This document shows, piece after piece, positions 1-64,000 of a stretch of 64,000 nt of DNA (positions are counted from its first letter, which is position 1; each line of letters opens with the position of its first letter). Source of the stretch: Aureimonas sp. AU4 (GTDB lineage: Bacteria; Pseudomonadota; Alphaproteobacteria; Rhizobiales; Rhizobiaceae). Location: assembly GCF_001463765.1 (NCBI RefSeq), contig NZ_BBWK01000012.1:1-64000 (forward strand), given 5' to 3'. The notes beneath the pieces are model-generated. The model was not told the origin of the DNA, searched no databases, and saw nothing but the letters and a program-made list of their open reading frames with translations. The position numbers were made by a program, and so were the translations under genes.

Positions 1-19
1 ACGCGCACACTGCCGCTTA

Positions 20-31
20 AAGTGCATGCAG
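20..31. promoter_or_regulatory. Palindromic site upstream of the GntR gene (copy 1)
   Basis: The 12-mer AAGTGCATGCAG has the perfect palindrome TGCATGCA at its core. The same 12-mer recurs at 909-920, upstream of the ABC-transporter genes. One copy before the regulator and one before its presumed target operon is the usual arrangement for an autoregulating GntR/FCD protein. Binding is inferred. Confidence 0.5.
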
Positions 32-142
32 TTTGCTGCTGGATCGTGCGCTTTGTCTGCGTCGCGGCGCTTGGGTGCCGCTGGGATAAGCTGGTATGAG
101 AGGCGCAACCTTGTCCGCGTCTTCCAGGAAATCTCTGCCCGA

Positions 143-853
143 ATGGATGCCTCCGACCGCGCCGCCGCCATCTGCCGGGCCATCCGGCGCGCCATCCTCG
201 AACAGGCGCTCAGCCCCGGCGACAAGCTACCCGAGGACACGCTCGGCGAGCGCTTCGGCGTCAGCCGCACGATCGCGCGCCATGCGCTCGGCCAGCTCGC
301 CTCGGAGGGGCTGGTCGAGCTTCGGCGCAACCGCATCGCCCTGGTCGCCACGCCCTCCTTCGAGGAGGCGCGCGACGAGTTCGACATCCGGCGCGAGCTC
401 GAACGCCTCGTCGTCCGCGCGCTCGCCGGCAGCCTGACCCCGGAACAGATCGCCGAGCTGCGCGCCCACGTGGCGGACGAGTCCGAGGCGCGCGGCGGCC
501 CGGATGCCAACTCGATCCGCCTCGCCACCGAGTTCCACGTGAGGCTCGCCGAGATGGCGGGCAAGCCGACGCTCCTGCGATACGTGCGCGAGATCGCCTA
601 CCGCTCCTCGCTCTCGCTCGCGACCTTCGGCCGGCCCCATTCCACGGAATGCGCCATCAACGAGCACGGGGCGGTGATCGACGCCCTGGAGGCGGGCGAC
701 GCCGAGCGGGCGGCCGCGCTCATGGCCCATCATCTCGACCAGGTGGCCGAGCGGGCCTTTCTGCGCGCGACGCCCGCGCGCGGCGACCTCATGGAGATCC
801 TGGGACCCTATGCCGAGGCCGAGCGCGGCGGCGCCCGCCCGCGCGGGGACTGA
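143..853 (+). CDS. GntR-family transcriptional regulator, FCD domain
   Basis: About 236 residues. An N-terminal winged helix (roughly 10-75, with the FGVSRTIARHALGQLASEGL recognition region) is followed by an all-helical FCD ligand-binding domain that keeps acidic and His positions typical of metal-assisted carboxylate binding (EFHVRL, HGAVIDALEAGD). The frame is open from 26, but the ATG at 143 is preceded by an AGGAA box at about 127 and gives a family-typical length. FCD regulators usually respond to small organic or amino acids. The gene lies 154 bases before the binding-protein gene on the same strand and probably controls that operon and itself, since the same 12-base palindrome precedes both. 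Confidence 0.85.
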   Translation: MDASDRAAAICRAIRRAILEQALSPGDKLPEDTLGERFGVSRTIARHALGQLASEGLVELRRNRIALVATPSFEEARDEFDIRRELERLVVRALAGSLTPEQIAELRAHVADESEARGGPDANSIRLATEFHVRLAEMAGKPTLLRYVREIAYRSSLSLATFGRPHSTECAINEHGAVIDALEAGDAERAAALMAHHLDQVAERAFLRATPARGDLMEILGPYAEAERGGARPRGD

Positions 854-908
854 CGGCGTATCTTTTCGCTTGGCGGCGGGCCGAAACGAGCATACGTTTT
901 GGTCGTCG

Positions 909-920
909 AAGTGCATGCAG
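909..920. promoter_or_regulatory. Palindromic site upstream of the ABC operon (copy 2)
   Basis: Second exact copy of AAGTGCATGCAG, about 88 bases before the start of the binding-protein gene at 1008. It is a candidate operator for the GntR regulator encoded at 143-853. Confidence 0.5.
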
Positions 921-1007
921 AAGATATGATCGATCGTTGGGCATCGCCTGCGCGATAGGTGTGCAGGCCGCCTGTTTCCCAGTCAGCTTCCCGTGGAAGG
1001 AGCCGCC

Positions 1008-1793
1008 ATGATCCGCAGGACCTTTGCCGCCGCCCTCGTCGCCGCTCTCGCCCTCACCGGCGCGGCCTCCGCCAAGACCCTGACGGTCGGCGCCAACATC
1101 GGAAACGTGCCCTGGGAGTTCCAGGACGCCTCGGGCCAGACCGTGGGCTTCGAGGTCGAGCTCATGCGCGAGGTCGGCAAGCGCCTGGGCTACGACGAGG
1201 TCTCCTTCGAGAACATCCCGTTCAACGGCCTCTTCTCGGCCGTCCAGTCGGGCCGCATCGACGCGGCGGTCTCCTCGATCACCATCACCAAGAAGCGCCT
1301 GGAGTCGGTCTCCTTCGCTCAGCCCTACTACGACAGCGACCAGTCGCTCTCGGTCCTCAAGGCGTCGGGCATCGAAAACCTTGCGGGCCTCAAGGGCAAG
1401 GTGGTGGGCGTCGACACCGGCTCGACCGGCGACATCTGGTCGACCCAGCACCAGGGCGAGTACGGCATCTCCGACATCCGCCGCTTCGAGGGTCTCGCCC
1501 CGGCCATGCTGGACTTGGCCGCCGGCCGCATCGACGGCTACATCTCCGACATCCCGGCCGTCGCCTACTACATCAAGGACAAGCCTCAATACGCCGTGGT
1601 GGAGCGCATCCCGACCGGCGAGCAGTATTCGGTGATGTTCGCCAAGGACTCGCCGCTGGCGGCCGAGGCCTCCAAGGCGATCGGCGAGCTGAAGAAGGAC
1701 GGCACGCTCGCCAAGCTGCACGAGACCTGGTTCGGCAGCGCGCCCGACGCCTCGACCTCGACCGCCCGCGAGGCGGAGATGCCCAAGCCCTGA
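1008..1793 (+). CDS. Polar amino-acid-type ABC transporter substrate-binding protein
   Basis: Periplasmic solute-binding protein of family 3 (SBP_bac_3), 261 residues. The ATG at 1008 follows an AAGGAG box; an upstream in-frame GTG at 993 overlaps that box and is unlikely. Residues 1-22 form a signal peptide ending ASA. The mature protein has the family hallmarks: an N-terminal TVGANIGNVPWEF strand, the FEVELMREVGKRLGY segment, an IDAAVSSITIT block and GKVVGVDTGSTGD at the hinge. It captures a ligand for the permease encoded downstream. The ligand is unknown; the neighbouring PLP enzyme and hydantoinase suggest an amino acid, N-carbamoyl compound or cyclic ureide. Confidence 0.9.
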   Translation: MIRRTFAAALVAALALTGAASAKTLTVGANIGNVPWEFQDASGQTVGFEVELMREVGKRLGYDEVSFENIPFNGLFSAVQSGRIDAAVSSITITKKRLESVSFAQPYYDSDQSLSVLKASGIENLAGLKGKVVGVDTGSTGDIWSTQHQGEYGISDIRRFEGLAPAMLDLAAGRIDGYISDIPAVAYYIKDKPQYAVVERIPTGEQYSVMFAKDSPLAAEASKAIGELKKDGTLAKLHETWFGSAPDASTSTAREAEMPKP

Positions 1794-1808
1794 CACGCTG
1801 ACGCTCGC

Positions 1809-1834
1809 GGACCCGCCCCCGCCCGGGCGGGTCC
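1809..1834 (+). promoter_or_regulatory. Intercistronic hairpin after the binding-protein gene
   Basis: GGACCCGCC and GGCGGGTCC form a perfect 9-bp stem around an 8-base C-rich loop, between the binding-protein stop and the permease start. No T-run follows, so it is probably not a full terminator. Such hairpins commonly stabilise the upstream message and keep binding protein in excess over permease. Confidence 0.55.
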
Positions 1835-1861
1835 ATCCCGACCGCCGACATTCGAGACCCG

Positions 1862-2536
1862 ATGGACATCGTCACCACCTTCTTCAACGTCGACGTCCTG
1901 TGGAACTCGTTCCCGCTGCTGCTCGGCGGCCTCGGGCGGACGGTGCTCCTCGGTTTCCTGTCGATCGGGCTCGGCCTTCTCGGCGGCCTCGGCCTCGCGC
2001 TCGCCCGCCTCTACGGCCGCAAGCCCGTGCGCTGGCTAGCCATCAGCTACATCGACGTCTTCCGCGCGCTGCCCGTGCTCGTCTGGCTCGTGATCGTCTA
2101 CTACGCGCTGCCGTTCCTGGGCATCCGCTTCTCGCCCTTCTGGGCGGCGACCTTCGCGCTGTCGACCGTGTCGAGCGCCTATGCGGCGGAGATCTTCCGC
2201 GCCGGCATCGAGGCCATCCCGCGCGGCCAGTTCGAGGCGGCCGACGCGCTCGGCCTCCACGCCTGGGCGCGCATGCGCCGGGTGATCCTGCCCCAGGCGA
2301 TCCGCATCGTGATCCCGCCGCTCACCAACAACTCGATCAACGTCCTGAAAGACACCGCGCTCGCCTCGGTCGTGGCGCTGCCCGACCTCCTGAAGCAGGC
2401 GACGCAGGCCCAGGCGCTCGCCGCCAACCCCTCGCCGCTGATCGGGGCGGCGATCCTATACCTCCTCATCCTCCTGCCGCTCGTGCGCCTCGTCTCGCGC
2501 TTCGAGCAGCATTCGGCCCGCCAGCAGGCGCGCTGA
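1862..2536 (+). CDS. Amino-acid ABC transporter permease (HisM/GlnP type)
   Basis: Inner-membrane permease, 224 residues, about five membrane segments. The EAA loop that docks the ATPase is visible as GQFEAADALGLHAWARMRRV followed by ILPQAIRIVIPPLTN. This is the His/Glu/Gln/Arg-Opine family architecture. It is normally paired with a second permease or acts as a homodimer, together with an ATPase. Neither a partner permease nor an ATPase gene lies in this operon, so the ATPase must be encoded elsewhere or shared. The PLP-enzyme gene starts 10 bases downstream. Confidence 0.88.
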   Translation: MDIVTTFFNVDVLWNSFPLLLGGLGRTVLLGFLSIGLGLLGGLGLALARLYGRKPVRWLAISYIDVFRALPVLVWLVIVYYALPFLGIRFSPFWAATFALSTVSSAYAAEIFRAGIEAIPRGQFEAADALGLHAWARMRRVILPQAIRIVIPPLTNNSINVLKDTALASVVALPDLLKQATQAQALAANPSPLIGAAILYLLILLPLVRLVSRFEQHSARQQAR

Positions 2537-2546
2537 CCCCAGTCCC

Positions 2547-3779
2547 ATGAAAGCCAGTCCCATGTCGCTCGATCTCGACTTCGTCCGCTCGCAGTTCCCC
2601 GCGCTCGGGGGTGAATGGATCTTCATGGACAATGCCGGCGGCAGCCAGGTGCTGCGCGACGCGGCCGCCCGCGTGTCGGACTATCTCCTCAACACCAACG
2701 TCCAGACCGGCGCTACTTACGAGCCGAGCCGCGTATCGACCCAGCGCGTCGCCGAAACGCGGCAGGCCTTCGCCCGCTTCATGAACTGCGACGCGAGCGA
2801 GATCGTGGAAGGGCCGAGCACCACGATCCTCCTTCGCTTCCTGTCGGAGGCGATGACAGGCCGCCTCCAGCCGGGCGACGAGATCATCCTCACCAATGTC
2901 GACCACGAGGCCCATATCGGCCCCTGGCTGCGCCACGCCGAGCGCGGCGTCACGATCAAGTGGTGGCGCTGCGACCCCGAGACCTTCGAACTCGACCTCG
3001 ATGACCTTCGCGCCCTGATGACCGAGCGCACCAAGCTCGTCTGCGTCACGCACGCCTCCAACATCCTGGGCACGATCAACCCGATCGCCGAGATCGCCGA
3101 CATCGTCCACGAGGCGGGGGCGGAACTGGCGGTGGACGCGGTCGCCTACGCCCCGCACCGCGCGATCGACGTCCGGGCGCTCAAGGCCGACTACTACGTC
3201 TTCAGCGTCTACAAGGTGTTCGGGCCGCACCATGCGGTGATGTACGGCCGGCGCGACAGGCTGGAAGCGCTCGACAACATCTACCACTACTTCTTCGACA
3301 AGAGCCGGGTGCCCCACAAGCTGGAGCCCGGCAACATCAACTACGAGGCGGCCTGGGGCTCGGTCGCGGCGGTCGACTACGTCGCCGAGCTTGGCCGGCA
3401 GGCCGACGGCTCGACGGGCCGCGCGGCGATCGAGGCGGGCTTTGCCGCCATCGCCGAGCAGGAACGCGTCGTCACCGAGCGCCTGATGGACTTCCTCGCC
3501 TCGCGCAACTCCGTGCGCGTCATCGGGCGCCGCTCCACCGCCGTCGAGGATCGCGTCTCGACGGTGTCCTTCACGGTGGGCGACGAGAACTCCAGGCGCA
3601 TCGTCGAGGCCGTGGACCGCGCCCATGTCGGCATCCGCCACGGCGACTTCTACGCCCGCCGCATCGTCGAGGAGCACGGGCTGCTCGAGCGGGGCGGCGT
3701 CGTGCGCGTCTCGATGATCCACTACAACACGGTGGAGGAGGTGGACCAGCTGATCGCCGCGCTGGAGCCCGAGCTGTGA
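2547..3779 (+). CDS. Class V aminotransferase / cysteine desulfurase-like PLP enzyme
   Basis: 410 residues of the aminotransferase class V fold. The probable PLP-binding lysine is K223 in SVYKVFGPHHAVMYGR, with D197 in the AVDAVAYAPHR segment as the ring-nitrogen ligand. The N-terminal FMDNAGGSQ motif, the HEAHIGPWLR histidine loop and a C-terminal domain containing SMIHYNT fit the SufS-like subgroup often annotated as cysteine desulfurase-like. There is no SufE or NifU partner, so catabolic transamination or lyase chemistry on the transported substrate is more likely than Fe-S assembly. An alternative ATG at 2562 is possible. The stop overlaps the next start by four bases (GTGA), so the two are translationally coupled. 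Confidence 0.82.
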   Translation: MKASPMSLDLDFVRSQFPALGGEWIFMDNAGGSQVLRDAAARVSDYLLNTNVQTGATYEPSRVSTQRVAETRQAFARFMNCDASEIVEGPSTTILLRFLSEAMTGRLQPGDEIILTNVDHEAHIGPWLRHAERGVTIKWWRCDPETFELDLDDLRALMTERTKLVCVTHASNILGTINPIAEIADIVHEAGAELAVDAVAYAPHRAIDVRALKADYYVFSVYKVFGPHHAVMYGRRDRLEALDNIYHYFFDKSRVPHKLEPGNINYEAAWGSVAAVDYVAELGRQADGSTGRAAIEAGFAAIAEQERVVTERLMDFLASRNSVRVIGRRSTAVEDRVSTVSFTVGDENSRRIVEAVDRAHVGIRHGDFYARRIVEEHGLLERGGVVRVSMIHYNTVEEVDQLIAALEPEL

Positions 3780-5182
3780 CGCTGGATCTGGCGATCCGCG
3801 GCGGCACGATCGCGACCGCATCGGATGTCTTCCGCGCCGAGGTGGGCATCCGCGACGGGCGCATCGTCGAGATCGCGGAAAGCGTCGGCGAGGCGCGCGA
3901 GAGCGTGGACGCAGCCGGCCGGCTCGTCCTGCCGGGCGGCATCGACAGCCATGTCCACATCTCGCAGCCCTCGGGCGCCGGCATCCGCATGGCCGACGAC
4001 TTCGAGAGCGGCACGCGCTCGGCGCTGATGGGCGGCAACACCACCGTCCTGCCCTTCTGCCTGCAGGGCAAGGGCCAGTCGCTGCGCGAGGCGCTCCAGG
4101 GCTACCATGCGTTGGCGCAAGGGCAGTGCTACACCGACCACTCCTTCCACCTCATCGTCTCGGACGCGACGCCGTCCGTGCTGGGCCAGGAACTGCCGGC
4201 GCTGGTGGCCGACGGCTACACCTCCTTCAAGGTCTTCATGACCTACGAGGACCTCCGGTTGAACGACGCCGAGATCCTCCAGACCATGGACACGGCGCGC
4301 CGCACCGGCGCGCTGGTCATGGTCCATTGCGAGAACGAGGACGCGATCCGCTACCTCGTCGGCCAGCACGAGGCGCGCGGCGACGTCGCACCCCGCGCCC
4401 ACGCCACGACGCGGCCCGTGGCCGTCGAGCGCGAGGCAACGCACCGGGCCGTCAGCCTCGCCGAGGTCGTCGACGTGCCGGTGGTGATCGTCCACGTCTC
4501 GAACGGGGCGGCCCTTGGAGAGATCCGCGCGGCGCGGGCGCGCGGCCGGCGTGTCGTTGCCGAGACCTGCCCGCAATACCTCGTGCTCACCGCCGCCGAC
4601 CTCGAGGGCATGGACTGGGAGGGCGCGAAGTTCGTGTGCTCGCCGCCGCCCCGCGACGCCGCCGAGCAGGTGGCCTGCTGGACCGGCCTCGAGAACGGCG
4701 ACTTCGACCTCTTCTCCTCCGACCACTGCCCGTTCCGCTACGACGACGTGGAGGGCAAGCTGAACCCGCGCGGGCGAACGAGCTTCCGCCATGTGCCGAA
4801 CGGCATACCGGGGGTCGAGACGCGGCTGCCGATCCTCTTCTCGGAAGGGGTGATGAAGGGCCGCATCGATCTTTCCCGCTTCGTCGCGCTGACGGCGACC
4901 AACCACGCGCGCATCTACGGCCTCGCCACCAAGGGTTCGATCGCGGTCGGCATGGACGCCGACATCGCGATCTGGAATCCGGAGGCGCGCCGCACGATCC
5001 GCCACGCCGACCTTCACGACGGCGCCGACTACAGTCCCTACGAGGGGCTGGAGGTCATGGGCTGGCCCGAGGACGTCATCCTCGGCGGCCGGGTCATGGT
5101 GCGCGGCGGCGCGCTGGTCGGCGAAAAGGGCGCGGGGACCTACCGCCCGCGCGCGCTGTCGAGCCTCGCGCGGGTGACGTGA
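3776..5182 (+). CDS. Hydantoinase/dihydropyrimidinase-family amidohydrolase
   Basis: 468-residue cyclic amidohydrolase starting at a GTG that overlaps the preceding stop. The binuclear metal site is complete in outline: H59 and H61 in DSHVH, the probable carbamylated K152 in TSFKVFM, H184 in MVHCEN, H240 in VIVHVSNG and the catalytic Asp in SSDHCPF. It opens a cyclic amide such as hydantoin, dihydropyrimidine or a related imide. Being last in an operon of transporter and PLP enzyme, it probably acts early on an imported nitrogen heterocycle. No N-carbamoylase is adjacent, so the pathway in the operon is incomplete or the product is used differently. Confidence 0.88.
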   Translation: MTLDLAIRGGTIATASDVFRAEVGIRDGRIVEIAESVGEARESVDAAGRLVLPGGIDSHVHISQPSGAGIRMADDFESGTRSALMGGNTTVLPFCLQGKGQSLREALQGYHALAQGQCYTDHSFHLIVSDATPSVLGQELPALVADGYTSFKVFMTYEDLRLNDAEILQTMDTARRTGALVMVHCENEDAIRYLVGQHEARGDVAPRAHATTRPVAVEREATHRAVSLAEVVDVPVVIVHVSNGAALGEIRAARARGRRVVAETCPQYLVLTAADLEGMDWEGAKFVCSPPPRDAAEQVACWTGLENGDFDLFSSDHCPFRYDDVEGKLNPRGRTSFRHVPNGIPGVETRLPILFSEGVMKGRIDLSRFVALTATNHARIYGLATKGSIAVGMDADIAIWNPEARRTIRHADLHDGADYSPYEGLEVMGWPEDVILGGRVMVRGGALVGEKGAGTYRPRALSSLARVT

Positions 5183-5197
5183 GCGCCCGCAAGAGTC

Positions 5198-5638
5198 TCA
5201 AGGCAGGTCGCGGACCTTTCGAAGCTGGATCCGAACCGGCTGGCCGCCGACCGTGATGTCGTAGGTCGCCGTCTCGTCGATGGCGACCGGCAGCTCGAAC
5301 CGGATTTCCAGCGCCTGTCCGCCGTCGAGGCGCTGGCCGGTGACCAACTGGGTTTCACCGAGCGCGCGCATGGACGCGATCCCGTGGACGCGTCCCTCGT
5401 TCACCCCATAGGACCCGTCATAGGTGCCGCCGGTCACGTCCACGCCGCTGACGATGCCGTGGCCTACATAGAGCGAACCGCGCCCGCCGCCCGCTGCGCC
5501 GACGAACCGGACGGCGTAGAGCGCCGGCGTGACGACCTCGCCTGAAGCCTCGGAGCGCTGCGCCTGGGCCGGAACGGCGACGGTCGCCGCAAAGGCCGGC
5601 AAGGGCACCGCCATCGCCAGCACGAAGGCTCCCGTCAC
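5198..5638 (-). CDS. GrlR-like exported protein, probably truncated by an early stop
   Basis: The longest continuous frame starts at a weak GTG at 5638 and gives 146 residues. Residues 40-145 resemble the GrlR beta-barrel family (ALYAVRFVG, GRGSLYVGHGIVSGVD, TYDGSYGVNEGRVHG). An ATG lies three codons upstream at 5647-5645, preceded by a perfect AGGAGGT eight bases away, but it reads ATG-CGA-TAG and then the GTG. Starting at GTG leaves a hydrophobic leader ending PAFA without a positive n-region; starting at the ATG would supply the Arg. This looks like a nonsense mutation at codon 3. Known GrlR is a type III secretion regulator, but this homologue appears exported, so that function should not be transferred. 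Confidence 0.65.
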   Translation of the reverse strand: MTGAFVLAMAVPLPAFAATVAVPAQAQRSEASGEVVTPALYAVRFVGAAGGGRGSLYVGHGIVSGVDVTGGTYDGSYGVNEGRVHGIASMRALGETQLVTGQRLDGGQALEIRFELPVAIDETATYDITVGGQPVRIQLRKVRDLP

Positions 5639-5647
5639 CTATCGCAT

Positions 5648-5947
5648 CGCTCGAGACCTCCTCGGCATGGCCGTCCTGCAGAGAATCTGGATCGCAACCG
5701 GTGCGGGTGAAGGTGCCGCGACCGGTCTTTCCGAAAAGCTGCGCCCAGGAAATCGAACAATCCGCTGCGTGGGGGTTGCGCAATGTTTTGAAAGAGCCCA
5801 CAGTTACAGGGTCGATAGACGGCCGGAACTTTTGGCCCCGCGCTCGCCAGTGCAGCGCCTTGCTTTCAAGCTTCTTCCTGAACACTCGATCTGCAACGGA
5901 TGGCAGCTCATGCCAGCCGACGAGAACTTTATTCTGAAAGGTATCCC
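5648..5947. other. Intergenic region, leader of the cold-shock gene
   Basis: About 300 bases between the divergent GrlR-like and cold-shock genes. No convincing coding frame was seen. It is less G+C-rich than its surroundings. TTGAAA at 5788-5793 and GATAGA at 5814-5819 could be a weak promoter, which would leave a long 5' leader as is usual for csp genes. Confidence 0.4.
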
Positions 5948-6160
5948 ATGACGACGGGAACCGTGAAATTCTTCAATCACGACAAGGGTTTTGGCTTCAT
6001 CGCGCCGGACGACGGCAGCAAGGACGCCTTTGTCCACATCAGCGCGATCGAGCGCTCGGGGCTGAGCGGCCTGCAGGAAGGCGACAAGGTCAGCTTCGAG
6101 CTGGTCGCCGACCGCCGCACCGGCAAGATGGCCGCCGAGAACCTCCAGTCGATCTCCTGA
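5948..6160 (+). CDS. Cold-shock protein (CspA family)
   Basis: 70-residue single OB-fold nucleic-acid chaperone. RNP1 is KGFGFIAP and RNP2 is DAFVHISAI, both intact, and the N-terminal [16 protein letters not shown] matches the family closely. The frame is open further upstream, but the ATG at 5948, with an AAAGG box at about 5935, gives the canonical length. It melts RNA secondary structure during cold or growth transitions. It is monocistronic, with a terminator 114 bases downstream. Confidence 0.95.
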
Positions 6161-6273
6161 TCGCGCACCTCCGAGGCTCCCTGCGAGCCCGGACGGCCTA
6201 GTCTCCTCCTCTTTTCCCCGACCACGGATGGACTGGCGGCCGAGAAGGGCGAGGGGTCTTGCTTCACCGACCG

Positions 6274-6308
6274 AAGGCCCCGTTCCGACGAGGAAGCGGG
6301 GCCTTTTC
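6274..6308 (+). terminator. Rho-independent terminator after the cold-shock gene
   Basis: AAGGCCCCG-TTCC pairs with GGAAGCGGGGCCTT (one bulged base) across a GACG loop and runs into TTTTC. It ends the cold-shock transcript before the small gene at 6354. Confidence 0.75.
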
Positions 6309-6353
6309 GTATCAAGCCGTCGCGGCTGCGGCCGAGACCGGAAGGACATTCCC

Positions 6354-6575
6354 ATGGATCGTTCGACGACACCCAAGACGCAGGCCGAACGCCTCTTCAT
6401 TCCTCACGACAACCGGCCCGAGAAGGGATCGGCGATGCGGACCATCGCGGCGCAGGCCGCCGCGACGCAGGACAAGACGGCGAGATTGCGAGCCCTCCGC
6501 CTCGCGCACGAGGCCACGATCGTCGTGGCCCCCGAGCCGAAGAAGCGCGCCTCGCGCGCCAAGAAGAGCGCCTGA
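6354..6575 (+). CDS. Small basic protein, function unknown
   Basis: 73 residues with a GGAAGGA box seven bases before the ATG. The sequence has a Lys/Arg-rich tail (KKRASRAKKSA) and a central helical TARLRALRLAHEA segment. It resembles short uncharacterised rhizobial proteins with a TARLRELRLAREA-type core. No enzymatic motif is present. The charged tail could bind nucleic acid, but that is speculation. Confidence 0.6.
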   Translation: MDRSTTPKTQAERLFIPHDNRPEKGSAMRTIAAQAAATQDKTARLRALRLAHEATIVVAPEPKKRASRAKKSA

Positions 6576-6963
6576 GCGCTCGACGCATTTCAGGACCTTT
6601 GGCAGCATCGGTGCGTTCGTCGCCGTCGGTGGGTGCGCGTCAGTTCTTGCGTGTCTGGCGCGCGGCCTATCGCGCGTCGCGTCTGACCTTCCCGCGCGGC
6701 CTCACCTTCCCGCGCCTGTGCCCTAAGCCGATTTGGCTCGAATGCGGGGGACTGGGCCGCCAACTCCTTCGCCGTGGCGCGCTCCGCCTTGAGCCGGGCC
6801 TGCCGCCAAGCCGGCTTCTCCTCGCGCTGCCGGCGCCGTAGGCAGCCACGACGGCGGCACGCTCGGCGCGGACGCGTTTGAAGGGCCGGGTCGCCCTGCT
6901 GGGCCTTCGTATTCACAGCTCTGCGGCGTCCAGATCGGCCTTTGATCTCCTCTCCCTGACAGC
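6576..6963. other. Region with no convincing gene
   Basis: Several overlapping short frames occur on both strands and none has a good start, ribosome site and recognisable protein. On the minus strand at about 6630-6830 one frame reads as charged, Ala/Glu/Arg-rich helix, as in a decayed small basic protein, but it lacks a start and crosses other frames. I see nothing else here. Confidence 0.4.
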
Positions 6964-6997
6964 AAACGGGCCCGGTCGCTTTCGCGACCAGGCCCGT
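6964..6997 (-). terminator. Terminator for the minus-strand small-gene pair
   Basis: ACGGGCCCGGTCGC (6966-6979) pairs with GCGACCAGGCCCGT (6984-6997) across TTTC with one mismatch. On the minus strand it is followed by TTTGCT. It lies about 50 bases past the stop at 7048. Confidence 0.7.
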
Positions 6998-7047
6998 GGG
7001 TGCAGGAGTGTCGGTGGACAGGGTGAGGGAACAGCCCCGCCGGCCTG

Positions 7048-7227
7048 TCAGGCGTTGCGAGCCGCCATGTAGGTATCCAGCTTCCGGCGCGAGGGCCCGT
7101 ATCGCTTGATGATCGTCTTGGCCTCGCCGGGCGGGATACCGTACTTCTTGGCGAAGGCTTCCGGTTCGTAGGGCTCCTCGTGGGAGGCCTTGCCCGGCTT
7201 GGCCGGGGTCTTGCTTTGGTTGGTCAT
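7048..7227 (-). CDS. DUF3606-like small protein
   Basis: 59 residues from an ATG at 7227. After a Lys-rich N-terminus (MTNQSKTPAKPGKA) comes EPEAFAKKYGIPPGEAKTII followed by KRYGPSRRKLDTYMAARN. The layout of an acidic patch, (W/F)AKKFG-type motif, helix and C-terminal YL-type end matches DUF3606 small proteins common in Rhizobiales. Function is unknown. It follows the 54-residue gene at 7251 by 23 bases and the two share a terminator. Confidence 0.65.
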   Translation of the reverse strand: MTNQSKTPAKPGKASHEEPYEPEAFAKKYGIPPGEAKTIIKRYGPSRRKLDTYMAARNA

Positions 7228-7250
7228 GGCAGCACGTGCCTTTCCCCGCG

Positions 7251-7415
7251 TCAGTTCGCGGAAGAGGAAGTGGTGTCCGGCACATCCTCGCGAGCGTCGC
7301 GCGACGCGGCCTCGGAATCGCTCTTGGCCGCCTTGGCTGCCGCCTTCTCCGCCTTCTTGGCGGCCTTGGCCTTGTCACGCTCCTGGCGCTCGAAGTTGTA
7401 GTTCGGTGTCCGCAT
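7251..7415 (-). CDS. Lys/Ala-rich small protein
   Basis: 54 residues from an ATG at 7415 with an AAGGA box nine bases upstream. It begins MRTPNYNFERQERDKAKAAK, then an alternating KAAKKAEKAAAKAAK helix and an acidic/Ser-rich tail. Short proteins with this N-terminus are widespread and uncharacterised in alphaproteobacteria. The basic amphipathic helix suggests membrane- or nucleic-acid association, which is inference only. Confidence 0.65.
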   Translation of the reverse strand: MRTPNYNFERQERDKAKAAKKAEKAAAKAAKSDSEAASRDAREDVPDTTSSSAN

Positions 7416-7488
7416 GAGGATCGGTCCTTGAGTGCCGGTAAAGCGTATATGGGGACGATCAGGCCGCTTCGCCCGGATCGACCGCGAC

Positions 7489-7680
7489 TTATTTGTCGAA
7501 TTCCGCGCCTCCGGCCGCCTCGGCCAGCCGGACCTCGGCCAGTCGCCGACGCTCCCGGACCGCCATGATCTCGGCTTCGAGCTTGGATGCGGCGGGATGC
7601 GTCCGCTCCGACCCGTCGGTGGTCACCACGAGGTGCCAGTGACCGGAGATGCAGCGGATGGTGGTGGCAGGAAGGGGCAT
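7489..7680 (-). CDS. Hypothetical small protein
   Basis: 63 residues from an ATG at 7680 with AAGG nine bases upstream. The N-terminal half (RCISGHWHLVVTTDGSERTH) looks like a short beta hairpin and the C-terminal half is one charged helix. It occupies otherwise unclaimed sequence on the same strand as its neighbours. I do not recognise a family and it could be spurious. Confidence 0.45.
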   Translation of the reverse strand: MPLPATTIRCISGHWHLVVTTDGSERTHPAASKLEAEIMAVRERRRLAEVRLAEAAGGAEFDK

Positions 7681-7828
7681 GCGCGTCGCCTTGTCGGAGT
7701 GATCGGGCGACGGATCGCAACGGGATGGTCGTAGCCGAGGAGCCTTGCGTCAGGGCGACCGGACGCGCGGCCCCGGGCAGATGTTTCAACGCCCCGGCCG
7801 CTCCGACGCCCCGCGGGCGCTTGCCCCG

Positions 7829-9346
7829 TCACAGAGGCCGGGCGCTCATCTCCAGCCAGTCGAGTTCCTCTTCGACGCGGCGATAGGCCTCGTCACCGAT
7901 CGTGCCGTCGTCGCGCAAGAGCCCGATCTCCCGGCGCGCAGCCATCACCATGCGCAGCCGAACGTGGTTCTCGGGTCGCTCGCGCAGGTCCGCTCCCTCC
8001 ATCGCCTGGGACAGCGCCTCGGCATATTCCTCGGCGATGCGGCGGGCGGCGGGGGAGGTGTCGCCGTCGAGCTCGGCCAGGCCCGCCTTGATCACCGTCT
8101 TGCGCGCGCGGCGCAGCTCGCTCTCCACGGTCCGGTCCTCGGGCAGGCGCAGGAAGCGCAGGAGCGGGCCCAGCGTCAGCCCCTGGATGAGAAGCGTGCC
8201 GAGCACCACCACGAAGGCGGCGAGCTGCATGAAGTCGCGATAGGGGAAACCCTCCGGCAGCGCGATCGCCGCCGCCAGCGTGACGATGCCGCGCATGCCC
8301 GACCAGCCGATCACCAGCGAGGGGCCGATGCCGGCCTGGTCTTCGTCCGCCGCCTCGCGGCGCAGCTGCCGCAGCCCGTGATGGGCCGCGACCCAGGCGA
8401 GGCGCACCACGATCACCACGACGAGAAGCAGGAGCGACAGGCCGATGAAGCGCTCCTGCTCGGCCACGGTCAGCGCCTCCAGGATGGGCCGCAGCTCCAG
8501 CCCGATCAGCGTGAAGGCGAGGACGTTGAGCACCACGGTCACGGTTTCCCAGACCGCGAAGGAGGTGACGCGCAGATGCGCGCGCATGGCGTACTGCGTG
8601 CCGCGCGCCACCGTGATCGCGAAGACCACGACGGTGATGACGCCCGACAGGCCGAGCCGCTCGGCCCCGAGCCAGGCGCCGAAGGTCACCACGAACTGGA
8701 AGATCGTGGCGCTCGGCCCGTCGGTCATGCGCCCGATCAGGCGGCGCGTGACCTGCGCGAACAGGAAGCCCGCCACCGCGCTGCCGATGAAGACGAGGCC
8801 GAAGGCGGGCAGCGCCTCGCTCCAGGCAAATCCCCCTGCGGCCACCGCGCCGAGGCCCAGACGGTAGATCAGCAGCGAGGAGGCGTCGTTGAGAAGGCTT
8901 TCCCCTTCCAGGATGACGCGCAGCCTGTAGGGCGGGGCGACCGCGCGCAGGATCGCCAGCGCCGCCACGGCATCCGGCGGGGCGAGCAGCGCACCGAGCG
9001 CGATCGCCGCGCCCCAGGGCATGTCCGGCAGGGCGAGGTGCACGACGAGCGCCACGACCAGCGTCGTCAGCCCGACCGCCACCAGAACCAGCGAGGAGAC
9101 CTCCAGCCAGTTGCGCTTGAGGTCGCGCAAGGACGAATCGTAGGCCGCGTCCGACAGGACCGGCGCGACGAAGAGCGCGAGGATGAGGTCCGGCGGCAGC
9201 TCCAGGCGCGGCCCGCTCGGCAGGAAGGCGAGAAGCGCGCCGCCCAGCGCGAGCAGCGTCGGATAGGGCACGCTCAGACGTCGCGCCAGCATGGACAGGA
9301 GCGTCGCGCCGAAGAGAAGCGCGAGAAGGGACTCGAAGACGTGCAT
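7829..9346 (-). CDS. Na+/H+ antiporter, CPA1 family (NhaP/YjcE type)
   Basis: 505 residues. About 12 membrane segments fill residues 1-400, then a cytoplasmic helical tail of about 100 residues. The conserved ion-binding region is visible as APPDAVAALAI, and the following LEGESLLNDASSLLIY segment is diagnostic of CPA1 exchangers. It exchanges Na+ or K+ for H+ across the inner membrane for pH and salt homeostasis. Its long antisense frame is only a shadow. It appears monocistronic. Confidence 0.92.
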   Translation of the reverse strand: MHVFESLLALLFGATLLSMLARRLSVPYPTLLALGGALLAFLPSGPRLELPPDLILALFVAPVLSDAAYDSSLRDLKRNWLEVSSLVLVAVGLTTLVVALVVHLALPDMPWGAAIALGALLAPPDAVAALAILRAVAPPYRLRVILEGESLLNDASSLLIYRLGLGAVAAGGFAWSEALPAFGLVFIGSAVAGFLFAQVTRRLIGRMTDGPSATIFQFVVTFGAWLGAERLGLSGVITVVVFAITVARGTQYAMRAHLRVTSFAVWETVTVVLNVLAFTLIGLELRPILEALTVAEQERFIGLSLLLLVVVIVVRLAWVAAHHGLRQLRREAADEDQAGIGPSLVIGWSGMRGIVTLAAAIALPEGFPYRDFMQLAAFVVVLGTLLIQGLTLGPLLRFLRLPEDRTVESELRRARKTVIKAGLAELDGDTSPAARRIAEEYAEALSQAMEGADLRERPENHVRLRMVMAARREIGLLRDDGTIGDEAYRRVEEELDWLEMSARPL

Positions 9347-9450
9347 GGGGCCCCCGGGGTGCGGTTGGCGCCGAGACGCGGCGGCATGGTCCCGTTTAGC
9401 CGCTCGGGGCGAGCGCGATCAACGCGCCGTGAGCCCGGCTTGATCGATCG

Positions 9451-9720
9451 TCAGCCGTCCGGCCGGAAGCCGAGGACGAAGGCCACGACGGCTTCGGCCG
9501 GCATCTCGCAGGGCAGGAGGCGCAGGCCTTCCTCCAGCCGGTAGACGTTGGCGCTGACGCGCCCCGGCCCGCCGAGCTCCTCGCCCCAGAGCCAGCGGCG
9601 GCGCCCGTCCGGCGACCGGTTGAGCGTGACGCCCCAGCGGCGGCCCTCGAACGCGCCCTCTCGAAAGCCTTCCGGCAACAGGTCGAGGGCGCGGGCGAAG
9701 GCGTCGAGGTCGAGGCTCAT
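9451..9720 (-). CDS. Hypothetical protein
   Basis: 89 residues, MSLDLDAFARALDLLPEGFR onward, with a central beta-rich segment (RRWGVTLNRSPDGRRRWLWG) and a C-terminal helix (PAEAVVAFVLGFRPDG). There is no signal peptide or known motif. Length and composition fit small conserved alphaproteobacterial proteins of unknown role. It lies between the antiporter and the divergently transcribed channel gene. Confidence 0.6.
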   Translation of the reverse strand: MSLDLDAFARALDLLPEGFREGAFEGRRWGVTLNRSPDGRRRWLWGEELGGPGRVSANVYRLEEGLRLLPCEMPAEAVVAFVLGFRPDG

Positions 9721-9841
9721 GCCGGTTCAACGTCGCGGGGCGCGAGGCGGTTCGTTTCGGGAGCCTTGCAATAAAACCTCCGCATTTGCCCGGCAAAGGG
9801 CCCCCGCGTCCCGTTCCGGGGGGAGGGGACGCGCCGTCATC

Positions 9842-12196
9842 ATGGGGATACGTGCCGCCTTGCAGAACCGACGCCTTGCCGCCTTCGTCGCGCTGATCGC
9901 CCTTCTCGTTCCGCTCCTTCTCTCGCCCGCGCGCGCCCAGGACGTGCCGGACGGGGCCAAGGCGCCGATCGCGACGCTCGACCAGCAGGCCGCCGAGCTC
10001 GCCGCCGTCCAGGCGGCGGCCAACGCCGCCGGCACGGACACGGACGCCAAGGCGGACCTGCGCGACCGGGCGATGGCGGTGGGGAGCGCCGCCAACGACG
10101 CGGCGGCGCTGCTCGTTCCCGAGCTCGACGCCGCCAATGCCCGGCTCACGGAGCTCGGAGAGGCGAGCGAGGGCGAGGCGCCCGACGTCCAGGAGCAGCG
10201 CACACGCCTCACCGCCCAGCGCGACGCCGTGGACTCGGCGATCAAGCGCGGGCGGCTGCTCGCCGCCGACGCCAAGGACACGATCGACCGCCTGATCCGC
10301 GAGATCAACGAGGCCTTCAACCGCGACACGTTCCGCAAGGTCGCCTCGCCGCTCTCGCCGCTTCTGTGGCAGACCGTCGCGCGCAACCTGCCCGATGACC
10401 TGGCGCGGCTGCGCGACTTCACGCACGACAACGTCACGCGCCTTCTGGAGACGCGCACCTCCTCGCGCATCGCCGTGGTGCTCGGCGGGCTCGGGCTGGC
10501 GCTCCTGATCCTCGTGCCCGTGCGGCGCTGGCTGCGCGACGCGGGCCGCAACTTCGCGGTGCGCCAGGTGCCCGCGACCCGCGCGCGGCGCTCGGGGCTC
10601 GCCCTCTGGTTCGTCCTCGTCGGCACCCTGATCTCGACGCTCGGCGTCTCGGCCCTGTTCCTGGCGCTCTACTGGGCGGACATGCTGACCAACGCCACGC
10701 GTCCGCTGCTCGAGGTCCTGAGCGTCACGGCCGGGGTCGGCGGCTTCGTGGTGTCGCTCGGCGCGGGCCTTCTTCTCGTCGGCAAGGCCTCCTGGCGTCT
10801 CCTGCCCATCTCCGAGGAGACGGCCGAGAGCCTTCGCTTCCTGCCGCTCGCCACAGCCCTCGTCTCGTTCTTCGCCGTGTTCCTGATCGAGGGCGGCAAC
10901 GCGGTGGGCGTCAGCCGCTCGGCCGTGGTGCTTCTCAACGCGGTGGCCGCGCTCGCCTATGTCGCGCTGATCGTGACCGTCCTCGTCACGCTGGGCCGCG
11001 TCCGGCGCCGGCAGGACGACGAGGTGCGCGAGCCGGGCGGGGCGACGACCTGGGTGACGCTCGCCACCGTCGCGGCGTGGATCTGCGTGGCGGTCAGCCT
11101 CGCGGCGGCGCTTCAGGGCTATGCGAACCTCGCGCTCTTCATCAGCCGGCAGACGATCTGGACCGCCGTGGTCGCGGCCGCGGCCTATCTCCTTCTCGTG
11201 GTGGCGGACGACCTGTGCACCACGATGTTCGCGCCCGAAAGCCGGCTCGGCCGCGCGCTCCACGCGAGCCTCGGCTTGCGCAAGTCCCAGGTGCGCCAGC
11301 TCGGCGTCGTCCTGTCGGCGCTCCTGCGCATCGCGATCCTCGTGCTCGCCGCCCTTCTCCTGTCGGGGCCGCTCGGGCCCGGCGCCTCGTCGCTCTTCTA
11401 CCAGTTCGGCTCGTCTGCCGAGATCCGCATCGGCGGCTTCACGATCGTGCCGGGCGCGATCCTCAAGGCGGCGGTCGCGCTGGCCATCGGCATCACCTTG
11501 ATGCGCGGCGTCCGCCGGTGGCTGGACGAGCGCTACCTGCCGGCGACCGACCTCGATCCCGGCGCGCGCAACTCGGTGTCGACGATCGTCGGCTATGCCG
11601 GCATCATCCTCGCGAGCTTCTGGGCGCTGACCTCGCTCGGCATCGGCATGGAGCGCATCGCGCTCGTGGTCTCGGCGCTGTCGGTCGGTATCGGCTTCGG
11701 CCTTCAGGCGATCACGCAGAACTTCGTGTCGGGCCTGATCCTTCTGGCCGAGCGGCCGGTGAAGATCGGCGACACGGTGCGCATCGGCACCGACGAGGGG
11801 GACGTGAAGCGCATCTCGGTGCGCTCAACCGAGATCCAGATCGCCGACCGCTCGACCCTGATCGTCCCGAACTCGGAGCTCATCACCAAGCCCGTTCGCA
11901 ACATGACCATGGCGAACCCACTCGGCCGCATCCAGATCAGCTTCTCGGGTCCGCTGGAGGTCGACGCCGAGGCGGTGCGCCGCACCGTGCTCGCGATCTT
12001 CGAGGACCACGAGGCGGTGCTGTCGGAGCCGGCGCCCAGCCTCTTCATCGACGGGATCGAGAGCGGGCAGGTGCAGTTCAAGGCGTTCGCCTTCGTGTCC
12101 GCGCCGCGTCTCGTCTATTCCACGCGCTCGGCGCTCCTGTTCTCGATCCTCGGGCGCTTCCGCGAGGAGGGCATCCCGATCGTCAAGCCGGCATGA
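9842..12196 (+). CDS. DUF3772-containing mechanosensitive ion channel (MscS superfamily)
   Basis: 784 residues. The ATG at 9842 starts a signal peptide ending ARA, so the longer open frame upstream is not used. A periplasmic DUF3772 region with coiled-coil character covers roughly 35-200, about ten membrane segments follow, and the MscS core lies near 610-780. The pore/beta-domain signature LSVGIGFGLQAITQNFVSG followed by LILLAERPVKIGDTVRIG is clear. It opens on membrane tension to release solutes on hypo-osmotic shock. Large N-terminally extended relatives such as MscK can be gated by additional signals. Confidence 0.93.
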   Translation: MGIRAALQNRRLAAFVALIALLVPLLLSPARAQDVPDGAKAPIATLDQQAAELAAVQAAANAAGTDTDAKADLRDRAMAVGSAANDAAALLVPELDAANARLTELGEASEGEAPDVQEQRTRLTAQRDAVDSAIKRGRLLAADAKDTIDRLIREINEAFNRDTFRKVASPLSPLLWQTVARNLPDDLARLRDFTHDNVTRLLETRTSSRIAVVLGGLGLALLILVPVRRWLRDAGRNFAVRQVPATRARRSGLALWFVLVGTLISTLGVSALFLALYWADMLTNATRPLLEVLSVTAGVGGFVVSLGAGLLLVGKASWRLLPISEETAESLRFLPLATALVSFFAVFLIEGGNAVGVSRSAVVLLNAVAALAYVALIVTVLVTLGRVRRRQDDEVREPGGATTWVTLATVAAWICVAVSLAAALQGYANLALFISRQTIWTAVVAAAAYLLLVVADDLCTTMFAPESRLGRALHASLGLRKSQVRQLGVVLSALLRIAILVLAALLLSGPLGPGASSLFYQFGSSAEIRIGGFTIVPGAILKAAVALAIGITLMRGVRRWLDERYLPATDLDPGARNSVSTIVGYAGIILASFWALTSLGIGMERIALVVSALSVGIGFGLQAITQNFVSGLILLAERPVKIGDTVRIGTDEGDVKRISVRSTEIQIADRSTLIVPNSELITKPVRNMTMANPLGRIQISFSGPLEVDAEAVRRTVLAIFEDHEAVLSEPAPSLFIDGIESGQVQFKAFAFVSAPRLVYSTRSALLFSILGRFREEGIPIVKPA

Positions 12197-12209
12197 GGGG
12201 CTTCGAACC

Positions 12210-13184
12210 TCAGGCGACGAGGCGCGGCAGCGACACGGCGGAGCGGCGCGTCGGCGTGGCGGTGAAGGCCTGCGTGTGCTCGAAGGAGCGAACGCCCGCC
12301 TGACTGCCGAGGCCGGTGGCGTTGAGCGCCGAGGTCGCCTGGGCGAAGCGCACCATGGTCTCGGGGTCCATGCCGTGCACGAGGCCGGTGGCGATGCCGG
12401 CGTTGAAGGCGTCGCCGCAGCCGCAGGAGCAGACCATCTGGATGTCGAAGGCCGGCATCAGGAAGCGGTCGCCGTTGGCGTGGCGATAATAGGCGCCGTT
12501 CTCGCCGAGCGTCAGGATGCAGCAGGTGACGCCCCGGTCGAGGAAGAAGCGCGCGACGTCCTCGATATCCTCGAGACCCGACAGGACGCGCGCCTCCTCG
12601 ATCGAGGGGAGGAAGTAGTCGGTGTAGGGCAGGAGGCCGACGACGTTGGCGAGATCCTTCTCGGCCGCCGCGAAGACGTCGACCGTGGTCAGCGCGCCGC
12701 GCCGCTTGGCCTCCGCGAAGAGCCGCGCCGAAGGCTCGCCGTCCATGCGGTCCATGAGGCCGACGCCGCCCAGATGCACGACGGTGGCGTCGAGCATCTG
12801 GTCGAGGCTGTCGTCACTCACCGCGAAGGCGCCGGTCGCCCCCCGCATGTGCAGCGCCGGGCGCGAGCCGTCGGCGCGCGTCAGGATGATCGAGGTCGAG
12901 GTGCCGACCCCTGCGCAGCGCTGCATGAGCGAGATGTCGATGCCGAACTGCGCCATGCGGTTCAGCACCCAGTCGGCCATCAGGTCGTCGCCGACGCCGC
13001 CCACCGCCAGGCACTTCAGGCCGTGCTTGGCGGCGGCCACCACGGCCGCGCCCGCCGCGCCGGACACGGCGATGTCGATCTGCGGGATGAACGCCGTTCC
13101 GCCGCCGGCCGGGATCTCGCCGACGGGGCGGCCGAGGCAGTCGAAGGTGATGAAGCCGATCGAGGTGTAGTCGTAGCGCGCCAT
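12210..13184 (-). CDS. PfkB-family sugar kinase
   Basis: 324 residues of the ribokinase fold. An N-terminal GGTAFIPQIDIAVSGAAGA substrate loop and the C-terminal PfkB signature CGCGDAFNAGIATGLVHG are present, with catalytic Asp in GCGDAF. A GGGAGGAG box precedes the ATG. It transfers phosphate from ATP to a sugar, sugar phosphate or deoxysugar hydroxyl; the exact acceptor is not readable. It lies 58 bases after the GlpD-like gene in the leftward arm of the divergent catabolic locus, so it probably phosphorylates an intermediate of that pathway. Confidence 0.88.
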   Translation of the reverse strand: MARYDYTSIGFITFDCLGRPVGEIPAGGGTAFIPQIDIAVSGAAGAAVVAAAKHGLKCLAVGGVGDDLMADWVLNRMAQFGIDISLMQRCAGVGTSTSIILTRADGSRPALHMRGATGAFAVSDDSLDQMLDATVVHLGGVGLMDRMDGEPSARLFAEAKRRGALTTVDVFAAAEKDLANVVGLLPYTDYFLPSIEEARVLSGLEDIEDVARFFLDRGVTCCILTLGENGAYYRHANGDRFLMPAFDIQMVCSCGCGDAFNAGIATGLVHGMDPETMVRFAQATSALNATGLGSQAGVRSFEHTQAFTATPTRRSAVSLPRLVA

Positions 13185-13242
13185 GGTCCGCGTCTCCTCC
13201 CTTATGCCTGCGGCGGGGCCCCTTTCCAGGTCCCGCGAATGT

Positions 13243-14841
13243 CTAGTGAAGCGTTGCCCGCGCGCTCTCGATGATCGCCTCGACCTCGGCGTGGGCCGCC
13301 TCGCTCGCGCGGCCCGTCAGCGCGATCTCGGTGCGCCGGCGCAGGATGTCGTCGGCGGTTCGCACCAGCTCGTGCCGCGCGATCCAGCGGATTTCGGCGT
13401 CGTGGTAGTCCGGCAGCGCGCGAAGCGTCGCGCCGTCCGAGGCGCCGATCGCCTCGGCGACGGGCCGGGCCCGCGTGCCGTAGCGCAAGAGAAGCCGCTC
13501 GCCGACGGATGCGCGCGCGAGCCGGTCCAGTTCGGCCGCGAGTTTCGCGCGGCCGCGCGCGTCCACAGGGAAGTCGCGGCCCCCGCCGATGGCGAGATCG
13601 GCCGTGGAGGCGCGCCGCGCGCGCCCGAGATGCCCGAGCACGCGGTCGGCGGCCTCTTCCGAGAAGCCGCGATAGGTGGTCCACTTGCCGCCGATCAGCG
13701 ACAGGACCGGCACGTCCGTGCCCGGCAGCTTGTCCTCGCCGAAGGAGTGGTCGCGACTGATCTCGCCGGGATTGTCGACATCCGCGCGCGGCAGCGGGCG
13801 CACGCCGCAGAAGCTGTAGACGACGTCCTCGCGCCCGATCGCCATATTCGGAAAGACCTCGGCCACGACGCCGATCATGTAGCCGATCTCGTCCTCGCTC
13901 ACCTCGGCCTCGTCGGGGTGGGCGACCGGAATGTCGGTGGAGCCGATGAGGACACGGTTCTTGAAGGGGTAGAGGAGGTTCACGCGCCCGTCGGCCGAGC
14001 CGAAATAGACCATGCGACCGTTCAGCGCCGCGAGAAGGCCGGGGTGCTCCACCACGACGTGGCTGCCCTTGGTGCCGCCCATGTAGCGGCTGTTGAGGCC
14101 GAGCGCCGCGTTCACGTCGTCGATCCAAGCGCCGCCGGCATTCACCACGAGGTCGGTGGTGACGCGCTCGCGCCGGCCCGTCAGCCGGTCCTCGATCTCG
14201 ATCACGCCGCCCGCTTGGCCGCGCGCCGTGCAATAGGTTCGGATGCCGCTCCCCGGATTGTCGGCGAGCGCGTCGAGCGCGATCTCGAGGCCGAGCCGCT
14301 CGGCGTGGTCGAGCCGCGCCTCGTAGTAGAGGCCGACCGCCAGGATGCCCGGATCGAGGCCGGGCAGGAGGCGCTGCGCCTCGCGCCGGCCGACGAAGCG
14401 ATGCACGGGCATGGCGCGGAAGCGCCGGCCGAAGATATCGTAGAGCGTCAGGCCGAGCGCGGTGATCAGCCGGCCGCGGTCGTTGAGCCTGGCCTTGAGG
14501 CCGAGGAAGCGCCTGGCGGAGGGCACGATGCCGCCGAACCAGGAGCGCACGGGCAGGGCGGTCTCGAGCGGCGCCACGGCGTGCGGCGCGTTGCGCAGGA
14601 GGAGGTTGCGCTCCTCCGCCGACTGGCGAACCAGGCGGAACTCGCCGGTCTCGAGATATTTCAGCCCTCCGTGCATCAGGCGCGAGGAGGCCGCGCTCGC
14701 GCCCCCGCACAGGTCTCCCCGGTCCACGAGCAGGCAGTCCACGCCCTGCAGGCACAGGTCGCGGAACGTGCCGATGCCGTTGATTCCCCCGCCGACGACG
14801 AGAACGGGAACGTGGCGGATGTCGGAGGGTGAGGCGTCCAT
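13243..14841 (-). CDS. FAD-dependent glycerol-3-phosphate dehydrogenase-like enzyme (GlpD/EryB type)
   Basis: 532 residues. The N-terminal VLVVGGGINGIGTFRDLCLQ dinucleotide fold and GGASAASSRLMHGGLKYLE FAD motif are typical of GlpD. A GGKWTTYRGFSEEAAD segment and a C-terminal helical domain complete it. Family members oxidise the secondary alcohol of glycerol 3-phosphate or other polyol phosphates and pass electrons to quinone at the inner membrane. The Brucella erythritol enzyme EryB is a relative that uses a tetritol phosphate. With a PfkB kinase after it and a polyol PTS nearby, a polyol phosphate other than glycerol 3-phosphate is plausible. Confidence 0.85.
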   Translation of the reverse strand: MDASPSDIRHVPVLVVGGGINGIGTFRDLCLQGVDCLLVDRGDLCGGASAASSRLMHGGLKYLETGEFRLVRQSAEERNLLLRNAPHAVAPLETALPVRSWFGGIVPSARRFLGLKARLNDRGRLITALGLTLYDIFGRRFRAMPVHRFVGRREAQRLLPGLDPGILAVGLYYEARLDHAERLGLEIALDALADNPGSGIRTYCTARGQAGGVIEIEDRLTGRRERVTTDLVVNAGGAWIDDVNAALGLNSRYMGGTKGSHVVVEHPGLLAALNGRMVYFGSADGRVNLLYPFKNRVLIGSTDIPVAHPDEAEVSEDEIGYMIGVVAEVFPNMAIGREDVVYSFCGVRPLPRADVDNPGEISRDHSFGEDKLPGTDVPVLSLIGGKWTTYRGFSEEAADRVLGHLGRARRASTADLAIGGGRDFPVDARGRAKLAAELDRLARASVGERLLLRYGTRARPVAEAIGASDGATLRALPDYHDAEIRWIARHELVRTADDILRRRTEIALTGRASEAAHAEVEAIIESARATLH

Positions 14842-14863
14842 GGCGGTTCTGAAGCGGGGGCGT

Positions 14864-15103
14864 TCAGGACACGATCGCGACCTTGATCGCGTCGCCGCGC
14901 ACGGCCGTGTCCAGCGCCTCGTTGATCGAGGTGAGCGCGAGACGATGCGTCAGGACGGGCCCGGTGTCGAGCGGTCCCGTGGCGATGAGGTCGGCGACGT
15001 CGCGAACCGGAGGCGCGTCGCCCGGGAACTCGCGGCGGAGCGCGGATGGGAAGCGCACGCCCATGGCCCGGCGGCTGGTTGGAATGGCCACGCCACGCGC
15101 CAC
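14864..15103 (-). pseudogene. C-terminal relic of a zinc-type alcohol dehydrogenase
   Basis: Only the last 60-70 residues of a medium-chain alcohol dehydrogenase remain: a VADLIATGPLDTGPVLTHRL segment followed by SINEALDTAVRGDAIKVAIV. The zinc and nucleotide-binding domains are absent; the intact flank ends near 15075, where the intergenic region of the divergent operon begins. It ends 22 bases before the GlpD-like gene, so it was once the first gene of that leftward operon. The short frame from 15103 probably makes no functional protein. Confidence 0.75.
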
Positions 15104-15190
15104 CGTCTCGCTCCTGCGACCCGCATTTCTTGCCAGCGACGAGCGCGGGACATGCGTTTTCCCGACAGGGGAACGGCGTAAAATGACGCT

Positions 15191-15227
15191 GTGAACTGTT
15201 GTCTTTCACCTAATACAAATGTATCTT
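15191..15227 (+). promoter_or_regulatory. Promoter with two inverted repeats before the DRL-like gene
   Basis: A plausible sigma-70 promoter is TTGTCT (15199-15204), 17 bases, TATCTT (15222-15227), about 20 bases before the ATG at 15248. Two palindromes overlap it: GTGAA/TTCAC (15191-15195 with 15205-15209) and ATACA-AA-TGTAT (15213-15224). Their position over the spacer and -10 suits a repressor operator. The regulator is not identified; the SorC-type protein at 29589 is one candidate. Confidence 0.5.
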
Positions 15228-15247
15228 TCTCGCATGGAGGACGTCCG

Positions 15248-16567
15248 ATGAGCATTCTGCAGGTGGGCCTGGCGGCCGAGCTTCAGGCCTATGCCGACCA
15301 GCATGGTCCGGTGACCGTGGGTCTGGCCGGCTCCGGCCAGATGGGCACCGACATGGTGGTGCAGCTGACCCTCATGCCGGGCGTGCGCCTGGGCGCCCTG
15401 TCGGAGCTGAACATCGCGGGCGCGGAAAGCGCGCTGCGCATGGCGGGCTCGGAATTCTCGCGCGCCTCGAGCGCCGGCGACATCGACCGCGCCATCGAGG
15501 GCGGGCGCGTCGCGCTCACCGAGGACTACAAGGCGCTGTGCTCCAGCGGCCGGATCGACGTCATCATCGACGCCACGGGCAACCCGAACGTCGGCACGCT
15601 GATCGCGCTGGAGGCGTTCCGCAACGGCAAGCACGTCGTGATGCTGAACGTCGAGGCCGACATCACGATCGGCCGTTTCCTGCGCGAGGAGGCCGCCAAG
15701 GCCGGCGTCATCTACACGGGCGCGGCGGGCGACGAGCCGGCGGCGACCGTCGAGATCATCGGCTTCGCCCAGTCGCTCGGCTTCGATATCGTGTGCGCGG
15801 GCAAGGGCAAGAACAATCCCCTGAAGTTCGATGCCACGCCGGACGCCTACGAGGAGGAGGCGCGCCAGCGCAACATGAACGCGCGCATGCTGGTGGAGTT
15901 CGTGGACGGCTCGAAGACCATGATCGAGATGGTGGCCGTCGCCAACGCCACGGGCCTCGTGCCCGACGTGCCGGGCATGCACGGGCCGGCCGCGACGCGC
16001 GACGAACTCGCCTCCGTCCTCTGCACGAAGCAGGACGGCGGCGTCCTGTCGGGCCCCGGCAAGGTCGACTACTCCATCGGCAAGGGCGTCGCGCCCGGCG
16101 TCTTCTGCATCGTGAAGCCGAAGCATGATCGCGTGCTCGAGCGCATGAGCGATCTCAAGATGGGTCCCGGCCCGAACTACACGATCTTCCGGCCCTACCA
16201 CCTGACCTCGCTCGAGGTGCCGCTCTCGGCGGTGCGTGCGGTGGTCAAGAAGACGCCCGACCTCGTCCCCGCCGAGCGCCCGGTCGCCGAATGCGTGACG
16301 CTCGCCAAGCGCGACCTGAACCCGGGCGACACGCTCGGCAAGATCGGCGAGTACGACTATCGCGGCTTCGCGATGACTTGGGAAGGCGCGCGAAACGAGG
16401 GCGCCCTGCCGCTGGGTCTGGCCGAGCGGGCCCGCGTCATCAAGCCGATCAAGGCCGGCGAGAAGCTGACCTATGCCAACTGCGAGCCCGACGACAGCCT
16501 CGTGATCACCCAGATCCGCCGCCGTCTCGACCAGGCCGACGGCCGGTTCGCGACGCAGGCCGCGTAG
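15248..16567 (+). CDS. SAF-domain NAD(P)-dependent oxidoreductase, DXR-II/DRL-like
   Basis: 439 residues from an ATG with GGAGG seven bases upstream; an earlier GTG at 15191 lacks a site. Residues 15-180 form a Rossmann domain ([37 protein letters not shown]), a homoserine-dehydrogenase-like catalytic part follows ([36 protein letters not shown]), and a SAF beta-clip domain lies near 355-430 ([20 protein letters not shown]). This architecture matches the family that includes Brucella DRL, which converts DXP to MEP in place of DXR. Residue-level proof of that activity is not possible here. Leading an operon with acetoin-dehydrogenase-like genes suggests a catabolic role. Confidence 0.78.
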
Positions 16568-16598
16568 AGCAGACCCACCCCGCAAGGAGCCGATTCCC

Positions 16599-17651
16599 AT
16601 GTCCGCCATCCCGCGCAGCTCCGAGGTCGCAGACGCCGCCTCCCAAGGCGTGGCCCCGCGAGGCGGCGACAACCGGCCCTTCGCCTTTCGGCACTTCCCG
16701 GCCGAGGTCCTGAGGGACGCGCTGCGCCAGATGCATCTCATCCGCCGCTTCGAGGAAGGGGCGGAGGAGAGCTACATGCGCGGCCTCATCCACGGCACGA
16801 TGCATCTCTCGATCGGCCAGGAAGCCTCGGCGGTGGGGGTCTGCCTGCCGCTCACCGAAACCGACCAGATCACCTCGACCCATCGCGGCCACGGCCATTG
16901 CATCGCCAAGGGCGCGGAGGTGGGGAAGATGTTCGCCGAGTTCTTCGGCAAGGAGACGGGCTATTGCCGGGGGCGCGGCGGCTCCATGCACATCGCCGAC
17001 GTCGCCAAGGGCAATCTCGGCGCCAACGGCATCGTGGGCGGCGGCCTGCCCATCGCGGTGGGTGCCGCGCTTTCCATGAAGATGCAGCGCCGGCCCGACG
17101 TCGTCGTCTCCTTCTTCGGCGACGGCGCCAACAACGAGGGCGCCTTTCACGAGGCGCTGAACATGGCCTCGATCTGGAAGCTGCCGGTCGTGTTCGTGTG
17201 CGAGAACAACAAGTACGGCATGTCGGTCTCGACCGAGCGCTCCACCGCCGTCAAGAACATCGCCGAGCGCGCGGTGGCCTACGCGATGCCGGGCGTGACC
17301 GTCGACGGCAACTCGCTGTCGGACGTGTCGGAAGCCTCCGTCACGGCCATAGAGCGCGCGCGTCGCGGCGAGGGGCCGACGCTGATCGAGTGCAAGACCT
17401 ACCGCCATCGCGGCCATTCCAAGAGCGACCGCAACCGCTACCGTACCAAGGAGGAGATCGATGACTGGATCTCGAAGGATCCGATCGGTCGCTTCGAGGC
17501 GGAGATGCTGGAATACGGCGTGGTGAACGCGGCTGCGATCGACGAGATCCGCGCCGGCGTCGAGCGCGAGATCGCGGAGGGCATCGAGTTCGCCAGGAAC
17601 TCGCCGTCCCCTGACCCGTCCGAAGCGACGCGTTTCGTCTACACGGCCTGA
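16599..17651 (+). CDS. ThDP-dependent dehydrogenase E1 alpha subunit (AcoA-like)
   Basis: 350 residues. The thiamine-diphosphate motif is [20 protein letters not shown] through VFVCENN, and [14 protein letters not shown] and [11 protein letters not shown] are conserved E1-alpha blocks; a [14 protein letters not shown] phosphorylation-loop-like segment follows. An AAGGAG box precedes the ATG. With the beta subunit it decarboxylates a 2-oxo acid or, in the acetoin-dehydrogenase subgroup, cleaves an alpha-ketol and loads the acyl unit onto lipoamide. The cleavage role is preferred because the third subunit is AcoC-like rather than a standard acyltransferase. Confidence 0.88.
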
Positions 17652-17676
17652 ACAGCCGACCCCAAGGAATCCCCGG

Positions 17677-18690
17677 ATGAGCGAACTTGCGAACGCGGCA
17701 GCCGGCCGCGAGCTTTCCTATGCCCAGGCGATCCAGGAAGCGATCGCCATCGCCATGGAGGAGGACAGCCGCGTCTTCATCATGGGCGAGGACATCGGCG
17801 TCTACGGCGGCGCCTTCCAGGTGACGGGCGACCTCGTGCACCGCTTCGGCGCCGAACGCGTGATCGACACGCCGATCGCCGAGCTCGGCGGGGCAGGGGT
17901 TGCGGTGGGCGCCGCGCTCACCGGCATGAAGCCGATCTACGAGTTCCAGTTCTCGGACTTCGCGACGCTCGCCATGGAGCAGATCGTGAACCAGGCGGCG
18001 AAGCTGCGCTTCATGCTCGGCGGCAACGTCTCGGTGCCGCTCGTGATGCGCTTTCCCGCGGGCTCGGGCACGGGCGCGGCCGCGCAGCACTCCCAGAGCC
18101 TCGAAGCCTGGCTCGGCCACGTGCCGGGCCTCAAGGTCCTGCAGCCCTCGACGCCCCACGATGCCAAGGGCATGCTGCTCGCCGCGATCGACGACCCCGA
18201 TCCGGTGATGATCTTCGAGCACAAGATCCTCTACAAGATGAAGGGCCTCGTGCCGGAAGGGCGCTACACGGTCCCGATCGGCAAGGCCGCCGTGGTGCGC
18301 GAGGGGCGGGACCTGACGATCGTGGCCAGCGCCATCATGGTCCACAAGGCTCTGACCGCCGCGGAGGAGCTGGCCCGCGACGGGATCGACGTCGAGGTCG
18401 TCGACCTCAGAACGATCCGTCCGATGGACCGCGAGACCATCATCGCGAGCGTCATGAAGACCGGGCGCCTCGTCTGCGTCTACGAGGGCGTGAAGACGCT
18501 GGGCGTCGGCGCCGAGATCGCGGCCATGATCGCGGAGAGCGAGGCCTTCGATTATCTCGACGCGCCGATCGTGCGGCTGGGGGGCGCGGAATCGCCCATC
18601 CCCTACAATCCCGAGCTGGAAAAGGCGGTGGTGCCGCAGGTTCCCGACATCCTTGCGGCCGTGCGCTCGCTGCACAAGCGGGAGCGCTGA
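17677..18690 (+). CDS. ThDP-dependent dehydrogenase E1 beta subunit (AcoB-like)
   Basis: 337 residues, 25 bases after the alpha gene. Conserved blocks include [57 protein letters not shown] and [20 protein letters not shown], followed by the C-terminal transketolase domain ([13 protein letters not shown]). It completes the alpha2beta2 E1 whose active site sits at the interface. The length and blocks fit acetoin and branched-chain 2-oxoacid dehydrogenases alike, so the substrate class comes from the operon context. Confidence 0.9.
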
Positions 18691-18693
18691 GCC

Positions 18694-20103
18694 ATGCCGA
18701 CCGAGGTGATCCTGCCCAAGGTCGACATGGACATGGCGACCGGCCAGATCTCGCGCTGGTTCTACCGGGAGGGCGACCGGATCAAGAAGGGCGAGCCGCT
18801 CTTCGAGATCGAGACCGACAAGGCCGCCATGGAGGTCGACGCGCCGGCCAGCGGCACGCTGCGCGACGTGACCGGGGCGGAAGGCGTCGATATCGCCATC
18901 GGTGCGGCTGTCGCCTGGATCTATGCCGAGGGCGAGCGCTACGAGGCCGCGCCCACCACCGGGGCCGGCAAGCCGGAGGCGGTCGGGCCGGATCCGGATG
19001 TCGAGGTGGACTCGGGGCCCGTCACGCAACGAGACGTGGCAGTCGTCGCGGGCCGGGCTGAGGACGCGACGCAGCCCATCACCGCGTCGGACGGCTCGCG
19101 TCGCGGCGTTCGCGCCACCCCACTCGCCCGGCGTCTCGCGCGCGAGCATGGCATCGACCTCTCGACGCTGACGGGTCGTGGCCCGTGCGGGCGCATCGGG
19201 CGCGAGGAGGTCGAGGAGGCGGTCGCCGCGCGCCGAAGCGAGACCGCCCCGGCGCCTGCCTCGGCCAACGGCCCGGTTTCCTCACCCGTGTCCCCCGCTC
19301 CGGTCGTGGAGAGGAGCGCCGAGCAGGCGCCCCGCGCGGCACCCGCGAACCCGCCGCTCAACGCCGTCTGGCTGCGGCAGGGCGCGGGAACGCCGGTGAT
19401 CCTGATCCACGGCTTCGGCTCCGAGCTCGCGAGCTGGCGTCCGATGCTGTCCGAGATCGCGGACGACATGCCCATCCTCGGCATCGACCTCCCCGGGCAT
19501 GGCGGCTCGGTGGACCGCGAGGCATCAAGCTTCGAAGACCTCGTCGCGGCGGTCGAGGACACGATCCGTGCCTTCGGCATCGCGTCGGCCCATCTCGTCG
19601 GCCACTCGCTCGGCGGCGCGGTGGCGGTGGCGGTGGCGGGCGGCATCGCGCTGGAGACGCGCTCGCTGCTTCTGGTCGCGCCCGGCGGCTTCGGGCCGGA
19701 CATCGACACCGGCTTCACGGACGGCTTCGCCCGCGCAAGCGAGGAGCCGGCGGTGCGCGCCTGGCTGCACCACCTCGTCGCCGACCCCGCCGCGCTGTCG
19801 GACGGCTTCGTGCGCGCGACAGCGCGAGGCCGAGCCGACGGACGCCAGACCCTCGCGCAGACGAGGCTCGCAGGCCGGCTCTTTTCGAACGGCACGCAGC
19901 ATTTCGACGTGCGCCGGCTCGTGGGCGAGCTGTCGATGCCGGTGAAGATCGTAGTGGGCGCCGAGGACCGCGTGCTGCCGGCGCGCCACTTCACCGGGCT
20001 TCCCGGCCGCATCGCCTTGCACATCTTCGCCCGCACCGGCCATATGCCGCAGATCGAACAGCGGGCCGAGGTCGCCCGGCTCCTGCGCGAGCTCGCCCGC
20101 TAA
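18694..20103 (+). CDS. AcoC-like protein: lipoyl, E3-binding and alpha/beta hydrolase domains
   Basis: 469 residues starting three bases after the beta subunit. Residues 1-80 are a lipoyl domain with the attachment lysine K43 in ETDKAAMEV. An E3-binding domain covers about 135-175 ([33 protein letters not shown]). After a Pro/Ala linker, residues 220-469 are an alpha/beta hydrolase ([13 protein letters not shown], nucleophile GHSLGG, C-terminal His in RTGHMP) in place of the usual acyltransferase catalytic domain. This is the AcoC arrangement of acetoin dehydrogenases, with an added E3-binding module. No E3 gene is in the operon, so a housekeeping lipoamide dehydrogenase is presumably recruited. 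Confidence 0.88.
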
Positions 20104-20153
20104 ACCGACGCCGCCCGGCCCGATCGAGCGGCGCGACAACCGAAAGACGCGGC

Positions 20154-20813
20154 ATGGCGCAGTTCGACCTCATTATCTTCGACTGCGACGGGGTGCTCGT
20201 CGACTCGGAGATCCTGGCGCGCCGCGCGGTGCAGTCCGTCTTCCGCCAGGCGGGAATCGAGATCACCGCCGAGATGGTGGACGCGGTGGTCGGCATGAAG
20301 TTCGCCGACCTCCTGGCCGGGCTCGAGGAGCGCACGGGCCGCAAGCTGTCGCAGGACTACCATCCGCGCTTCTGGAGCGAGACCAAGGCGCTGTTCTCGG
20401 CCGAGCTCCTGCCGGTGCCGGGCGTGGCGGACTTTCTGGAGCGCTCGACCCTGCCGCGCTGCGTCGCCTCCTCCTCGGACCACGAGCGCATCCGCCACAG
20501 CCTCAGCGTCACGAAGCTCGACCGGTTCTTCGGAGCGGATGCGATCTTCTCCTCGCACGACGTCAGGCGTGGCAAGCCCGAGCCCGACCTCGTGCTGCAC
20601 GCAAGCGCCCGCATGGGTGCCCAGCCGGAGCGCTGCCTCGTGATCGAGGACTCGCGCTTCGGCGTCCAGGGCGCGAAAAGCGCCGGCATGACCGCCTACG
20701 GCTTCCTGGGCGGGGCGCACCTCCTGGCGAACTCCGGCGAGGCGCTTCGCGCGGCCGGCGCAGACTTCGTCGCCCGCACCTGGGACGAGATCGCCGCCGA
20801 GATGATGGGCTGA
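20154..20813 (+). CDS. HAD-superfamily phosphatase/phosphomutase
   Basis: 219 residues with the HAD motifs in order: IIFDCDGVLVDSE (nucleophile and acid Asp), SSSD, RRGKPEPD lysine and LVIEDSRFGVQGAKSAG. The small helical cap of residues 15-85 is of the beta-phosphoglucomutase/sugar-phosphatase type. It hydrolyses or transfers phosphate on a small sugar or polyol phosphate. It is last in the rightward operon, 50 bases after the AcoC-like gene, with a weak ribosome site, and may relieve accumulation of phosphorylated intermediates. Confidence 0.85.
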   Translation: MAQFDLIIFDCDGVLVDSEILARRAVQSVFRQAGIEITAEMVDAVVGMKFADLLAGLEERTGRKLSQDYHPRFWSETKALFSAELLPVPGVADFLERSTLPRCVASSSDHERIRHSLSVTKLDRFFGADAIFSSHDVRRGKPEPDLVLHASARMGAQPERCLVIEDSRFGVQGAKSAGMTAYGFLGGAHLLANSGEALRAAGADFVARTWDEIAAEMMG

Positions 20814-20906
20814 CGGTTTCCGGGCGCCTATCGGAAGGTTCGGCCCGGCCGCAGCGGCGACAGGCCGTCATGGTTGCCGCATCCCGAAGGAGAGCTGCGG
20901 CGGCTT

Positions 20907-21440
20907 TCAGGGAACGATGCCGATCGGGCCGTCGTCGTCGAGCATGCGCCTCGCCTTGGGCGGCGCTTGGTGTTTCATCGTGAGATCCTCGAGCCACCAC
21001 GGCCATTCGGACGCTCGAGGCGCGTCGCGGCCGTGGCCGTGGCCCTGGCCGAGCCGATAGCCGTCGTTCCAATGGCGGTAGGCGGGGCCGTTGCCGCGGT
21101 CGCTTCCGAGGTTGCCGTTGCCCTGACCGGAACCCGTGTTTCCGTTCCCGTTCCGGTCGCCCGCATTGTTGTTGCCGTTGTTGTTGCCCGAGTTGCCGTT
21201 GCTGTTCCCATTTCCGACGTTGCCATTCCCGTTGCCGTTCCCCTGTCCCACGGCCGCCAGGCCGGCGCAGGGCGATGCCGCCGGCACGACGGTCGCGAGG
21301 ATGAGCAGGACACGGAAGTGGAACGCGAATGCTCCACGGAGCGCCGCCGCCTCGGCCGGGCGACGCCCCGCAGAGACGTCAAGGCGTGTTGCCGTTTCCG
21401 TTGAAGTTGCCGTTGCCGGCTCCAACGTTGCCGTTGCCAT
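20907..21440 (-). CDS. Secreted Asn-Gly repeat protein with uncertain start
   Basis: The frame from the ATG at 21440 gives 177 residues, but its first 20 residues are an out-of-phase reading of the upstream gene's repeat DNA and no ribosome site is evident. A hydrophobic leader (VLLILATVVPAASPCAGLAA) precedes an Asn-Gly tract (NGNGNVGNGNSNGNSGNNNG and similar), then a C-terminal segment with Trp and His residues unlike its two paralogues. The true start may be lost or non-canonical, so this could be a 5'-damaged family member. Function is unknown; see the intact copies at 21379 and 21851. Confidence 0.5.
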   Translation of the reverse strand: MATATLEPATATSTETATRLDVSAGRRPAEAAALRGAFAFHFRVLLILATVVPAASPCAGLAAVGQGNGNGNGNVGNGNSNGNSGNNNGNNNAGDRNGNGNTGSGQGNGNLGSDRGNGPAYRHWNDGYRLGQGHGHGRDAPRASEWPWWLEDLTMKHQAPPKARRMLDDDGPIGIVP

Positions 21441-21756
21441 TGTTCAGCCCCCCGTTGAAGTTCCCGTTGAAGGAACCGAGGTTGTTGTTGCCGCTGGTCG
21501 GTGACGTGTTGCCGTTGCCGTTGAAGGCGCCGACGTTGCCCGTGCCCGAGTTGAAGGCGCCGACATTGCCGGTCCCGGAGTTGAACGCGCCGTAGTTGCC
21601 GCCCGTCTGAGGCCGGCCGTTGCCGTTGCCATTCCCGTTGCCGTTGCCGATCCCGGTATTGCCGTTGCCACTTCCGATGCTGATGGCGAAGGCGGGTTGA
21701 ACCGTGCCGACGAGCACGGCGGCCAAGGTCCAGCCGGCAATATGCCTGATGGTCAT
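21379..21756 (-). CDS. Secreted Asn-Gly repeat protein
   Basis: 125 residues with a strong GAGGAGGT site six bases before the ATG. Residues 1-24 form a signal peptide ending AFA. The rest is built almost wholly of Gly, Asn and a few Phe/Ala/Ser/Thr, including a decapeptide repeat NSGTGNVGAF. Such regularly spaced Asn-Gly sequences could form stacked beta structures, as in curlin or mycobacterial NxG repeat proteins, but no family was recognised. A matrix, adhesin or surface role is inference. Confidence 0.72.
   Translation of the reverse strand: MTIRHIAGWTLAAVLVGTVQPAFAISIGSGNGNTGIGNGNGNGNGNGRPQTGGNYGAFNSGTGNVGAFNSGTGNVGAFNGNGNTSPTSGNNNLGSFNGNFNGGLNNGNGNVGAGNGNFNGNGNTP
21521..21600 (-). repeat. 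30-bp tandem repeat inside the Asn-Gly gene
   Basis: Units at 21521-21550 and 21551-21580 differ at a few third positions, and a partial third unit spans 21581-21600. Each encodes a decapeptide of the NSGTGNVGAF type. The substitutions are mostly silent, which suggests selection on the protein repeat. Confidence 0.85.
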
Positions 21757-21850
21757 GTGGACCTCCTCTTCTCGTGGAAACGCCGCCGGCCGCAGGTCCG
21801 CCCTCGCGTGAAGGAGAGAGGCGGCGCCTGCGGTCGGCGGACGGTGCCGA

Positions 21851-22189
21851 TCAGCGGTTCATGTTGCCGTTGAAGTTGCCGCTGAAGCCGCCGTAGTTGC
21901 TGTTGCCGTTGCCGTTGCCGTTCAGGCCGCCTGCGTTCAGGTTGCCGTTGAAGTTGCCGTTGCCGATGCCGTAGTTGCCGTTGCCGTTCAGGTTGCCGTT
22001 GCCGATGCCGTAGTTGCCGTTGCCGTTGAAGTTGCCGTTCAGGGCACCGTGGTTGCCGTTTCCGTTTCCGTTGCCGTTGCCGATCCCGACGTTTCCGTTG
22101 CCGTTGCCGTTGCCGCTCCCCACCGAGGCGGCGCTCGCGACGGCGGTCAGGGCGAGGAAGGCGGTGGTGACGAGAACCATGCGTTTCAT
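21851..22189 (-). CDS. Secreted Asn-Gly repeat protein
   Basis: 112 residues with a GGAG site before the ATG at 22189. The signal peptide is MKRMVLVTTAFLALTAVASA. The mature part is about 90 residues of alternating Asn and Gly with Tyr, Ile, Leu and Phe at fixed intervals; NGNGNYGIGNGN plus L or F is a 13-residue repeat. It is the most regular of three tandem paralogues and is first in transcription order. The histidine-kinase gene diverges from it with 274 bases between, so the adjacent two-component system may regulate it. Confidence 0.72.
   Translation of the reverse strand: MKRMVLVTTAFLALTAVASAASVGSGNGNGNGNVGIGNGNGNGNGNHGALNGNFNGNGNYGIGNGNLNGNGNYGIGNGNFNGNLNAGGLNGNGNGNSNYGGFSGNFNGNMNR
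21951..22028 (-). repeat. 39-bp tandem repeat inside the Asn-Gly gene
   Basis: Two adjacent 39-base units (21951-21989 and 21990-22028) are identical except at their ends and encode the 13-residue NGNGNYGIGNGN(L/F) repeat. Confidence 0.85.
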
Positions 22190-22463
22190 GACTGATCTCC
22201 AGGAGGTTTGAGTTGCGGTTGCGCCGGTCGCCGATCGGTGCCGACGCCGCCATCAGAGCCCTCCGGTCCCGAACCCGCCATTCGGGTCGGACTGCATGTG
22301 CCGCCGGGTTCTCCACGCTGGGCACGTCGGGCATTCGTGGCCGTTCCTGTCGGGGATTCTGCGACATGGCTGGGCGCCAAACGGTGCTATCGTCCCCGGG
22401 CTCGTCTGGCTCGGCCGCTCCGTGCCGTCCCGACGAAGGCGGCATGGTCGAGGGTCGTGTCAC

Positions 22464-23780
22464 GTGATCCAGCGCTTCGCTCAGCGGCAGTTGCATTGGG
22501 GGGCGACCTCCCTCCTGGGCGGAGCGCTCCTGCTGGCGGCCTACGCCGTCACGCGGCGCGCCTTCCCGCCCGCGAGCGAGCCGTTCCGCATCGACGACGT
22601 CTTCCTCGGCCTCCTGGTTCTCCTGAACGCGCTCACCGCATTCGCTCTGATGCGGGCGGCGCGCGTGGTGGGTCAGGTCGAGACGCGACGGGACGCGGCG
22701 GAACGGGAGATGCGGCGACGCAAGGCGTGGCTGGAAAGCGTCGTCGAGAACATGCCGGTCGCGGTCGGCGTCATTGACGGGTCGAGCAACCAGCTGGTCC
22801 TGTCCAACGCCGTCTATCGAGCCCTCGTCCAGGTCGAGGGCGCGGATGTTCCGCCAAGCCACATCCATCGAAGCGTCCGCCTGTTCGATCGCAACGGCGA
22901 AGCGCTGGAGCGACCCGATTGGCCGAGCAGCCGCGCCCTCAAGTTCGGCGAGACGAGCCGGGACGTCGAAGTCCAGATGGAAACGGCAGATGGGCAGCGT
23001 CGCTGGATGGCGGTCAGCGCCGGACCGATCCAGGACGACCCGGACGGGACACCCGCCGCCGTCGTGGCGTTTTCCGACATAACCGCCCGCAAGCTCGCGG
23101 AGCATGAGCAGGAGGTCCTCCTGCGACGGTTGATCGAGGTTCAGGAGGAGGAGCGCCTCCACTTTGCGCGGGAGCTCCACGACGAACTCGGCCAGGAGGT
23201 CACGGCCCTTATGGTCGGGCTGAAAGGGATCGGGACCGCCGCGACGGACGAGCTCCGATCCGAACGCCTGGAGAACCTGCGCGCGGTCGCCGGACGCCTG
23301 CATGACCAGGTTCATCATCTGGCGGGCAATCTACGGCCCCCGATCCTCGAGGATCTCGGTCTGTTCGCCGCCGTCGAGGATCTCGCGCTCGGCTGGGGAT
23401 CGAAGCTCGGGATCGAGGTCGATCTGCTTCTCGACGGTCTGCAGGAGCCTGTTCCAAAGCCCGTCGCCGTCGCGATCTATCGCGTCCTCCAGGAACTCAT
23501 GACGAACATGGCGCGCCATTCGGGAGCCAGATCCCTCAGCGTCGCGGCCCGTCGCTCGGGCGACGTCCTGCGTATCGTCGTGGAGGACGACGGCCGTGGG
23601 TTCGATTCGACGAACGGGTCTTCCATGCCGGTCCGTCGGAACGGAGTGGCGGGCATGCGGGAACGATTGGCGGCGGTCGGCGGATCGCTGACGATCGAGA
23701 GCGGAATGGGAACGGGAACGGCAGCGTACGTCAAGATTCCCCTCAGCAACGGGAGCGAGGCACATGACGAGCGAGCGTAA
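22464..23780 (+). CDS. PAS sensor histidine kinase, NarX/HisKA_3 type
   Basis: The likely start is a GTG at 22464 with GAGGG upstream, giving 438 residues; the open frame reaches 22296 but the added sequence looks non-coding. Two membrane helices lie near 15-35 and 45-65, with a PAS domain around 90-210 ending in a PAC-like DITARK motif. The HisKA_3 phosphoacceptor is HFARELHDELGQEVTALM, and the ATPase domain has NMARHSGA and VEDDGRGFD. It autophosphorylates on His and passes phosphate to the response regulator whose gene overlaps its 3' end by 17 bases. The ligand is unknown. Confidence 0.88.
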   Translation: MIQRFAQRQLHWGATSLLGGALLLAAYAVTRRAFPPASEPFRIDDVFLGLLVLLNALTAFALMRAARVVGQVETRRDAAEREMRRRKAWLESVVENMPVAVGVIDGSSNQLVLSNAVYRALVQVEGADVPPSHIHRSVRLFDRNGEALERPDWPSSRALKFGETSRDVEVQMETADGQRRWMAVSAGPIQDDPDGTPAAVVAFSDITARKLAEHEQEVLLRRLIEVQEEERLHFARELHDELGQEVTALMVGLKGIGTAATDELRSERLENLRAVAGRLHDQVHHLAGNLRPPILEDLGLFAAVEDLALGWGSKLGIEVDLLLDGLQEPVPKPVAVAIYRVLQELMTNMARHSGARSLSVAARRSGDVLRIVVEDDGRGFDSTNGSSMPVRRNGVAGMRERLAAVGGSLTIESGMGTGTAAYVKIPLSNGSEAHDERA

Positions 23781-24408
23781 GCATCGACTGTTCATCGTGG
23801 ACGACCATCCGATCGTCCTTTCGGGCTTGAATTCCCTCTTGTCGGAGCAGGCCGATCTGGAAGTCGTCGGCCAGGCCGAAGCGGCGGCGGACGCGATGGA
23901 ACAGATCGAGAGCACGCAGCCGGATCTCGTGATCGTCGACGGCTCGCTTCCCGGCATGTCGGGCGCCGCGCTCGTGAGCCACCTGACGAAGCGCTTCCCC
24001 GGCATCCGCACCCTTGCGCTGACGCTGCACGAGGAAGGGGCCTATGTGCGGGCGTTCTTTCGGGCCGGTGCCAAGGGGTTCGTTCTCAAGGCGTCGGCGG
24101 CGGATGACCTTCTCAAGGCCATTCGGGCGGTGCTGGCGGGCGGCGTCTACGTGGATCCCGCGATCGCGGGCAAGGTGATCCCGCTCAAGCCCGTCGCACG
24201 CGCGCGAGGCGACGGGCTCAGCGATCGCGAGGAGAGCGTGTTGCGGCTCGTCGCGTCCGGCCACTGCAACAAGGAGATATCGACGTATCTCGGCCTCAGC
24301 ACGAGGACCGTCGAGACCTACCGCGCCCGCGCCTTTGAAAAGCTGGGATTGCGCAGCCGGGTCGCGGTCCTGCGCCATGCGATGGCGGAGGGCTGGTTCC
24401 TGGAGTGA
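23764..24408 (+). CDS. NarL/LuxR-type response regulator
   Basis: 214 residues. The receiver domain (1-120) has the acidic pair in IVDDHP, the phosphoacceptor Asp in LVIVDGSLPG and the conserved Lys in GFVLKAS. The C-terminal LuxR helix-turn-helix reads LSDREESVLRLVASGHCNKE through LSTRTVETYRARAFEKLGL. It is the cognate partner of the kinase it overlaps. The divergent Asn-Gly genes are its most obvious local targets, which is inferred from position. Confidence 0.92.
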   Translation: MTSERKHRLFIVDDHPIVLSGLNSLLSEQADLEVVGQAEAAADAMEQIESTQPDLVIVDGSLPGMSGAALVSHLTKRFPGIRTLALTLHEEGAYVRAFFRAGAKGFVLKASAADDLLKAIRAVLAGGVYVDPAIAGKVIPLKPVARARGDGLSDREESVLRLVASGHCNKEISTYLGLSTRTVETYRARAFEKLGLRSRVAVLRHAMAEGWFLE

Positions 24409-24521
24409 CGGCGACGACCCGAGCGAGGCATCGGCTTGTCGGCGGCGGCTTCGAACCCCTGATACGCGCAAGCGAGCCGTCACCGTTCCACCCGTGCAAC
24501 CGCCCATCCGCCCGGGTGGTC

Positions 24522-26495
24522 TCAGATCTCCGTCACGCATTTCTTGGCGCGGCCGATCGAGGCCGGGCTCATGGAGAGTTCGGTGACGCCGTTCTCGACG
24601 AAGAAGGGGATGAGGTCGGGGCGCGCGGCCGCCTCGCCGCAGACGCCGATCCAGATGCCCGCCTCTCGCGCGGCGCGCGCCGCCATGCGGATGGCCTCGA
24701 GCACGGCCGGGTGCTCGGTGCGGTTGAGCTTGGCGACGCGCGGGTTCAGCCGGTCGGCCGCCATGACGTATTGCGTGAGGTCGTTCGTGCCGACCGAGAA
24801 GAAGTCGACCTCGCGCGCGATCGCGCCCGCCAGGAACACGGCGGCCGGCGTCTCGATCATGACGCCGAGCTCGAAGGCACCGTGGGCCAGTCCCTCGGCG
24901 TCGAGCTCGGCGCGGCACTCGTCGAGGAGCGCGCGCACCGCATCCACCTCGCCGACATCGGCGATCATGGGCAGGAGGATCTTCACGTTGCCCGCCGGCG
25001 TGGCCCGCAGGAGCGCGCGCAGCTGCGGCTTGAACACGTCGGGCCGCTCCAGGCACATGCGAACGCCGCGCCAGCCCAGAAACGGATTGTCCTCGTGCTC
25101 GAAGTCGATGCCGGCCACCGGCTTGTCGCCGCCGATGTCGAGCGTGCGGATCACGACCGGGTGGGGCGCGAAGGCCTCCGCCAGCCGGCGGTAGGTCTCG
25201 GCCTGCTCGTCCTCGCCCGGCAGCGCGCGCCGCTCCATGAACAGGAACTCGGTGCGGAACAGGCCGACGCCCATCGCGCCGGCCTCGAGCGCGCCGTCGA
25301 TCTCGGCGAGCGAGCCGAGGTTGGCCGCGATCTCTATGCGCCGCCCGTCGCGCGTGCGGGGCTCCACGGTGCGGTAGGCGATGAGGCTTTCGCGCTCGGT
25401 GCGCTCGCGCGCGATGGCCTCGCGCAGCCGCGCCTCGTCCGCAGCCATGGGATCGACGAGGACCTCGCCGCTCGCCCCGTCGAGGCCGACGACGCGCGCG
25501 GCCTTCAGCGCCTCCTGCGCGAAGGGCGCGCCCAGCACGGCGGGAATGCCGTGGGCGCGGGCCATGATGGCGACGTGGCTGGTGGCGGCGCCCTTGCGGC
25601 AGACGATGCCGGCGATGTCCTTGAGCGTCGCCTTGGCGAGGTCGAGCGCGGCGATCTCGTCGGCGACGATCACCGAACCCGGCGGCATGTCGGCGAGCGA
25701 GGCGTCGCGCTCGCCCAGAAGGGCGAGCGCGATGGAGCGCGTCACCGAGCGGATGTCCTCGGCGCGCGCCCGAAGATAGGGATCGCTCATCGCCTCGAAG
25801 CTGCCGGCGATCTCGGCGCCGGTCCGCGTCACGGCGGCGGGGGCATTCGACCCCTCGCGGATCGAGCGCTCGACGCCGGCGATGAACTCGGCGTCCTCGG
25901 CGACGTCCACCAGCGCGTCGATGATCGCGGCGTCGTCGCGCTTGAGGCCGGGCCGCGCCTTGGCCTTGCGAAAGCTTTCGGTCGTGGCGGCAAGGGCCGC
26001 GCGATAGCGTGCGACCTCGGCCTCCGCGTCGCCCGGTTCGACGCGGTCGGCGGGGATGCGGAGCGCTGCGGGAAAGAAGGCGAAGGCGGGGCCGATCGCC
26101 GTACCCTCGCTGGCGGCGACGCCGCGCGAGGGACCGGGGGCCGGGACCGGCAGGGGCGCGAGGCTGGCCGACGCCGCAACGTCCCCGGCGGCCGAGGTCG
26201 CGCTCGCGGCGGGCGGGGCCGCCAGCTCCACGTCGCCCGCGCCCGGGGTCTGGAGGAAGGTCGCCAGCGCCGACACCGCCTCGGCCGCGTCCTCGCCCTC
26301 GGCCCGCAGCACCGCCTCGTCGTTCTCCTTGACGCCGAGCAGCATCAGCTTGACCGCGCTCTTGGCGCTCGCGCCGCGTCCGTTGCAGCGGATCTCGACC
26401 TCACAGGTGAAGCTCTTGGCGAGCTTCACGAACTGGGTGGCCGGGCGGGCATGGAGCCCTTCGTGCACGCGCACGACGACGGAACGCTCGATCAT
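24522..26495 (-). CDS. HPr-Enzyme I fusion of a carbohydrate phosphotransferase system
   Basis: 657 residues. The HPr domain (1-88) has phosphorylatable His15 in HEGLHARPATQ. An Ala/Pro linker leads to full Enzyme I (about 120-657) with active His307 in KGAATSHVAIMARAHGIP, and the PEP-binding barrel (GLFRTEFLFMERRALP, IRTLDIGGDKPV, CGEAAARPD). There is no GAF domain, so it is not the nitrogen-PTS PtsP. It carries phosphate from PEP to the IIA protein encoded 34 bases upstream. A dedicated HPr-EI fusion makes the transporter independent of any other PTS in the cell. Confidence 0.92.
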   Translation of the reverse strand: MIERSVVVRVHEGLHARPATQFVKLAKSFTCEVEIRCNGRGASAKSAVKLMLLGVKENDEAVLRAEGEDAAEAVSALATFLQTPGAGDVELAAPPAASATSAAGDVAASASLAPLPVPAPGPSRGVAASEGTAIGPAFAFFPAALRIPADRVEPGDAEAEVARYRAALAATTESFRKAKARPGLKRDDAAIIDALVDVAEDAEFIAGVERSIREGSNAPAAVTRTGAEIAGSFEAMSDPYLRARAEDIRSVTRSIALALLGERDASLADMPPGSVIVADEIAALDLAKATLKDIAGIVCRKGAATSHVAIMARAHGIPAVLGAPFAQEALKAARVVGLDGASGEVLVDPMAADEARLREAIARERTERESLIAYRTVEPRTRDGRRIEIAANLGSLAEIDGALEAGAMGVGLFRTEFLFMERRALPGEDEQAETYRRLAEAFAPHPVVIRTLDIGGDKPVAGIDFEHEDNPFLGWRGVRMCLERPDVFKPQLRALLRATPAGNVKILLPMIADVGEVDAVRALLDECRAELDAEGLAHGAFELGVMIETPAAVFLAGAIAREVDFFSVGTNDLTQYVMAADRLNPRVAKLNRTEHPAVLEAIRMAARAAREAGIWIGVCGEAAARPDLIPFFVENGVTELSMSPASIGRAKKCVTEI

Positions 26496-26529
26496 GGAAA
26501 GGCTCGATTCTGGCAGGAAAGGGCCGGCG

Positions 26530-26910
26530 TCAGCCGCCGATGACGATCTCGGCGCCGCTCCTGAGGGCGGCCGCGAGCTCTCCGCCGTCGACCGGACTCG
26601 CCGTCAGCTCGCCGGGCCGCGCGGGCTCGGCCTCGCCGTTGAAGTTGATCACGACATGGCCGATGTCGCGCACCTTGGCCCAGGCAAGCGGACCGATGCC
26701 GGTGAGGCTGGCCAGCACCGAGCCGACGCGGATCGGGGCACCGACGGCGGGCGGCTCGTCGCTCGGGCCTTCCACGACGCTGTGCAGCACCGAGACCTCG
26801 GCGAGCTCGGGCGGCGCGCCGTCGGCGAACAGGATCAGGACGCCGCCCTCCAAAAGGTCGGGAACGTCGGGGCCGACGGCGGTGACGGTGGTGCGCAGAT
26901 GGGCGGTCAT
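26530..26910 (-). CDS. PTS glucitol/sorbitol-family IIA component (SrlB/GutB type)
   Basis: 126 residues of the small beta-barrel IIA-Gut family. The phosphorylated histidine is H43 in AEVSVLHSV, the same position as in the enterobacterial protein, and VINFNGEAEPARPGEL is a conserved tail block. It receives phosphate from the HPr domain and passes it to the cysteine of the IIB domain encoded by the gene before it in the operon. Family membership is firm; the sugar alcohol carried is not. Confidence 0.9.
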   Translation of the reverse strand: MTAHLRTTVTAVGPDVPDLLEGGVLILFADGAPPELAEVSVLHSVVEGPSDEPPAVGAPIRVGSVLASLTGIGPLAWAKVRDIGHVVINFNGEAEPARPGELTASPVDGGELAAALRSGAEIVIGG

Positions 26911-27049
26911 GGGCGTGCTTCTCCGGTCGCGCGGGGGCAGCGCGGCGTCAGGGGATGGGAAGGAGTGGACCGGAGCCTATAGCCGCGGTCCGGGGGCCGG
27001 TCGATGCGGGTCCGGGCAAAGCGATGCCTCGCCCGGACCCGCGTCCGGA

Positions 27050-28105
27050 TCAGAGCAGGAAGCTCGCGCCCCAGGCGATCAGCACCGAGACCGGTCCCAT
27101 GACCTGGCGGCTGATGAGGACCGCCGGCACGCCGATCTCGATGGTCTTGGGCTTGGCCTCGCCGAGCGCGAGGCCCACGGGCACGAAGTCGCAGCCGACC
27201 TGCGTGTTGTAGGCGAACAGGGCGGGCAGGGCCATCGCCGGGGCGATCGTGCCGTTGGCGATCTGCGGGCCGATGATGGCGACGCCGATCACCTGCGCGA
27301 TCACCGCGCCGGGGCCGAGAATCGGCGACAGGAACGGCAGGCCGCAGATGGCGGAGAGGACGATCAGGCCGACGATGTTGTTGGCGAGCGGACCCATCGG
27401 GGCCGCCAGGAGATCGCCGACGCCCGTGTAGAGGATGATGCCGATCAGCATGGTCACGAAGGCCATGAAGGGCAGGACGTTGCGGATCACCATGTCGATG
27501 GTGCGCCGGCCGGCGTTGAAGAAGATGCCGACCGCGCGGCCCATGACGCGGCCGACGCTCGTGATCGCGCCGATGAGGCCGCCCTTGTTGGTGGCGGGAA
27601 GCGAGCCGCCCAGCGCGGCGCTGGCTTCGGCGGCCGACGAGAACGAGCGCGGCGCGGCGGTGGGCTGGCCCATGGCGGCGGGCGAGGCGGCGCTCTGGCC
27701 GCTGGCGGCCCCGGCGGGTGCCGCCGAGCCGTCGGCGGGAGCCATGTCCTCCACGGTCACGCCCGAGACGTAGATGTCCTCGGTGATGAACTGGGCGAGC
27801 GGGCCCGACTGCCCGACGGGCATGATGTTGACGGTGGGGATGCGCTTTCTCGCATACACGCCGCAGCGGGCCGTGCCGCCGCAGTCGATCACGACGGCGG
27901 CCATCTCGGATTCCAGCGGCGGGTTGCGGAACCCGTCCACCACGGTGGCACCGGTCAGCTCGGCCAGGCGCTGGGCGACGGCGGGGATGCCGCCGCCCGT
28001 CACCGCCACGATCTTGTCGCGCTCGGGCGTCGGCTGGATCACCAGCGGTCCGCCCCAGCCGCCCTTGCCGGGCGAGACGCGGATGGCCTTGAAGGTCTTG
28101 TTCAT
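27050..28105 (-). CDS. PTS glucitol/sorbitol-family IIB-containing component (SrlE type)
   Basis: 351 residues. The IIB domain (1-170) has the active-site region VIDCGGTARCGVYARKRIPT with C75 and C81, preceded by GGWGGPLVIQPT. An Ala/Pro linker leads to four or five membrane segments (about 230-351) forming the second half of the permease. It phosphorylates the polyol during transport together with the IIC protein encoded just before it. Adjacent genes in the same order (IIC, IIB, IIA) match srlAEB. Confidence 0.92.
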   Translation of the reverse strand: MNKTFKAIRVSPGKGGWGGPLVIQPTPERDKIVAVTGGGIPAVAQRLAELTGATVVDGFRNPPLESEMAAVVIDCGGTARCGVYARKRIPTVNIMPVGQSGPLAQFITEDIYVSGVTVEDMAPADGSAAPAGAASGQSAASPAAMGQPTAAPRSFSSAAEASAALGGSLPATNKGGLIGAITSVGRVMGRAVGIFFNAGRRTIDMVIRNVLPFMAFVTMLIGIILYTGVGDLLAAPMGPLANNIVGLIVLSAICGLPFLSPILGPGAVIAQVIGVAIIGPQIANGTIAPAMALPALFAYNTQVGCDFVPVGLALGEAKPKTIEIGVPAVLISRQVMGPVSVLIAWGASFLL

Positions 28106-28130
28106 GTGCGTGTCCTCCCGAGACCGATCG

Positions 28131-28982
28131 TCAGAGCGTCACCCCCTCGCGCGCGGCGAGGAAGCGGGTGATGCGCTCGGTGACGATGCCCTTGAGAAGG
28201 ATCACGACGACGCCGACGATGAAGTAGTAGATGGCGAGGTTGATGTGGTAGCCGGCCGGCACGACGCCCCGGTTCTCGAGCTCCAGGAGCGCGACGAGGA
28301 CGCCGCCCCAGACGAAGTACTCGCCGGCGTTGGCGTGCGGGAAGAGGCCGAGGATCGGGTGGCAGAAGGAGACCGCCGAGTCGTAGAAGGCGGGCTTGTG
28401 CTTCTCCTCCAGGAAGGTCCCGAACGTGTAGGCCATCGGGTTGGTGAGAAAGAACATGGCCAGCACGGGCAGCACGGTGTAGCGCGTCAGCGCGATGCGG
28501 CCGGCCTTCTGGGCAAGGCCGTGGACGCGCTCCTCGCCGATCATGCCGGTGAGCGCGTAGAAGGCGGTCATCAGCACCACCAGCGTCGGGATGATGCCGG
28601 TGACGAAGCCGAGGAATACCTCGCCGCCCTTCTGAAAGACGCCGATGAAGTGGCGGCCGATCGTGGCGAGCCAGCCGAGCTGCTCCTCCTGGTTGCCGCT
28701 CTTGGAGAGCTGCTGCACGCGCCGGGCGTATTCGTCGGCCGAGATCGCGCCCCCGCTGGTCGCGGGCGCCGTCGCCTGCGCCGTGCCGGCGGCGCCGGGA
28801 TCGGCGGCCTGGGCAATGAGCGTCGCGCCCTGGTGACCGGCATCCGCGATCGCCCCCGCGTGGTGGCCCGCCACGTCGGCGAGCGGCACGGCGAGCGCCG
28901 GGTCGCTCAAGGCGTGGGCGTAGGCGGCACCATGGGCGGCGATATCGGCCGCTCCCTGTGCCATCAGCATCGTCAGCATCAT
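28131..28982 (-). CDS. PTS glucitol/sorbitol-family IIC component (SrlA type) with N-terminal extension
   Basis: 283 residues. From about residue 105 the sequence is a standard IIC-Gut membrane domain (HFIGVFQKGGEVFLGFVTGI, LTNPMAYTFGTFLEEKHKPA, FPHANAGEYFVWGG). Residues 1-100 are an Ala/His-rich segment (ADVAGHHAGAIADAGHQGAT and similar) that ordinary SrlA lacks, since that protein begins near the first helix. A start at or just after the first Met is the only reasonable one upstream of the domain. The extension may be a low-complexity linker or mark an unusual topology. It translocates the polyol across the inner membrane. Confidence 0.9.
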   Translation of the reverse strand: MMLTMLMAQGAADIAAHGAAYAHALSDPALAVPLADVAGHHAGAIADAGHQGATLIAQAADPGAAGTAQATAPATSGGAISADEYARRVQQLSKSGNQEEQLGWLATIGRHFIGVFQKGGEVFLGFVTGIIPTLVVLMTAFYALTGMIGEERVHGLAQKAGRIALTRYTVLPVLAMFFLTNPMAYTFGTFLEEKHKPAFYDSAVSFCHPILGLFPHANAGEYFVWGGVLVALLELENRGVVPAGYHINLAIYYFIVGVVVILLKGIVTERITRFLAAREGVTL

Positions 28983-29039
28983 GGGCCCCTCCCGGCCTGT
29001 TGAGTGAGATCGTCTTCTTCTAAGGGGCAGGGCGCACGG

Positions 29040-29492
29040 TCAGGCCGGCGCTTCCGCCCAATCCTCGTCGGCGCGGCCCTGCGCGCTCTTCTCGGCGCGG
29101 GCGGCCTGCGCGGCGCGAACGGTCGCGATCTGGTCGAGCGCGGACAGAAGCGCGGCCGACACGGCGTCCTTCGGCGTGCGTGCGGCCTCGTCGCGCAGCG
29201 CCTCGGCCGTCATGCCTTCCAGATGTGCCAGGCGCTCGGCTTGCGCGAAGACCGTGCGGCCGCGGATCGACACCGCGCGGCGGATCCGCTCGTCGGGACC
29301 CATCACCACCATGGCGAGCGCCGCGCCGCGCAGGGCGCTGCCGCCCTTGCCCGCGCCCATCCAGCCGTCCGACCACCCGTTCGACAATTCGCGGAACGCC
29401 GCGCGGTAGCGGCGCACCTGTACGAACGTGCCCGCGCATTGCAGCGTCCAGGCCAGGACCAGAAGCGCCAGGATGCCTTGCCAACCCCACAT
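29040..29492 (-). CDS. GutM-family glucitol operon activator-like membrane protein
   Basis: 150 residues from the ATG at 29492, chosen because GGAGGT lies eight bases upstream; a frame open to 29552 adds 20 residues without a site. A membrane anchor (WGWQGILALLVLAWTLQCAG) is followed by the GutM block QVRRYRAAFRELSNGWSDGW, MGAGKGG and VVMGPDERIRRA. Enterobacterial GutM activates the glucitol operon by an unclear mechanism. Here it leads the PTS operon. The Glu/Ala-rich C-terminal tail after about residue 100 is long for the family. Confidence 0.85.
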   Translation of the reverse strand: MWGWQGILALLVLAWTLQCAGTFVQVRRYRAAFRELSNGWSDGWMGAGKGGSALRGAALAMVVMGPDERIRRAVSIRGRTVFAQAERLAHLEGMTAEALRDEAARTPKDAVSAALLSALDQIATVRAAQAARAEKSAQGRADEDWAEAPA

Positions 29493-29538
29493 GGACCGCA
29501 CCTCCCGTCGGCGCCCATCCCGCGCCGACCCCATCAAG

Positions 29539-29570
29539 GAACATTTGACCATTACGATGTCAATATGTTC
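29539..29570. promoter_or_regulatory. Operator-like palindrome before the PTS operon
   Basis: GAACATTTGAC (29539-29549) and GTCAATATGTTC (29559-29570) are inverted arms separated by nine bases, with one extra base in the right arm. The site lies between the SorC-type regulator stop and the gutM start in an unusually A+T-rich stretch. The span of about 32 bases suits a tetrameric SorC/CggR-type regulator. Binding is inferred. Confidence 0.65.
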
Positions 29571-29588
29571 AAAACCTCCGCGACGACC

Positions 29589-30584
29589 TTATTCCGGCTC
29601 CCGCAGCAGGCGGACGGCGCTGCGCTCGTCGGTGATCAGCACCGTCGGCCGCACGAAGGCGATCGCGGCTCTCAGGGCGTCGATCTTCTCGGGACCGCCC
29701 GAGGCCACGACGCGGGCGGGCGCCCGGCGGATGGCGGCCATGTCGGCGGACATGATGCGCGAGTTGATGGGATGATCGATCAGACGGCCGTCGCGGTCAA
29801 TGAAGTGGAACAGGAGGTCGCCCACCGCGCCCGCCCGCTCCAGCGAGCGCCGGTCGCCTTCCGCGATGAAGCCGGTGCGGTAGGTGGTGGCGTCGGCCGC
29901 GATGCCGCCGACCGAGAGCACCACGAGGTCCAGCGCCTCGGCCATGTCGAGCACGGGCTTGAGGCCGCAGCGCTCCACCAGCGCCCGCTTGGTCTCGGCG
30001 CTGTCGACGATCGCGGGCGCGGCGAGCAGGAAGGCGTCGCCGTTGAAGATCTGGGCGAAGCGCCAGGCGAACTCGGCCGGATTGAAGCGATGGGCCTCGG
30101 CGATGCCGCCGAGCAGCGAGACGACGCGCAGGTCCTCCAGGGCGCGCGCCTCGATGAAGGGCAGCGAGTCAAGAAGGGTGCGGCCCCAGCCGAGGCCCAC
30201 CGTCATGCCCGAGCGCACGGCTTCCGACAGGTAGGCGCCGATCGCCGCGCTGATCACCGGGGCGGGGTCCTCGCCCGCGCCCGGTGCCGGCACCACAATC
30301 GCGCGGGCCAGCGCGTGTCGCCGTTCCAGATCGCGCTCGATGCCCACGAGCTCGGCGAGCGGCCCCGTCACGGAGATGCGCACCTCGGCGCGCGCCCGTG
30401 CCTCGGCGAGCAGGCGCACCACGCTGACGCGCCCGATGCCGAGCGCGGTCGCGATGTCGTTCTGGGTCATCTCCTCGACATAGTACATCCAGGCGGCGCG
30501 CACGCGCATGCGGTCGGAGCGCGAGCCGGCTTCGCCGGGGACGGCCTCGAGGGCGGCGGGCCGCGCGGTTCGCGTCACCGGCAC
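29589..30584 (-). CDS. SorC-family sugar-binding transcriptional regulator
   Basis: 331 residues from a GTG at 30584; the Met at about 30509 is an alternative. The N-terminal helix-turn-helix reads AAWMYYVEEMTQNDIATALG, GIGRVSVVRLLAEAR. Residues 80-331 are the SorC sugar-phosphate-sensing domain (VGLGWGRTLLDSLP, VVSLLGGIAEAHRFNPAEFA, DLVVLSVGGI). Such regulators sense a phosphorylated sugar made by the pathway they control. It is read in the same direction as gutM and the PTS genes, and the large palindrome between them is its probable operator. Confidence 0.88.
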   Translation of the reverse strand: MPVTRTARPAALEAVPGEAGSRSDRMRVRAAWMYYVEEMTQNDIATALGIGRVSVVRLLAEARARAEVRISVTGPLAELVGIERDLERRHALARAIVVPAPGAGEDPAPVISAAIGAYLSEAVRSGMTVGLGWGRTLLDSLPFIEARALEDLRVVSLLGGIAEAHRFNPAEFAWRFAQIFNGDAFLLAAPAIVDSAETKRALVERCGLKPVLDMAEALDLVVLSVGGIAADATTYRTGFIAEGDRRSLERAGAVGDLLFHFIDRDGRLIDHPINSRIMSADMAAIRRAPARVVASGGPEKIDALRAAIAFVRPTVLITDERSAVRLLREPE

Positions 30585-30687
30585 GGGATGCCGGATCCCG
30601 CCGGCGCGTCGTCTCGGGCAGGGCGCCGCGCCGCGCCCGCGCCACGCCTCGAAGCCAGGATCGGGGTCATCGATGCCCTCATGATTC

Positions 30688-30701
30688 GCATGGAAACATG
30701 C
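30688..30701. promoter_or_regulatory. Short inverted repeat in the SorC/hypothetical intergenic region
   Basis: GCATG-GAAA-CATGC is a perfect 5-bp inverted repeat in the divergent region between the SorC-type regulator and the plus-strand gene at 30775. It could be a small operator, but arms this short can arise by chance. Confidence 0.25.
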
Positions 30702-30774
30702 TAGTGTCGCGGACCGTTACCGGACAAGGTCCGACGGTCCCGCGCGGCCGGAGCCGAAAACCGAGGAGGAAGCC

Positions 30775-31473
30775 ATGCTGCCCCATCCCGAGGGCCTGAC
30801 GCTGCCGCTGAAGGAGGGCATCCGCGACCTGCGCTCCTCGATCCGGCTGGAAGCGCGCTCGGGGCTCGTGTCGAGCCATCTCTTCGGCGCGCCCCAGCCC
30901 GTGCGGGGCCTGGCACGGCTGGCCGACGGGGTGCTGACGCGGGCCGAGCGCGCGGCGAGCCGCGTGCGCCCGCGCGAGGAGCGCGACCTCGGCGCGCGGC
31001 TCGACCGGATGGCCGCCGCGCTCGGCGGCCCGGAGGCGCCCCGCGCCGACGACCTCTACGCCGTCTGCCGCGAGGTGCTCGATCGCGAGGGCGCGGCCGG
31101 GCTTCTCGTCTCGGAGCTCGCGCTGGCCGCGGCGGGAGGCCGGCCGGCGCGCCAGCCGGGCGGCGACGCCGCGCTTCTGGCGGCGCGCATGGCGGGTCAA
31201 CTCCACGGCCTCGGCGCGGTGCGCCCCTGCCTGTCGACCGTCCTTCTGCCCGCCGAGCGGGAGCGCGTCGCCGGGACGGGTGCCCGCGTCGCGCTCGGCT
31301 GCTGGCTGGCGGTGCTGGTGCGCCGCGAGAGCCGAGCGCCGGCGAGCGACGTCCTGGATGCCGCGGCCCTGGCTCTTGAGGCCGAGGGCGACGACTGGAC
31401 CCGCCTCCTGCGTGAGGGGCGCCTCGAGGCGCTGGCGGCCGGCTGGCGGCGCACCGTTCCCTATCTTCCCTGA
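30775..31473 (+). CDS. Hypothetical protein
   Basis: 232 residues with a GAGGAA site before the ATG. The sequence is rich in Ala, Arg and Leu and is predicted to be helical throughout (RLEARSGLVSSHLFGAPQPV, RLDRMAAALGG, EVLDREGAAGLLVSELALAA). No signal peptide, membrane segment or catalytic motif is seen. It is transcribed with the gene at 31493 and sits between the PTS and rhamnose loci without an obvious link to either. I do not recognise the family. Confidence 0.65.
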   Translation: MLPHPEGLTLPLKEGIRDLRSSIRLEARSGLVSSHLFGAPQPVRGLARLADGVLTRAERAASRVRPREERDLGARLDRMAAALGGPEAPRADDLYAVCREVLDREGAAGLLVSELALAAAGGRPARQPGGDAALLAARMAGQLHGLGAVRPCLSTVLLPAERERVAGTGARVALGCWLAVLVRRESRAPASDVLDAAALALEAEGDDWTRLLREGRLEALAAGWRRTVPYLP

Positions 31474-31492
31474 CGCCCGGAGGCGCGTATCC

Positions 31493-32155
31493 ATGACCGA
31501 GGCCGCGACCGACGCGCTCAACCTGCCGCTTCCGGGCGGCGACACGGGCGCATCGCAGTGGAAGCGATCGATCCGGCGGCTCGGCGACTTTTCGCGCAGC
31601 GTCGAGTTCGCCCTCGCCGAGTTCAACCGACGCTACGGCACGCAGCTGGAACTCTCGCGCCGCGACCTGACGCGCGCCTTCCTGGAATGGGTCCGCCGCT
31701 TCGACGCGCAGCGCGAGCTGGCCGCGCGCGACCCTCGCGACTTCAGCCATTTCTCGGCGGGGCTGCTTCTGGGCAGCCTCGTGCGCAATCGCCCGGTGCG
31801 GCGGCGCCCGGCTGCCCGGCCCGCCGTCGCCACCCCGGCCGCCTCCGGCCCGGAGGAGCGGCTCGTCGCCTTCTGGCCGGAGGGCGTCTTCTATTTCGAG
31901 TTCTGCATCACGGTGCTCGACAAGGTCCTGGCGGAGCAGCGGCTGGAGGGCATCCACCTCGCCCCGGAAGCGCTGGAGCTGCGAAGCTGGTGGTCGTTCC
32001 GCGAGAACGTCGCCAACGACCCGGACCAGGCCGTGGCCTTTCTGGATCTCTTCCTCCAGGGCGATCCGGTCTGGGACATGCCGACCGCCGCGCGCTTCCG
32101 TTCGGCGATGCGCGACCATCTCCTCCGGCCCGAGCGCCGGCTGTCCGAGGCCTGA
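31493..32155 (+). CDS. Hypothetical protein
   Basis: 220 residues from an ATG with GGAGG ten bases upstream, 19 bases after the preceding stop. The N-terminal half is charged and helical (RLGDFSRSVEFALAEFNRRY, DLTRAFLEWVRRFDAQRELA). After an Arg/Pro/Ala linker near 110, a second part has aromatic-rich segments (FWPEGVFYFEFCITVLDKVL, RSWWSFRENV). No known motif appears. It forms a two-gene operon with 30775 and is probably a functional partner of that protein. Confidence 0.68.
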   Translation: MTEAATDALNLPLPGGDTGASQWKRSIRRLGDFSRSVEFALAEFNRRYGTQLELSRRDLTRAFLEWVRRFDAQRELAARDPRDFSHFSAGLLLGSLVRNRPVRRRPAARPAVATPAASGPEERLVAFWPEGVFYFEFCITVLDKVLAEQRLEGIHLAPEALELRSWWSFRENVANDPDQAVAFLDLFLQGDPVWDMPTAARFRSAMRDHLLRPERRLSEA

Positions 32156-32162
32156 CGCCGGC

Positions 32163-33557
32163 TCAGGCCGCCTCCGCCTGCCGCCGCCAGGCGTCCGCGT
32201 AGCGCCGCAGCGAGGGCTCGTCGAGGCCCGCGACCTCGCCGGCCGGCGCATGAGCGGGAGCCTGCGGCCGGGCGCCCGACCCCTGTGCCAGGAGCGCCGC
32301 GCCGGCCGTCGTGCCGGTGGCCCCTTCCGAGGCCAGCACCGCCCGCCCGCTCAGGGTCCGCAGGGCCGCGAGATAAAGCGGATTGCGCGCGAAGGGTCCC
32401 TCCACGATCGAGGGGCCGCCCGCGCCGACCAGGGCGAGCACCCGCTCCGTCATCAGAGCACCGTAGAGGCTGGCGGCGGCCGTGCGCTCACGCGGCGACA
32501 GCGCGTCCGGCGCCGTGCTCCAGCGCCCGGCGCCGGCGGGAAAGGGCCCGGTGCCGGGCGCAAAGCTCGGCCATGCCATGATCTCGCGCTCCAGCACGCG
32601 CCGGATGTCTTCGGCAGTCGGTTCCGCCGGTTCGCGACCCGTCAGCTCGTCGAACTCGCGCCCGCCCATGAAACGTCCCGAAGGCACCGGTCGTCCGAGC
32701 GCGTCGACGTTGGCGAGCGTGTCGCGCGCGGGATCGAGGCCGTCGAGCCGCCCGCCGACCGCCATCGCGACCGTCCAGGTTCCGGTGGACAGGACCGTGA
32801 AGGGCGCCTCGCGCGACAGGAGGTGGGGCAGGAGCGAGGCGTTGGAGTCATGCAGCCCGCAGAACACGGGAACCGGATGGGCGAGCCCGATCCGCGCGGC
32901 AAGCTCCGGCCGCAGCGGGCCGAGCGCGTCGAAGGCGGAGCGAAGCGGCGGCAGGAGCCGGTCCCAGCCGCGCGCGCGGGCGAGGCTCGAGGGTCGGCTC
33001 GCGCCGAGGTCCCAGAGGTCGGTGTGGCAGCCGAGCGAGGTGACCTCGGCCGCCGCCACGCCGCTGAGGCGCCAGGCCCAGTACTGCGGATAGGGAAGGA
33101 GATGGCGCGCCCGCGCGACGTCGCGGGGAAAGCGCGACGTCAGCCAGAAGAGCTGCGCGCCGAGATTGAGTCCGCCCGGCAGACGCGGCGAGGCGGTCTC
33201 CCGGAAGGGGGGGCGCGCGAGGGCATAGCTCTCGGCCAGCTCGTCCGGCAGGCGGCTCTCGTAGTCGAGGATCGGAAGGACGAGGTCGCGCGCGTCGACC
33301 AGCGCCGCGCAGGCGCCGTGCGTCGTCACCGACACGGCGTCGATCTCGTGCGCGCTCGCGCATTCGGTCAGCGCCTGGAGAAGGAATTCCCAGAGGCGCT
33401 CGGTGTCGAAATGAGGGTAGGGCGGGCCGGGGCGCACCGTGTTGGGCGCGGTGCGCACGAAAAGGTCGCGCCCCTCGGAGAGGTCGTGGAGCGCGAGCTT
33501 GGCGTTGGTCTTTCCGATGTCGACCACCGCGATGCGGCGGGGCGTAGGACTCGTCAT
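32163..33557 (-). CDS. rhaK: FGGY-family carbohydrate kinase, probable L-rhamnulokinase
   Basis: 464 residues. The ATG at 33557 overlaps the rhaU stop (ATGA); the longer frame upstream is inside rhaU. The N-terminal ATPase motif is [17 protein letters not shown], and the second half has [17 protein letters not shown] and a C-terminal [15 protein letters not shown]. It phosphorylates L-rhamnulose (or, in rhizobia where RhaK is linked to uptake, possibly rhamnose). The call comes from the surrounding rhaU, rhaD and rhaI genes. Last gene of the leftward rha operon. Confidence 0.85.
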
Positions 33558-33877
33558 GCGAGGTGGAACATGGTCTCGAGCGGCAGGGCGACCGGCTCGT
33601 TGTTCGCGCGCACCTCCATGAGATCGGCCATCATGTCCCACCAGCGGCGCATCACGGGATGGGCGGGCAGCGCGTCCATGTCGTGGTCCACGGGACGCCA
33701 GAGCACCGCGAAGAGGTGGTGGGTCTCGGCGTCGAGATGGATCGAATAGTCGCGAACGCCGGCCTGCCGGAGGAGGGCGACGAGCTCGGGCCAGATCGCG
33801 TCGTGGCGTCGTCGGTATTCCTCGGCCATGCCCGGCTTCAGGACCATGCGGAAGGCGATCTTCTCCAGCGCGCTCAT
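33554..33877 (-). CDS. rhaU: L-rhamnose mutarotase
   Basis: 107 residues of the RhaU/RhaM family, starting [20 protein letters not shown]. Conserved features are the [12 protein letters not shown] segment with catalytic His, the [18 protein letters not shown] strand and the C-terminal [12 protein letters not shown] helix with paired Trp. It interconverts rhamnose anomers to supply the form used downstream. The stop overlaps the rhaK start by four bases. Confidence 0.93.
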
Positions 33878-33905
33878 GCGTGTCTTCCTGTTGTGCCGAC
33901 CCTTT

Positions 33906-34709
33906 TCAGGCCGTGGCGGCCCGATCGTCCTCGCCCGCCGCTCGCGCCACCACGAGGCGCACGCCGGCCCGCTCGATCATCTGCGCCGCCGCGTCGTCGA
34001 TGTCCTCGTCGGTGACGATCGCGCAGACGCGCTCGAGCGGCGCCACGACCATCGAGGAGCGCGCGCGGAACTTGGTGGAGTCGGCGAGCACCACGAGCTC
34101 GTCGGCCTGGCGCATCAGGCGCTGCTCGCTCTGGACGATCAGGGGATCGCCCTCCGCGATGCCGAGCGCCGAGATGGCCTGGGCGCCCATGAACATGCGC
34201 TGGGCCGCGAAATGGGCGATCCCGTCGGCCTCGAAGGGGCTGAGCACGAGGCCCTGCTCGCGGTAGACCGCGCCGGCCGGCAGCAGCACCGTGCATCGCG
34301 CGTGCTTCACGAGGTGCTCGGCCACCACGAAGGAGTTCGTGAGGACCTGGAGCGGCCGGTCGCCCAGGAAGTGCACCATCTGGAAGGTCGTGGTCCCGCC
34401 GTTGATGATGATCGAGTCGCCCTCATGGCACATCTCGGCTGCCGCGCGCGCGATCAGGCGCTTCTCGGCGCGGCGCCGCGCCTCGGTCGCCAGGATCGAG
34501 GGGCCGCCGATGCGCCCGTAGGGCGAGCTGTTGATCGCCTCGGCGCCGCCGCGCACGCGCTTCAAGCGCTTCTGAAGCGCGAGCGCCGCGATGTCGCGCC
34601 GGATCGTCGCCTCGGAGGCGCCCGTCAGGTCCACGAGTTCGGGCACGGCCACGACCGGGCGGCCCTGCACGGCGCTCAGGATCAGGCGGTGTCGCTCCCG
34701 TTCGTGCAT
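33906..34709 (-). CDS. rhaR: DeoR-family regulator of the rhamnose locus
   Basis: 267 residues from the ATG at 34709 with GGAGGA upstream. The N-terminal DeoR helix-turn-helix is [20 protein letters not shown], and the sensing domain has [20 protein letters not shown] and the VVLADSTKF motif near the C-terminus that contacts a sugar phosphate. It is divergent from rhaD and heads the leftward rhaU-rhaK transcript. DeoR-type RhaR is the known repressor in rhizobial rhamnose loci. Nested palindromes in the divergent gap are its likely sites. Confidence 0.85.
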
Positions 34710-34750
34710 CGCGGTCCTCCAGCGTCGAAGATCGTCGGGCGCAGCGACCC

Positions 34751-34824
34751 TTGTCAATCACGTCCGATCATATTCATTCACTGCAATGCAATATCCGATC
34801 GGTCCTGATCGGATTTGTTGACAA
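34751..34824. promoter_or_regulatory. Nested palindromes in the divergent rhaR-rhaD region
   Basis: A perfect 8-bp inverted repeat ATCCGATC/GATCGGAT (34793-34800 and 34807-34814) is flanked by outer arms TTGTCAA (34751-34757) and TTGACAA (34818-34824). A third half-site TCCGATCA lies at 34763-34770. The whole stretch is A+T-rich compared with its surroundings. It is a strong candidate for the DeoR-type RhaR operator controlling both directions. Confidence 0.65.
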
Positions 34825-34900
34825 AAAGGACGGTGCTGGCGCATTTCATCGGGGGCAGGCGATGCGAGACGGCACGCCGCTCGTTGGGGGAGGACATGCG

Positions 34901-36997
34901 ATGGCCGGACAAGGCGACACGCGCCTGCGCAACCGGTGGGACGAGGCCTATGCGAGCGGGCTCGACGAGCCGGGCAAGCTCCTCTACCGCTCCAACCTCC
35001 TCGGCTCCGACAAGCGCATCACCAACTACGGCGGCGGCAACACCTCGGCCAAGGTCGCCGAGCGCGATCCGCTGACGGGCGAGAGCGTGACGGTGCTCTG
35101 GGTGAAGGGCTCGGGCGGCGACGTCGGCTCGATCAAGCTCGACGGCTTCGCGACGCTCTACCAGGACAAGCTGGAGCAACTGCGCAACGTCTACCGGGGC
35201 GAGGCGCACGAGGACGAGATGGTGGGGTATCTTCCTCACTGCACCTTCAACCTCAACCCGCGCGCCGCCTCGATCGACACGCCGCTGCACGCCTATCTGC
35301 CGTATCAGCACGTCGACCACATACATCCCGACGCGGTGATCGCGATCGCCGCGACGCGAAACGGGCGCGAGATCACGGCAAAGGTCTACGGCGACGAGAT
35401 CGGCTGGCTGGAATGGCGCCGTCCCGGATTCGAGCTCGGCCTCGAGCTTTCGCGCTTCGCCGCCGAGCATCCGGACGCCAAGGGCGTGGTGCTGGGCAGC
35501 CACGGGCTCTTCACCTGGGGCGATACGGCGGAGGACTGCTACGCCACGACGCTGCGCATCATCAACCGCGCGATCGAGTGGTTCGAGGGCGCACTCGCCG
35601 GAAAGCCGGCCTTCGGCGGCGAGGCGGTCGCCGCGCTCGACGCATCGGCGCGTCGCGACGTGGCCGCCCGGCTCATGCCCGCGATCCGCGCCCATATCGG
35701 CCGCGACGAGGCGAAGGTCGGCCATTTCGACGATTCCGACGCCGTGCTGGAATTCGTCGGCTCGCGCGACCTCGAGTCCCTGGCGGCGCTCGGCACGAGC
35801 TGCCCCGACCATTTCCTGCGCACCAAGATCCGCCCGCTCGTCCTGCGCTTCGACCCCGCCACGGGCGTCGAGCCGGTGCTGGAAGGCCTGGAAGCCGCGA
35901 TCGAGAGCTACCGCGCCGACTACGCGCGCTACTACGAGCGTTGCCGGCACGACGACTCGCCGGCCATGCGCGACCCGAACGCGGTGATCTACCTCGTGCC
36001 GGGCGTCGGCATGATCTCGTTCGCCAGGGACAAGGCGACGGCGCGCATCGCGGGCGAGTTCTACCGCAACGCGATCAACGTCATGCGCGGGGCCTCGGGC
36101 GTCGACACCTACCAGGGCCTGCCCGAGCAGGAGGCCTTCGACATCGAGTACTGGCTTCTGGAGGAGGCCAAGCTCCAGCGCATGCCCAAGGCCAAGCCGC
36201 TCCAAGGCCGCGTCGCGCTGGTCACCGGCGGGGCGGGCGGAATCGGCCGCGCGATCGCCGCGCGCCTCCTGTCGGAGGGCGCCTGCGTGGTCCTGGCCGA
36301 CATCGACGAGGGCGCGCTGGACACCGCTGCCGCCGACTTCGCGAAGGGCTTCGGCGCCGACCAGATCCGCCGGACGCGCATGAACGTCACGAGCGAGACG
36401 GAGGTCGCGCAAAGCTTCCGCGACGCCGTCGTGGACTACGGCGGGCTCGACATCCTCGTCTCCAATGCCGGCATCGCCTCGGCGGCACCCGTCGAGGACA
36501 CGACGCTGGAGGTCTGGGACCGCAACATCTCGATCCTCGCCACCGGCTATTTCCTGGTCTCGCGCGAAGCCTTCCGCCTGTTCCGCCGGCAGAAGCTCGG
36601 CGGCTCGGTGGTGTTCATCTCGTCCAAGAACGGCCTGGCGGCGTCCGCCGGGGCGTCCGCCTACTGCACCGCCAAGGCGGCCGAGATCCATCTCGCCCGC
36701 TGCCTGGCGCTGGAGGGCGCGGAAGCGGGCATCCGCGTCAACACGGTGAACCCCGACGCGGTGCTGCGCGGCTCGAAGATCTGGTCGGGCGAGTGGCGCG
36801 AGCAGCGCGCGGCCGCCTCGCGCATCGGCGAGGAGGAACTGGAGGCGCATTACCGCAACCGCTCGCTCCTGAAGCGCTCGGTCTATCCGGAGGACATCGC
36901 GGAGGCGGTCTACTTCCTGGCGGGCGACCAGTCCGCCAAGTCCACCGGCAACATCGTCAACGTCGACGCCGGCAACGCGATCAGCTTCACCCGCTGA
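34901..36997 (+). CDS. rhaD: Bifunctional rhamnulose-1-phosphate aldolase/short-chain dehydrogenase
   Basis: 698 residues from the ATG at 34901 with GGGGGAGG upstream; earlier in-frame Mets have poorer sites. Residues 1-420 are a class II aldolase domain (ITNYGGGNTSAKV, metal His in HVDHIHPDAV, GSHGLFTWG). Residues 430-698 are an SDR domain (ALVTGGAGGIGRAIAARLL, NAG, active YCTAK). The aldolase splits rhamnulose 1-phosphate to dihydroxyacetone phosphate and L-lactaldehyde, which the SDR half oxidises. The rhizobial-type fused enzyme has this length. Confidence 0.94.
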   Translation: MAGQGDTRLRNRWDEAYASGLDEPGKLLYRSNLLGSDKRITNYGGGNTSAKVAERDPLTGESVTVLWVKGSGGDVGSIKLDGFATLYQDKLEQLRNVYRGEAHEDEMVGYLPHCTFNLNPRAASIDTPLHAYLPYQHVDHIHPDAVIAIAATRNGREITAKVYGDEIGWLEWRRPGFELGLELSRFAAEHPDAKGVVLGSHGLFTWGDTAEDCYATTLRIINRAIEWFEGALAGKPAFGGEAVAALDASARRDVAARLMPAIRAHIGRDEAKVGHFDDSDAVLEFVGSRDLESLAALGTSCPDHFLRTKIRPLVLRFDPATGVEPVLEGLEAAIESYRADYARYYERCRHDDSPAMRDPNAVIYLVPGVGMISFARDKATARIAGEFYRNAINVMRGASGVDTYQGLPEQEAFDIEYWLLEEAKLQRMPKAKPLQGRVALVTGGAGGIGRAIAARLLSEGACVVLADIDEGALDTAAADFAKGFGADQIRRTRMNVTSETEVAQSFRDAVVDYGGLDILVSNAGIASAAPVEDTTLEVWDRNISILATGYFLVSREAFRLFRRQKLGGSVVFISSKNGLAASAGASAYCTAKAAEIHLARCLALEGAEAGIRVNTVNPDAVLRGSKIWSGEWREQRAAASRIGEEELEAHYRNRSLLKRSVYPEDIAEAVYFLAGDQSAKSTGNIVNVDAGNAISFTR

Positions 36998-37040
36998 ATA
37001 GCTTTACGAGTCGGAACGAGCCTTGGGAGGGGCCCGCATC

Positions 37041-38336
37041 ATGACATCGCCCATCGAAGCCGGCGTGATCGAGCGCCACAACGAGAGCCTCAGCGCCGAC
37101 CACGAGGCCGACTTCCGGTCGCTCGGCGAGCGCCTCGCCCGGCGGGGGCTCGACGCCGACGCGCTGGTGGAAAAGGTCGCCCGCTTCACGGTCGCCGTGC
37201 CCTCGTGGGGCACGGGCACGGGCGGCACGCGCTTCGCCCGCTTTCCCGACCCTGGGGAGCCGCGCGGCATCTACGAGAAGCTCGCCGACTGCGCCGTGAT
37301 CCAGGCGCTGGGACGCGCGAGCCCGGCCGTCTCGCTCCACATTCCCTGGGACAAGGCGGAGCCGACCGAGCTCAAGGAGCGGGCCGACGCGCTGGGCCTG
37401 CGGTTCGACGCGATGAACTCCAACACGTTCCAGGACCATCCGGGCGACCCGAACCAGCCGCTCTCCTACAAGTTCGGCTCGCTCAGCCACGCCGACCCGG
37501 CGGTGCGCCGCCAGGCCGTCGAGCACAACATCGAGACGATCCGCATCGGCGAGGCGATCGGCTCCAGGGCGCTGACGGTGTGGATCGGCGACGGCTCGAA
37601 CTTCGCGGGACAGAGCGACCTGTCGCGGGCCTTCGACCGCTACATCGAGAGCATGAAGCGGATCGTCGAGGCGCTGCCCGAGGGCTGGCGCGTCTTCTCC
37701 GAGCACAAGATGTACGAGCCGGCCTTCTATTCCACGGTCGTGTCGGACTGGGGCACGAGCCTGATGGCCGCGCAGGAACTCGGCGAAAAGGCCTTCTGCC
37801 TCGTCGACCTCGGCCACCATGCGCCCAACACCAACATCGAGCAGATCGTCGCGCGCCTGATCCGGGCCGGCAAGCTCGGCGGCTTCCACTTCAACGACTC
37901 GCGCTACGGCGACGACGACCTCGACGCCGGCTCGATCGACCCGTTCCGCCTGTTCCTCGTCTTCAACGAGCTGGTGGAAGCGGGCGAGCGGCTGGATCGC
38001 CTCGCGCCCGCCCACATGATCGACCAGTCGCACAACGTCACCGACCCGATCGAAAGCCTGATCCGCTCCGGGGCCGAGATCCGCCGCGCCTATGCGCAGG
38101 CGCTGCTCGTCGACCGCGCCGAGCTTCGGGGCCTGCAGGACGAGGGCGACGCGCTTCTGGCCTCCGAGCGCCTGAAGAGCGCCTTCCGCACCGATGTGGA
38201 GCCGCTTCTGGCCGAGGCGCGTCGGCGCGAGGGCGGGGCGATCGACCCGATCCGCGCCTATCGGACGAGCGGCTACCGCCAGCGCGTCGCAACCGAGCGC
38301 CCGGCGGTCGCGGGGTCGGGCGGCGGCATCGTCTGA
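37041..38336 (+). CDS. rhaI: L-rhamnose isomerase, RhaI type
   Basis: 431 residues from an ATG with GGGAGG upstream; an in-frame TTG at 37023 overlaps the site. Features of the Pseudomonas stutzeri-type TIM-barrel isomerase include FAVPSWGTGTGGTRFARFP-like (starting VAVPSW), HIPWDKAE, TVWIGDGSNFAGQ, VFSEHKMYEPAFY and LVDLGHHAPNTNIEQIVARL, with metal-binding Glu, Asp and His residues in these blocks. It converts L-rhamnose to L-rhamnulose. It follows rhaD by 43 bases in one operon. Confidence 0.93.
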   Translation: MTSPIEAGVIERHNESLSADHEADFRSLGERLARRGLDADALVEKVARFTVAVPSWGTGTGGTRFARFPDPGEPRGIYEKLADCAVIQALGRASPAVSLHIPWDKAEPTELKERADALGLRFDAMNSNTFQDHPGDPNQPLSYKFGSLSHADPAVRRQAVEHNIETIRIGEAIGSRALTVWIGDGSNFAGQSDLSRAFDRYIESMKRIVEALPEGWRVFSEHKMYEPAFYSTVVSDWGTSLMAAQELGEKAFCLVDLGHHAPNTNIEQIVARLIRAGKLGGFHFNDSRYGDDDLDAGSIDPFRLFLVFNELVEAGERLDRLAPAHMIDQSHNVTDPIESLIRSGAEIRRAYAQALLVDRAELRGLQDEGDALLASERLKSAFRTDVEPLLAEARRREGGAIDPIRAYRTSGYRQRVATERPAVAGSGGGIV

Positions 38337-38416
38337 CGCCCCACTGGCGCGCCGCCGGTCCGGACCTTACACAGCGGAAGACGGCCGCGAGCCGGGCCGC
38401 TGACAAGGGAACGACC

Positions 38417-39133
38417 ATGGGCGACACAGGGGACCGCGTGCTCGAGGAGCGACGGCGCGGCTCGGGCGCGCGGATGGTCTACGATCTCCTGCGCGACGAG
38501 ATCCTGAGCCTCGCGCTCGCTCCGGGAAGCCCGATCGACGAGGTGCAGCTGGCCGAGCGCTTCGGCATGTCGCGGACGCCGATCCGCGAGGCGCTGGTGC
38601 GCCTGAGCGGCGAGGGGCTCGTGCAGACCCTGCCCAACCGCTCGACGCTGGTCTCGCCGATCGACGCGATGAACCTCGGGCCCTATTTCGACGCCCTCGT
38701 CCTCATGTACCGCGTCACGACGCGGCTGGCCGCCGAGCACCATCGCGCGGCCGACCTGCCGGCCATCCGCCGCCACCAGACAGCCTATGCGCGGGCGGTC
38801 GGGGCGCAGGACGCGCTCGCCATGATCGCCACCAACGCCGCCTTCCACTCCGCCATCGCGGAAGCGGGGCGCAATCCCTATTTCAGCGCGCTCTTCGGCC
38901 GGCTTCTCGACGAGGGCCGGCGCATCCTGCGCCTCTACTACGACAGCTACCACGACCGCCTGCCGCAGCGTTTCGTGGACGAGCACGAGATGTTGATCCG
39001 CGCCGTCGAGGAGCGCGACCTCGAACGCGCGGACAGGCTGGCGCGCGAGCACGGCGAGCAGATCGCCGAGCAGGTGCGCACCTTTCTGGCGCGGCGATCC
39101 GATCTCACCGTCGCATTGGGTGTCGACAAATAA
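38417..39133 (+). CDS. GntR-family transcriptional regulator, FCD domain
   Basis: 238 residues with an AAGGGA site before the ATG. The winged helix covers 15-85 (LRDEILSLALAPGSPIDEVQ, RFGMSRTPIREALVRLSGEG), and the FCD domain follows with metal-binding positions in ATNAAFHSAIAEAGRN and FVDEHEMLIRAVEERD. It lies 80 bases after rhaI and 83 before the DapA-family gene. Because the rha locus already has a DeoR regulator, it more likely controls the lyase gene. The A+T-rich gap at 39121-39148 could hold the operator. Confidence 0.85.
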   Translation: MGDTGDRVLEERRRGSGARMVYDLLRDEILSLALAPGSPIDEVQLAERFGMSRTPIREALVRLSGEGLVQTLPNRSTLVSPIDAMNLGPYFDALVLMYRVTTRLAAEHHRAADLPAIRRHQTAYARAVGAQDALAMIATNAAFHSAIAEAGRNPYFSALFGRLLDEGRRILRLYYDSYHDRLPQRFVDEHEMLIRAVEERDLERADRLAREHGEQIAEQVRTFLARRSDLTVALGVDK

Positions 39134-39216
39134 AATACAGAATGCGATAAGCGGGTCGATCGAGGCTCGCGACGCTGGACTCGCGGAGCCCGACGGCCGA
39201 TCCGAAGGAGCCCGTC

Positions 39217-40188
39217 ATGACCGCATCCATCTTTTCCGGCGTGATCCCGGCGCTGATGACGCCGTGCCGCCCCGACCGCACGCCCGACTTCGACGCGCTG
39301 GTCGAGAAGGCCCGCGAGCTGATCGCCCAGGGCATGTCGGCCGTCGTCTATTGCGGCTCGATGGGCGACTGGCCGCTCCTCACCGACGCGCAGCGCATGG
39401 AGGGCGTCGAGCGCCTGGCCAAGGCCGGCATCCCGGTGATCGTGGGCACGGGCGCCGTGAACACGGCGTCGGCCGTGGCGCACGCGAGCCACGCCGCGCG
39501 CGTCGGCGCCAAGGGCCTGATGGTGATCCCGCGCGTCCTGTCGCGCGGCTCGTCGGCGCAGGCGCAGCGCGACCACTTCAAGGCGATCCTCGAAGCCGCA
39601 CCCGAGCTTCCGGCTGTCATCTACAACAGCCCGTACTACGGCTTCGCCACGCGCGCCGACCTGTTCTTCGCGCTTCGCGCGGAGCATCCGAACCTCGTCG
39701 GCTTCAAGGAGTTCGGCGGCAAGGCGGACCTGCGCTACGCGGCCGAGACCATCACCAGCCGCGACGACGAGGTGACGCTGATGGTGGGCGTCGACACGGC
39801 GGTCGTCCACGGCTTCGTCAACTGCGGCGCCAAGGGCGCGATCACGGGCATCGGCAACGTCCTGCCGCGCGAGGTGCTCCACCTTTGCCGTTTGGCCGAG
39901 GCCGCGGCCGCGGGCGACGCCACGGCGCGCCGGCAGGCGGGCGAGCTGGAGGAGGCGCTGGCCGTCCTCTCCTCGTTCGACGAGGGCGCCGACCTCGTCC
40001 TCTTCTACAAGCACCTCATGGTGGAGAAGGGCGACCGGGCCTACGAGCTCCACTTCAACGAGAGCGACGCCCTCAGCCAGTCGCAGCGCGGCTACGCCAC
40101 GGCGCAGCTCAAGCTTTTCGAGAACTGGTACCGCGACTGGAGCCGCGAGAACGCCGACACGCACGAGGCGCGCGCCCAGGCAGCCTGA
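39217..40188 (+). CDS. Dihydrodipicolinate synthase-family aldolase/lyase
   Basis: 323 residues with GAAGGAG before the ATG. The class I aldolase fold of the DapA/NAL family is clear: GMSAVVYCGSMGDWPLLTDA substrate loop, catalytic Tyr in VIYNSPYYGF and Schiff-base Lys in LVGFKEFGGKADL. True DapA has a GTTGE loop, here replaced by CGSMGD, so this is a catabolic member. It cleaves or condenses a pyruvate-type carbonyl compound. The upstream GntR regulator is probably dedicated to it. Hydroxyproline or sugar-acid degradation are both possible. Confidence 0.85.
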   Translation: MTASIFSGVIPALMTPCRPDRTPDFDALVEKARELIAQGMSAVVYCGSMGDWPLLTDAQRMEGVERLAKAGIPVIVGTGAVNTASAVAHASHAARVGAKGLMVIPRVLSRGSSAQAQRDHFKAILEAAPELPAVIYNSPYYGFATRADLFFALRAEHPNLVGFKEFGGKADLRYAAETITSRDDEVTLMVGVDTAVVHGFVNCGAKGAITGIGNVLPREVLHLCRLAEAAAAGDATARRQAGELEEALAVLSSFDEGADLVLFYKHLMVEKGDRAYELHFNESDALSQSQRGYATAQLKLFENWYRDWSRENADTHEARAQAA

Positions 40189-40208
40189 CGACGGACGCGC
40201 GAGGGCGT

Positions 40209-41408
40209 TCAGCCCTCGCGCTCGATCCGCCGCTCGAAGCGGTGGCCCAGCGAGGTCAGGATCTCGTAGGAGATGGTGCCGGCAAGCCCGGCCACCTCGT
40301 CCAGCGTCTGGTGCGGGCCGACGAGATCCACGAGGTCGCCGGGACGGAGTGCCGCCTCGAGGGCGGAGATGTCGAGGATCGTCGAATCCATCGAGACGCG
40401 CCCCGCTATCGGCAGGCGCGCAGCCCCGAAGAACGCCGCCGCCCGGTTCGACAGCGCGCGCGGCCAGCCGTCCGCATAGCCGATCCCGATCGTCGCAAGC
40501 CGCATCGGCCGGTCCGCCACGCGGCTGAAGCCGTAGCCGATGCCAGAGCCCGCCGGCACCTCGCGCGTCTGCACGACGCGGGCCTGAAGGCGCACGACGG
40601 GCCGCATCGGGTTGGGCCGGCCGTCGGCGACCGGCTGGCCGCCGTAGAGCCCGATGCCGGGCCGCGCGAGGTCGAAGCGGAAATCCTCGCCAAGGAACAT
40701 GCCGGCAGAGTTGGCGAGCGACAGGCGCGCGGCCGGCAGCCGGGCGGCAAGCCGGCGGAAGGCGAGGCGCTGCTGCTCGCTTGCGGGGTGGTTCGGCTCG
40801 TCGGCGCAGGCGAGGTGGCTCATCACGAGAACGATGCGCAGGCCCGATAGGAGCGCCGGCTCTGCGGCCAGCGCCTCCACCTCGGCCGGCGACAGGCCAA
40901 GGCGCGACATGCCGGAATCGACCTGGAGGGCGGCCGAAAGCGCCTCGCCCCGCCGCGCGGCCTCGGCGCCCCAACGCCGCACCTGGTTGAGGGAGTTGAG
41001 GACCGGAATCGCGCCCGTCGCGGCGCAAGCCCCTTCCGCGCCCGGCGACAGGCCGTTGAGGACGAAGAGCTCGGCCCCCGCCGGCAGGAGCGGCAGAAGG
41101 GGGGCGGCCTCGCAGAGCTGCGCCACGAAGAAGCTGCGGCAACCTTCCTCGGCCAGCGCCGGCACGACCTCCCGCGCGCCCAGCCCGTAGGCATCCGCCT
41201 TCACCACGCCCGCAACCTCGGCGCCCCCGGCCAGGGTCCGCAGGTGCCGGTAGTTGGCGCGCAGCGCGCCGAGCGAGACATGGAGGACGCCGCCCGCCGG
41301 CGCGGCGACGGTCTCGGGGCAACTGGATTCGTTCGACGACGCGATCTCAGGACGATCCACCACCAAGCCTCCGGTTCGGCCCGGCCGGCGCCACGACGCG
41401 TCGGCCAA
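40209..41408 (-). CDS. Alanine racemase
   Basis: 399 residues. The PLP lysine lies in GVVKADAYGLGAREVVPALA near residue 69, and the catalytic Tyr region is GSGIGYGFSRVAD. A LARPGIGLYGG segment and C-terminal VSMDSTILDIS/DLVDLVGPH complete the Alr fold. The first 40 residues are a non-conserved extension, so a later GTG start is possible. It supplies D-alanine for peptidoglycan or degrades it (DadX role). No D-amino-acid dehydrogenase is beside it, so the two roles cannot be separated. It is convergent with the DapA-family gene. Confidence 0.88.
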   Translation of the reverse strand: MADASWRRPGRTGGLVVDRPEIASSNESSCPETVAAPAGGVLHVSLGALRANYRHLRTLAGGAEVAGVVKADAYGLGAREVVPALAEEGCRSFFVAQLCEAAPLLPLLPAGAELFVLNGLSPGAEGACAATGAIPVLNSLNQVRRWGAEAARRGEALSAALQVDSGMSRLGLSPAEVEALAAEPALLSGLRIVLVMSHLACADEPNHPASEQQRLAFRRLAARLPAARLSLANSAGMFLGEDFRFDLARPGIGLYGGQPVADGRPNPMRPVVRLQARVVQTREVPAGSGIGYGFSRVADRPMRLATIGIGYADGWPRALSNRAAAFFGAARLPIAGRVSMDSTILDISALEAALRPGDLVDLVGPHQTLDEVAGLAGTISYEILTSLGHRFERRIEREG

Positions 41409-41510
41409 GCTCGCGTTCCGGCTTATGGGAAGGCGCCGCCCGCATCAACTCTCGGTGTCCCGCGGCACGGACCGGATGTGAGAGCCGGTCCGGCCTCCAC
41501 GCGACGCTCC

Positions 41511-42542
41511 CTAGCGACCGCCCTCCAGCCTGCGGTTGCGTTGCGCGATGCCGGCCCGGCCATAGGGGTAGTCGGGCATCGGTCGCGCGCTGGCGTCGTC
41601 GAGGCGCTGCGTCTCCTCGACCGAGAGCACGAGATCGGCCGCCCCCATGTTGTCGTCGAGCTGGCGCGTGTCGCGCGCGCCGAGGATCACCGAGGTGACG
41701 GCCGGCCGTGCCGCGAGCCAGGCGAGCGCGACCTGCGCCATGGTGACGCCTCGCGACTCGGCGATCAGCTGCACGGCCTCGATCGCGGTCCAGGTCGCCT
41801 CCTCGCCGTTGCGGGGGCCGAAGGCCTCCATGCCGCGCTCGGGATTCTCGCCGAGGCGGGTCGAGCCCGTGGGCCGCTCGTCGCGGCGATACTTGCCGGT
41901 GAGCCAGCCGCCCGCCAGCGGCGACCAGGGCAGGAGGCCGATCTCCGCATCGAGGCAGGCCGGCACGATCTCGTGCTCGATGTCGCGCACGAGGAGGTTG
42001 TATTGCGGCTGGAGCGTCGCGGGGGCGGCGAAGCCATGCGCCCGCGCGACATGCACCGCCTTGGTCAGCTGCCAGCCGAGAAAGTTCGAGAAGCCCCAAT
42101 AGGCGATCTTGCCCGCGCTCACCGCGTCGTCGAGAAAGCGCAGCGTCTCCTCGATCGGCGTCAGCGCGTCGAAGGCGTGGAGCTGGTAGAGATCGACGCA
42201 CTCCACCTGGAGACGGCGCAGCGAGTCATCGAGCGCCCGGCCAAGGTGGCGGCGCGACAGGCCGAGGTCGTTCGGCCCCGCGCCCATGGGAAAGCGCCCC
42301 TTGGTGGCGACCACCATGCGGTCGGCCTCGTCCGGGTTGGCTCGCAGCCAGCGCCCGACGATCTCCTCCGAAACGCCGCGGCTGTAGACATCGGCCGTGT
42401 CGAGGAACGTGCCGCCGGCGGCCGCGAAGCGGCTCATCATGGCATGCGAGGCGGCCTCGTCGGCCTCGGCGCCGAAGGTCATCGTGCCGAGGCACAGGTT
42501 CGAGACCACGGCGCCCGTGGTGCCCAGCGTCCGGTATTGCAT
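41511..42542 (-). CDS. Aldo/keto reductase
   Basis: 343 residues of the AKR (beta/alpha)8 fold: LGTMTFGAEADEAASHAMMS, catalytic Asp and Tyr in FLDTADVYSRG, Lys in VVATKGRF, and the His region in DLYQLHAFD. NADPH-binding residues near the C-terminus are in SVILGARDTRQLDDN. It reduces an aldehyde or ketone with NADPH in the cytosol. The substrate is not readable and the gene stands alone. Confidence 0.9.
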   Translation of the reverse strand: MQYRTLGTTGAVVSNLCLGTMTFGAEADEAASHAMMSRFAAAGGTFLDTADVYSRGVSEEIVGRWLRANPDEADRMVVATKGRFPMGAGPNDLGLSRRHLGRALDDSLRRLQVECVDLYQLHAFDALTPIEETLRFLDDAVSAGKIAYWGFSNFLGWQLTKAVHVARAHGFAAPATLQPQYNLLVRDIEHEIVPACLDAEIGLLPWSPLAGGWLTGKYRRDERPTGSTRLGENPERGMEAFGPRNGEEATWTAIEAVQLIAESRGVTMAQVALAWLAARPAVTSVILGARDTRQLDDNMGAADLVLSVEETQRLDDASARPMPDYPYGRAGIAQRNRRLEGGR

Positions 42543-42651
42543 GGCGTGTCCTCCCAGCGGCCGGGACGAACGCCGTGCCGCCGGGGCTCATCTGTCGGCG
42601 AGGCCGCGATCCGCAAGAGGCAGGCCGCGTGGCCGGCTACGGACCCCGATG

Positions 42652-43935
42652 TCAGCCGCCCGGCGGCTGCGAAGCGTACCAGAGGGCGAGGGCGTCGATC
42701 TGCTCGGTGGTGAGGTTGATCGCGATCGGCTCCATCAGGTGGTTGAACGGCGTTCCGCCGCGCTTGTGGTCGCGCCAGAGTTGGAGCTGGGCCGCGACGT
42801 ACCATTCCGGCAGGCCGGCGAGATGCGGGTAGTTGGCGCTGTCGGCGGCGCGCCTCGCGCCGTGGCAGGTGTCGCACGCGGCGAGCTTGCGGGCCGGCAG
42901 ACCCTCTTGCGCGATGCGCCGTCCGAGGTCCAGAAGGCCCGGCGGACTGACCGGGGCGCCGTGCGCGGCGGCCGGGTCCACGGCGGCCGCCGGACCCTGC
43001 GGCGCGGGCTCGGTGGCGGGCGCGTCGGCGGCGAGCGAGTTGCGCGGCAGGCGCGCGGCGCCCTCGGTGCCGATCGTGACGCCGGCCGCCGGCTGGGCGG
43101 TGCCGGTGGGCGCGGGCGCGCCGGCCGGATCCTGCGCGGCGTAGTGGGCGGCGAGGCGACGCAGCGTCGCGTCGTCGTGGATGCCGGCGGCCGGCGTCAT
43201 GATGCCGCTCTCGCGCTCGTTCGTCGCAAAGGCCGCGAGCGTCTCGTAGAGATAGGCTTCCGGCTGGCCGGCGATCACCGGGAAGGCGCCCGTCGGCCCG
43301 CGTCCGCGCCCGTCCGTGCCATGACAGCGCGCGCAGTCGGCGAGCGCCGGGTCGGCAGCCTGGCCGAGCGCCTCGAGCGCCAGCGCAGGCACCGCCGCCG
43401 GTCCGCCCGAGGTGTCGAGCGCGAGCTCGCGATAGGCCTCCGGCGTCAGCTCGGGCAGCTTGCGCAGGAAGGCGACCATCGCCCAGACCTCGTCGGGCCG
43501 CGTTTGCGTGATCCAGGCCGGCATGCCGGAATATTTCACGCCGTGCAGGCCGATCCAGAAGAGCTCGCGGTCGCGCCAGTCGCCGACATTCTCCTCCAGC
43601 CGGGGCGGCCAGGGCATCATGGCCTGCGTGACGGGCGACTGCTTCTCTCCCGGCGCGCCGTGGCAGGGCGCGCAGCCGCTGGCGAAGTGGCCCGCCGCGC
43701 GCTGGACGAGGAGCGGGTCGGCCAGGTCGACGCCTTCGGGAACCGAGATCGGCAGCGACTGCGTCTTCACCGCGTTGATGAAGGTCCAGTGGAGGAACCA
43801 CTCCACGACCTTGAAGTGGCCCGAGGAGGCCGCGATCGAGACGAGGCCCGACCAGCCGACGAAGAGCGCGAGCGCAAGGCCGGCGACGGGAAGCAGCGCC
43901 AGACGCGCCCAAGTGAGCGTAATGGTCCGCTTCAT
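42652..43935 (-). CDS. Membrane-anchored three-haem cytochrome c
   Basis: 427 residues; the ATG at 43935 overlaps the preceding ctaG stop (ATGA). An N-terminal membrane helix (LALLPVAGLALALFVGWSG) anchors a periplasmic part with three CxxCH motifs: CAPCH at about 88-92, CARCH near 204 and CDTCH near 365. A PAWITQTRPDEVWAMVAFLR-type block provides the distal Met region of the first domain. It probably feeds electrons to the oxidase encoded by the same operon. Similar multi-haem cytochromes replace separate soluble donors in alternative haem-copper oxidases. Confidence 0.88.
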   Translation of the reverse strand: MKRTITLTWARLALLPVAGLALALFVGWSGLVSIAASSGHFKVVEWFLHWTFINAVKTQSLPISVPEGVDLADPLLVQRAAGHFASGCAPCHGAPGEKQSPVTQAMMPWPPRLEENVGDWRDRELFWIGLHGVKYSGMPAWITQTRPDEVWAMVAFLRKLPELTPEAYRELALDTSGGPAAVPALALEALGQAADPALADCARCHGTDGRGRGPTGAFPVIAGQPEAYLYETLAAFATNERESGIMTPAAGIHDDATLRRLAAHYAAQDPAGAPAPTGTAQPAAGVTIGTEGAARLPRNSLAADAPATEPAPQGPAAAVDPAAAHGAPVSPPGLLDLGRRIAQEGLPARKLAACDTCHGARRAADSANYPHLAGLPEWYVAAQLQLWRDHKRGGTPFNHLMEPIAINLTTEQIDALALWYASQPPGG

Positions 43936-44612
43936 GCCCGCGCCTCCGACGCATCGAGCCTCAGGACGCCGGCGAGGAGCGCGATGCCGCCGGCCAGATA
44001 GGTCGAGCCGCCGACGATCAGCATGATGGTTCCGCCGAGCTGCTGGTCCTCCAGCGGCGTCAGCGTGCTGAAGGGCGAGCAGATGTCGCCGCATTCGTAG
44101 AGCGGCCGGGGAGCAAGGAGCAGGAGGGCGCCGAGCAGCGTCATGTGCATCGAAGTGACGAGAAGCCCGGCGGCGCCCGCCGTGCGCGTCGCGAGGCGAT
44201 GGGGGCCGAGCGTTCCGAGCGCCGTCGTCCACAGAAGAAGGCCGGCCAGCAGGAAGGAGCCCTGCTCGAGGACGAGAAGCGCGAGGCGCTGCCGCGCCGC
44301 GTCGTGCAGCGCCGGCGCGTGCCAGCCCCAGATCAGGAGGAACTCGGCAAGCGCCGCCAGAAGCACGAAGCGCCCCGAGCCGCCGCGCCGCAGGAGGCCG
44401 GAGCGCGACAGGCCCAGCGCAAGGAGCGGCGCCGCAAAGGCCACGACGCCCATGTGCATCACCATGTGGGCCGCGAACGAGGTCTCGGCGCGCGCCGGCA
44501 GCGGCCCGCCCCAGAGAAGGGCGAGGAGGAGGAGGCCGAGCCCGAACGGCGCGTGGCGGCGCCAGCCGGCTTCAGGTGCGGGAGCGGGGACCGCGCTCAC
44601 CGGCAGTCCCAT
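43932..44612 (-). CDS. ctaG: CtaG-family cytochrome oxidase assembly protein
   Basis: 226 residues, six or seven predicted membrane segments. The ATG at 44612 overlaps the upstream stop by 16 bases and gives the usual start near MGLPVSAVP; a longer frame upstream is a shadow. The caa3_CtaG signature HMVMHMGVVAFAAPLLALGL, WGWHAPALHDAA and a C-terminal Cys pair in LYECGDICSPF are visible. It helps insert copper into haem-copper oxidases. Membership of the oxidase operon supports the call. Confidence 0.85.
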   Translation of the reverse strand: MGLPVSAVPAPAPEAGWRRHAPFGLGLLLLALLWGGPLPARAETSFAAHMVMHMGVVAFAAPLLALGLSRSGLLRRGGSGRFVLLAALAEFLLIWGWHAPALHDAARQRLALLVLEQGSFLLAGLLLWTTALGTLGPHRLATRTAGAAGLLVTSMHMTLLGALLLLAPRPLYECGDICSPFSTLTPLEDQQLGGTIMLIVGGSTYLAGGIALLAGVLRLDASEARA

Positions 44613-44977
44613 ACGAGCAGCACCGGCAGGGCGGTGAAGATGATCGCCAGGAACGACAGGCCCGACAGGAGAACGGAGGCAAGCTCCATCTGGCGCTCGC
44701 GATCGTGTTCCGTCGGCTGGTCGTGCGGCGGCTCGCCCCCGGCCTCCCGCCATTCGCGCCAGGCCCGCAGGCCCGCGAAGAAGCAGAAGGCGAGCGCGAG
44801 GAGGGTCGCGACCGCGACCCCGATCCGGGCCGTCGTGATGGACTTGAAGACGTTCTCGTTGGGCGCGCAGGCGCTCGCCACCCAGACATAGGACAGGAGG
44901 AAGTGCAGCGCCCAGACCGTGGGCGCGGCGATCATGGTGACGAGACTGTCGCGCGTACCGCGCCGCAGACCGAGCAT
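44597..44977 (-). CDS. Small membrane protein of the oxidase operon
   Basis: 126 residues with three predicted membrane helices (APTVWALHFLLSYVWVASA, IGVAVATLLALAFCFFAGLR, LSFLAIIFTALPVLLVW). A Met at residue 15 is an alternative start. It lies seven bases after the subunit I/III stop and overlaps ctaG. No named family was recognised. Position suggests an accessory or assembly subunit of the oxidase. Confidence 0.75.
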   Translation of the reverse strand: MLGLRRGTRDSLVTMIAAPTVWALHFLLSYVWVASACAPNENVFKSITTARIGVAVATLLALAFCFFAGLRAWREWREAGGEPPHDQPTEHDRERQMELASVLLSGLSFLAIIFTALPVLLVWDCR

Positions 44978-44984
44978 GGCGGGA

Positions 44985-47543
44985 TCAGCCTCCGGCGACC
45001 AGCGGGAACCAGCCGATCGTCAGGACGGTGACGAGGCCGGTGGCCGCCGCGAAGTGGGTGTAGAGCGCGACGTTCGAGAGATCGATGTCGTAGCGCGGCG
45101 TCAGGTGCCCGGCGAGCGAGCGCACGAGGCAGTAGGCGAGCATGAGCGCCCCGACGCCGGCATGGATCGCGGTCCAGATCGCGATGATCCAGACGATCGC
45201 GGGATAGGCATGGACGGTCGGCTGGAGGCCGGTCGCGTGCGGTCCCCAGAGGATGGCCGCGCCTGCCGCGAGGAAGGCCACCAGCGCGCCGGCCATGAGG
45301 AGCTGCGCCCCGCGCACGTTGCCAGCCTTCAGCACGCGGTGCGACACGAGCGTGCCGCCCCAGGCGAGCGCGAAGAGGGCCAGCGCGACGGTCGGCCAGA
45401 ACTGCCCCGGCCCCGTGGTCCCCGCGGGCGGGAAGTCGGCATGGATCGTGAAGAAGAAGTAGTAGCCGAAAACGAGGCTCAGAAAGGCGGTGGCGTCGCC
45501 GATCATGGTGATGAACATCGCCCACCACGAGACCGAGTGCGGCCCCGAGACGTAGGTCGGCAGGGTCAGGCCGAGACCGACGTATTTCTCATCCTTCTCC
45601 GGGATCACGGCGGTGGCGCGCCAGAGCCAGAACATGATCACCAGCACCGCCACCACGAGCGAGGCGATCGTCAGCGTCCAGTAGTGGAAGGTCGCGGCGA
45701 TGAAGCAGGCGCCGAGGAACACGGCGGCGATCATGGGCACGAAGGAGGGGCCGGGCACGCGCAGGCACTGCACGGGCTCGGCGTCGAGCACCGACGTCAC
45801 CAGCGTCTCGCGCTTCCCCTCCTGCGCGTCCGGCAGGTAGAAGCGGCCCTTGTCCATGTCGTCCACGAAGTTCGGCTGGTCCCAGAGCGGGTAGCGCGAG
45901 CGGACGATCGGGATGGAGCGCACCCCCCAGGGCTGGTCCGGCACCTCGCCCGACCATTCCAGCGTGCCCGCGTTCCAGACGTTGCGGCTGGCATAGGGGT
46001 CCTTGCGGGGCCGCAGCATGTCGGCGACGACGATCAGGAAGCCGGCCGCGAAGATGAAGGCGCCGACGGTGGAGACGAGGTTCGGCAGCTCCAGGCCGAG
46101 CGCCTTCGGATAGGTCCAGACGCGGCGCGGCATGCCGATCATGCCGGAATAGTGCATCGGGAAGAAGCCGATGTTGAAGCCGGCGAACATCAGCCAGAAG
46201 GCGCGCTTGCCCCAGCGGTCCGAGAGCTTCCGCGAGGACACGACGGGCCAGTAGTAGTAGAGGCCGGCCACGATCGGAAACAGGACGCCGCCGATGATGA
46301 CGTAGTGGAGGTGGGCCACCACGAAGTAGGTGTCGTGGACCTGCCAGTCGAAGGGCGCGAGCGCCACCATGACGCCGGTGAGGCCGCCCAGCACGAAGAT
46401 GCCGAGCGAGCCCGATACGAAGAGCATGGGCACCGAGAACAGGACGCGGCCGGCCAGGCAGGTGGCTAGGAACACGAAGATCTGGACGCCGGTCGGGATG
46501 GCGACCGCCTCGGAGGCGGCCGCGAAGAAGCCGAGCGACATGGCCGGCAGGCCCGTCGCGAACATGTGGTGGACCCACAGGCCGAAGGAAAGGAAGCCCG
46601 TGCCGACCGCCGCCAGCACGATCCAGGAATAGCCGAGCAGCGGCCGGCGCGCGAAGGTCGGTATGATCATCGCGAACAGCGCGATGGTCGGCAGGAAGAT
46701 GATGTAGACCTCCGGGTGGCCGAAGATCCAGAACAGGTGCTGCCACAGCATCGGGTCGCCGCCGCGCGTGGGATCGAAGAAGGGCCAGTCGAACAGCCGC
46801 TCCATCTCGAACAGGACGTCGCCCGCGATCAGCGGCGGGAAGGCGAACAGGATCATCGCCGCAACCACCAGGACGTACCAGGCGTAGAGCGGCATGAGGT
46901 TGAGGCGCATGCCGGGCGGGCGGCACTTCAGCGTGCCGACAATGAGCTCAACGGCGGCCGCGATCGAGGCGACCTCGATGAAGGACAGGCCGAGCAGCCA
47001 GATGTCGGCGCCGTAGCCCGGCGTGAAGCGCGCCTGCGTGGTGAGCGGCGGGTACATGAACCAGCCGCTGTCGGGCGCCTGCCCGAAGAAGATCGAGCCG
47101 CACACGAAGAGGCCGCCGATCAGGAAGCACCAGTATCCGAAGGCCGACAGGCGCGGGAAGGGCAGGTCTCGCGCGCCCAGCATCTGCGGCAGGAGGATAA
47201 CCGCCACCGCCTCGAAGATCGGGACGGCGAACAGGAACATCATCACCGTGCCGTGCAGCGTGTACACCTGATTGTACATCGTGGCCGACAGGAAGTCGTT
47301 GTCGGGCGCGGCCAACTGCACGCGGATCAGGAGGCCGAGCACGCCCGCGAACAGCATAAAGGCGAAGGCCGTCGCGGTGTACCAGACGCCGACGGTGGTG
47401 TTGTTGACGTCGGACCAGTAGCGCCAGCCCTTGGGGCTGTCCCAGACCGCGATCAGACGCTCGGCCTGCGCCTTGCGGACGGCCTCGTCGTTCTGGTCCG
47501 GGTCGCCCGGACGGCGCAGGGCGTCGAGCTCGGCCATGCTCAT
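44985..47543 (-). CDS. Cytochrome c oxidase subunit I-III fusion
   Basis: 852 residues; the ATG at 47543 overlaps the subunit II stop (ATGA). Residues 1-600 are subunit I with haem and CuB ligands in YTLHGTVMMFLFA, FWIFGHPEVYIIFLP (His-Tyr crosslink), FGLWVHHMFATG and YFVVAHLHYVIIG. Residues 650-852 are subunit III, with seven helices reduced to about five (GPHSVSWWAMFITMIGDATA, LMLAYCLVRSLAGH). The enzyme reduces oxygen to water and pumps protons. A fused I-III with this operon layout fits an alternative caa3-like oxidase rather than the main ctaCDE set. Confidence 0.93.
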   Translation of the reverse strand: MSMAELDALRRPGDPDQNDEAVRKAQAERLIAVWDSPKGWRYWSDVNNTTVGVWYTATAFAFMLFAGVLGLLIRVQLAAPDNDFLSATMYNQVYTLHGTVMMFLFAVPIFEAVAVILLPQMLGARDLPFPRLSAFGYWCFLIGGLFVCGSIFFGQAPDSGWFMYPPLTTQARFTPGYGADIWLLGLSFIEVASIAAAVELIVGTLKCRPPGMRLNLMPLYAWYVLVVAAMILFAFPPLIAGDVLFEMERLFDWPFFDPTRGGDPMLWQHLFWIFGHPEVYIIFLPTIALFAMIIPTFARRPLLGYSWIVLAAVGTGFLSFGLWVHHMFATGLPAMSLGFFAAASEAVAIPTGVQIFVFLATCLAGRVLFSVPMLFVSGSLGIFVLGGLTGVMVALAPFDWQVHDTYFVVAHLHYVIIGGVLFPIVAGLYYYWPVVSSRKLSDRWGKRAFWLMFAGFNIGFFPMHYSGMIGMPRRVWTYPKALGLELPNLVSTVGAFIFAAGFLIVVADMLRPRKDPYASRNVWNAGTLEWSGEVPDQPWGVRSIPIVRSRYPLWDQPNFVDDMDKGRFYLPDAQEGKRETLVTSVLDAEPVQCLRVPGPSFVPMIAAVFLGACFIAATFHYWTLTIASLVVAVLVIMFWLWRATAVIPEKDEKYVGLGLTLPTYVSGPHSVSWWAMFITMIGDATAFLSLVFGYYFFFTIHADFPPAGTTGPGQFWPTVALALFALAWGGTLVSHRVLKAGNVRGAQLLMAGALVAFLAAGAAILWGPHATGLQPTVHAYPAIVWIIAIWTAIHAGVGALMLAYCLVRSLAGHLTPRYDIDLSNVALYTHFAAATGLVTVLTIGWFPLVAGG

Positions 47544-48628
47544 CGCAGCGCTCCCAGCCAAGCGGCGATGCTGGCGAGTTCGTCCGGCGGCAGCATGCTG
47601 AAGGGTGGCATCTGGACGCCCGGCTTCTCGTGTTCGGTGAGCGCGACGAAGCGCGCGATGTTGTCGGGGGTCACGGGGAGGATGCCGGCGCCCAGAGTCT
47701 GGCGGCTCGCCAGATGGGTCAGGTCCGGGCCGACGAGGCCGACCGAGGCGGTGCCGCGCACCGCGTGGCAGGCGCCGCAGCCGGCCTGTTCGAAACTCGC
47801 CCGCCCCGGATGGTCGAGCACAGCGGCATCGGAGGCTTCCAGCGCCACCCGTGCGTCGTAGTCGGCTTGGCTGACGACACGCACGCGAAAGCCCATCTGG
47901 GCGTGGGCGGTGCCGCAAAATTCAGCGCAGATGCCGTTGAAGGTGCCCAGCCTTGTCGGCTCCAGCACGAGCCGGTTGATGCGCCCGGGAATGGTGTCGG
48001 TCTTGCCCGCGATATTGGGCACCCAGAAGGAATGGATGACGTCCGGGCTTCCCAGAAGGATCTCGGAGCGGCGGCCGACCGGCAGCCAGACCTCGTTGGC
48101 CGAGGGCACGCCCTCCAGCGTCAGCGCCTTGGCGACGCCGGGCGTATCGGGCGTGTCGTAGTGGACGCGCCACCAGAAGCGCTCGCCCGACACAGCGATG
48201 CGCGGCCCGTCGGCGGGCGCGCGGAAACCCGGCATGAGGCGCAGGCCGAAGACGAGCAGCGCGGTCAGCACCACCACCGGGAAGGCGACGCCGCCCCACA
48301 GGATGAAACGGTTGCCGGTGCGCTCGCTATGGGCGCCGGGCTGGACGCGCGTGGCGTAGACCGAGATGCCCATGACGAAGAGCCAGATCAGCGCGGCGCC
48401 CGCCGCCATCACCCAGAACAGGTGGATGACGCCCGCGGCCTCCGTGCCGGCCGGGTCGAAGGCCGATTGCGGTCCCCGGCAACCCGCCAGCGCGGCAGCG
48501 ACCATGCCCAGCGCCATCGCGCGGGCCGTCCGGGCGCGGCTGCGCCCGCGACGCCTGGCCGGCGCCACCATGTCCCTTCGCAGCTTCCCCATCCACATCC
48601 CGTATCGGCACCATGAGCGCCGGTTCAT
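47540..48628 (-). CDS. Cytochrome c oxidase subunit II with fused cytochrome c domain
   Basis: Up to 362 residues; the start could be at 48628 or at a Met at 48571, which better fits an Arg-rich leader ending in a lipobox (LAGC). Two membrane helices follow. The CuA domain (about 150-260) has HSFWVPN and CAEFCGTAHAQMGF with both Cys, His and Met ligands. Residues 280-362 are a c-type haem domain with CGACHAV and a distal Met in VQMPPF. It accepts electrons from donor cytochromes and passes them to haem a. The haem fusion is typical of caa3-type oxidases. Confidence 0.92.
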   Translation of the reverse strand: MNRRSWCRYGMWMGKLRRDMVAPARRRGRSRARTARAMALGMVAAALAGCRGPQSAFDPAGTEAAGVIHLFWVMAAGAALIWLFVMGISVYATRVQPGAHSERTGNRFILWGGVAFPVVVLTALLVFGLRLMPGFRAPADGPRIAVSGERFWWRVHYDTPDTPGVAKALTLEGVPSANEVWLPVGRRSEILLGSPDVIHSFWVPNIAGKTDTIPGRINRLVLEPTRLGTFNGICAEFCGTAHAQMGFRVRVVSQADYDARVALEASDAAVLDHPGRASFEQAGCGACHAVRGTASVGLVGPDLTHLASRQTLGAGILPVTPDNIARFVALTEHEKPGVQMPPFSMLPPDELASIAAWLGALR

Positions 48629-48778
48629 CGATCCCCGACCAAGAAGATAGCGCGCAAACTTTCGGCGGCGATGGTGTTTCGGCCCGGCCGAGCCGTGGTG
48701 CCGGCTAAGTGATGAGTTTGGAACGGCAGGGTCCGGCCTCGCCTTTCCCGGATCTGTTCAACCAGACGGAGAGACCCC

Positions 48779-49225
48779 ATGGTCACCACGGTCGGAACCG
48801 AGACGACGTTCGAAAAGCTCGTCCAGAACCTGCTCATCCTCGAGCACGACGCGATCGCCGCCTACGACACGACGATCGAGCGGCTGGACGATCCCGCCCA
48901 CAAGCAGCGGATCGCGGAGTTCAAGCGCGACCACGAGAGCCATGTGGCCGAACTCACGCGCATGGCCGCCGCGCTCGGAACCGAGGCGCCCCGGGAGGGC
49001 GACGTCAAGCAGTATCTCACCACCGGCAAGGTGGCGCTGGCCTCGATCGTCGGCGACCGGACGATCCTGAAGGCCATGTCGACCAACGAGATCGAGACCA
49101 AGATGGCCTACGACCAGGCGGCCAAGAACGGCGTCGCCAGCGGCGAGGCGCGCGCCTTCTTCCAGAAGGCCTACGCGGACGAGTCGCGTCACAAGGACTG
49201 GATGGACGCGACCGCCGCCGCCTGA
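48779..49225 (+). CDS. Ferritin-like DUF2383-family protein
   Basis: 148-residue four-helix bundle. Candidate metal ligands recur as LEHDAIAAYDTTIERL, RDHESHVAELTRM, NEIETKMAYDQA and DESRHKDWMD, matching the ExxH-type spacing of ferritin-like DUF2383 proteins. These are usually stress-associated, with iron or oxidant-handling roles proposed. It diverges from the oxidase operon and is followed by a microprotein gene 42 bases downstream. Confidence 0.8.
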   Translation: MVTTVGTETTFEKLVQNLLILEHDAIAAYDTTIERLDDPAHKQRIAEFKRDHESHVAELTRMAAALGTEAPREGDVKQYLTTGKVALASIVGDRTILKAMSTNEIETKMAYDQAAKNGVASGEARAFFQKAYADESRHKDWMDATAAA

Positions 49226-49267
49226 GGGCGAGGCGGCACAAACGACCGGGACAGGGAAGGGATACGC

Positions 49268-49417
49268 ATGGACAGCGTCAAACCGGGCGACGATGCCGGC
49301 CTTGCGTTCTGGAAGCGCTTTCTCGGCGGAACGCAGGTCGACGGGCGGCTCAAGCTGAGTCTCGGCCTCGTCATCTATCTCCTGATCGGCGGCCTGACGC
49401 TCGCGCAATGGGCGTGA
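49268..49417 (+). CDS. Single-pass membrane microprotein
   Basis: 49 residues from an ATG with AAGGG upstream. The N-terminus is soluble and charged (MDSVKPGDDAGLAFWKRFLG), then KLSLGLVIYLLIGGLTLAQW forms one membrane helix at the very C-terminus. It is probably cotranscribed with the ferritin-like gene. No family was recognised. Tail-anchored topology is inferred. Confidence 0.65.
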   Translation: MDSVKPGDDAGLAFWKRFLGGTQVDGRLKLSLGLVIYLLIGGLTLAQWA

Positions 49418-49444
49418 CGCGGGCCCGCTGATCCGCATATCAAA

Positions 49445-49477
49445 ACGCCCCCGCCGGGGGAGGACCGGCGGGGGCGT
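49445..49477 (-). terminator. Strong terminator, minus strand (possibly bidirectional)
   Basis: ACGCCCCCGCCGG and CCGGCGGGGGCGT form a perfect 13-bp stem around a 7-base loop. On the minus strand it is followed by TTTTG, so it ends the DUF1127 transcript; it may also stop readthrough from the ferritin-like operon. Confidence 0.8.
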
Positions 49478-49561
49478 ATGAGTGGCCTCAGGTGGGAGGA
49501 ACCTTCGGCCGATCCGCTGCGACGTTTGGGAGGAGAGTGCCGCAGCGAAAGCGTGAAACTG

Positions 49562-49705
49562 TTAGCGCGAGGCCTGACGGGCGACGGTCGGAATGTCGGC
49601 CCGGCTGATGCCGAGGTCGGCGAGCTCGCGGTTCGACAGGCGGTTCAGCTCGTTCGAGGTCTGGCGGTAGGAGCGGTAGGCGCGAAGGGCGGAGGTGATA
49701 CCCAT
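49562..49705 (-). CDS. DUF1127 microprotein
   Basis: 47 residues, MGITSALRAYRSYRQTSNEL followed by NRLSNRELADLGISRADIP. The Arg-rich amphipathic helix and LSDRELADIGISR-type core are diagnostic of DUF1127. The ATG at 49705 has AAGGAAG upstream, while a longer open frame has none. Short DUF1127 proteins in other alphaproteobacteria bind RNA or affect phosphate and carbon metabolism; the role here is unknown. It ends in a strong terminator. Confidence 0.9.
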   Translation of the reverse strand: MGITSALRAYRSYRQTSNELNRLSNRELADLGISRADIPTVARQASR

Positions 49706-49896
49706 GGGTCTCTTCCTTGGTGGTTGGGCGCGGCCTCTCGTCGGTGGTGGCCGCTGCTCTCTGGTTTCTTTCGACACCCGGAAGATAGGCGACTGAACCG
49801 ATTTAAAGGAGCGCAAACTCTGCAAGGGAGCCTTGCATCCCGCGCGTCCCTGGTTAATCACCCGGTGACTTCCGAGGAGGGACGCGAAGAAGGCGC

Positions 49897-50370
49897 ATGT
49901 CCAGAACGACCCCCGCGACGCGGGCCTTGGAGAAGGCCGGGGTCGCCTTCTCGATCCGCAGCTACGACTACGATCCCTATGCCAGCTCGATCGGCCTCCA
50001 GGCGGCCGAGGCCCTCGGCGAGGCGCCGGATCGCGTCCTCAAGACGCTCATGGTTCTGGCGGACGGCCGCCCGGCCTGCGCGATCCTGCCTTCCGACCGC
50101 GAGCTTTCCATGAAGCGCGTGGCCGCGGCGCTTGGCGCCAAGTCCGCGCAGATGATGCCCCCGGCCGATGCCGAACGCCTGACGGGCTATAAGGTCGGAG
50201 GGATCAGCCCGTTCGGCCAGAAGCGCCGCGTGCCGGTACTTCTCGAGGAGGCGGCGCTGCGGCACGAGCTCGTCTTCATCAACGGCGGACAGCGCGGCCT
50301 GCAGGTCCGTCTGGCCCCGGGCGACGCAGCAAAACTGCTCGAGGCCCTGACCGTTTCCGTCGTCGCCTGA
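49897..50370 (+). CDS. YbaK/EbsC-family aminoacyl-tRNA deacylase
   Basis: 157 residues. The YbaK fold is shown by MKRVAAALGAKSAQMMPP and the YKVGGISPFGQKRRVPVLLE segment containing the catalytic-site lysine and GGxSPFG motif, with a C-terminal FINGGQRGLQVRLAPGD strand. It hydrolyses mischarged Cys-tRNA(Pro) or a related mis-acylated tRNA. It appears monocistronic. Confidence 0.92.
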   Translation: MSRTTPATRALEKAGVAFSIRSYDYDPYASSIGLQAAEALGEAPDRVLKTLMVLADGRPACAILPSDRELSMKRVAAALGAKSAQMMPPADAERLTGYKVGGISPFGQKRRVPVLLEEAALRHELVFINGGQRGLQVRLAPGDAAKLLEALTVSVVA

Positions 50371-50429
50371 GAGGCGCTCGGCGGTCGCCGAATACGCCAG
50401 GGTCGCCCGGAAGGCCGCACCGGTCGCGT

Positions 50430-50588
50430 TCAGGATGGGTTGCCGGGCGGAACCGTGCTGCCCGGCGCCATTTCCGTTCCCAGAAGCCCGAACCAATCCG
50501 ACCACAGGCCGATCAGAAGGAGCGCCACGACGATCGCGCCGACCAGGATGAAGGTTGCGGCGGAGCGGTTCTTCGATTTTTCCTGCAC
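50430..50588 (-). CDS. Single-pass membrane microprotein
   Basis: 52 residues from a GTG at 50588 with AAGGAT seven bases upstream. A basic N-terminus (QEKSKNRSAA) precedes one membrane helix (TFILVGAIVVALLLIGLW) and a short Pro/Gly-rich tail. Positive-inside charge and codon use support a real gene. It has no recognised family. It is convergent with ybaK. Confidence 0.6.
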   Translation of the reverse strand: MQEKSKNRSAATFILVGAIVVALLLIGLWSDWFGLLGTEMAPGSTVPPGNPS

Positions 50589-50672
50589 AGCGGATCCTTT
50601 CGGAAAGGGGTCTGTCGAACCAACGTCCCAACCCGTCGAGGTTTCCGGTATCCATGCGCGGCCAAGCGACTT

Positions 50673-51173
50673 TCAGGCGATGAGGCCCGCGAGATAGGGG
50701 CGCACCACGTCCGGCGTCGGACGGGGCTTGGAAGGGATGCGGATCACGCGATAGCGCCCCTGCGCGAGCAGCCGGTCGCGGGCCGCGTCGCGTCGGGCGT
50801 CATGCGACGAGTCGTCGAGCTCGATCAACGCCTCCACGACGCCCGTCGCCGGATCGATCACCGCGAAGTCCACGACCTTCTGGCTGATCTTGTTGCGCGC
50901 AAGCGAGGCGGCGCGCCGACCGATCCCGCGCCGGGGCTGGAGCAGGGCGCCCATCGAGACCTGGCAGCCGATCAGCCGCGAGGGAAGCGCGGCGCGAAGG
51001 ATCGAAAGGAGTTCCAGTTCCGCCTTGGTAAGGAGCGGGCGGCGTTCGAGCCGCACGCGCGAGCGCCACCAGCGCCGAAGCGCGAGCAGCGCGACGAGAA
51101 GCACGAGCAGCGCGCCGCCGAGCGGCACGAAGCGCGCCGGATCGACGGCAAGCGGTGCGGACCACGATCCCAT
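50673..51173 (-). CDS. DUF2726 nuclease-like membrane protein
   Basis: 166 residues from the ATG at 51173. A membrane helix lies near 15-30 (LGGALLVLLVALLALRRWW). The remainder matches DUF2726 (PLLTKAELELLSILRAALPS, KVVDFAVIDPATGVVEALIE, LDDSSHDARRDAARDRLLAQ), a restriction-endonuclease-like fold that keeps D-x-E/D-type acidic residues. Whether it cuts DNA is unknown. Confidence 0.82.
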   Translation of the reverse strand: MGSWSAPLAVDPARFVPLGGALLVLLVALLALRRWWRSRVRLERRPLLTKAELELLSILRAALPSRLIGCQVSMGALLQPRRGIGRRAASLARNKISQKVVDFAVIDPATGVVEALIELDDSSHDARRDAARDRLLAQGRYRVIRIPSKPRPTPDVVRPYLAGLIA

Positions 51174-51378
51174 GGCGGACCCTCCTTCCAAGGCGCGGGC
51201 CTTGATCGCCCGTCGGAACGGCCGAGGGACACGAGGAGGCGGCCGGGCGTCAAGCCGTCGCGACCGGACGAAAAGCGCCATCTTGCTGCAACTCTCGTCG
51301 CGCACGACCCTTCTCCTGCCCGACCGCCGCCGGCACTTCCCGCCGGCCGTCCAACACCATCGGATCGGAACAACAGGC

Positions 51379-52149
51379 ATGGCACGTTTCACAGGCAAGG
51401 TCGTCATCGTGACCGGCGCGGGCTCGGGCATCGGCGAGGGCGCCGTCAGGCGCTTCGCGGCCGAGGGCGCCCATCTCGTTCTCGGCGACAAGGATGCCGA
51501 CGGCCTCGGCAAGGTGGCCTCCGCGCTCGGGGGCGGCGAAGGGCGGATCGAGACGCAAGTTTGCGACGTCAGCCGGCGCGAGGACTGCGAGACGCTCGTG
51601 CGCTTCACGCTGGAGCGCTTCGGCCGGATCGACGTCCTCGTCAACAACGCCGGCGTCGACCATCTCGGCAAACTCGACGAAGGCGACTTCTCGGAGTTCA
51701 CCAAGGTCATCGAGACCGACCTCTATGGCGTCGTCCAGCTCAGCCGGGCCGCGATCGCGGAGTTGCGCAAGTCCAAGGGCTCGATCGTCAACGTCTCCTC
51801 GGTCTCGGGGCTCGGCGGTGACTGGAACCACAGCTTCTACTGCGCGGCCAAGGGCGCGGTGACGAACTTCACCCGCGCGCTCGCCCTGGACGAGGCCGCG
51901 AACGGGGTTCGGGTGAACGCGGTGAACCCCTCGCTGGTCTACACCGCGCTAACCGAGGGCATGCAGGATCAGCCCGACCTCATCCAGGAGTTCGAGGAGC
52001 GTATTCCAATGGGCCGCGGCGCCCGGCCCGACGACGTGTCGGGTGCGATCGCGTTTCTGGCGAGCGAGGACGCCTACTTCATCACCGGCGTGAACCTGCC
52101 GGTGGACGGCGGCCTGTCGGCCTCCAACGGCCAGCCGCGCCTGCGCTGA
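51379..52149 (+). CDS. Short-chain dehydrogenase/reductase
   Basis: 256 residues, classical SDR. The cofactor motif is VTGAGSGIGEGAVRRF, then NNAG in DVLVNNAGVD, catalytic Ser in NVSSVSG and YCAAK as YxxxK. A D in VLGDKDADG after beta-2 suggests NAD preference. It oxidises or reduces an unidentified hydroxyl compound; the C-terminal VDGGLSASNGQP tail is typical. It stands alone. Confidence 0.9.
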   Translation: MARFTGKVVIVTGAGSGIGEGAVRRFAAEGAHLVLGDKDADGLGKVASALGGGEGRIETQVCDVSRREDCETLVRFTLERFGRIDVLVNNAGVDHLGKLDEGDFSEFTKVIETDLYGVVQLSRAAIAELRKSKGSIVNVSSVSGLGGDWNHSFYCAAKGAVTNFTRALALDEAANGVRVNAVNPSLVYTALTEGMQDQPDLIQEFEERIPMGRGARPDDVSGAIAFLASEDAYFITGVNLPVDGGLSASNGQPRLR

Positions 52150-52195
52150 CGGAGCATCGGCGTCCGGGGACCGAGCCCGGACGCCGATGCGTCTG

Positions 52196-53203
52196 CTAGC
52201 GGCGCGGATCGTATCGCGAACGCCGCCGACGGGAGGCGATCGCCCCGATCACAGCTGTGGCCGCGAGAAGCACGGTGAGGCCGGGGCGTTTCTGCATCGC
52301 CGTATAGGGGCTGAAGGGCAGGCCCGGCGCGTGGGCGTAGTGGACGAGGGCCTCGCCGGTCGGCGCGTCGAGATTGTCGGTTCGCGTGCGCGGGTTGCGC
52401 GACTTCGACAGGGGCGGGACGACGGCGGCAAGCAACCGGTCCATGGCGCGGGGAAACAGGGCCAGCGGCACGGCGAGCGCGGGGCCGACCGCCCCCACCA
52501 CGATCTCGCGCCGGGGATGGCGGACCGCATCGAGGATCGCATCCGCCACGATCTCGGGCGCATAAAGCGGGGGCACGACGCGCGGCTCCTCCGCCAGATG
52601 GTTGCGGGCATGCTGCGGAAAGCCGGTCGCAATGCCCGACGGCTTGATCAGCGTGACGGTGATCGCGGGATCGGAGGCGAGGAGTTCGCGCCGCAGCGCA
52701 TCCGTGAATCCCTTCACCGCGTGCTTGGAGGCTGAATAGGCGCTGAGAAGCGGGATCGCGAAGTCGGAGTTGACCGAGCCGACGTTGATGAGCCTGCCTC
52801 CGCCCGGCCGCGAGCGGAAATGGCGGACGGCGGCGAGCGAGCCGTGGACGAGACCCCAGTAGTTCGTCTCGAAGATGCGCCGGTGCTCGGCGAGCGGCAA
52901 CGCGTCAAGCGTCGAATAGGCGGCGATGCCCGCATTGTTGACGAAGGCGTCGATCCGGCCGAAGCGTGCGACCGCCCGATCGACCAGCGCCTCGACCTGG
53001 GCCTCCACCGCGACGTCGGTCCGGACCGCGAGAGCCTGGCCGCCGGTTTCCTCGATCTCGCGCGCGAGGCGCCGGAGGAGTGGTTCGTCGCGCGAGGCGA
53101 GGACGATGCTCGCCCCCTGCCGCGCGGCGAGGCGCGCGGTGGCAAGGCCGATGCCGGAACTGGCGCCCGTGACGACGATGACTTGGCCCGCAAGTGACGG
53201 CAT
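52196..53203 (-). CDS. Short-chain dehydrogenase with C-terminal membrane tail
   Basis: 335 residues. SDR motifs are VTGASSGIGLATARLA, NNAG, NVGSVNSDFAIP and YSASK. R residues in ASRDEPLLRRL favour NADPH. Beyond residue 250 is an extension with AVGPALAVPLALFPRAMDRL and a C-terminal hydrophobic stretch (LTVLLAATAVIGAIAS) followed by Arg residues, suggesting membrane association. The substrate is unknown. Confidence 0.88.
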   Translation of the reverse strand: MPSLAGQVIVVTGASSGIGLATARLAARQGASIVLASRDEPLLRRLAREIEETGGQALAVRTDVAVEAQVEALVDRAVARFGRIDAFVNNAGIAAYSTLDALPLAEHRRIFETNYWGLVHGSLAAVRHFRSRPGGGRLINVGSVNSDFAIPLLSAYSASKHAVKGFTDALRRELLASDPAITVTLIKPSGIATGFPQHARNHLAEEPRVVPPLYAPEIVADAILDAVRHPRREIVVGAVGPALAVPLALFPRAMDRLLAAVVPPLSKSRNPRTRTDNLDAPTGEALVHYAHAPGLPFSPYTAMQKRPGLTVLLAATAVIGAIASRRRRSRYDPRR

Positions 53204-53299
53204 GGTGGATGGCGCTCCCGTTGATCCTACGCAAGGCGCAAAGTCCCGGCGCGCCGGATCGTTCGCGTCGCTGCGCCAGCTAACGGAAGAAGGCGCCCC

Positions 53300-53488
53300 T
53301 CAGCCCGCCGCCCACGCCCAGAGGGCCTGCAGCACGGTGACGCCCGCGAGCGGAGCCACGAACAGCGCCAGGACGTTGAGCCCGATCGCCCAGATTAGGA
53401 CCTTCTCCTGGCGCCGCGTCAGCTTGGGCGAAGGGGGACGCTCCGGCAGGGGCTCGGGCGGACGCCAGTTGCGATAGTCCACGAACAT
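53300..53488 (-). CDS. Small single-pass membrane protein
   Basis: 62 residues from the ATG at 53488 with GAGG upstream; a frame open to 53608 is not needed. A Pro/Arg-rich cytoplasmic start (RNWRPPEPLPERPPSPKLTR) precedes one long membrane helix (VLIWAIGLNVLALFVAPLAG). Function is unknown. The following 285 bases up to the tRNA hold no other gene. Confidence 0.68.
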   Translation of the reverse strand: MFVDYRNWRPPEPLPERPPSPKLTRRQEKVLIWAIGLNVLALFVAPLAGVTVLQALWAWAAG

Positions 53489-53773
53489 CGATCGCGCCTC
53501 GCGCTGGTTTCGGGATCCCGGGGGAAGGGGACGCTCACGGATCCTAGACGCGATAACGCCGTCGTGTCCGGGAAGGGTTGCGCGCTCATCGTCGCACGCG
53601 ACCACCAAGCCGTCCGCCCGACGGACGACCCGATCCGGAACACAAGGCTTTCCGCCGGCGCGAGCCCGGCGCGGAGCAAGCCTGCTATTCCCGGCGCGCG
53701 GGTGGCATAGACTCTGTCATGCGGAACCCGCGCTGGCAGCGCGCCGCTTGTCCACTCAATCGAAGGAGGTACC

Positions 53774-53849
<76 letters not shown>

Positions 53850-54020
53850 GTCCACCGGTGGCGATCCTCTAGCGCGGCGGGCTCTGCGGTGTCAAGCGGA
53901 TGTGAGGCGCGCGAGGGCGTGGACTCGCGTTAGCGAAATCACCACATGGGCGGCGCTAGTCTCCGATTCCCGTTTCCCTCCCGGCCGCCCGCGGCCCCCA
54001 TCGAAGGCCCATCGCGACCC

Positions 54021-54323
54021 ATGCTCGCCGTCATCCAAGTGGTTCTCCTGATCCTCAACATCCTGTGGTGGATCATCATCGTGTCGGCGATCCTGTCGTG
54101 GCTGCTCGCCTTCAACATCCTCGACTACCGCAACAACTTCGTGCGCTCCGTCGCCGACATGCTCTACCGCCTGACGGAGCCCCTCTATCGGCCGATCCGG
54201 CGCGTCCTGCCCAACCTCGGCGGGCTCGACCTGTCGCCGCTGGTGGTGCTCCTGGTCATCTTCTTCATCCAGCAGCTGATCTTCATCTACGTCATTCCCG
54301 CCATCTATCGCGCCGGCATCTGA
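54021..54323 (+). CDS. YggT-family membrane protein
   Basis: 100 residues with two hydrophobic blocks (VIQVVLLILNILWWIIIVSA and LVVLLVIFFIQQLIFIYVIP) separated by the family segment LYRLTEPLYRPIRRVLPNLG, GLDLSPL. The ATG at 54021 is chosen over an upstream open frame. YggT proteins are linked to envelope stability and osmotic stress. The DUF167 gene follows by six bases, a pairing conserved in Rhizobiales. Confidence 0.93.
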   Translation: MLAVIQVVLLILNILWWIIIVSAILSWLLAFNILDYRNNFVRSVADMLYRLTEPLYRPIRRVLPNLGGLDLSPLVVLLVIFFIQQLIFIYVIPAIYRAGI

Positions 54324-54329
54324 GGACGC

Positions 54330-54662
54330 ATGCGCGCCCGTGCGGCGCCGGAGGAGACGATCCTCCACGTCCGGCTGACGCCGCGTGCCGCCTCGACCCG
54401 CATCGATGCGGCCGAGCCGGGCGAGGATGGCCGCTGGCGGCTGCGGGCGCGCGTGCGCGCGATCCCCGAGAAGGGTGCTGCCAACGCCGCGCTCCTGCGG
54501 CTTCTGGCCGATGCGCTCGGCGTCGCCCTCTCGAGCCTCACCCTCGAGGCGGGCGGGACCTTTCGCGAAAAGCGCGTGCGCTTCTCCGGCGATCCCGCTA
54601 GGCTGGAGCATGTTCTTCGCGCTCTGGCTCCTGGCGGCCTCAACGACGCAGCCCGTCCCTGA
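54330..54662 (+). CDS. DUF167 (YggU) family protein
   Basis: 110 residues, with the DUF167 core HVRLTPRAASTRIDAAEP, RVRAIPEKGAANAALLRLLA and GGTFREKRVRFSGDP. This compact alpha/beta fold has no assigned activity. It is six bases after yggT, and the next gene starts inside its 3' end (53-base overlap). Confidence 0.93.
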   Translation: MRARAAPEETILHVRLTPRAASTRIDAAEPGEDGRWRLRARVRAIPEKGAANAALLRLLADALGVALSSLTLEAGGTFREKRVRFSGDPARLEHVLRALAPGGLNDAARP

Positions 54663-55149
54663 CGCGCCGCCGCGCGCGGATGCGCAACCCCGGCTGGCAG
54701 GCGCCGCGAGCCCGATCAGCCCCGGTCTTTGCGAGCGGATCGCCGACGAGGCGTGGCGCTGCGTGGGGCTGGCCGGCGTCGACGTCCGGGTTTTCGGTCC
54801 CGAGGCGCGGCGCACGCTCTCGCTCGGCGGCGATCGCCCCGCCTTTGCCCCGCTTCCGCTGCCGGGGCGCTTCGCGACCATGATCGACTGGCAGGCGAAC
54901 GGCGAGGGGCGGCCCGTGGCCGCGACGGTGCGCTGGCGGGCGGCGGAAGGCTCGGCGGAACTCCTGCTCGTGCTGCGCCCGGCCGCCGACGGGTCGCCGG
55001 GTTGCCTGTCCGCCGTGGCCGGTCCCGACGCCGACGCGGGTGAGCTCGCGGCGCGAAGCTTTCGCTGCGGGCGCGACCGCCCGATCCTGGCGGGCACGAT
55101 CCCGCCGACCCTGCGCGCGGCGCTGGAGGGCTGGCTCTCCGCGCTCTAG
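54610..55149 (+). CDS. Hypothetical exported protein
   Basis: 179 residues beginning MFFALWLLAASTTQPVPDAP, a short hydrophobic leader with weak signal-peptide character. The rest is rich in beta strands (VDVRVFGPEARRTLSLGG, GRPVAATVRWRAAEGSAELL) with three Cys residues. It overlaps the DUF167 gene, so it is probably cotranscribed. I do not recognise a family. Confidence 0.65.
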   Translation: MFFALWLLAASTTQPVPDAPPRADAQPRLAGAASPISPGLCERIADEAWRCVGLAGVDVRVFGPEARRTLSLGGDRPAFAPLPLPGRFATMIDWQANGEGRPVAATVRWRAAEGSAELLLVLRPAADGSPGCLSAVAGPDADAGELAARSFRCGRDRPILAGTIPPTLRAALEGWLSAL

Positions 55150-55182
55150 CCCATGTCCGGCAAGCGCGGGCGAGCGCCCGCG

Positions 55183-55214
55183 AAAAAGGCGCCTCCGGTC
55201 TTCCCGGGGCGCCT
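55183..55214 (-). terminator. Terminator of the pyrophosphatase gene
   Basis: On the minus strand AGGCGCC pairs with GGCGCCT with an inner CCGG/CCGG stem, followed directly by TTTTC. It lies 31 bases after the ppa stop. Confidence 0.78.
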
Positions 55215-55244
55215 CGTTCATGTCTGGCGGACCTTGAGTCCCGG

Positions 55245-55820
55245 TCAGGCGTTTTCCTGGCCCACCGGATCGGACTCGCGCTCCTTGGGCGAGGCGTTCT
55301 CGTAGCGCTCCACGGCCTCGCGGATCAGCTTCTTGGCGTCGGCCGAGCCGCCCCAGCCGCCGATCTTGACCCACTTGCCGGGCTCCAGATCCTTGTAGTG
55401 CTCGAAGAAGTGCTCGATCTGCTTGAGCGTGATCTCGGGCAGGTCGGTGTGCTCGTAGACGTTGTTGTAGCGCTGGGTCAGCTTGGGCGAGGGAACGGCG
55501 ATCACCTTCTCGTCCTGTCCGGCATTGTCCTCCATCACGAGGACGCCGATCGGACGGCAGTTGATCACGCAGCCGGGAAAGAGCGGGCGCGTCGAGCAGA
55601 CGAGCACGTCGATCGGGTCGCCGTCCTCGGAAAGGGTGTGGGGCACGAAGCCGTAGTTCCCCGGGTAGGTCATCGGGGTGTAGAGGAAGCGGTCGACGAA
55701 GAGCGCGCCGGCTTCCTTGTCCATCTCGTACTTGATCGGGTGGCCGCCGACGGGCACTTCGATGATGACGTTGATGTCGTCCGGCGGGTTCTTGCCGCGA
55801 GCGATGGCTTCGATGCGCAT
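55245..55820 (-). CDS. ppa: Inorganic pyrophosphatase, family I
   Basis: 191 residues from the ATG at 55820 with AAAGGT upstream. Catalytic acidic residues lie in [29 protein letters not shown] and [12 protein letters not shown]. It hydrolyses pyrophosphate in the cytosol and drives biosynthesis. Length fits bacterial family I enzymes. A strong terminator follows. Confidence 0.96.
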
Positions 55821-55940
55821 GGGAGACCTTTCCCGCGTTGGCATGGGGTCCCAGCGTCTAGCCGAGCGGATGAGGCGAGTCCATTGGGCCGGCGCAAACG
55901 GGAGCCGGCAAGGTGAACGGCGCCTTCCCTCGCGCAGAGG

Positions 55941-56447
55941 TCAGCTGAAGGTGAAGGCGACCTTGCGCAGCGTGCGGTCCTCGAAGGTCTCGGCCCCGCC
56001 CGCCACGTCGATGCCGCCCGCCGCCTCGTAGAAGCGCAGCGCGTTCTCGTTGTCGGCCAGCGCCCAGACCGCGAGGCCCTTCAGCCCGCGCGAACGCAGG
56101 AGGGTGCGGCAGCTGTCGAACAGGCGCCGCCCGAAGCCGAGGCCCTGGAATTCGGGCCGCAGATAGAGCTCGTAGATTTCGCCCTCAGCCCCCAGCGCCA
56201 GCGTCCGGTTGCGCCCGAGCGTGGCGTAGCCGACGGTCTCGCCGTCATAGTCGAGCACGAGGATGGTGGCACGGTTGCGGATCGCCTTGGCCCACCATTC
56301 CGGACCGCGACGCGCCAGCATGCGCGACAGGGCGCGGTGGGGGATCAACCCTCCGTACGCGCCTCGCCATGAGGCCTCGTGGACAAGGCTCAGCGCGGCG
56401 GCGTCGCGCGCTTCGGCAAAGCGGACATCTGCGGCGATCGTCTTCAT
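55941..56447 (-). CDS. GNAT-family N-acetyltransferase
   Basis: 168 residues. The acetyl-CoA loop is LRPEFQGLGFGRRLFDSCRT, after the strand AEGEIYELYL. The C-terminal NENALRFYEAAGGIDVA motif is typical. It acetylates an amine or N-terminus; the acceptor cannot be predicted. The region upstream to 56638 has no gene. Confidence 0.9.
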   Translation of the reverse strand: MKTIAADVRFAEARDAAALSLVHEASWRGAYGGLIPHRALSRMLARRGPEWWAKAIRNRATILVLDYDGETVGYATLGRNRTLALGAEGEIYELYLRPEFQGLGFGRRLFDSCRTLLRSRGLKGLAVWALADNENALRFYEAAGGIDVAGGAETFEDRTLRKVAFTFS

Positions 56448-56551
56448 GCGGCGTTAACTGTAATTCCGCATTTGCGATCCACGGCGCGCAACAAAAATCG
56501 CGTGCGCGCCGGCTCGCGGATGGAGGCGTCGAATCATCATGGGGGAGGGGT

Positions 56552-56609
56552 AGCGGCCGCTGCCCGGCAGGGCAACGACTTGACAGCGCGCTAAAAACGC
56601 AGCGGCCGC
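56552..56609. repeat. Separated inverted repeat in an intergenic region
   Basis: GCGGCCGCTGC (56553-56563) and its reverse complement GCAGCGGCCGC (56599-56609) flank 35 bases that include TTGACA (56580-56585). Both neighbouring genes are on the minus strand. It could be a hairpin or binding site, but no role is evident. Confidence 0.4.
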
Positions 56610-56638
56610 CGCGAACGGGTGCCGGGGGTTGTGCCCGC

Positions 56639-57025
56639 TCAGCGCGCGGGCGGCAGAACGCCCGCCGCGAGCGCCTGCGAGATACCGGACAGGTCGACGC
56701 CGCGCGACAGCTTCTGGGTGAGCGGCGTCGGCTGGCCGGAAATCCAGATGCGCAGCTCGGCATCCGCGTCGAACGAACCGGCGGTCTCGATCGAGAACAT
56801 GGTGATCGCCCGGTAGGGGACGGAGTGGTAGGCGCGCTTGCGCCCGCTCACGCCCTGCTTGTCGACGAGGATCAGCCGCCGGTCGGTGAAGACGATCTGG
56901 TCGCGCACGATCTGGAAGGCGACCTCGATGCCCTCGTCGGGCAGGAGCACGGGGCCGAGCTCGCGTGCCAGCCCCTCGCGGTCGACGTCGCCCGCCAGAC
57001 CCAGAAGTCCCGTCAGAAATCCCAT
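56639..57025 (-). CDS. Bacterial pleckstrin-homology (bPH) domain protein
   Basis: 128 residues. The bPH core runs from DEGIEVAFQIVRDQIVFTDR through RAYHSVPYRAITMFSIETAG and the acidic DADAELRIWI strand, ending in a C-terminal helix. Such proteins form oligomeric beta-barrel rings of unknown function. It ends four bases before the next gene's region on the same strand, so the two may be cotranscribed. Confidence 0.85.
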   Translation of the reverse strand: MGFLTGLLGLAGDVDREGLARELGPVLLPDEGIEVAFQIVRDQIVFTDRRLILVDKQGVSGRKRAYHSVPYRAITMFSIETAGSFDADAELRIWISGQPTPLTQKLSRGVDLSGISQALAAGVLPPAR

Positions 57026-57029
57026 CGCC

Positions 57030-58040
57030 TCAGTTCTCCCAGCCTTTCAGAACGATCTTGCCCGTGGTCGAGCCCCGCTCGATCAGCGCATGCGCCTCGC
57101 GCAGCGTGCGCGCGCAGATGGGCGAGAGGGTATGGGTGCGCGTGCTGCGCAGCCGGCCCGCGTCCACGAGCTGCGCCACCTCGCCGAGCAGGCGGTGCTG
57201 CTCGATCATGTCGGACGTGTGGAAGAGCGAGCGCGTGAACATGTACTCGAAGTGGAGCGACACGGACTTCTGGCGGATCGGCGCGAGGTCGAGCTCGGCC
57301 GAGTCGATGACGCACAGGTGTCCGAAGGGGCGGATCAGGGCTCCGATATCGGCCATGTGGCGCGGCGTCTGGCTGACCGCGAAGACGTAGTCCACAGGCC
57401 CGAGGCCGAGCTCGCGGATCTGCGGCGCCATGGGGCGGGCGTGGTCGATCACATGGTGGCAGCCCTGCTCGACCGCGAAGCGGCGCGAGGGATCGCGCGA
57501 GGCGGTGCCCACCACCGTGAGCGGCGTGACGGCCCGCGCGATCTGCGTCGCGATCGAGCCGACGCCGCCCGCCGCCCCGATCACCAGCAGCGTGCGCGAG
57601 GCGCCGTCGCGGTCGACCCGGAAGCGGTCGAACAGCGTTTCCCAGGCGGTGATCGCGGTGAGCGGCAGGGCGGCGGCATCCGCGAAGCCGAGGCTCTTGG
57701 GCTTGAGGGCGACGATGCGCTCGTCGACGCGCTGCAGCCGGCTGTTGGAGCCCTGCCGGTCCACCGCGCCGGCATACCAGACCTCGTCGCCGGGGCGGAA
57801 CAGAGTGGCCTCGGGACCGCACGCGAACACCGTGCCGCTCGCGTCGAAGCCGAGGACGCGGGGCAGGCGGGCGGGATCGGCGACGGGCCCGCGCTGTTTG
57901 GCGTCCACCGGGTTCACCGACACCGCCTCGACCCGGACCAGGACGTCGCGCCCCTCGGGGACGGGATCGGGCAGGTCGAGGTCGACGAGGTGTTCCACCG
58001 AGCGGTCGGGGGGCGAGACCGCGTATCCAACCGCGCGCAT
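57030..58040 (-). CDS. Zinc-type alcohol dehydrogenase-like/quinone oxidoreductase
   Basis: 336 residues from the ATG at 58040. It is a medium-chain dehydrogenase of the quinone-oxidoreductase subgroup: VNPVDAKQRGPV instead of catalytic zinc ligands, LPLTAITAWETLFDRF, and the NADPH motif VIGAAGGVGSIATQIA. It probably reduces quinones or alpha,beta-unsaturated carbonyls with NADPH. Confidence 0.9.
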   Translation of the reverse strand: MRAVGYAVSPPDRSVEHLVDLDLPDPVPEGRDVLVRVEAVSVNPVDAKQRGPVADPARLPRVLGFDASGTVFACGPEATLFRPGDEVWYAGAVDRQGSNSRLQRVDERIVALKPKSLGFADAAALPLTAITAWETLFDRFRVDRDGASRTLLVIGAAGGVGSIATQIARAVTPLTVVGTASRDPSRRFAVEQGCHHVIDHARPMAPQIRELGLGPVDYVFAVSQTPRHMADIGALIRPFGHLCVIDSAELDLAPIRQKSVSLHFEYMFTRSLFHTSDMIEQHRLLGEVAQLVDAGRLRSTRTHTLSPICARTLREAHALIERGSTTGKIVLKGWEN

Positions 58041-58173
58041 GCCGCGTAACTCCCTATCGGGCGACGATCGCAGGCGCCGGGCCGTGCCCGGCATTCCAGG
58101 CGAGCGGAGCTATCGCGCCGGGCGCCCGGATCAAGGCGAGGGCGCCCGCGACAGGGCGCCCCGGCGGCCGCCT

Positions 58174-59313
58174 CTAGCGGAAGTGACCGAGCACGGTCTC
58201 CTGGATGCGCTGGAGGATGCCGGCGCGCTCGACGCTGGCGGCGGCGTAGAGCGGCTCCTCGCGCAGCGTCTGCCCGTCGCGCGTGACGCGCAGCACGGCC
58301 ACGCGCCGCCCTTCCGCCACCGGCGCCTCGAGCGTGCCCACCGGCACGATCTCCCGCTGGAACGGCGCGCCCGAGCCGCGCGGCTCCAGAAGCTCCACCG
58401 CGCCCGCCGCGCGCACCGGAACGCTCGCCACCGCACCGCCCGAGACGGGCACCTCGCCCGCGTTCTCGCCCTCCTTGACCACGCTGACGCGATCGAAGCC
58501 GCGAAGGCCGAGCGTCATCATGGCACGCGCCTCCGAGGCGCGCTCGTTGACGCTCTTCATGCCCATCATGGCGAAGACGATGCGCCGGCCCGACTCGTCC
58601 TTGGCCGAGGCGACGAGCCCGTAGCCCGCCTCCGCCGTGTGGCCCGTCTTCAACCCGTCCGCGCCGAAGGCGAGGAGCGGGTTGCGCGAGCGCTGCTTGA
58701 TGCCGTTGAAGGTGAACTCCTCCTCCGAGAACAGCGGATACTGCTCGGGATAGGTGCGGATCAGGTAGGCCGCGAGCGTCACGAGATCGCGGGCCGAGGT
58801 ATACTGGCCGGGGTCGGGCAGGCCGTGCGGGTTCGCGTAGTGGGTATGGGTGAGGCCGAGCTCCTTGGCCTTGGCGTTCATCATGTCGGCGAACAGCGGC
58901 ACGCTGCCGGCGATGCCTTCCGCCGCCACGATCGTGGCATCGTTGCCGGACTGGATCGCGATGCCCTTGATGAGGTCGCCGACCGAGACGGAGCTGTTGA
59001 GCGGCAGGAACATGGTCGAGCCGCCCGAGGCCGCGCCGCCCGTGCGCCAGGCGTATTCCGAGACCGGAAACTCCTGGTCGAGCCGGATCGAGCCCTTCTT
59101 GAGCTGGTCGAAGATCACCGCCAGCGTCATGAGCTTGGAGAGCGAGGCGGGGGGAGCCTCCTGGTCGGCGGCCTTCTCGAAGAGAACCGTGTCGGTGGCA
59201 AGATCCAGGAGCAGTGCGTTGCGCGCCGCGGTCTCGATCGCGGCCGCTGGGCCCGTGAAGGCGAGAAGCAGCGCCAGAAGGGCGAGGGGGGCGGAGGCTC
59301 GGAGGGGGCGCAT
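58174..59313 (-). CDS. D-alanyl-D-alanine carboxypeptidase (PBP5/6 family)
   Basis: 379 residues from the ATG at 59313; the signal peptide ends AAA near 27. Penicillin-binding motifs are SLSK (SxxK), SGN in IQSGNDAT and KTG in GLKTGHTAE. Residues 290-365 are the beta-rich C-terminal domain and the last helix may be the membrane anchor. It trims peptidoglycan stem pentapeptides in the periplasm. Confidence 0.95.
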   Translation of the reverse strand: MRPLRASAPLALLALLLAFTGPAAAIETAARNALLLDLATDTVLFEKAADQEAPPASLSKLMTLAVIFDQLKKGSIRLDQEFPVSEYAWRTGGAASGGSTMFLPLNSSVSVGDLIKGIAIQSGNDATIVAAEGIAGSVPLFADMMNAKAKELGLTHTHYANPHGLPDPGQYTSARDLVTLAAYLIRTYPEQYPLFSEEEFTFNGIKQRSRNPLLAFGADGLKTGHTAEAGYGLVASAKDESGRRIVFAMMGMKSVNERASEARAMMTLGLRGFDRVSVVKEGENAGEVPVSGGAVASVPVRAAGAVELLEPRGSGAPFQREIVPVGTLEAPVAEGRRVAVLRVTRDGQTLREEPLYAAASVERAGILQRIQETVLGHFR

Positions 59314-59527
59314 GGCGAAAACCTGGAACTGACGGGCGGGGGCGGACGGCGTTCGTCGCGTCGACCCCATTGGGGGAGGAGGCTAACGCCTTTCGCTTGC
59401 GCCGGGAAAGCGTGACGAAGGGCCCCGATCCGCAATTTGCCGCGAGGATCACAAGGCTGGCCGGTGGGCCGGACGGCACCCCGCGCCATATGGGGCCGAT
59501 CCGCAACAGGGAAACGCCGGACGGCCC

Positions 59528-60517
59528 ATGAGCATCGGACTGATCGCGCTTCTCGACGACCTGGCCGCCATCGCCAAGGTCGCGGCCGCCTCGCTGGACG
59601 ACGTGGCGACCCTTTCGGCCAAGGCGAGCGTCAAGGCGGCGGGCGTCGTGATCGACGATGCGGCCGTGACGCCGCGCTACGTGGTGGGCTTCTCGCCCGA
59701 CCGCGAGCTGCCGATCGTCGGGCGCATCGCGCTGGGCTCCCTGCGCAACAAGCTCGTGTTCCTCCTGCCGGCCGCGCTCCTGCTCTCGGCCTTCGCCCCT
59801 TGGGCGATCACGCCGCTCCTGGCGATCGGCGGCGCCTATCTCGCCTACGAGGGAAGCGAGAAGGTCTGGGAGGCTTTCCTCTCGCGCAAGGGGGCCGGCC
59901 ACGAGGGCGACGAGGCCGCGCCCAAGGCTGCCAACGCCACGGCGCTCGAGGAGATGCGGGTCCAGAGCGCGGTGAAGACCGACTTCATCCTGTCCGCCGA
60001 GATCATGACCGTGACGCTCGGCGGGCTGCCGGACGGATCGATCTGGGTCCAGGCGGGTGTGCTCGCCGCCGTCGGCATCGCGCTGACGGGCCTCGTCTAT
60101 GGCGGCGTCGCCCTGATCGTGAAGGCAGACGACGTGGGACTAGCGCTGGCGCGCCGCCGCGCCGGCGCGCTCGCCGCCGTCGGCCGCACGATCGTGCGCG
60201 TCATGCCCGGCTTCCTTCATGTCCTGGCGCTGGTCGGAACGGCGGCGATGATCTGGGTGGGCGGCGGCATCCTCCTCCATGCGCTGGAGGTCTTCGGCTT
60301 CGCCGCGCCGGCGCACCTGATCGAGAGCCTCTCCGTCTCGGCCGGCGAGAGCGTTCCCTTCGCCGGCGGCCTCGTGGAATGGATCGTCGGCGCGATCGCC
60401 TCGGGCGTCATGGGGCTTCTGGCCGGGTCCGTGGTCCTCGGCGTCGTTTCGGTTCTCGTGAAGCCGTTCCTCGGCCGCGAGAAGCCGGCGGTGGCGAGCG
60501 GCGGCAGCAAGCCCTGA
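59528..60517 (+). CDS. DUF808-family membrane protein (YedI-like)
   Basis: 329 residues. The family signature SIGLIALLDDLAAIAKVAAA, SLDDVATLSAKASVKAAGVV and IDDAAVTPRYV opens the protein; six or so membrane helices follow, with a conserved VKTDFILSAEIMTVTL segment. Function is unknown. It is convergent with the HD-GYP gene. Confidence 0.92.
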   Translation: MSIGLIALLDDLAAIAKVAAASLDDVATLSAKASVKAAGVVIDDAAVTPRYVVGFSPDRELPIVGRIALGSLRNKLVFLLPAALLLSAFAPWAITPLLAIGGAYLAYEGSEKVWEAFLSRKGAGHEGDEAAPKAANATALEEMRVQSAVKTDFILSAEIMTVTLGGLPDGSIWVQAGVLAAVGIALTGLVYGGVALIVKADDVGLALARRRAGALAAVGRTIVRVMPGFLHVLALVGTAAMIWVGGGILLHALEVFGFAAPAHLIESLSVSAGESVPFAGGLVEWIVGAIASGVMGLLAGSVVLGVVSVLVKPFLGREKPAVASGGSKP

Positions 60518-60529
60518 GAGACCGCCCCC

Positions 60530-61570
60530 TCAGGTGGCGACCGGATCGGAATAGGCGTTCTCGCCGAAGGGCGTCTCCTCGACAGCCCCGTCCTCGGGTG
60601 CGGCCAGCTCGAACCCCATGCAGGCGGCGAACAGGGCGAGGAGTTCGGGGTCGAAATGCCCGCGCCAGCGGGCCATCCGGTGCAGCGCGTCCTCCGGCCG
60701 CCACGGCTTCTTGTAGGGCCGCAGCGAGGTGACGGCGTCGTAGACGTCGCAGATCGAGGCGATCCGGACCGACGGGCCGAGGCTCTCGGCCGCCAGCCCG
60801 TCCGGATAGCCCGTCCCGTCCACGCGCTCGTGATGATGGAGGCAGACCTCGGCCACCATGTCCGGCACGCCTGCCTCCCGCCGCAGCATCTCGTAGCCGG
60901 CGCGCGGATGGGCGCGGACCTTCTCCAGTTCGAGCGGGGTCAGGCCGCCGGTCTTGGCGAGGATCGCCGACGAAAGCTGCATCTTGCCGATGTCGTGGAG
61001 AAGCCCGGCCTGACCGAGCAGCGCGACCTCGCCGCTGGCGAGGCCGAGATGGCGGCCGAAATGGATCATCAGCGCGCTGACGGCGATGGAATGGAGGTGC
61101 GTATAGGCGTCCACCGACTTCAGGCGCGTGATGGCGAGGAGCGCCGCCGCATTGCGCGACAGCGCGTCCGCGATGCCGTCGACGATGGTCTCGCAGCGTC
61201 CCATGCTGACGCCCCGCCCCATGCGCGCCTCGGCAAAGAGCTGCCCGACCGCGCGGCGGCACTGGCGAATCTCGTTCTCGGCCCAGAGCGTCTCGGGCGA
61301 GCGGGGCGCGGCGGGCTCGGCGCGGGCGGGTGCACGGCGGGCGGGCGCCGCGTCCTCGACCATGGCCGCGACGGGCACAGGCGGCATCGACAGGCCCCGG
61401 CTTTCGTCGATCACGACGGCGCGCGCATTGCTGGCGCGCAACTTCAGGAGGTCGCCGTATTCGGTGATCAGGAAGCGGCGCGTCCAGAACGGGTGATCGA
61501 GCCAGTCGCCCTCGATGCGCTCGATGAACATGCCGAGGCGAACCTGATGACGGCTGATGCGCTTGTGCAT
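60530..61570 (-). CDS. HD-GYP domain phosphodiesterase with DUF3391 N-terminus
   Basis: 346 residues. Residues 1-95 resemble DUF3391 (HKRISRHQVRLGMFIERIEG). The HD-GYP domain (about 145-320) has HDIGKMQL and HHERVDGTGYPDGL, intact for metal binding and c-di-GMP hydrolysis. It lowers cyclic di-GMP and so affects motility and biofilm. The only linked gene is convergent. Confidence 0.92.
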   Translation of the reverse strand: MHKRISRHQVRLGMFIERIEGDWLDHPFWTRRFLITEYGDLLKLRASNARAVVIDESRGLSMPPVPVAAMVEDAAPARRAPARAEPAAPRSPETLWAENEIRQCRRAVGQLFAEARMGRGVSMGRCETIVDGIADALSRNAAALLAITRLKSVDAYTHLHSIAVSALMIHFGRHLGLASGEVALLGQAGLLHDIGKMQLSSAILAKTGGLTPLELEKVRAHPRAGYEMLRREAGVPDMVAEVCLHHHERVDGTGYPDGLAAESLGPSVRIASICDVYDAVTSLRPYKKPWRPEDALHRMARWRGHFDPELLALFAACMGFELAAPEDGAVEETPFGENAYSDPVAT

Positions 61571-61723
61571 GACGAGACCGGCGACCTCTCGCCTTCCGCT
61601 GGGGAATAGGACAGTCCCGTGACGGTAGGCGCCGAAGGTTCATGCATGGTTACAGGCCGCTGGCTGGCGGATATTTAATGTTTGACCCCAAGCACGACTG
61701 AAAGTCAGTCGGAATGACGGCCC

Positions 61724-63541
<1,818 letters not shown>

Positions 63542-63558
63542 GGGCGGCTTCTAGCGTA

Positions 63559-64000
63559 TCACCCCGCCGATGGGGAGGGCTCCGGGAAATGGGACAGGAG
63601 CCAGTCTCGGAAGAGCCGGATCTTGGGCGCGTTGCGCCGGCCCGGCGGATAGCACAGCCAGTAGCCGCGATCGCTCGGGCACAGGAGCGCGAAGGGCTGG
63701 CGCAACCGGCCCGCCGCGACGTCGTCGCGGTAGAAGAAGGGCGTCAGGATCGCGACCCCATGGCCGGCCGTGGCGGCGATGGCTTCCAGGTCCTGCCCGC
63801 CCAACTTGTGTCCGTTGTCCACCTCGAAGCCCGGGCGCGCGACGCCCGCGAAAGCGAACCACTCGTTCCACCAGGGGTCGGTCGGATCGATGAGCGGATA
63901 GCGCAGGAGGTCGGCCGGCTCGCGCAAGGGAAGCCCAAGCCGCGCCTCGAGACCGGGATGCAGCATCGGCGTGAAGTCGGCGCGCAGGAGCTTGTGGGTG
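63559..64000 (-). CDS. LysR-family regulator, C-terminal part (runs off the window)
   Basis: The frame is open to the window edge at 64000; the visible 146 residues or so are the distal substrate-binding domain (HKLLRADFTPMLHPGLEARL, GHGVAILTPFFYRDDVAAGR, FRDWLLSHF). The pattern is of the GcvA-like LysR subgroup. The DNA-binding domain lies beyond the window, so the first Met in view is not the start. Confidence 0.85.
   Translation of the reverse strand, partial: THKLLRADFTPMLHPGLEARLGLPLREPADLLRYPLIDPTDPWWNEWFAFAGVARPGFEVDNGHKLGGQDLEAIAATAGHGVAILTPFFYRDDVAAGRLRQPFALLCPSDRGYWLCYPPGRRNAPKIRLFRDWLLSHFPEPSPSAG

Follow-up and report, generated by a model that had tools for sequence, protein, structure and literature searches.

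The window, a stretch of 64,000 nucleotides from Aureimonas sp. AU4 (contig NZ_BBWK01000012.1), carries a neighbourhood of genes that looks like a complete, widely conserved and apparently undescribed bacterial pathway for a branched plant-type sugar alcohol. We consider it probable that these genes direct the catabolism of a tetritol that carries a 2-C-methyl branch, with 2-C-methyl-D-erythritol (ME) the likeliest candidate, via MEP and DXP to acetyl-CoA and glyceraldehyde 3-phosphate. The first-pass annotation had proposed that ME enters as MEP, is run backwards to DXP and is then split, and our analysis supports this interpretation, in which we infer both the substrate and the cleavage of DXP by E1-E2. 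Literature searches found no account of such a pathway, and to our knowledge there is no reverse-direction assay of any cluster enzyme on MEP or DXP and no report of growth on ME.

Gene content of the locus

Profile searches of the open reading frames in the window found every gene named by the first-pass annotation in the place it had been given. The forward strand carries DRL (DXR-II; 15248-16567), a TPP-dependent E1alpha (16599-17651; PF00676, 298 bits), E1beta (17677-18690; PF02779/PF02780), an AcoC-type E2 (18694-20103) with lipoyl, E3-binding and alpha/beta-hydrolase domains, and a HAD phosphatase (20154-20813; PF13419, 88 bits). The DRL reading frame opens at 15191 (15191-16567, 458 aa) and its likely start is the ATG at 15248, with GGAGG ahead of it; the product matches PF21135 (222 bits) and PF03447 (27 bits), both above cut-off. 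The E2 scores 368 bits against NF011457 (AcoC; cut-off 307). The HAD protein, encoded by the fifth gene of the operon, is possibly an overflow phosphatase, and homologues of 46-54% identity occur in nine alphaproteobacterial regions that also have the PTS.

Divergent from this run, on the reverse strand, lie genes for a GlpD-like FAD polyol-phosphate dehydrogenase (13243-14841; PF01266/PF16901) and a PfkB-family sugar or polyol kinase (12210-13184; PF00294, 125 bits). The GlpD-like protein falls under the GlpD equivalog cut-off (281 vs 360) and is 57% identical to a copy in S. meliloti (locus L077), itself near the same kind of cluster. The PfkB protein reached no NCBIfam equivalog cut-off (ribokinase 103 vs 300); the S. 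meliloti cluster has two related kinases in its vicinity, with 70% and 57% identity to the PfkB protein, and the more similar one sits past a second, RbsA-type ABC transporter. The window protein may be a kinase of the type found in clusters with an ABC transporter in place of the PTS, and could perhaps supply a phosphorylated polyol by kinase action. Between the GlpD-like gene and DRL (14842-15247, reverse strand), tblastn with the Zn-dependent dehydrogenase of S. meliloti L077 detected two fragments of a relic of that enzyme (48% identity over 42 aa at the C-terminus, E 2e-10; 53% over 19 aa).

The PTS block, also on the reverse strand, is 4 kb from the DRL/E1 genes. Its first gene encodes a SorC/DeoR-type sugar-phosphate-sensing regulator (29589-30584; PF04198, 176 bits), followed by GutM (29040-29552; PF06923, 57 bits), the glucitol-family components IIC (SrlA; 28131-28982; PF03608; NF049923, 186 vs cut-off 150), IIB (SrlE; 27050-28105; PF03612/PF07663; NF049924, 436 vs cut-off 400) and IIA (26530-26910; PF03829, 77 bits), and an HPr-EI fusion (24522-26495; PF00381, PF05524, PF00391 and PF02896), a putative private general PTS phosphotransferase. 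SorC-type genes also lie near many of the relatives' clusters, and no common SorC operator was found with the single pattern tried, which we count against the proposed scheme. GutM was absent from the first gene list, as was an uncharacterised conserved protein, family Y (31493-32155, forward strand), for which a Pfam search gave no match and which has homologues in 14 alphaproteobacterial regions. A two-component pair (22296-24408, forward strand), absent from that list like the Zn-dehydrogenase relic, separates the two halves of the locus, and the rhamnose genes from 32163 onward are a separate system.

GlpD, PfkB and HAD had been left unexplained at first. PfkB now has a candidate role, from clusters in which an ABC transporter and PfkB occur; GlpD and HAD recur in relatives and are still without one. 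We count it against the proposed scheme that it gives no role to GlpD, HAD or protein Y.

DRL is a member of the DXR-II family

The oxidoreductase first described as DRL-like does belong to the DXR-II family and has its signature residues. It aligns with the Brucella DRL structures 3upl/3upy at E 6e-142, and K205, K207, T243 and R334 (numbered in the 458-aa reading frame) correspond to Brucella K191, K193, T229 and R320. The roles of these residues have been discussed, and T229 and R320 were named as diverging in DLO1 and DLO2 (PMC3847144). T229 is kept in 75 of 75 PTS- or E1-linked rows, 65 of which were pattern-selected or came from plasmids. A quick tree search with 128 DRL rows, none of them a published DLO sequence, split off eight (33-37% identity; 99/98% SH-aLRT), which by our own reading may be DLO-type. 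Of six DRLs searched against the PDB, L059, which comes from a cluster, gave the best match to the Brucella structures (725 bits, vs 645 for its non-cluster paralogue L060).

Conserved linkage across bacteria

The first-pass annotation had staked its pathway on the PTS and the DRL/Aco genes occurring together in other genomes, and we found them together in several phyla. When 79 named loci were collected by DRL alone, 33 had both PTS and E1, with representatives from Bacillota, Chloroflexota, a Rubrobacteraceae MAG and a Spirochaetaceae MAG. PTS, DRL, E1alpha and E1beta occur together in 26 of the 46 loci that are fully flanked (by 9 kb or more in both directions). The linkage is also kept in several alphaproteobacterial families and on named plasmids. 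Of 33 plasmid records with an E1alpha of the cluster subfamily, a set that includes many sister strains, 32 have DRL adjacent to that gene. Since all four genes keep together in more than half of the flanked loci, across several phyla and alphaproteobacterial families, this linkage is not due to chance. Within the same order as the window genome, the glucitol IIB family occurs in 14 of 249 genomes; 12 of the 14 have DRL (E<=1e-60), compared to 72 of 249 overall (Fisher p = 9e-6), and in two of the 14 (G209 and G210) no DRL or E1 was found near the PTS, a point against the proposed scheme.

The composition of the clusters varies. An ABC transporter and PfkB replace the PTS at five loci (L055, L056, L058, L077 and L211), and only 7 of 85 loci (L076-L160) gave a GlpD-like match. 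PTS and DRL occur without E1 at 12 of the 46 fully flanked loci (Listeria, the Bacillus altitudinis/safensis group, Enterococcus and others); our best explanation gives no fate for DXP there, which counts against it. Neither PTS nor E1 is present at a further 7 of the 46, which likewise counts against it. In the Peptoniphilus family, 122 of 130 genomes have DRL, which looks like a core, biosynthetic gene and is also counted against a catabolic reading.

DRL and isoprenoid synthesis in the host genomes

We examined 48 genomes in which DRL lies near E1 (9 alphaproteobacteria and all 39 E1-linked loci of the genome-contig collection); 28 of them also have DXR-I, and DRL is therefore redundant for isoprenoids in these 28. 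This genome context suggests that, in at least 28 of the 48 hosts, the cluster DRLs are not there for isoprenoid synthesis. The window genome itself has IspF and IspG and no DXR-I, therefore some DRL there must be biosynthetic. This favors the explanation that DRL is simply the isoprenoid DXP reductoisomerase of this genome, with E1-E2 and the PTS as chance neighbours serving acetoin and sorbitol catabolism. However, the linkage spans phyla and does not vanish outside close relatives, it persists in the genomes that keep DXR-I, and C13, another DXR-II-like copy in the window genome, falls together with the non-cluster copy of G045. In addition, the PTS operon (SorC, GutM, IIC, IIB, IIA and HPr-EI only) lacks a sorbitol-6-phosphate dehydrogenase, and a general annotation, which included no AcoR- or AcoX-specific model, found neither among the genes in 12210-32155. 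We consider chance association very improbable.

Among 25 of the E1-linked, DXR-I-tested genomes that were examined for IspG, 7 had neither IspG nor DXR-I, 5 of these being MAGs. No IspG was found in Virgibacillus (G250), Lentibacillus (G251) and five MAGs, all of which have the cluster. These hosts argue against the salvage of exogenous ME, as MEP, into isoprenoids, with E1-E2 present for some other purpose. Although hosts with an MEP pathway could feed imported MEP straight into it, salvage would have no need of DRL or of a lipoyl-dependent E1-E2, and it seems highly unlikely.

Two other genomes (G085 and G188) have IspG and no DXR-I, and the cluster DRL is their only DRL; barring assembly gaps, it should therefore make MEP. 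Chloroflexus aurantiacus has the cluster and lacks DXR-I; this organism is classed as mevalonate-only, and its DXR-II was reported to complement dxr-deficient E. coli (PMC3847144). Together, the two genome contexts and the reported complementation suggest that cluster DRLs are able to convert DXP and MEP into each other.

A similar pathway might instead serve another branched polyol, such as apiitol (2-C-hydroxymethyl), with DRL turning the polyol phosphate into a pentulose 5-phosphate that E1-E2 would convert to glycolyl-CoA and glyceraldehyde 3-phosphate, or that transketolase/transaldolase would consume. A pentulose phosphate would suit the L. salivarius PTS-DRL operon, which continues into genes for fructose-6-phosphate aldolase (fsa) and transketolase (tkt) instead of E1, and also the transketolase that follows the second DRL of the window genome. 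However, fsa acts on DXP too, the E2 is of the acetoin (acetyl) type, above the curated cut-off, and the sole-DRL genomes and the C. aurantiacus complementation tie cluster DRLs to DXP and MEP; we regard this variant as unlikely. Nor do we favor DRL as a plain polyol-phosphate dehydrogenase that would produce DXP or a similar ketose for E1-E2 from a linear deoxy-polyol phosphate (e.g. 1-deoxy-pentitol 5-phosphate), with no branched rearrangement. Polyol-type PTS, GlpD-like and Zn-dehydrogenase genes recur by the clusters, and more than one polyol-phosphate oxidation may thus lead to the same ketose, but the conserved DXR-II signature, T229 included, and the sole-DRL genomes, in which some cluster DRLs have to work as DXR, make this quite improbable.

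Proposed pathway and wider implications

In the preferred scheme of ME catabolism, ME would be taken up as MEP through the glucitol-family PTS or, in sister clusters, be taken up and phosphorylated by an ABC transporter plus PfkB kinase. DRL would act in reverse, as an MEP:NADP+ oxidoreductase, and oxidize MEP to DXP. The DXR equilibrium lies on the MEP side, which counts against the scheme; oxidative cleavage of DXP would pull the step in its unfavourable direction. A dedicated TPP-dependent E1, apparently of its own subfamily next to acetoin dehydrogenase, would cleave DXP, an alpha-ketol, releasing glyceraldehyde 3-phosphate and leaving an acetyl unit on lipoyl-E2; E2 would hand this unit on to CoA to give acetyl-CoA. 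E3 is presumably shared with the cell in the window genome and is encoded in some relatives, and SorC would be the regulator of the pathway. The window E1alpha is 70-74% identical to the cluster subfamily, versus at most 47% for the other E1alpha of the same 10 genomes. In a tree with few outgroups, whose rows include no assayed acetoin enzyme, 59 cluster E1alpha rows lie on one side of a branch with 66% support and 19 others lie opposite; the low support counts against the scheme. According to PMC3424233, pyruvate and glyceraldehyde are joined to deoxyxylulose by PDH, and DXP is formed in vivo in aceE mutants, which by analogy may serve as a precedent for the E1 reaction.

Tentatively, DXP may be a catabolic hub in several phyla, drained to acetyl-CoA and glyceraldehyde 3-phosphate by E1-E2 as an undescribed DXP dehydrogenase (acetyl-transferring). 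It would be fed from ME (by the glucitol-type PTS or ABC transporter plus PfkB, and reversed DXR-II). A second source, in some hosts, would be a different deoxy sugar or deoxy polyol, taken in by a galactitol-type PTS and processed by dehydrogenases that depend on Zn or FAD. As to this source, one plasmid stretch (L217) has an E1-E2-SorC set without DRL, with EIIC-GAT near, a locus that counts against the ME scheme, and L219 has both glucitol-type and galactitol-type PTS. DXR-II would then have arisen or spread as a catabolic enzyme. In lineages that lost DXR-I it would have been recruited to isoprenoids, and this history would account for the scattered and apparently redundant occurrence of DXR-II. 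A question raised in 2013 (PMC3847144) was how this enzyme, although redundant with DXR-I, came to evolve and to persist in a patchy set of organisms, mevalonate users included. If our reading is correct, that question would be answered, as would the puzzle of why DXR-II is present in bacteria whose isoprenoid synthesis does not require it. ME would be a growth substrate with its own pathway in several phyla, a DXP-cleaving dehydrogenase would await description, and a textbook biosynthetic step would run in reverse. Out of context, DXR-II genes could then not be taken as isoprenoid genes or drug targets. Plants contain ME and isoprene aerosol contains 2-methyltetrols; a pathway of this kind could thus be relevant to carbon turnover and to bacteria that live with plants.

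Comparison with known systems

The DXR-II/DRL of Brucella abortus (3upl, 3upy), which forms MEP for isoprenoid synthesis, is of the same family as the window DRL over its full length and shares the named active-site residues. However, the window enzyme is encoded with a PTS and E1-E2, a context that points to the opposite direction of reaction. The PTS resembles the glucitol (sorbitol) operon srlAEBD-gutM in its IIA, IIB, IIC and GutM homologues, with IIB and IIC passing NCBIfam cut-offs, but has its own HPr-EI and DRL nearby. Erythritol catabolism by EryABC in Brucella and rhizobia uses a GlpD-like polyol-phosphate dehydrogenase and a kinase, and the window likewise has both beside a tetritol-like pathway; unlike in EryABC, the core enzymes here are DRL and E1-E2, and the GlpD-like gene is infrequent among the relatives. 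Finally, the window E1alpha, E1beta and AcoC-type E2 resemble acetoin dehydrogenase AcoABC, and the chemistry proposed here would be of the same kind, in that an alpha-ketol bearing an acetyl end is cleaved. In some relatives, however, the E2 is annotated as another type, and in contrast to AcoABC the window E1 falls in a weakly supported group of its own, has a SorC regulator and is adjoined by DRL and a PTS.

Organization of the cluster

Pfam and NCBIfam scans of the window recovered every gene that the first-pass annotation had named. The gene for DRL, a DXR-II family oxidoreductase (ORF 15191-16567, likely start 15248), opens a rightward operon that continues with E1alpha, E1beta and an AcoC-type E2 and ends with a HAD phosphatase gene (20154-20813), with intergenic gaps of 3 to 50 bases. 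The GlpD-like gene and the PfkB kinase gene are divergent from this operon. A two-component pair (22296-24408) lies between it and a PTS operon of opposite orientation, which comprises SorC, GutM, glucitol IIC, IIB and IIA, and an HPr-EI fusion. Contig C12, which carries the window, belongs to a 4.49-Mb genome; GC content within the window is 70%. No conserved counterpart of the two-component pair was seen in relatives' regions, which gave only weak partial response-regulator matches (loci L041 and L065). A search with one TGAA-gap-TTCA pattern, together with a comparison over 20 bases, revealed no SorC operator common to the DRL and PTS promoters.

Several other genes lie in or beside the cluster. 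Remnants of a Zn-dependent dehydrogenase gene, in two pieces, occupy 14842-15247, between GlpD and DRL, and Zn-dehydrogenase genes adjoin GlpD in Sinorhizobium meliloti (L077), Virgibacillus (L084) and Lentibacillus (L085). Family Y (31493-32155, forward strand) is a 220-residue protein with no Pfam match, whose homologues lie close to HAD, GutM, E2 or DRL in 14 alphaproteobacterial regions; in L218 and L219, genes annotated as hypothetical occupy the corresponding position. A probable rhamnose catabolic cluster follows (32163-39052; FGGY kinase, DeoR regulator, aldolase-dehydrogenase fusion and isomerase), and we counted the genes from 32163 on as a system separate from the DRL/PTS cluster.

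The reaction of DRL

The first-pass annotation proposed that methylerythritol is imported as MEP, converted to DXP by DRL running in reverse, and then cleaved by E1-E2. The PDB matches of the window DRL were Brucella DRL structures only. Lys191, Lys193, Thr229 and Arg320, the residues named for DXR-II function (PMC3847144), were kept in all 75 PTS- or E1-linked DRL rows, a conservation that is partly by construction because many loci were selected by peptide patterns; ten of these rows, from the window and the genome search of the same order, were neither pattern-selected nor plasmid-derived. On sequence grounds, the window DRL belongs with DXR-II. Bit scores to the Brucella structures were 725 for the cluster DRL of L059, 645 for its non-cluster paralogue L060, 477 for the window DRL, 476 for the copy on contig C13 of the window genome, 319 for the Chloroflexus aurantiacus cluster copy and 287 for that of L. 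salivarius. Judged by these scores, the nearest of the six to the characterized MEP-forming Brucella enzyme is one that lies inside a PTS-E1 cluster (L059).

The clearest case is C. aurantiacus. Its DXR-II was reported to complement a DXR-deficient E. coli, and the same study classed the organism as having mevalonate genes and lacking MEP genes (PMC3847144). No DXR-I, the classical DXP reductoisomerase, was found in its genome (G278). A single stretch (L202) carries SorC-E1alpha-E1beta-E2-IIC-IIB-IIA with DRL. The genome encodes three DRL-like proteins, of which only the cluster copy has the DXR-II motifs, and this copy also resembles the Brucella-like L059 enzyme most closely (294 bits vs. 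240 and 208). We infer that the cluster DRL is the protein assayed in that study.

We also examined the distribution of DXR-I in 48 genomes with DRL near E1, consisting of nine alphaproteobacteria and all 39 E1-linked loci from genome contigs (drawn from the best 80 of 565 matches). DXR-I was present in 28 of the 48 (2/9 and 26/39, respectively), and the cluster DRL is therefore redundant for isoprenoid synthesis in those hosts. Given this retention of DXR-I, we rejected the reading that DRL is simply the biosynthetic enzyme. Of these 48 genomes, 25 were also searched for the MEP-pathway marker IspG: nine have both IspG and DXR-I, nine have IspG without DXR-I, and seven have neither, although these absences are weak in that five of the seven are MAGs. 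Two genomes with IspG and no DXR-I (G085 and G188, 99% and 98% complete) have the cluster DRL as their sole protein with the DRL catalytic domain (DRL_cat), so there it must also serve as DXR, barring a gene lost in an assembly gap. Taken together, the DXR-I redundancy, the genomes with a sole DRL and the C. aurantiacus case indicate that the cluster enzyme most likely interconverts DXP and MEP, and that the forward direction is unneeded in most E1-linked hosts.

The window genome has IspF, IspG and three DRL_cat genes; DXR-I was not found in it. Its C13 DRL groups with the non-cluster DRL of G045, a genome of the same order (95% SH-aLRT), and is likely the biosynthetic enzyme. From this we infer that C13 frees the window DRL for catabolism; this reading is tempered by the fact that C13 itself, the second DXR-II-like gene, directly precedes a transketolase gene (L036, 9883-13555). 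In the family to which Peptoniphilus G269 belongs, 122 of 130 genomes contain DRL, apparently as a core gene, and G269 itself carries IspG with no DXR-I; this family therefore rather points to a biosynthetic role. Finegoldia magna, listed without MEP or mevalonate genes (PMC3847144), was therefore dropped as an argument for a catabolic DRL.

Proposed cleavage and phosphorylation

Acetoin-type E1-E2 complexes oxidatively cleave an alpha-ketol with an acetyl end, and DXP is such an alpha-ketol. The E1-E2 of the cluster would thus cleave DXP to acetyl-CoA and glyceraldehyde 3-phosphate, both of which would enter central metabolism. Purified pyruvate dehydrogenase reportedly yields 1-deoxy-D-xylulose when given pyruvate and glyceraldehyde, and the DXP that aceE mutants make in vivo suffices to replace DXS (PMC3424233); this class of enzyme can therefore handle the bond. 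In five loci (L055, L056, L058, L077 and L211), an ABC transporter and a PfkB kinase are present and the PTS is absent from the stretch examined. The phosphorylation step thus appears modular, by PTS or by ABC transporter plus PfkB, which suits a neutral polyol phosphorylated at entry. We rejected plain sorbitol and acetoin catabolism, since DRL is conserved and the genes annotated in the window include no AcoR, AcoX or sorbitol-6-phosphate dehydrogenase.

Linkage of the PTS, DRL and E1 genes

Co-occurrence of these genes, to which the first-pass annotation had looked for a check of its pathway, was seen both within the same order and across phyla. We searched 40 regions around DRL matches in the order (38 from other genomes, two from the window genome) with the window proteins. 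PTS, DRL, E1alpha, E1beta and E2 occur together in five (L038, L040, L041, L059 and L061), and four carry DRL with all three dehydrogenase genes and no PTS in the region (L055, L056, L058 and L072); the remaining 31 have neither E1alpha plus E1beta nor the PTS. Taking the PTS as the starting point, we found the glucitol IIB family in 14 of the 249 genomes from this order, eight of which (the window genome, G045, G069, G085, G105, G136, G188 and G229) have DRL, E1 and PTS within 20 kb. As for the others, G162 has the three together, its DRL being incomplete at the edge of a contig; G104 matches E2, and its DRL match fell short of the 1e-60 threshold; in G248, E2 lies where a contig begins; and G155 has E1alpha, E1beta and E2 with DRL on a different contig. 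Neither DRL nor E1 was found near the PTS in G209 and G210; the G209 region retains the HAD and family Y genes. DRL at E<=1e-60 occurs anywhere in the genome in 12 of the 14, vs. 72 of the 249 (Fisher p 9e-6).

E1 loci were mostly reached via DRL, the only E1-first searches being a plasmid E1alpha search and an E1alpha comparison across 10 genomes. The former found E1alpha at 60% identity or more in 33 plasmid records, many of them sister strains; comparison of coordinates placed a DRL match directly beside it in 32, with annotated examples in Terrarubrum, S. meliloti Rm41, Nitratireductor, Pseudoroseomonas and Priestia. The exception, Rhizobium sp. SSA_523 (L217), has no DRL in a 17-kb stretch. 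In G023, from the same family as the window genome, the kinase and transporter genes of the cluster region are 83-92% identical to those of S. meliloti, and on this basis we regard the window genome as rhizobia-like.

Beyond the order, a DRL-alignment scan of genome contigs, with loci selected by peptide patterns including GKGKNN and DG[ST]KTM, gave 79 loci from the best 80 of 565 matches. At least two PTS subunits with E1alpha and E1beta were found in 33, PTS only in 18, E1 only in six and neither in 22, loci with short flanks being scored as lacking the genes. Among the 46 of these loci flanked by 9 kb or more on each side, the counts were 26, 12, one and seven. Hosts of PTS+E1 loci were Bacilli, thermophilic Clostridia-like genomes, Chloroflexota, Rubrobacteraceae, another actinobacterial MAG and one Spirochaetaceae MAG. 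On a DRL tree of 128 rows, the PTS+E1 label has a scattered distribution that takes no fewer than 14 changes on starred branches, as if this context of DRL were old, or frequently spread or lost. In the E1alpha tree, one branch splits 59 cluster rows from 19 others (support 66, with a small outgroup).

Possible other substrates

Some loci fit the methylerythritol scheme poorly. PTS and DRL without E1 are frequent in Listeria, the Bacillus altitudinis/safensis group and Enterococcus, and L. salivarius has fsa and tkt in place of E1 at its PTS-DRL locus. At such loci the fsa product could split DXP into hydroxyacetone and glyceraldehyde 3-phosphate, or the DRLs may serve another branched polyol. 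Three Listeria loci (L079, L155 and L157) have a SorC-DRL-GutM-IIC-IIB-IIA operon with a tagatose-bisphosphate aldolase gene a few kb away, and no E1-E2 within the stretch examined. GlpD-like genes, which have no role in the scheme, lie near the clusters in the window and in seven of 85 loci (L077, L084, L085, L087, L089, L092 and L093).

A galactitol-type PTS also recurs. On plasmid pHM3 of Rhizobium sp. SSA_523 (L217, 687-12321), E1-E2 of the cluster subfamily with SorC is accompanied by HPr-EI and a galactitol-type PTS, with IS110-type transposase matches between them. L219 has both PTS types, the galactitol-type (EIIC-GAT) at 13424-15622. EIIC-GAT was found in 11 of the loci examined, in several phyla and near DRL or E1 clusters (besides L219, examples are L083, L100, L105, L112, L126, L134, L136, L141 and L156). 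The DRL-less L217 arrangement, the two PTS types of L219 and this recurrence suggest that another substrate, such as deoxyxylulose itself, gets to DXP by a route that bypasses DRL.

Comparison with known systems

Among the titles and abstracts listed from the open full-text literature, subscription papers and preprints being outside this scope, none dealt with methylerythritol catabolism or with a DRL-PTS-E1 cluster. The 2013 study of the DXR-II family takes up gene dosage, fosmidomycin and gene loss (PMC3847144), and neither "PTS" nor "catabol" occurs in its main text. A 2026 review treats DXR-II as biosynthetic in the part available to us (PMC13001223). The cluster makes an open question directly testable. 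We rate it as a PTS polyol pathway in kind, with an unusual core.
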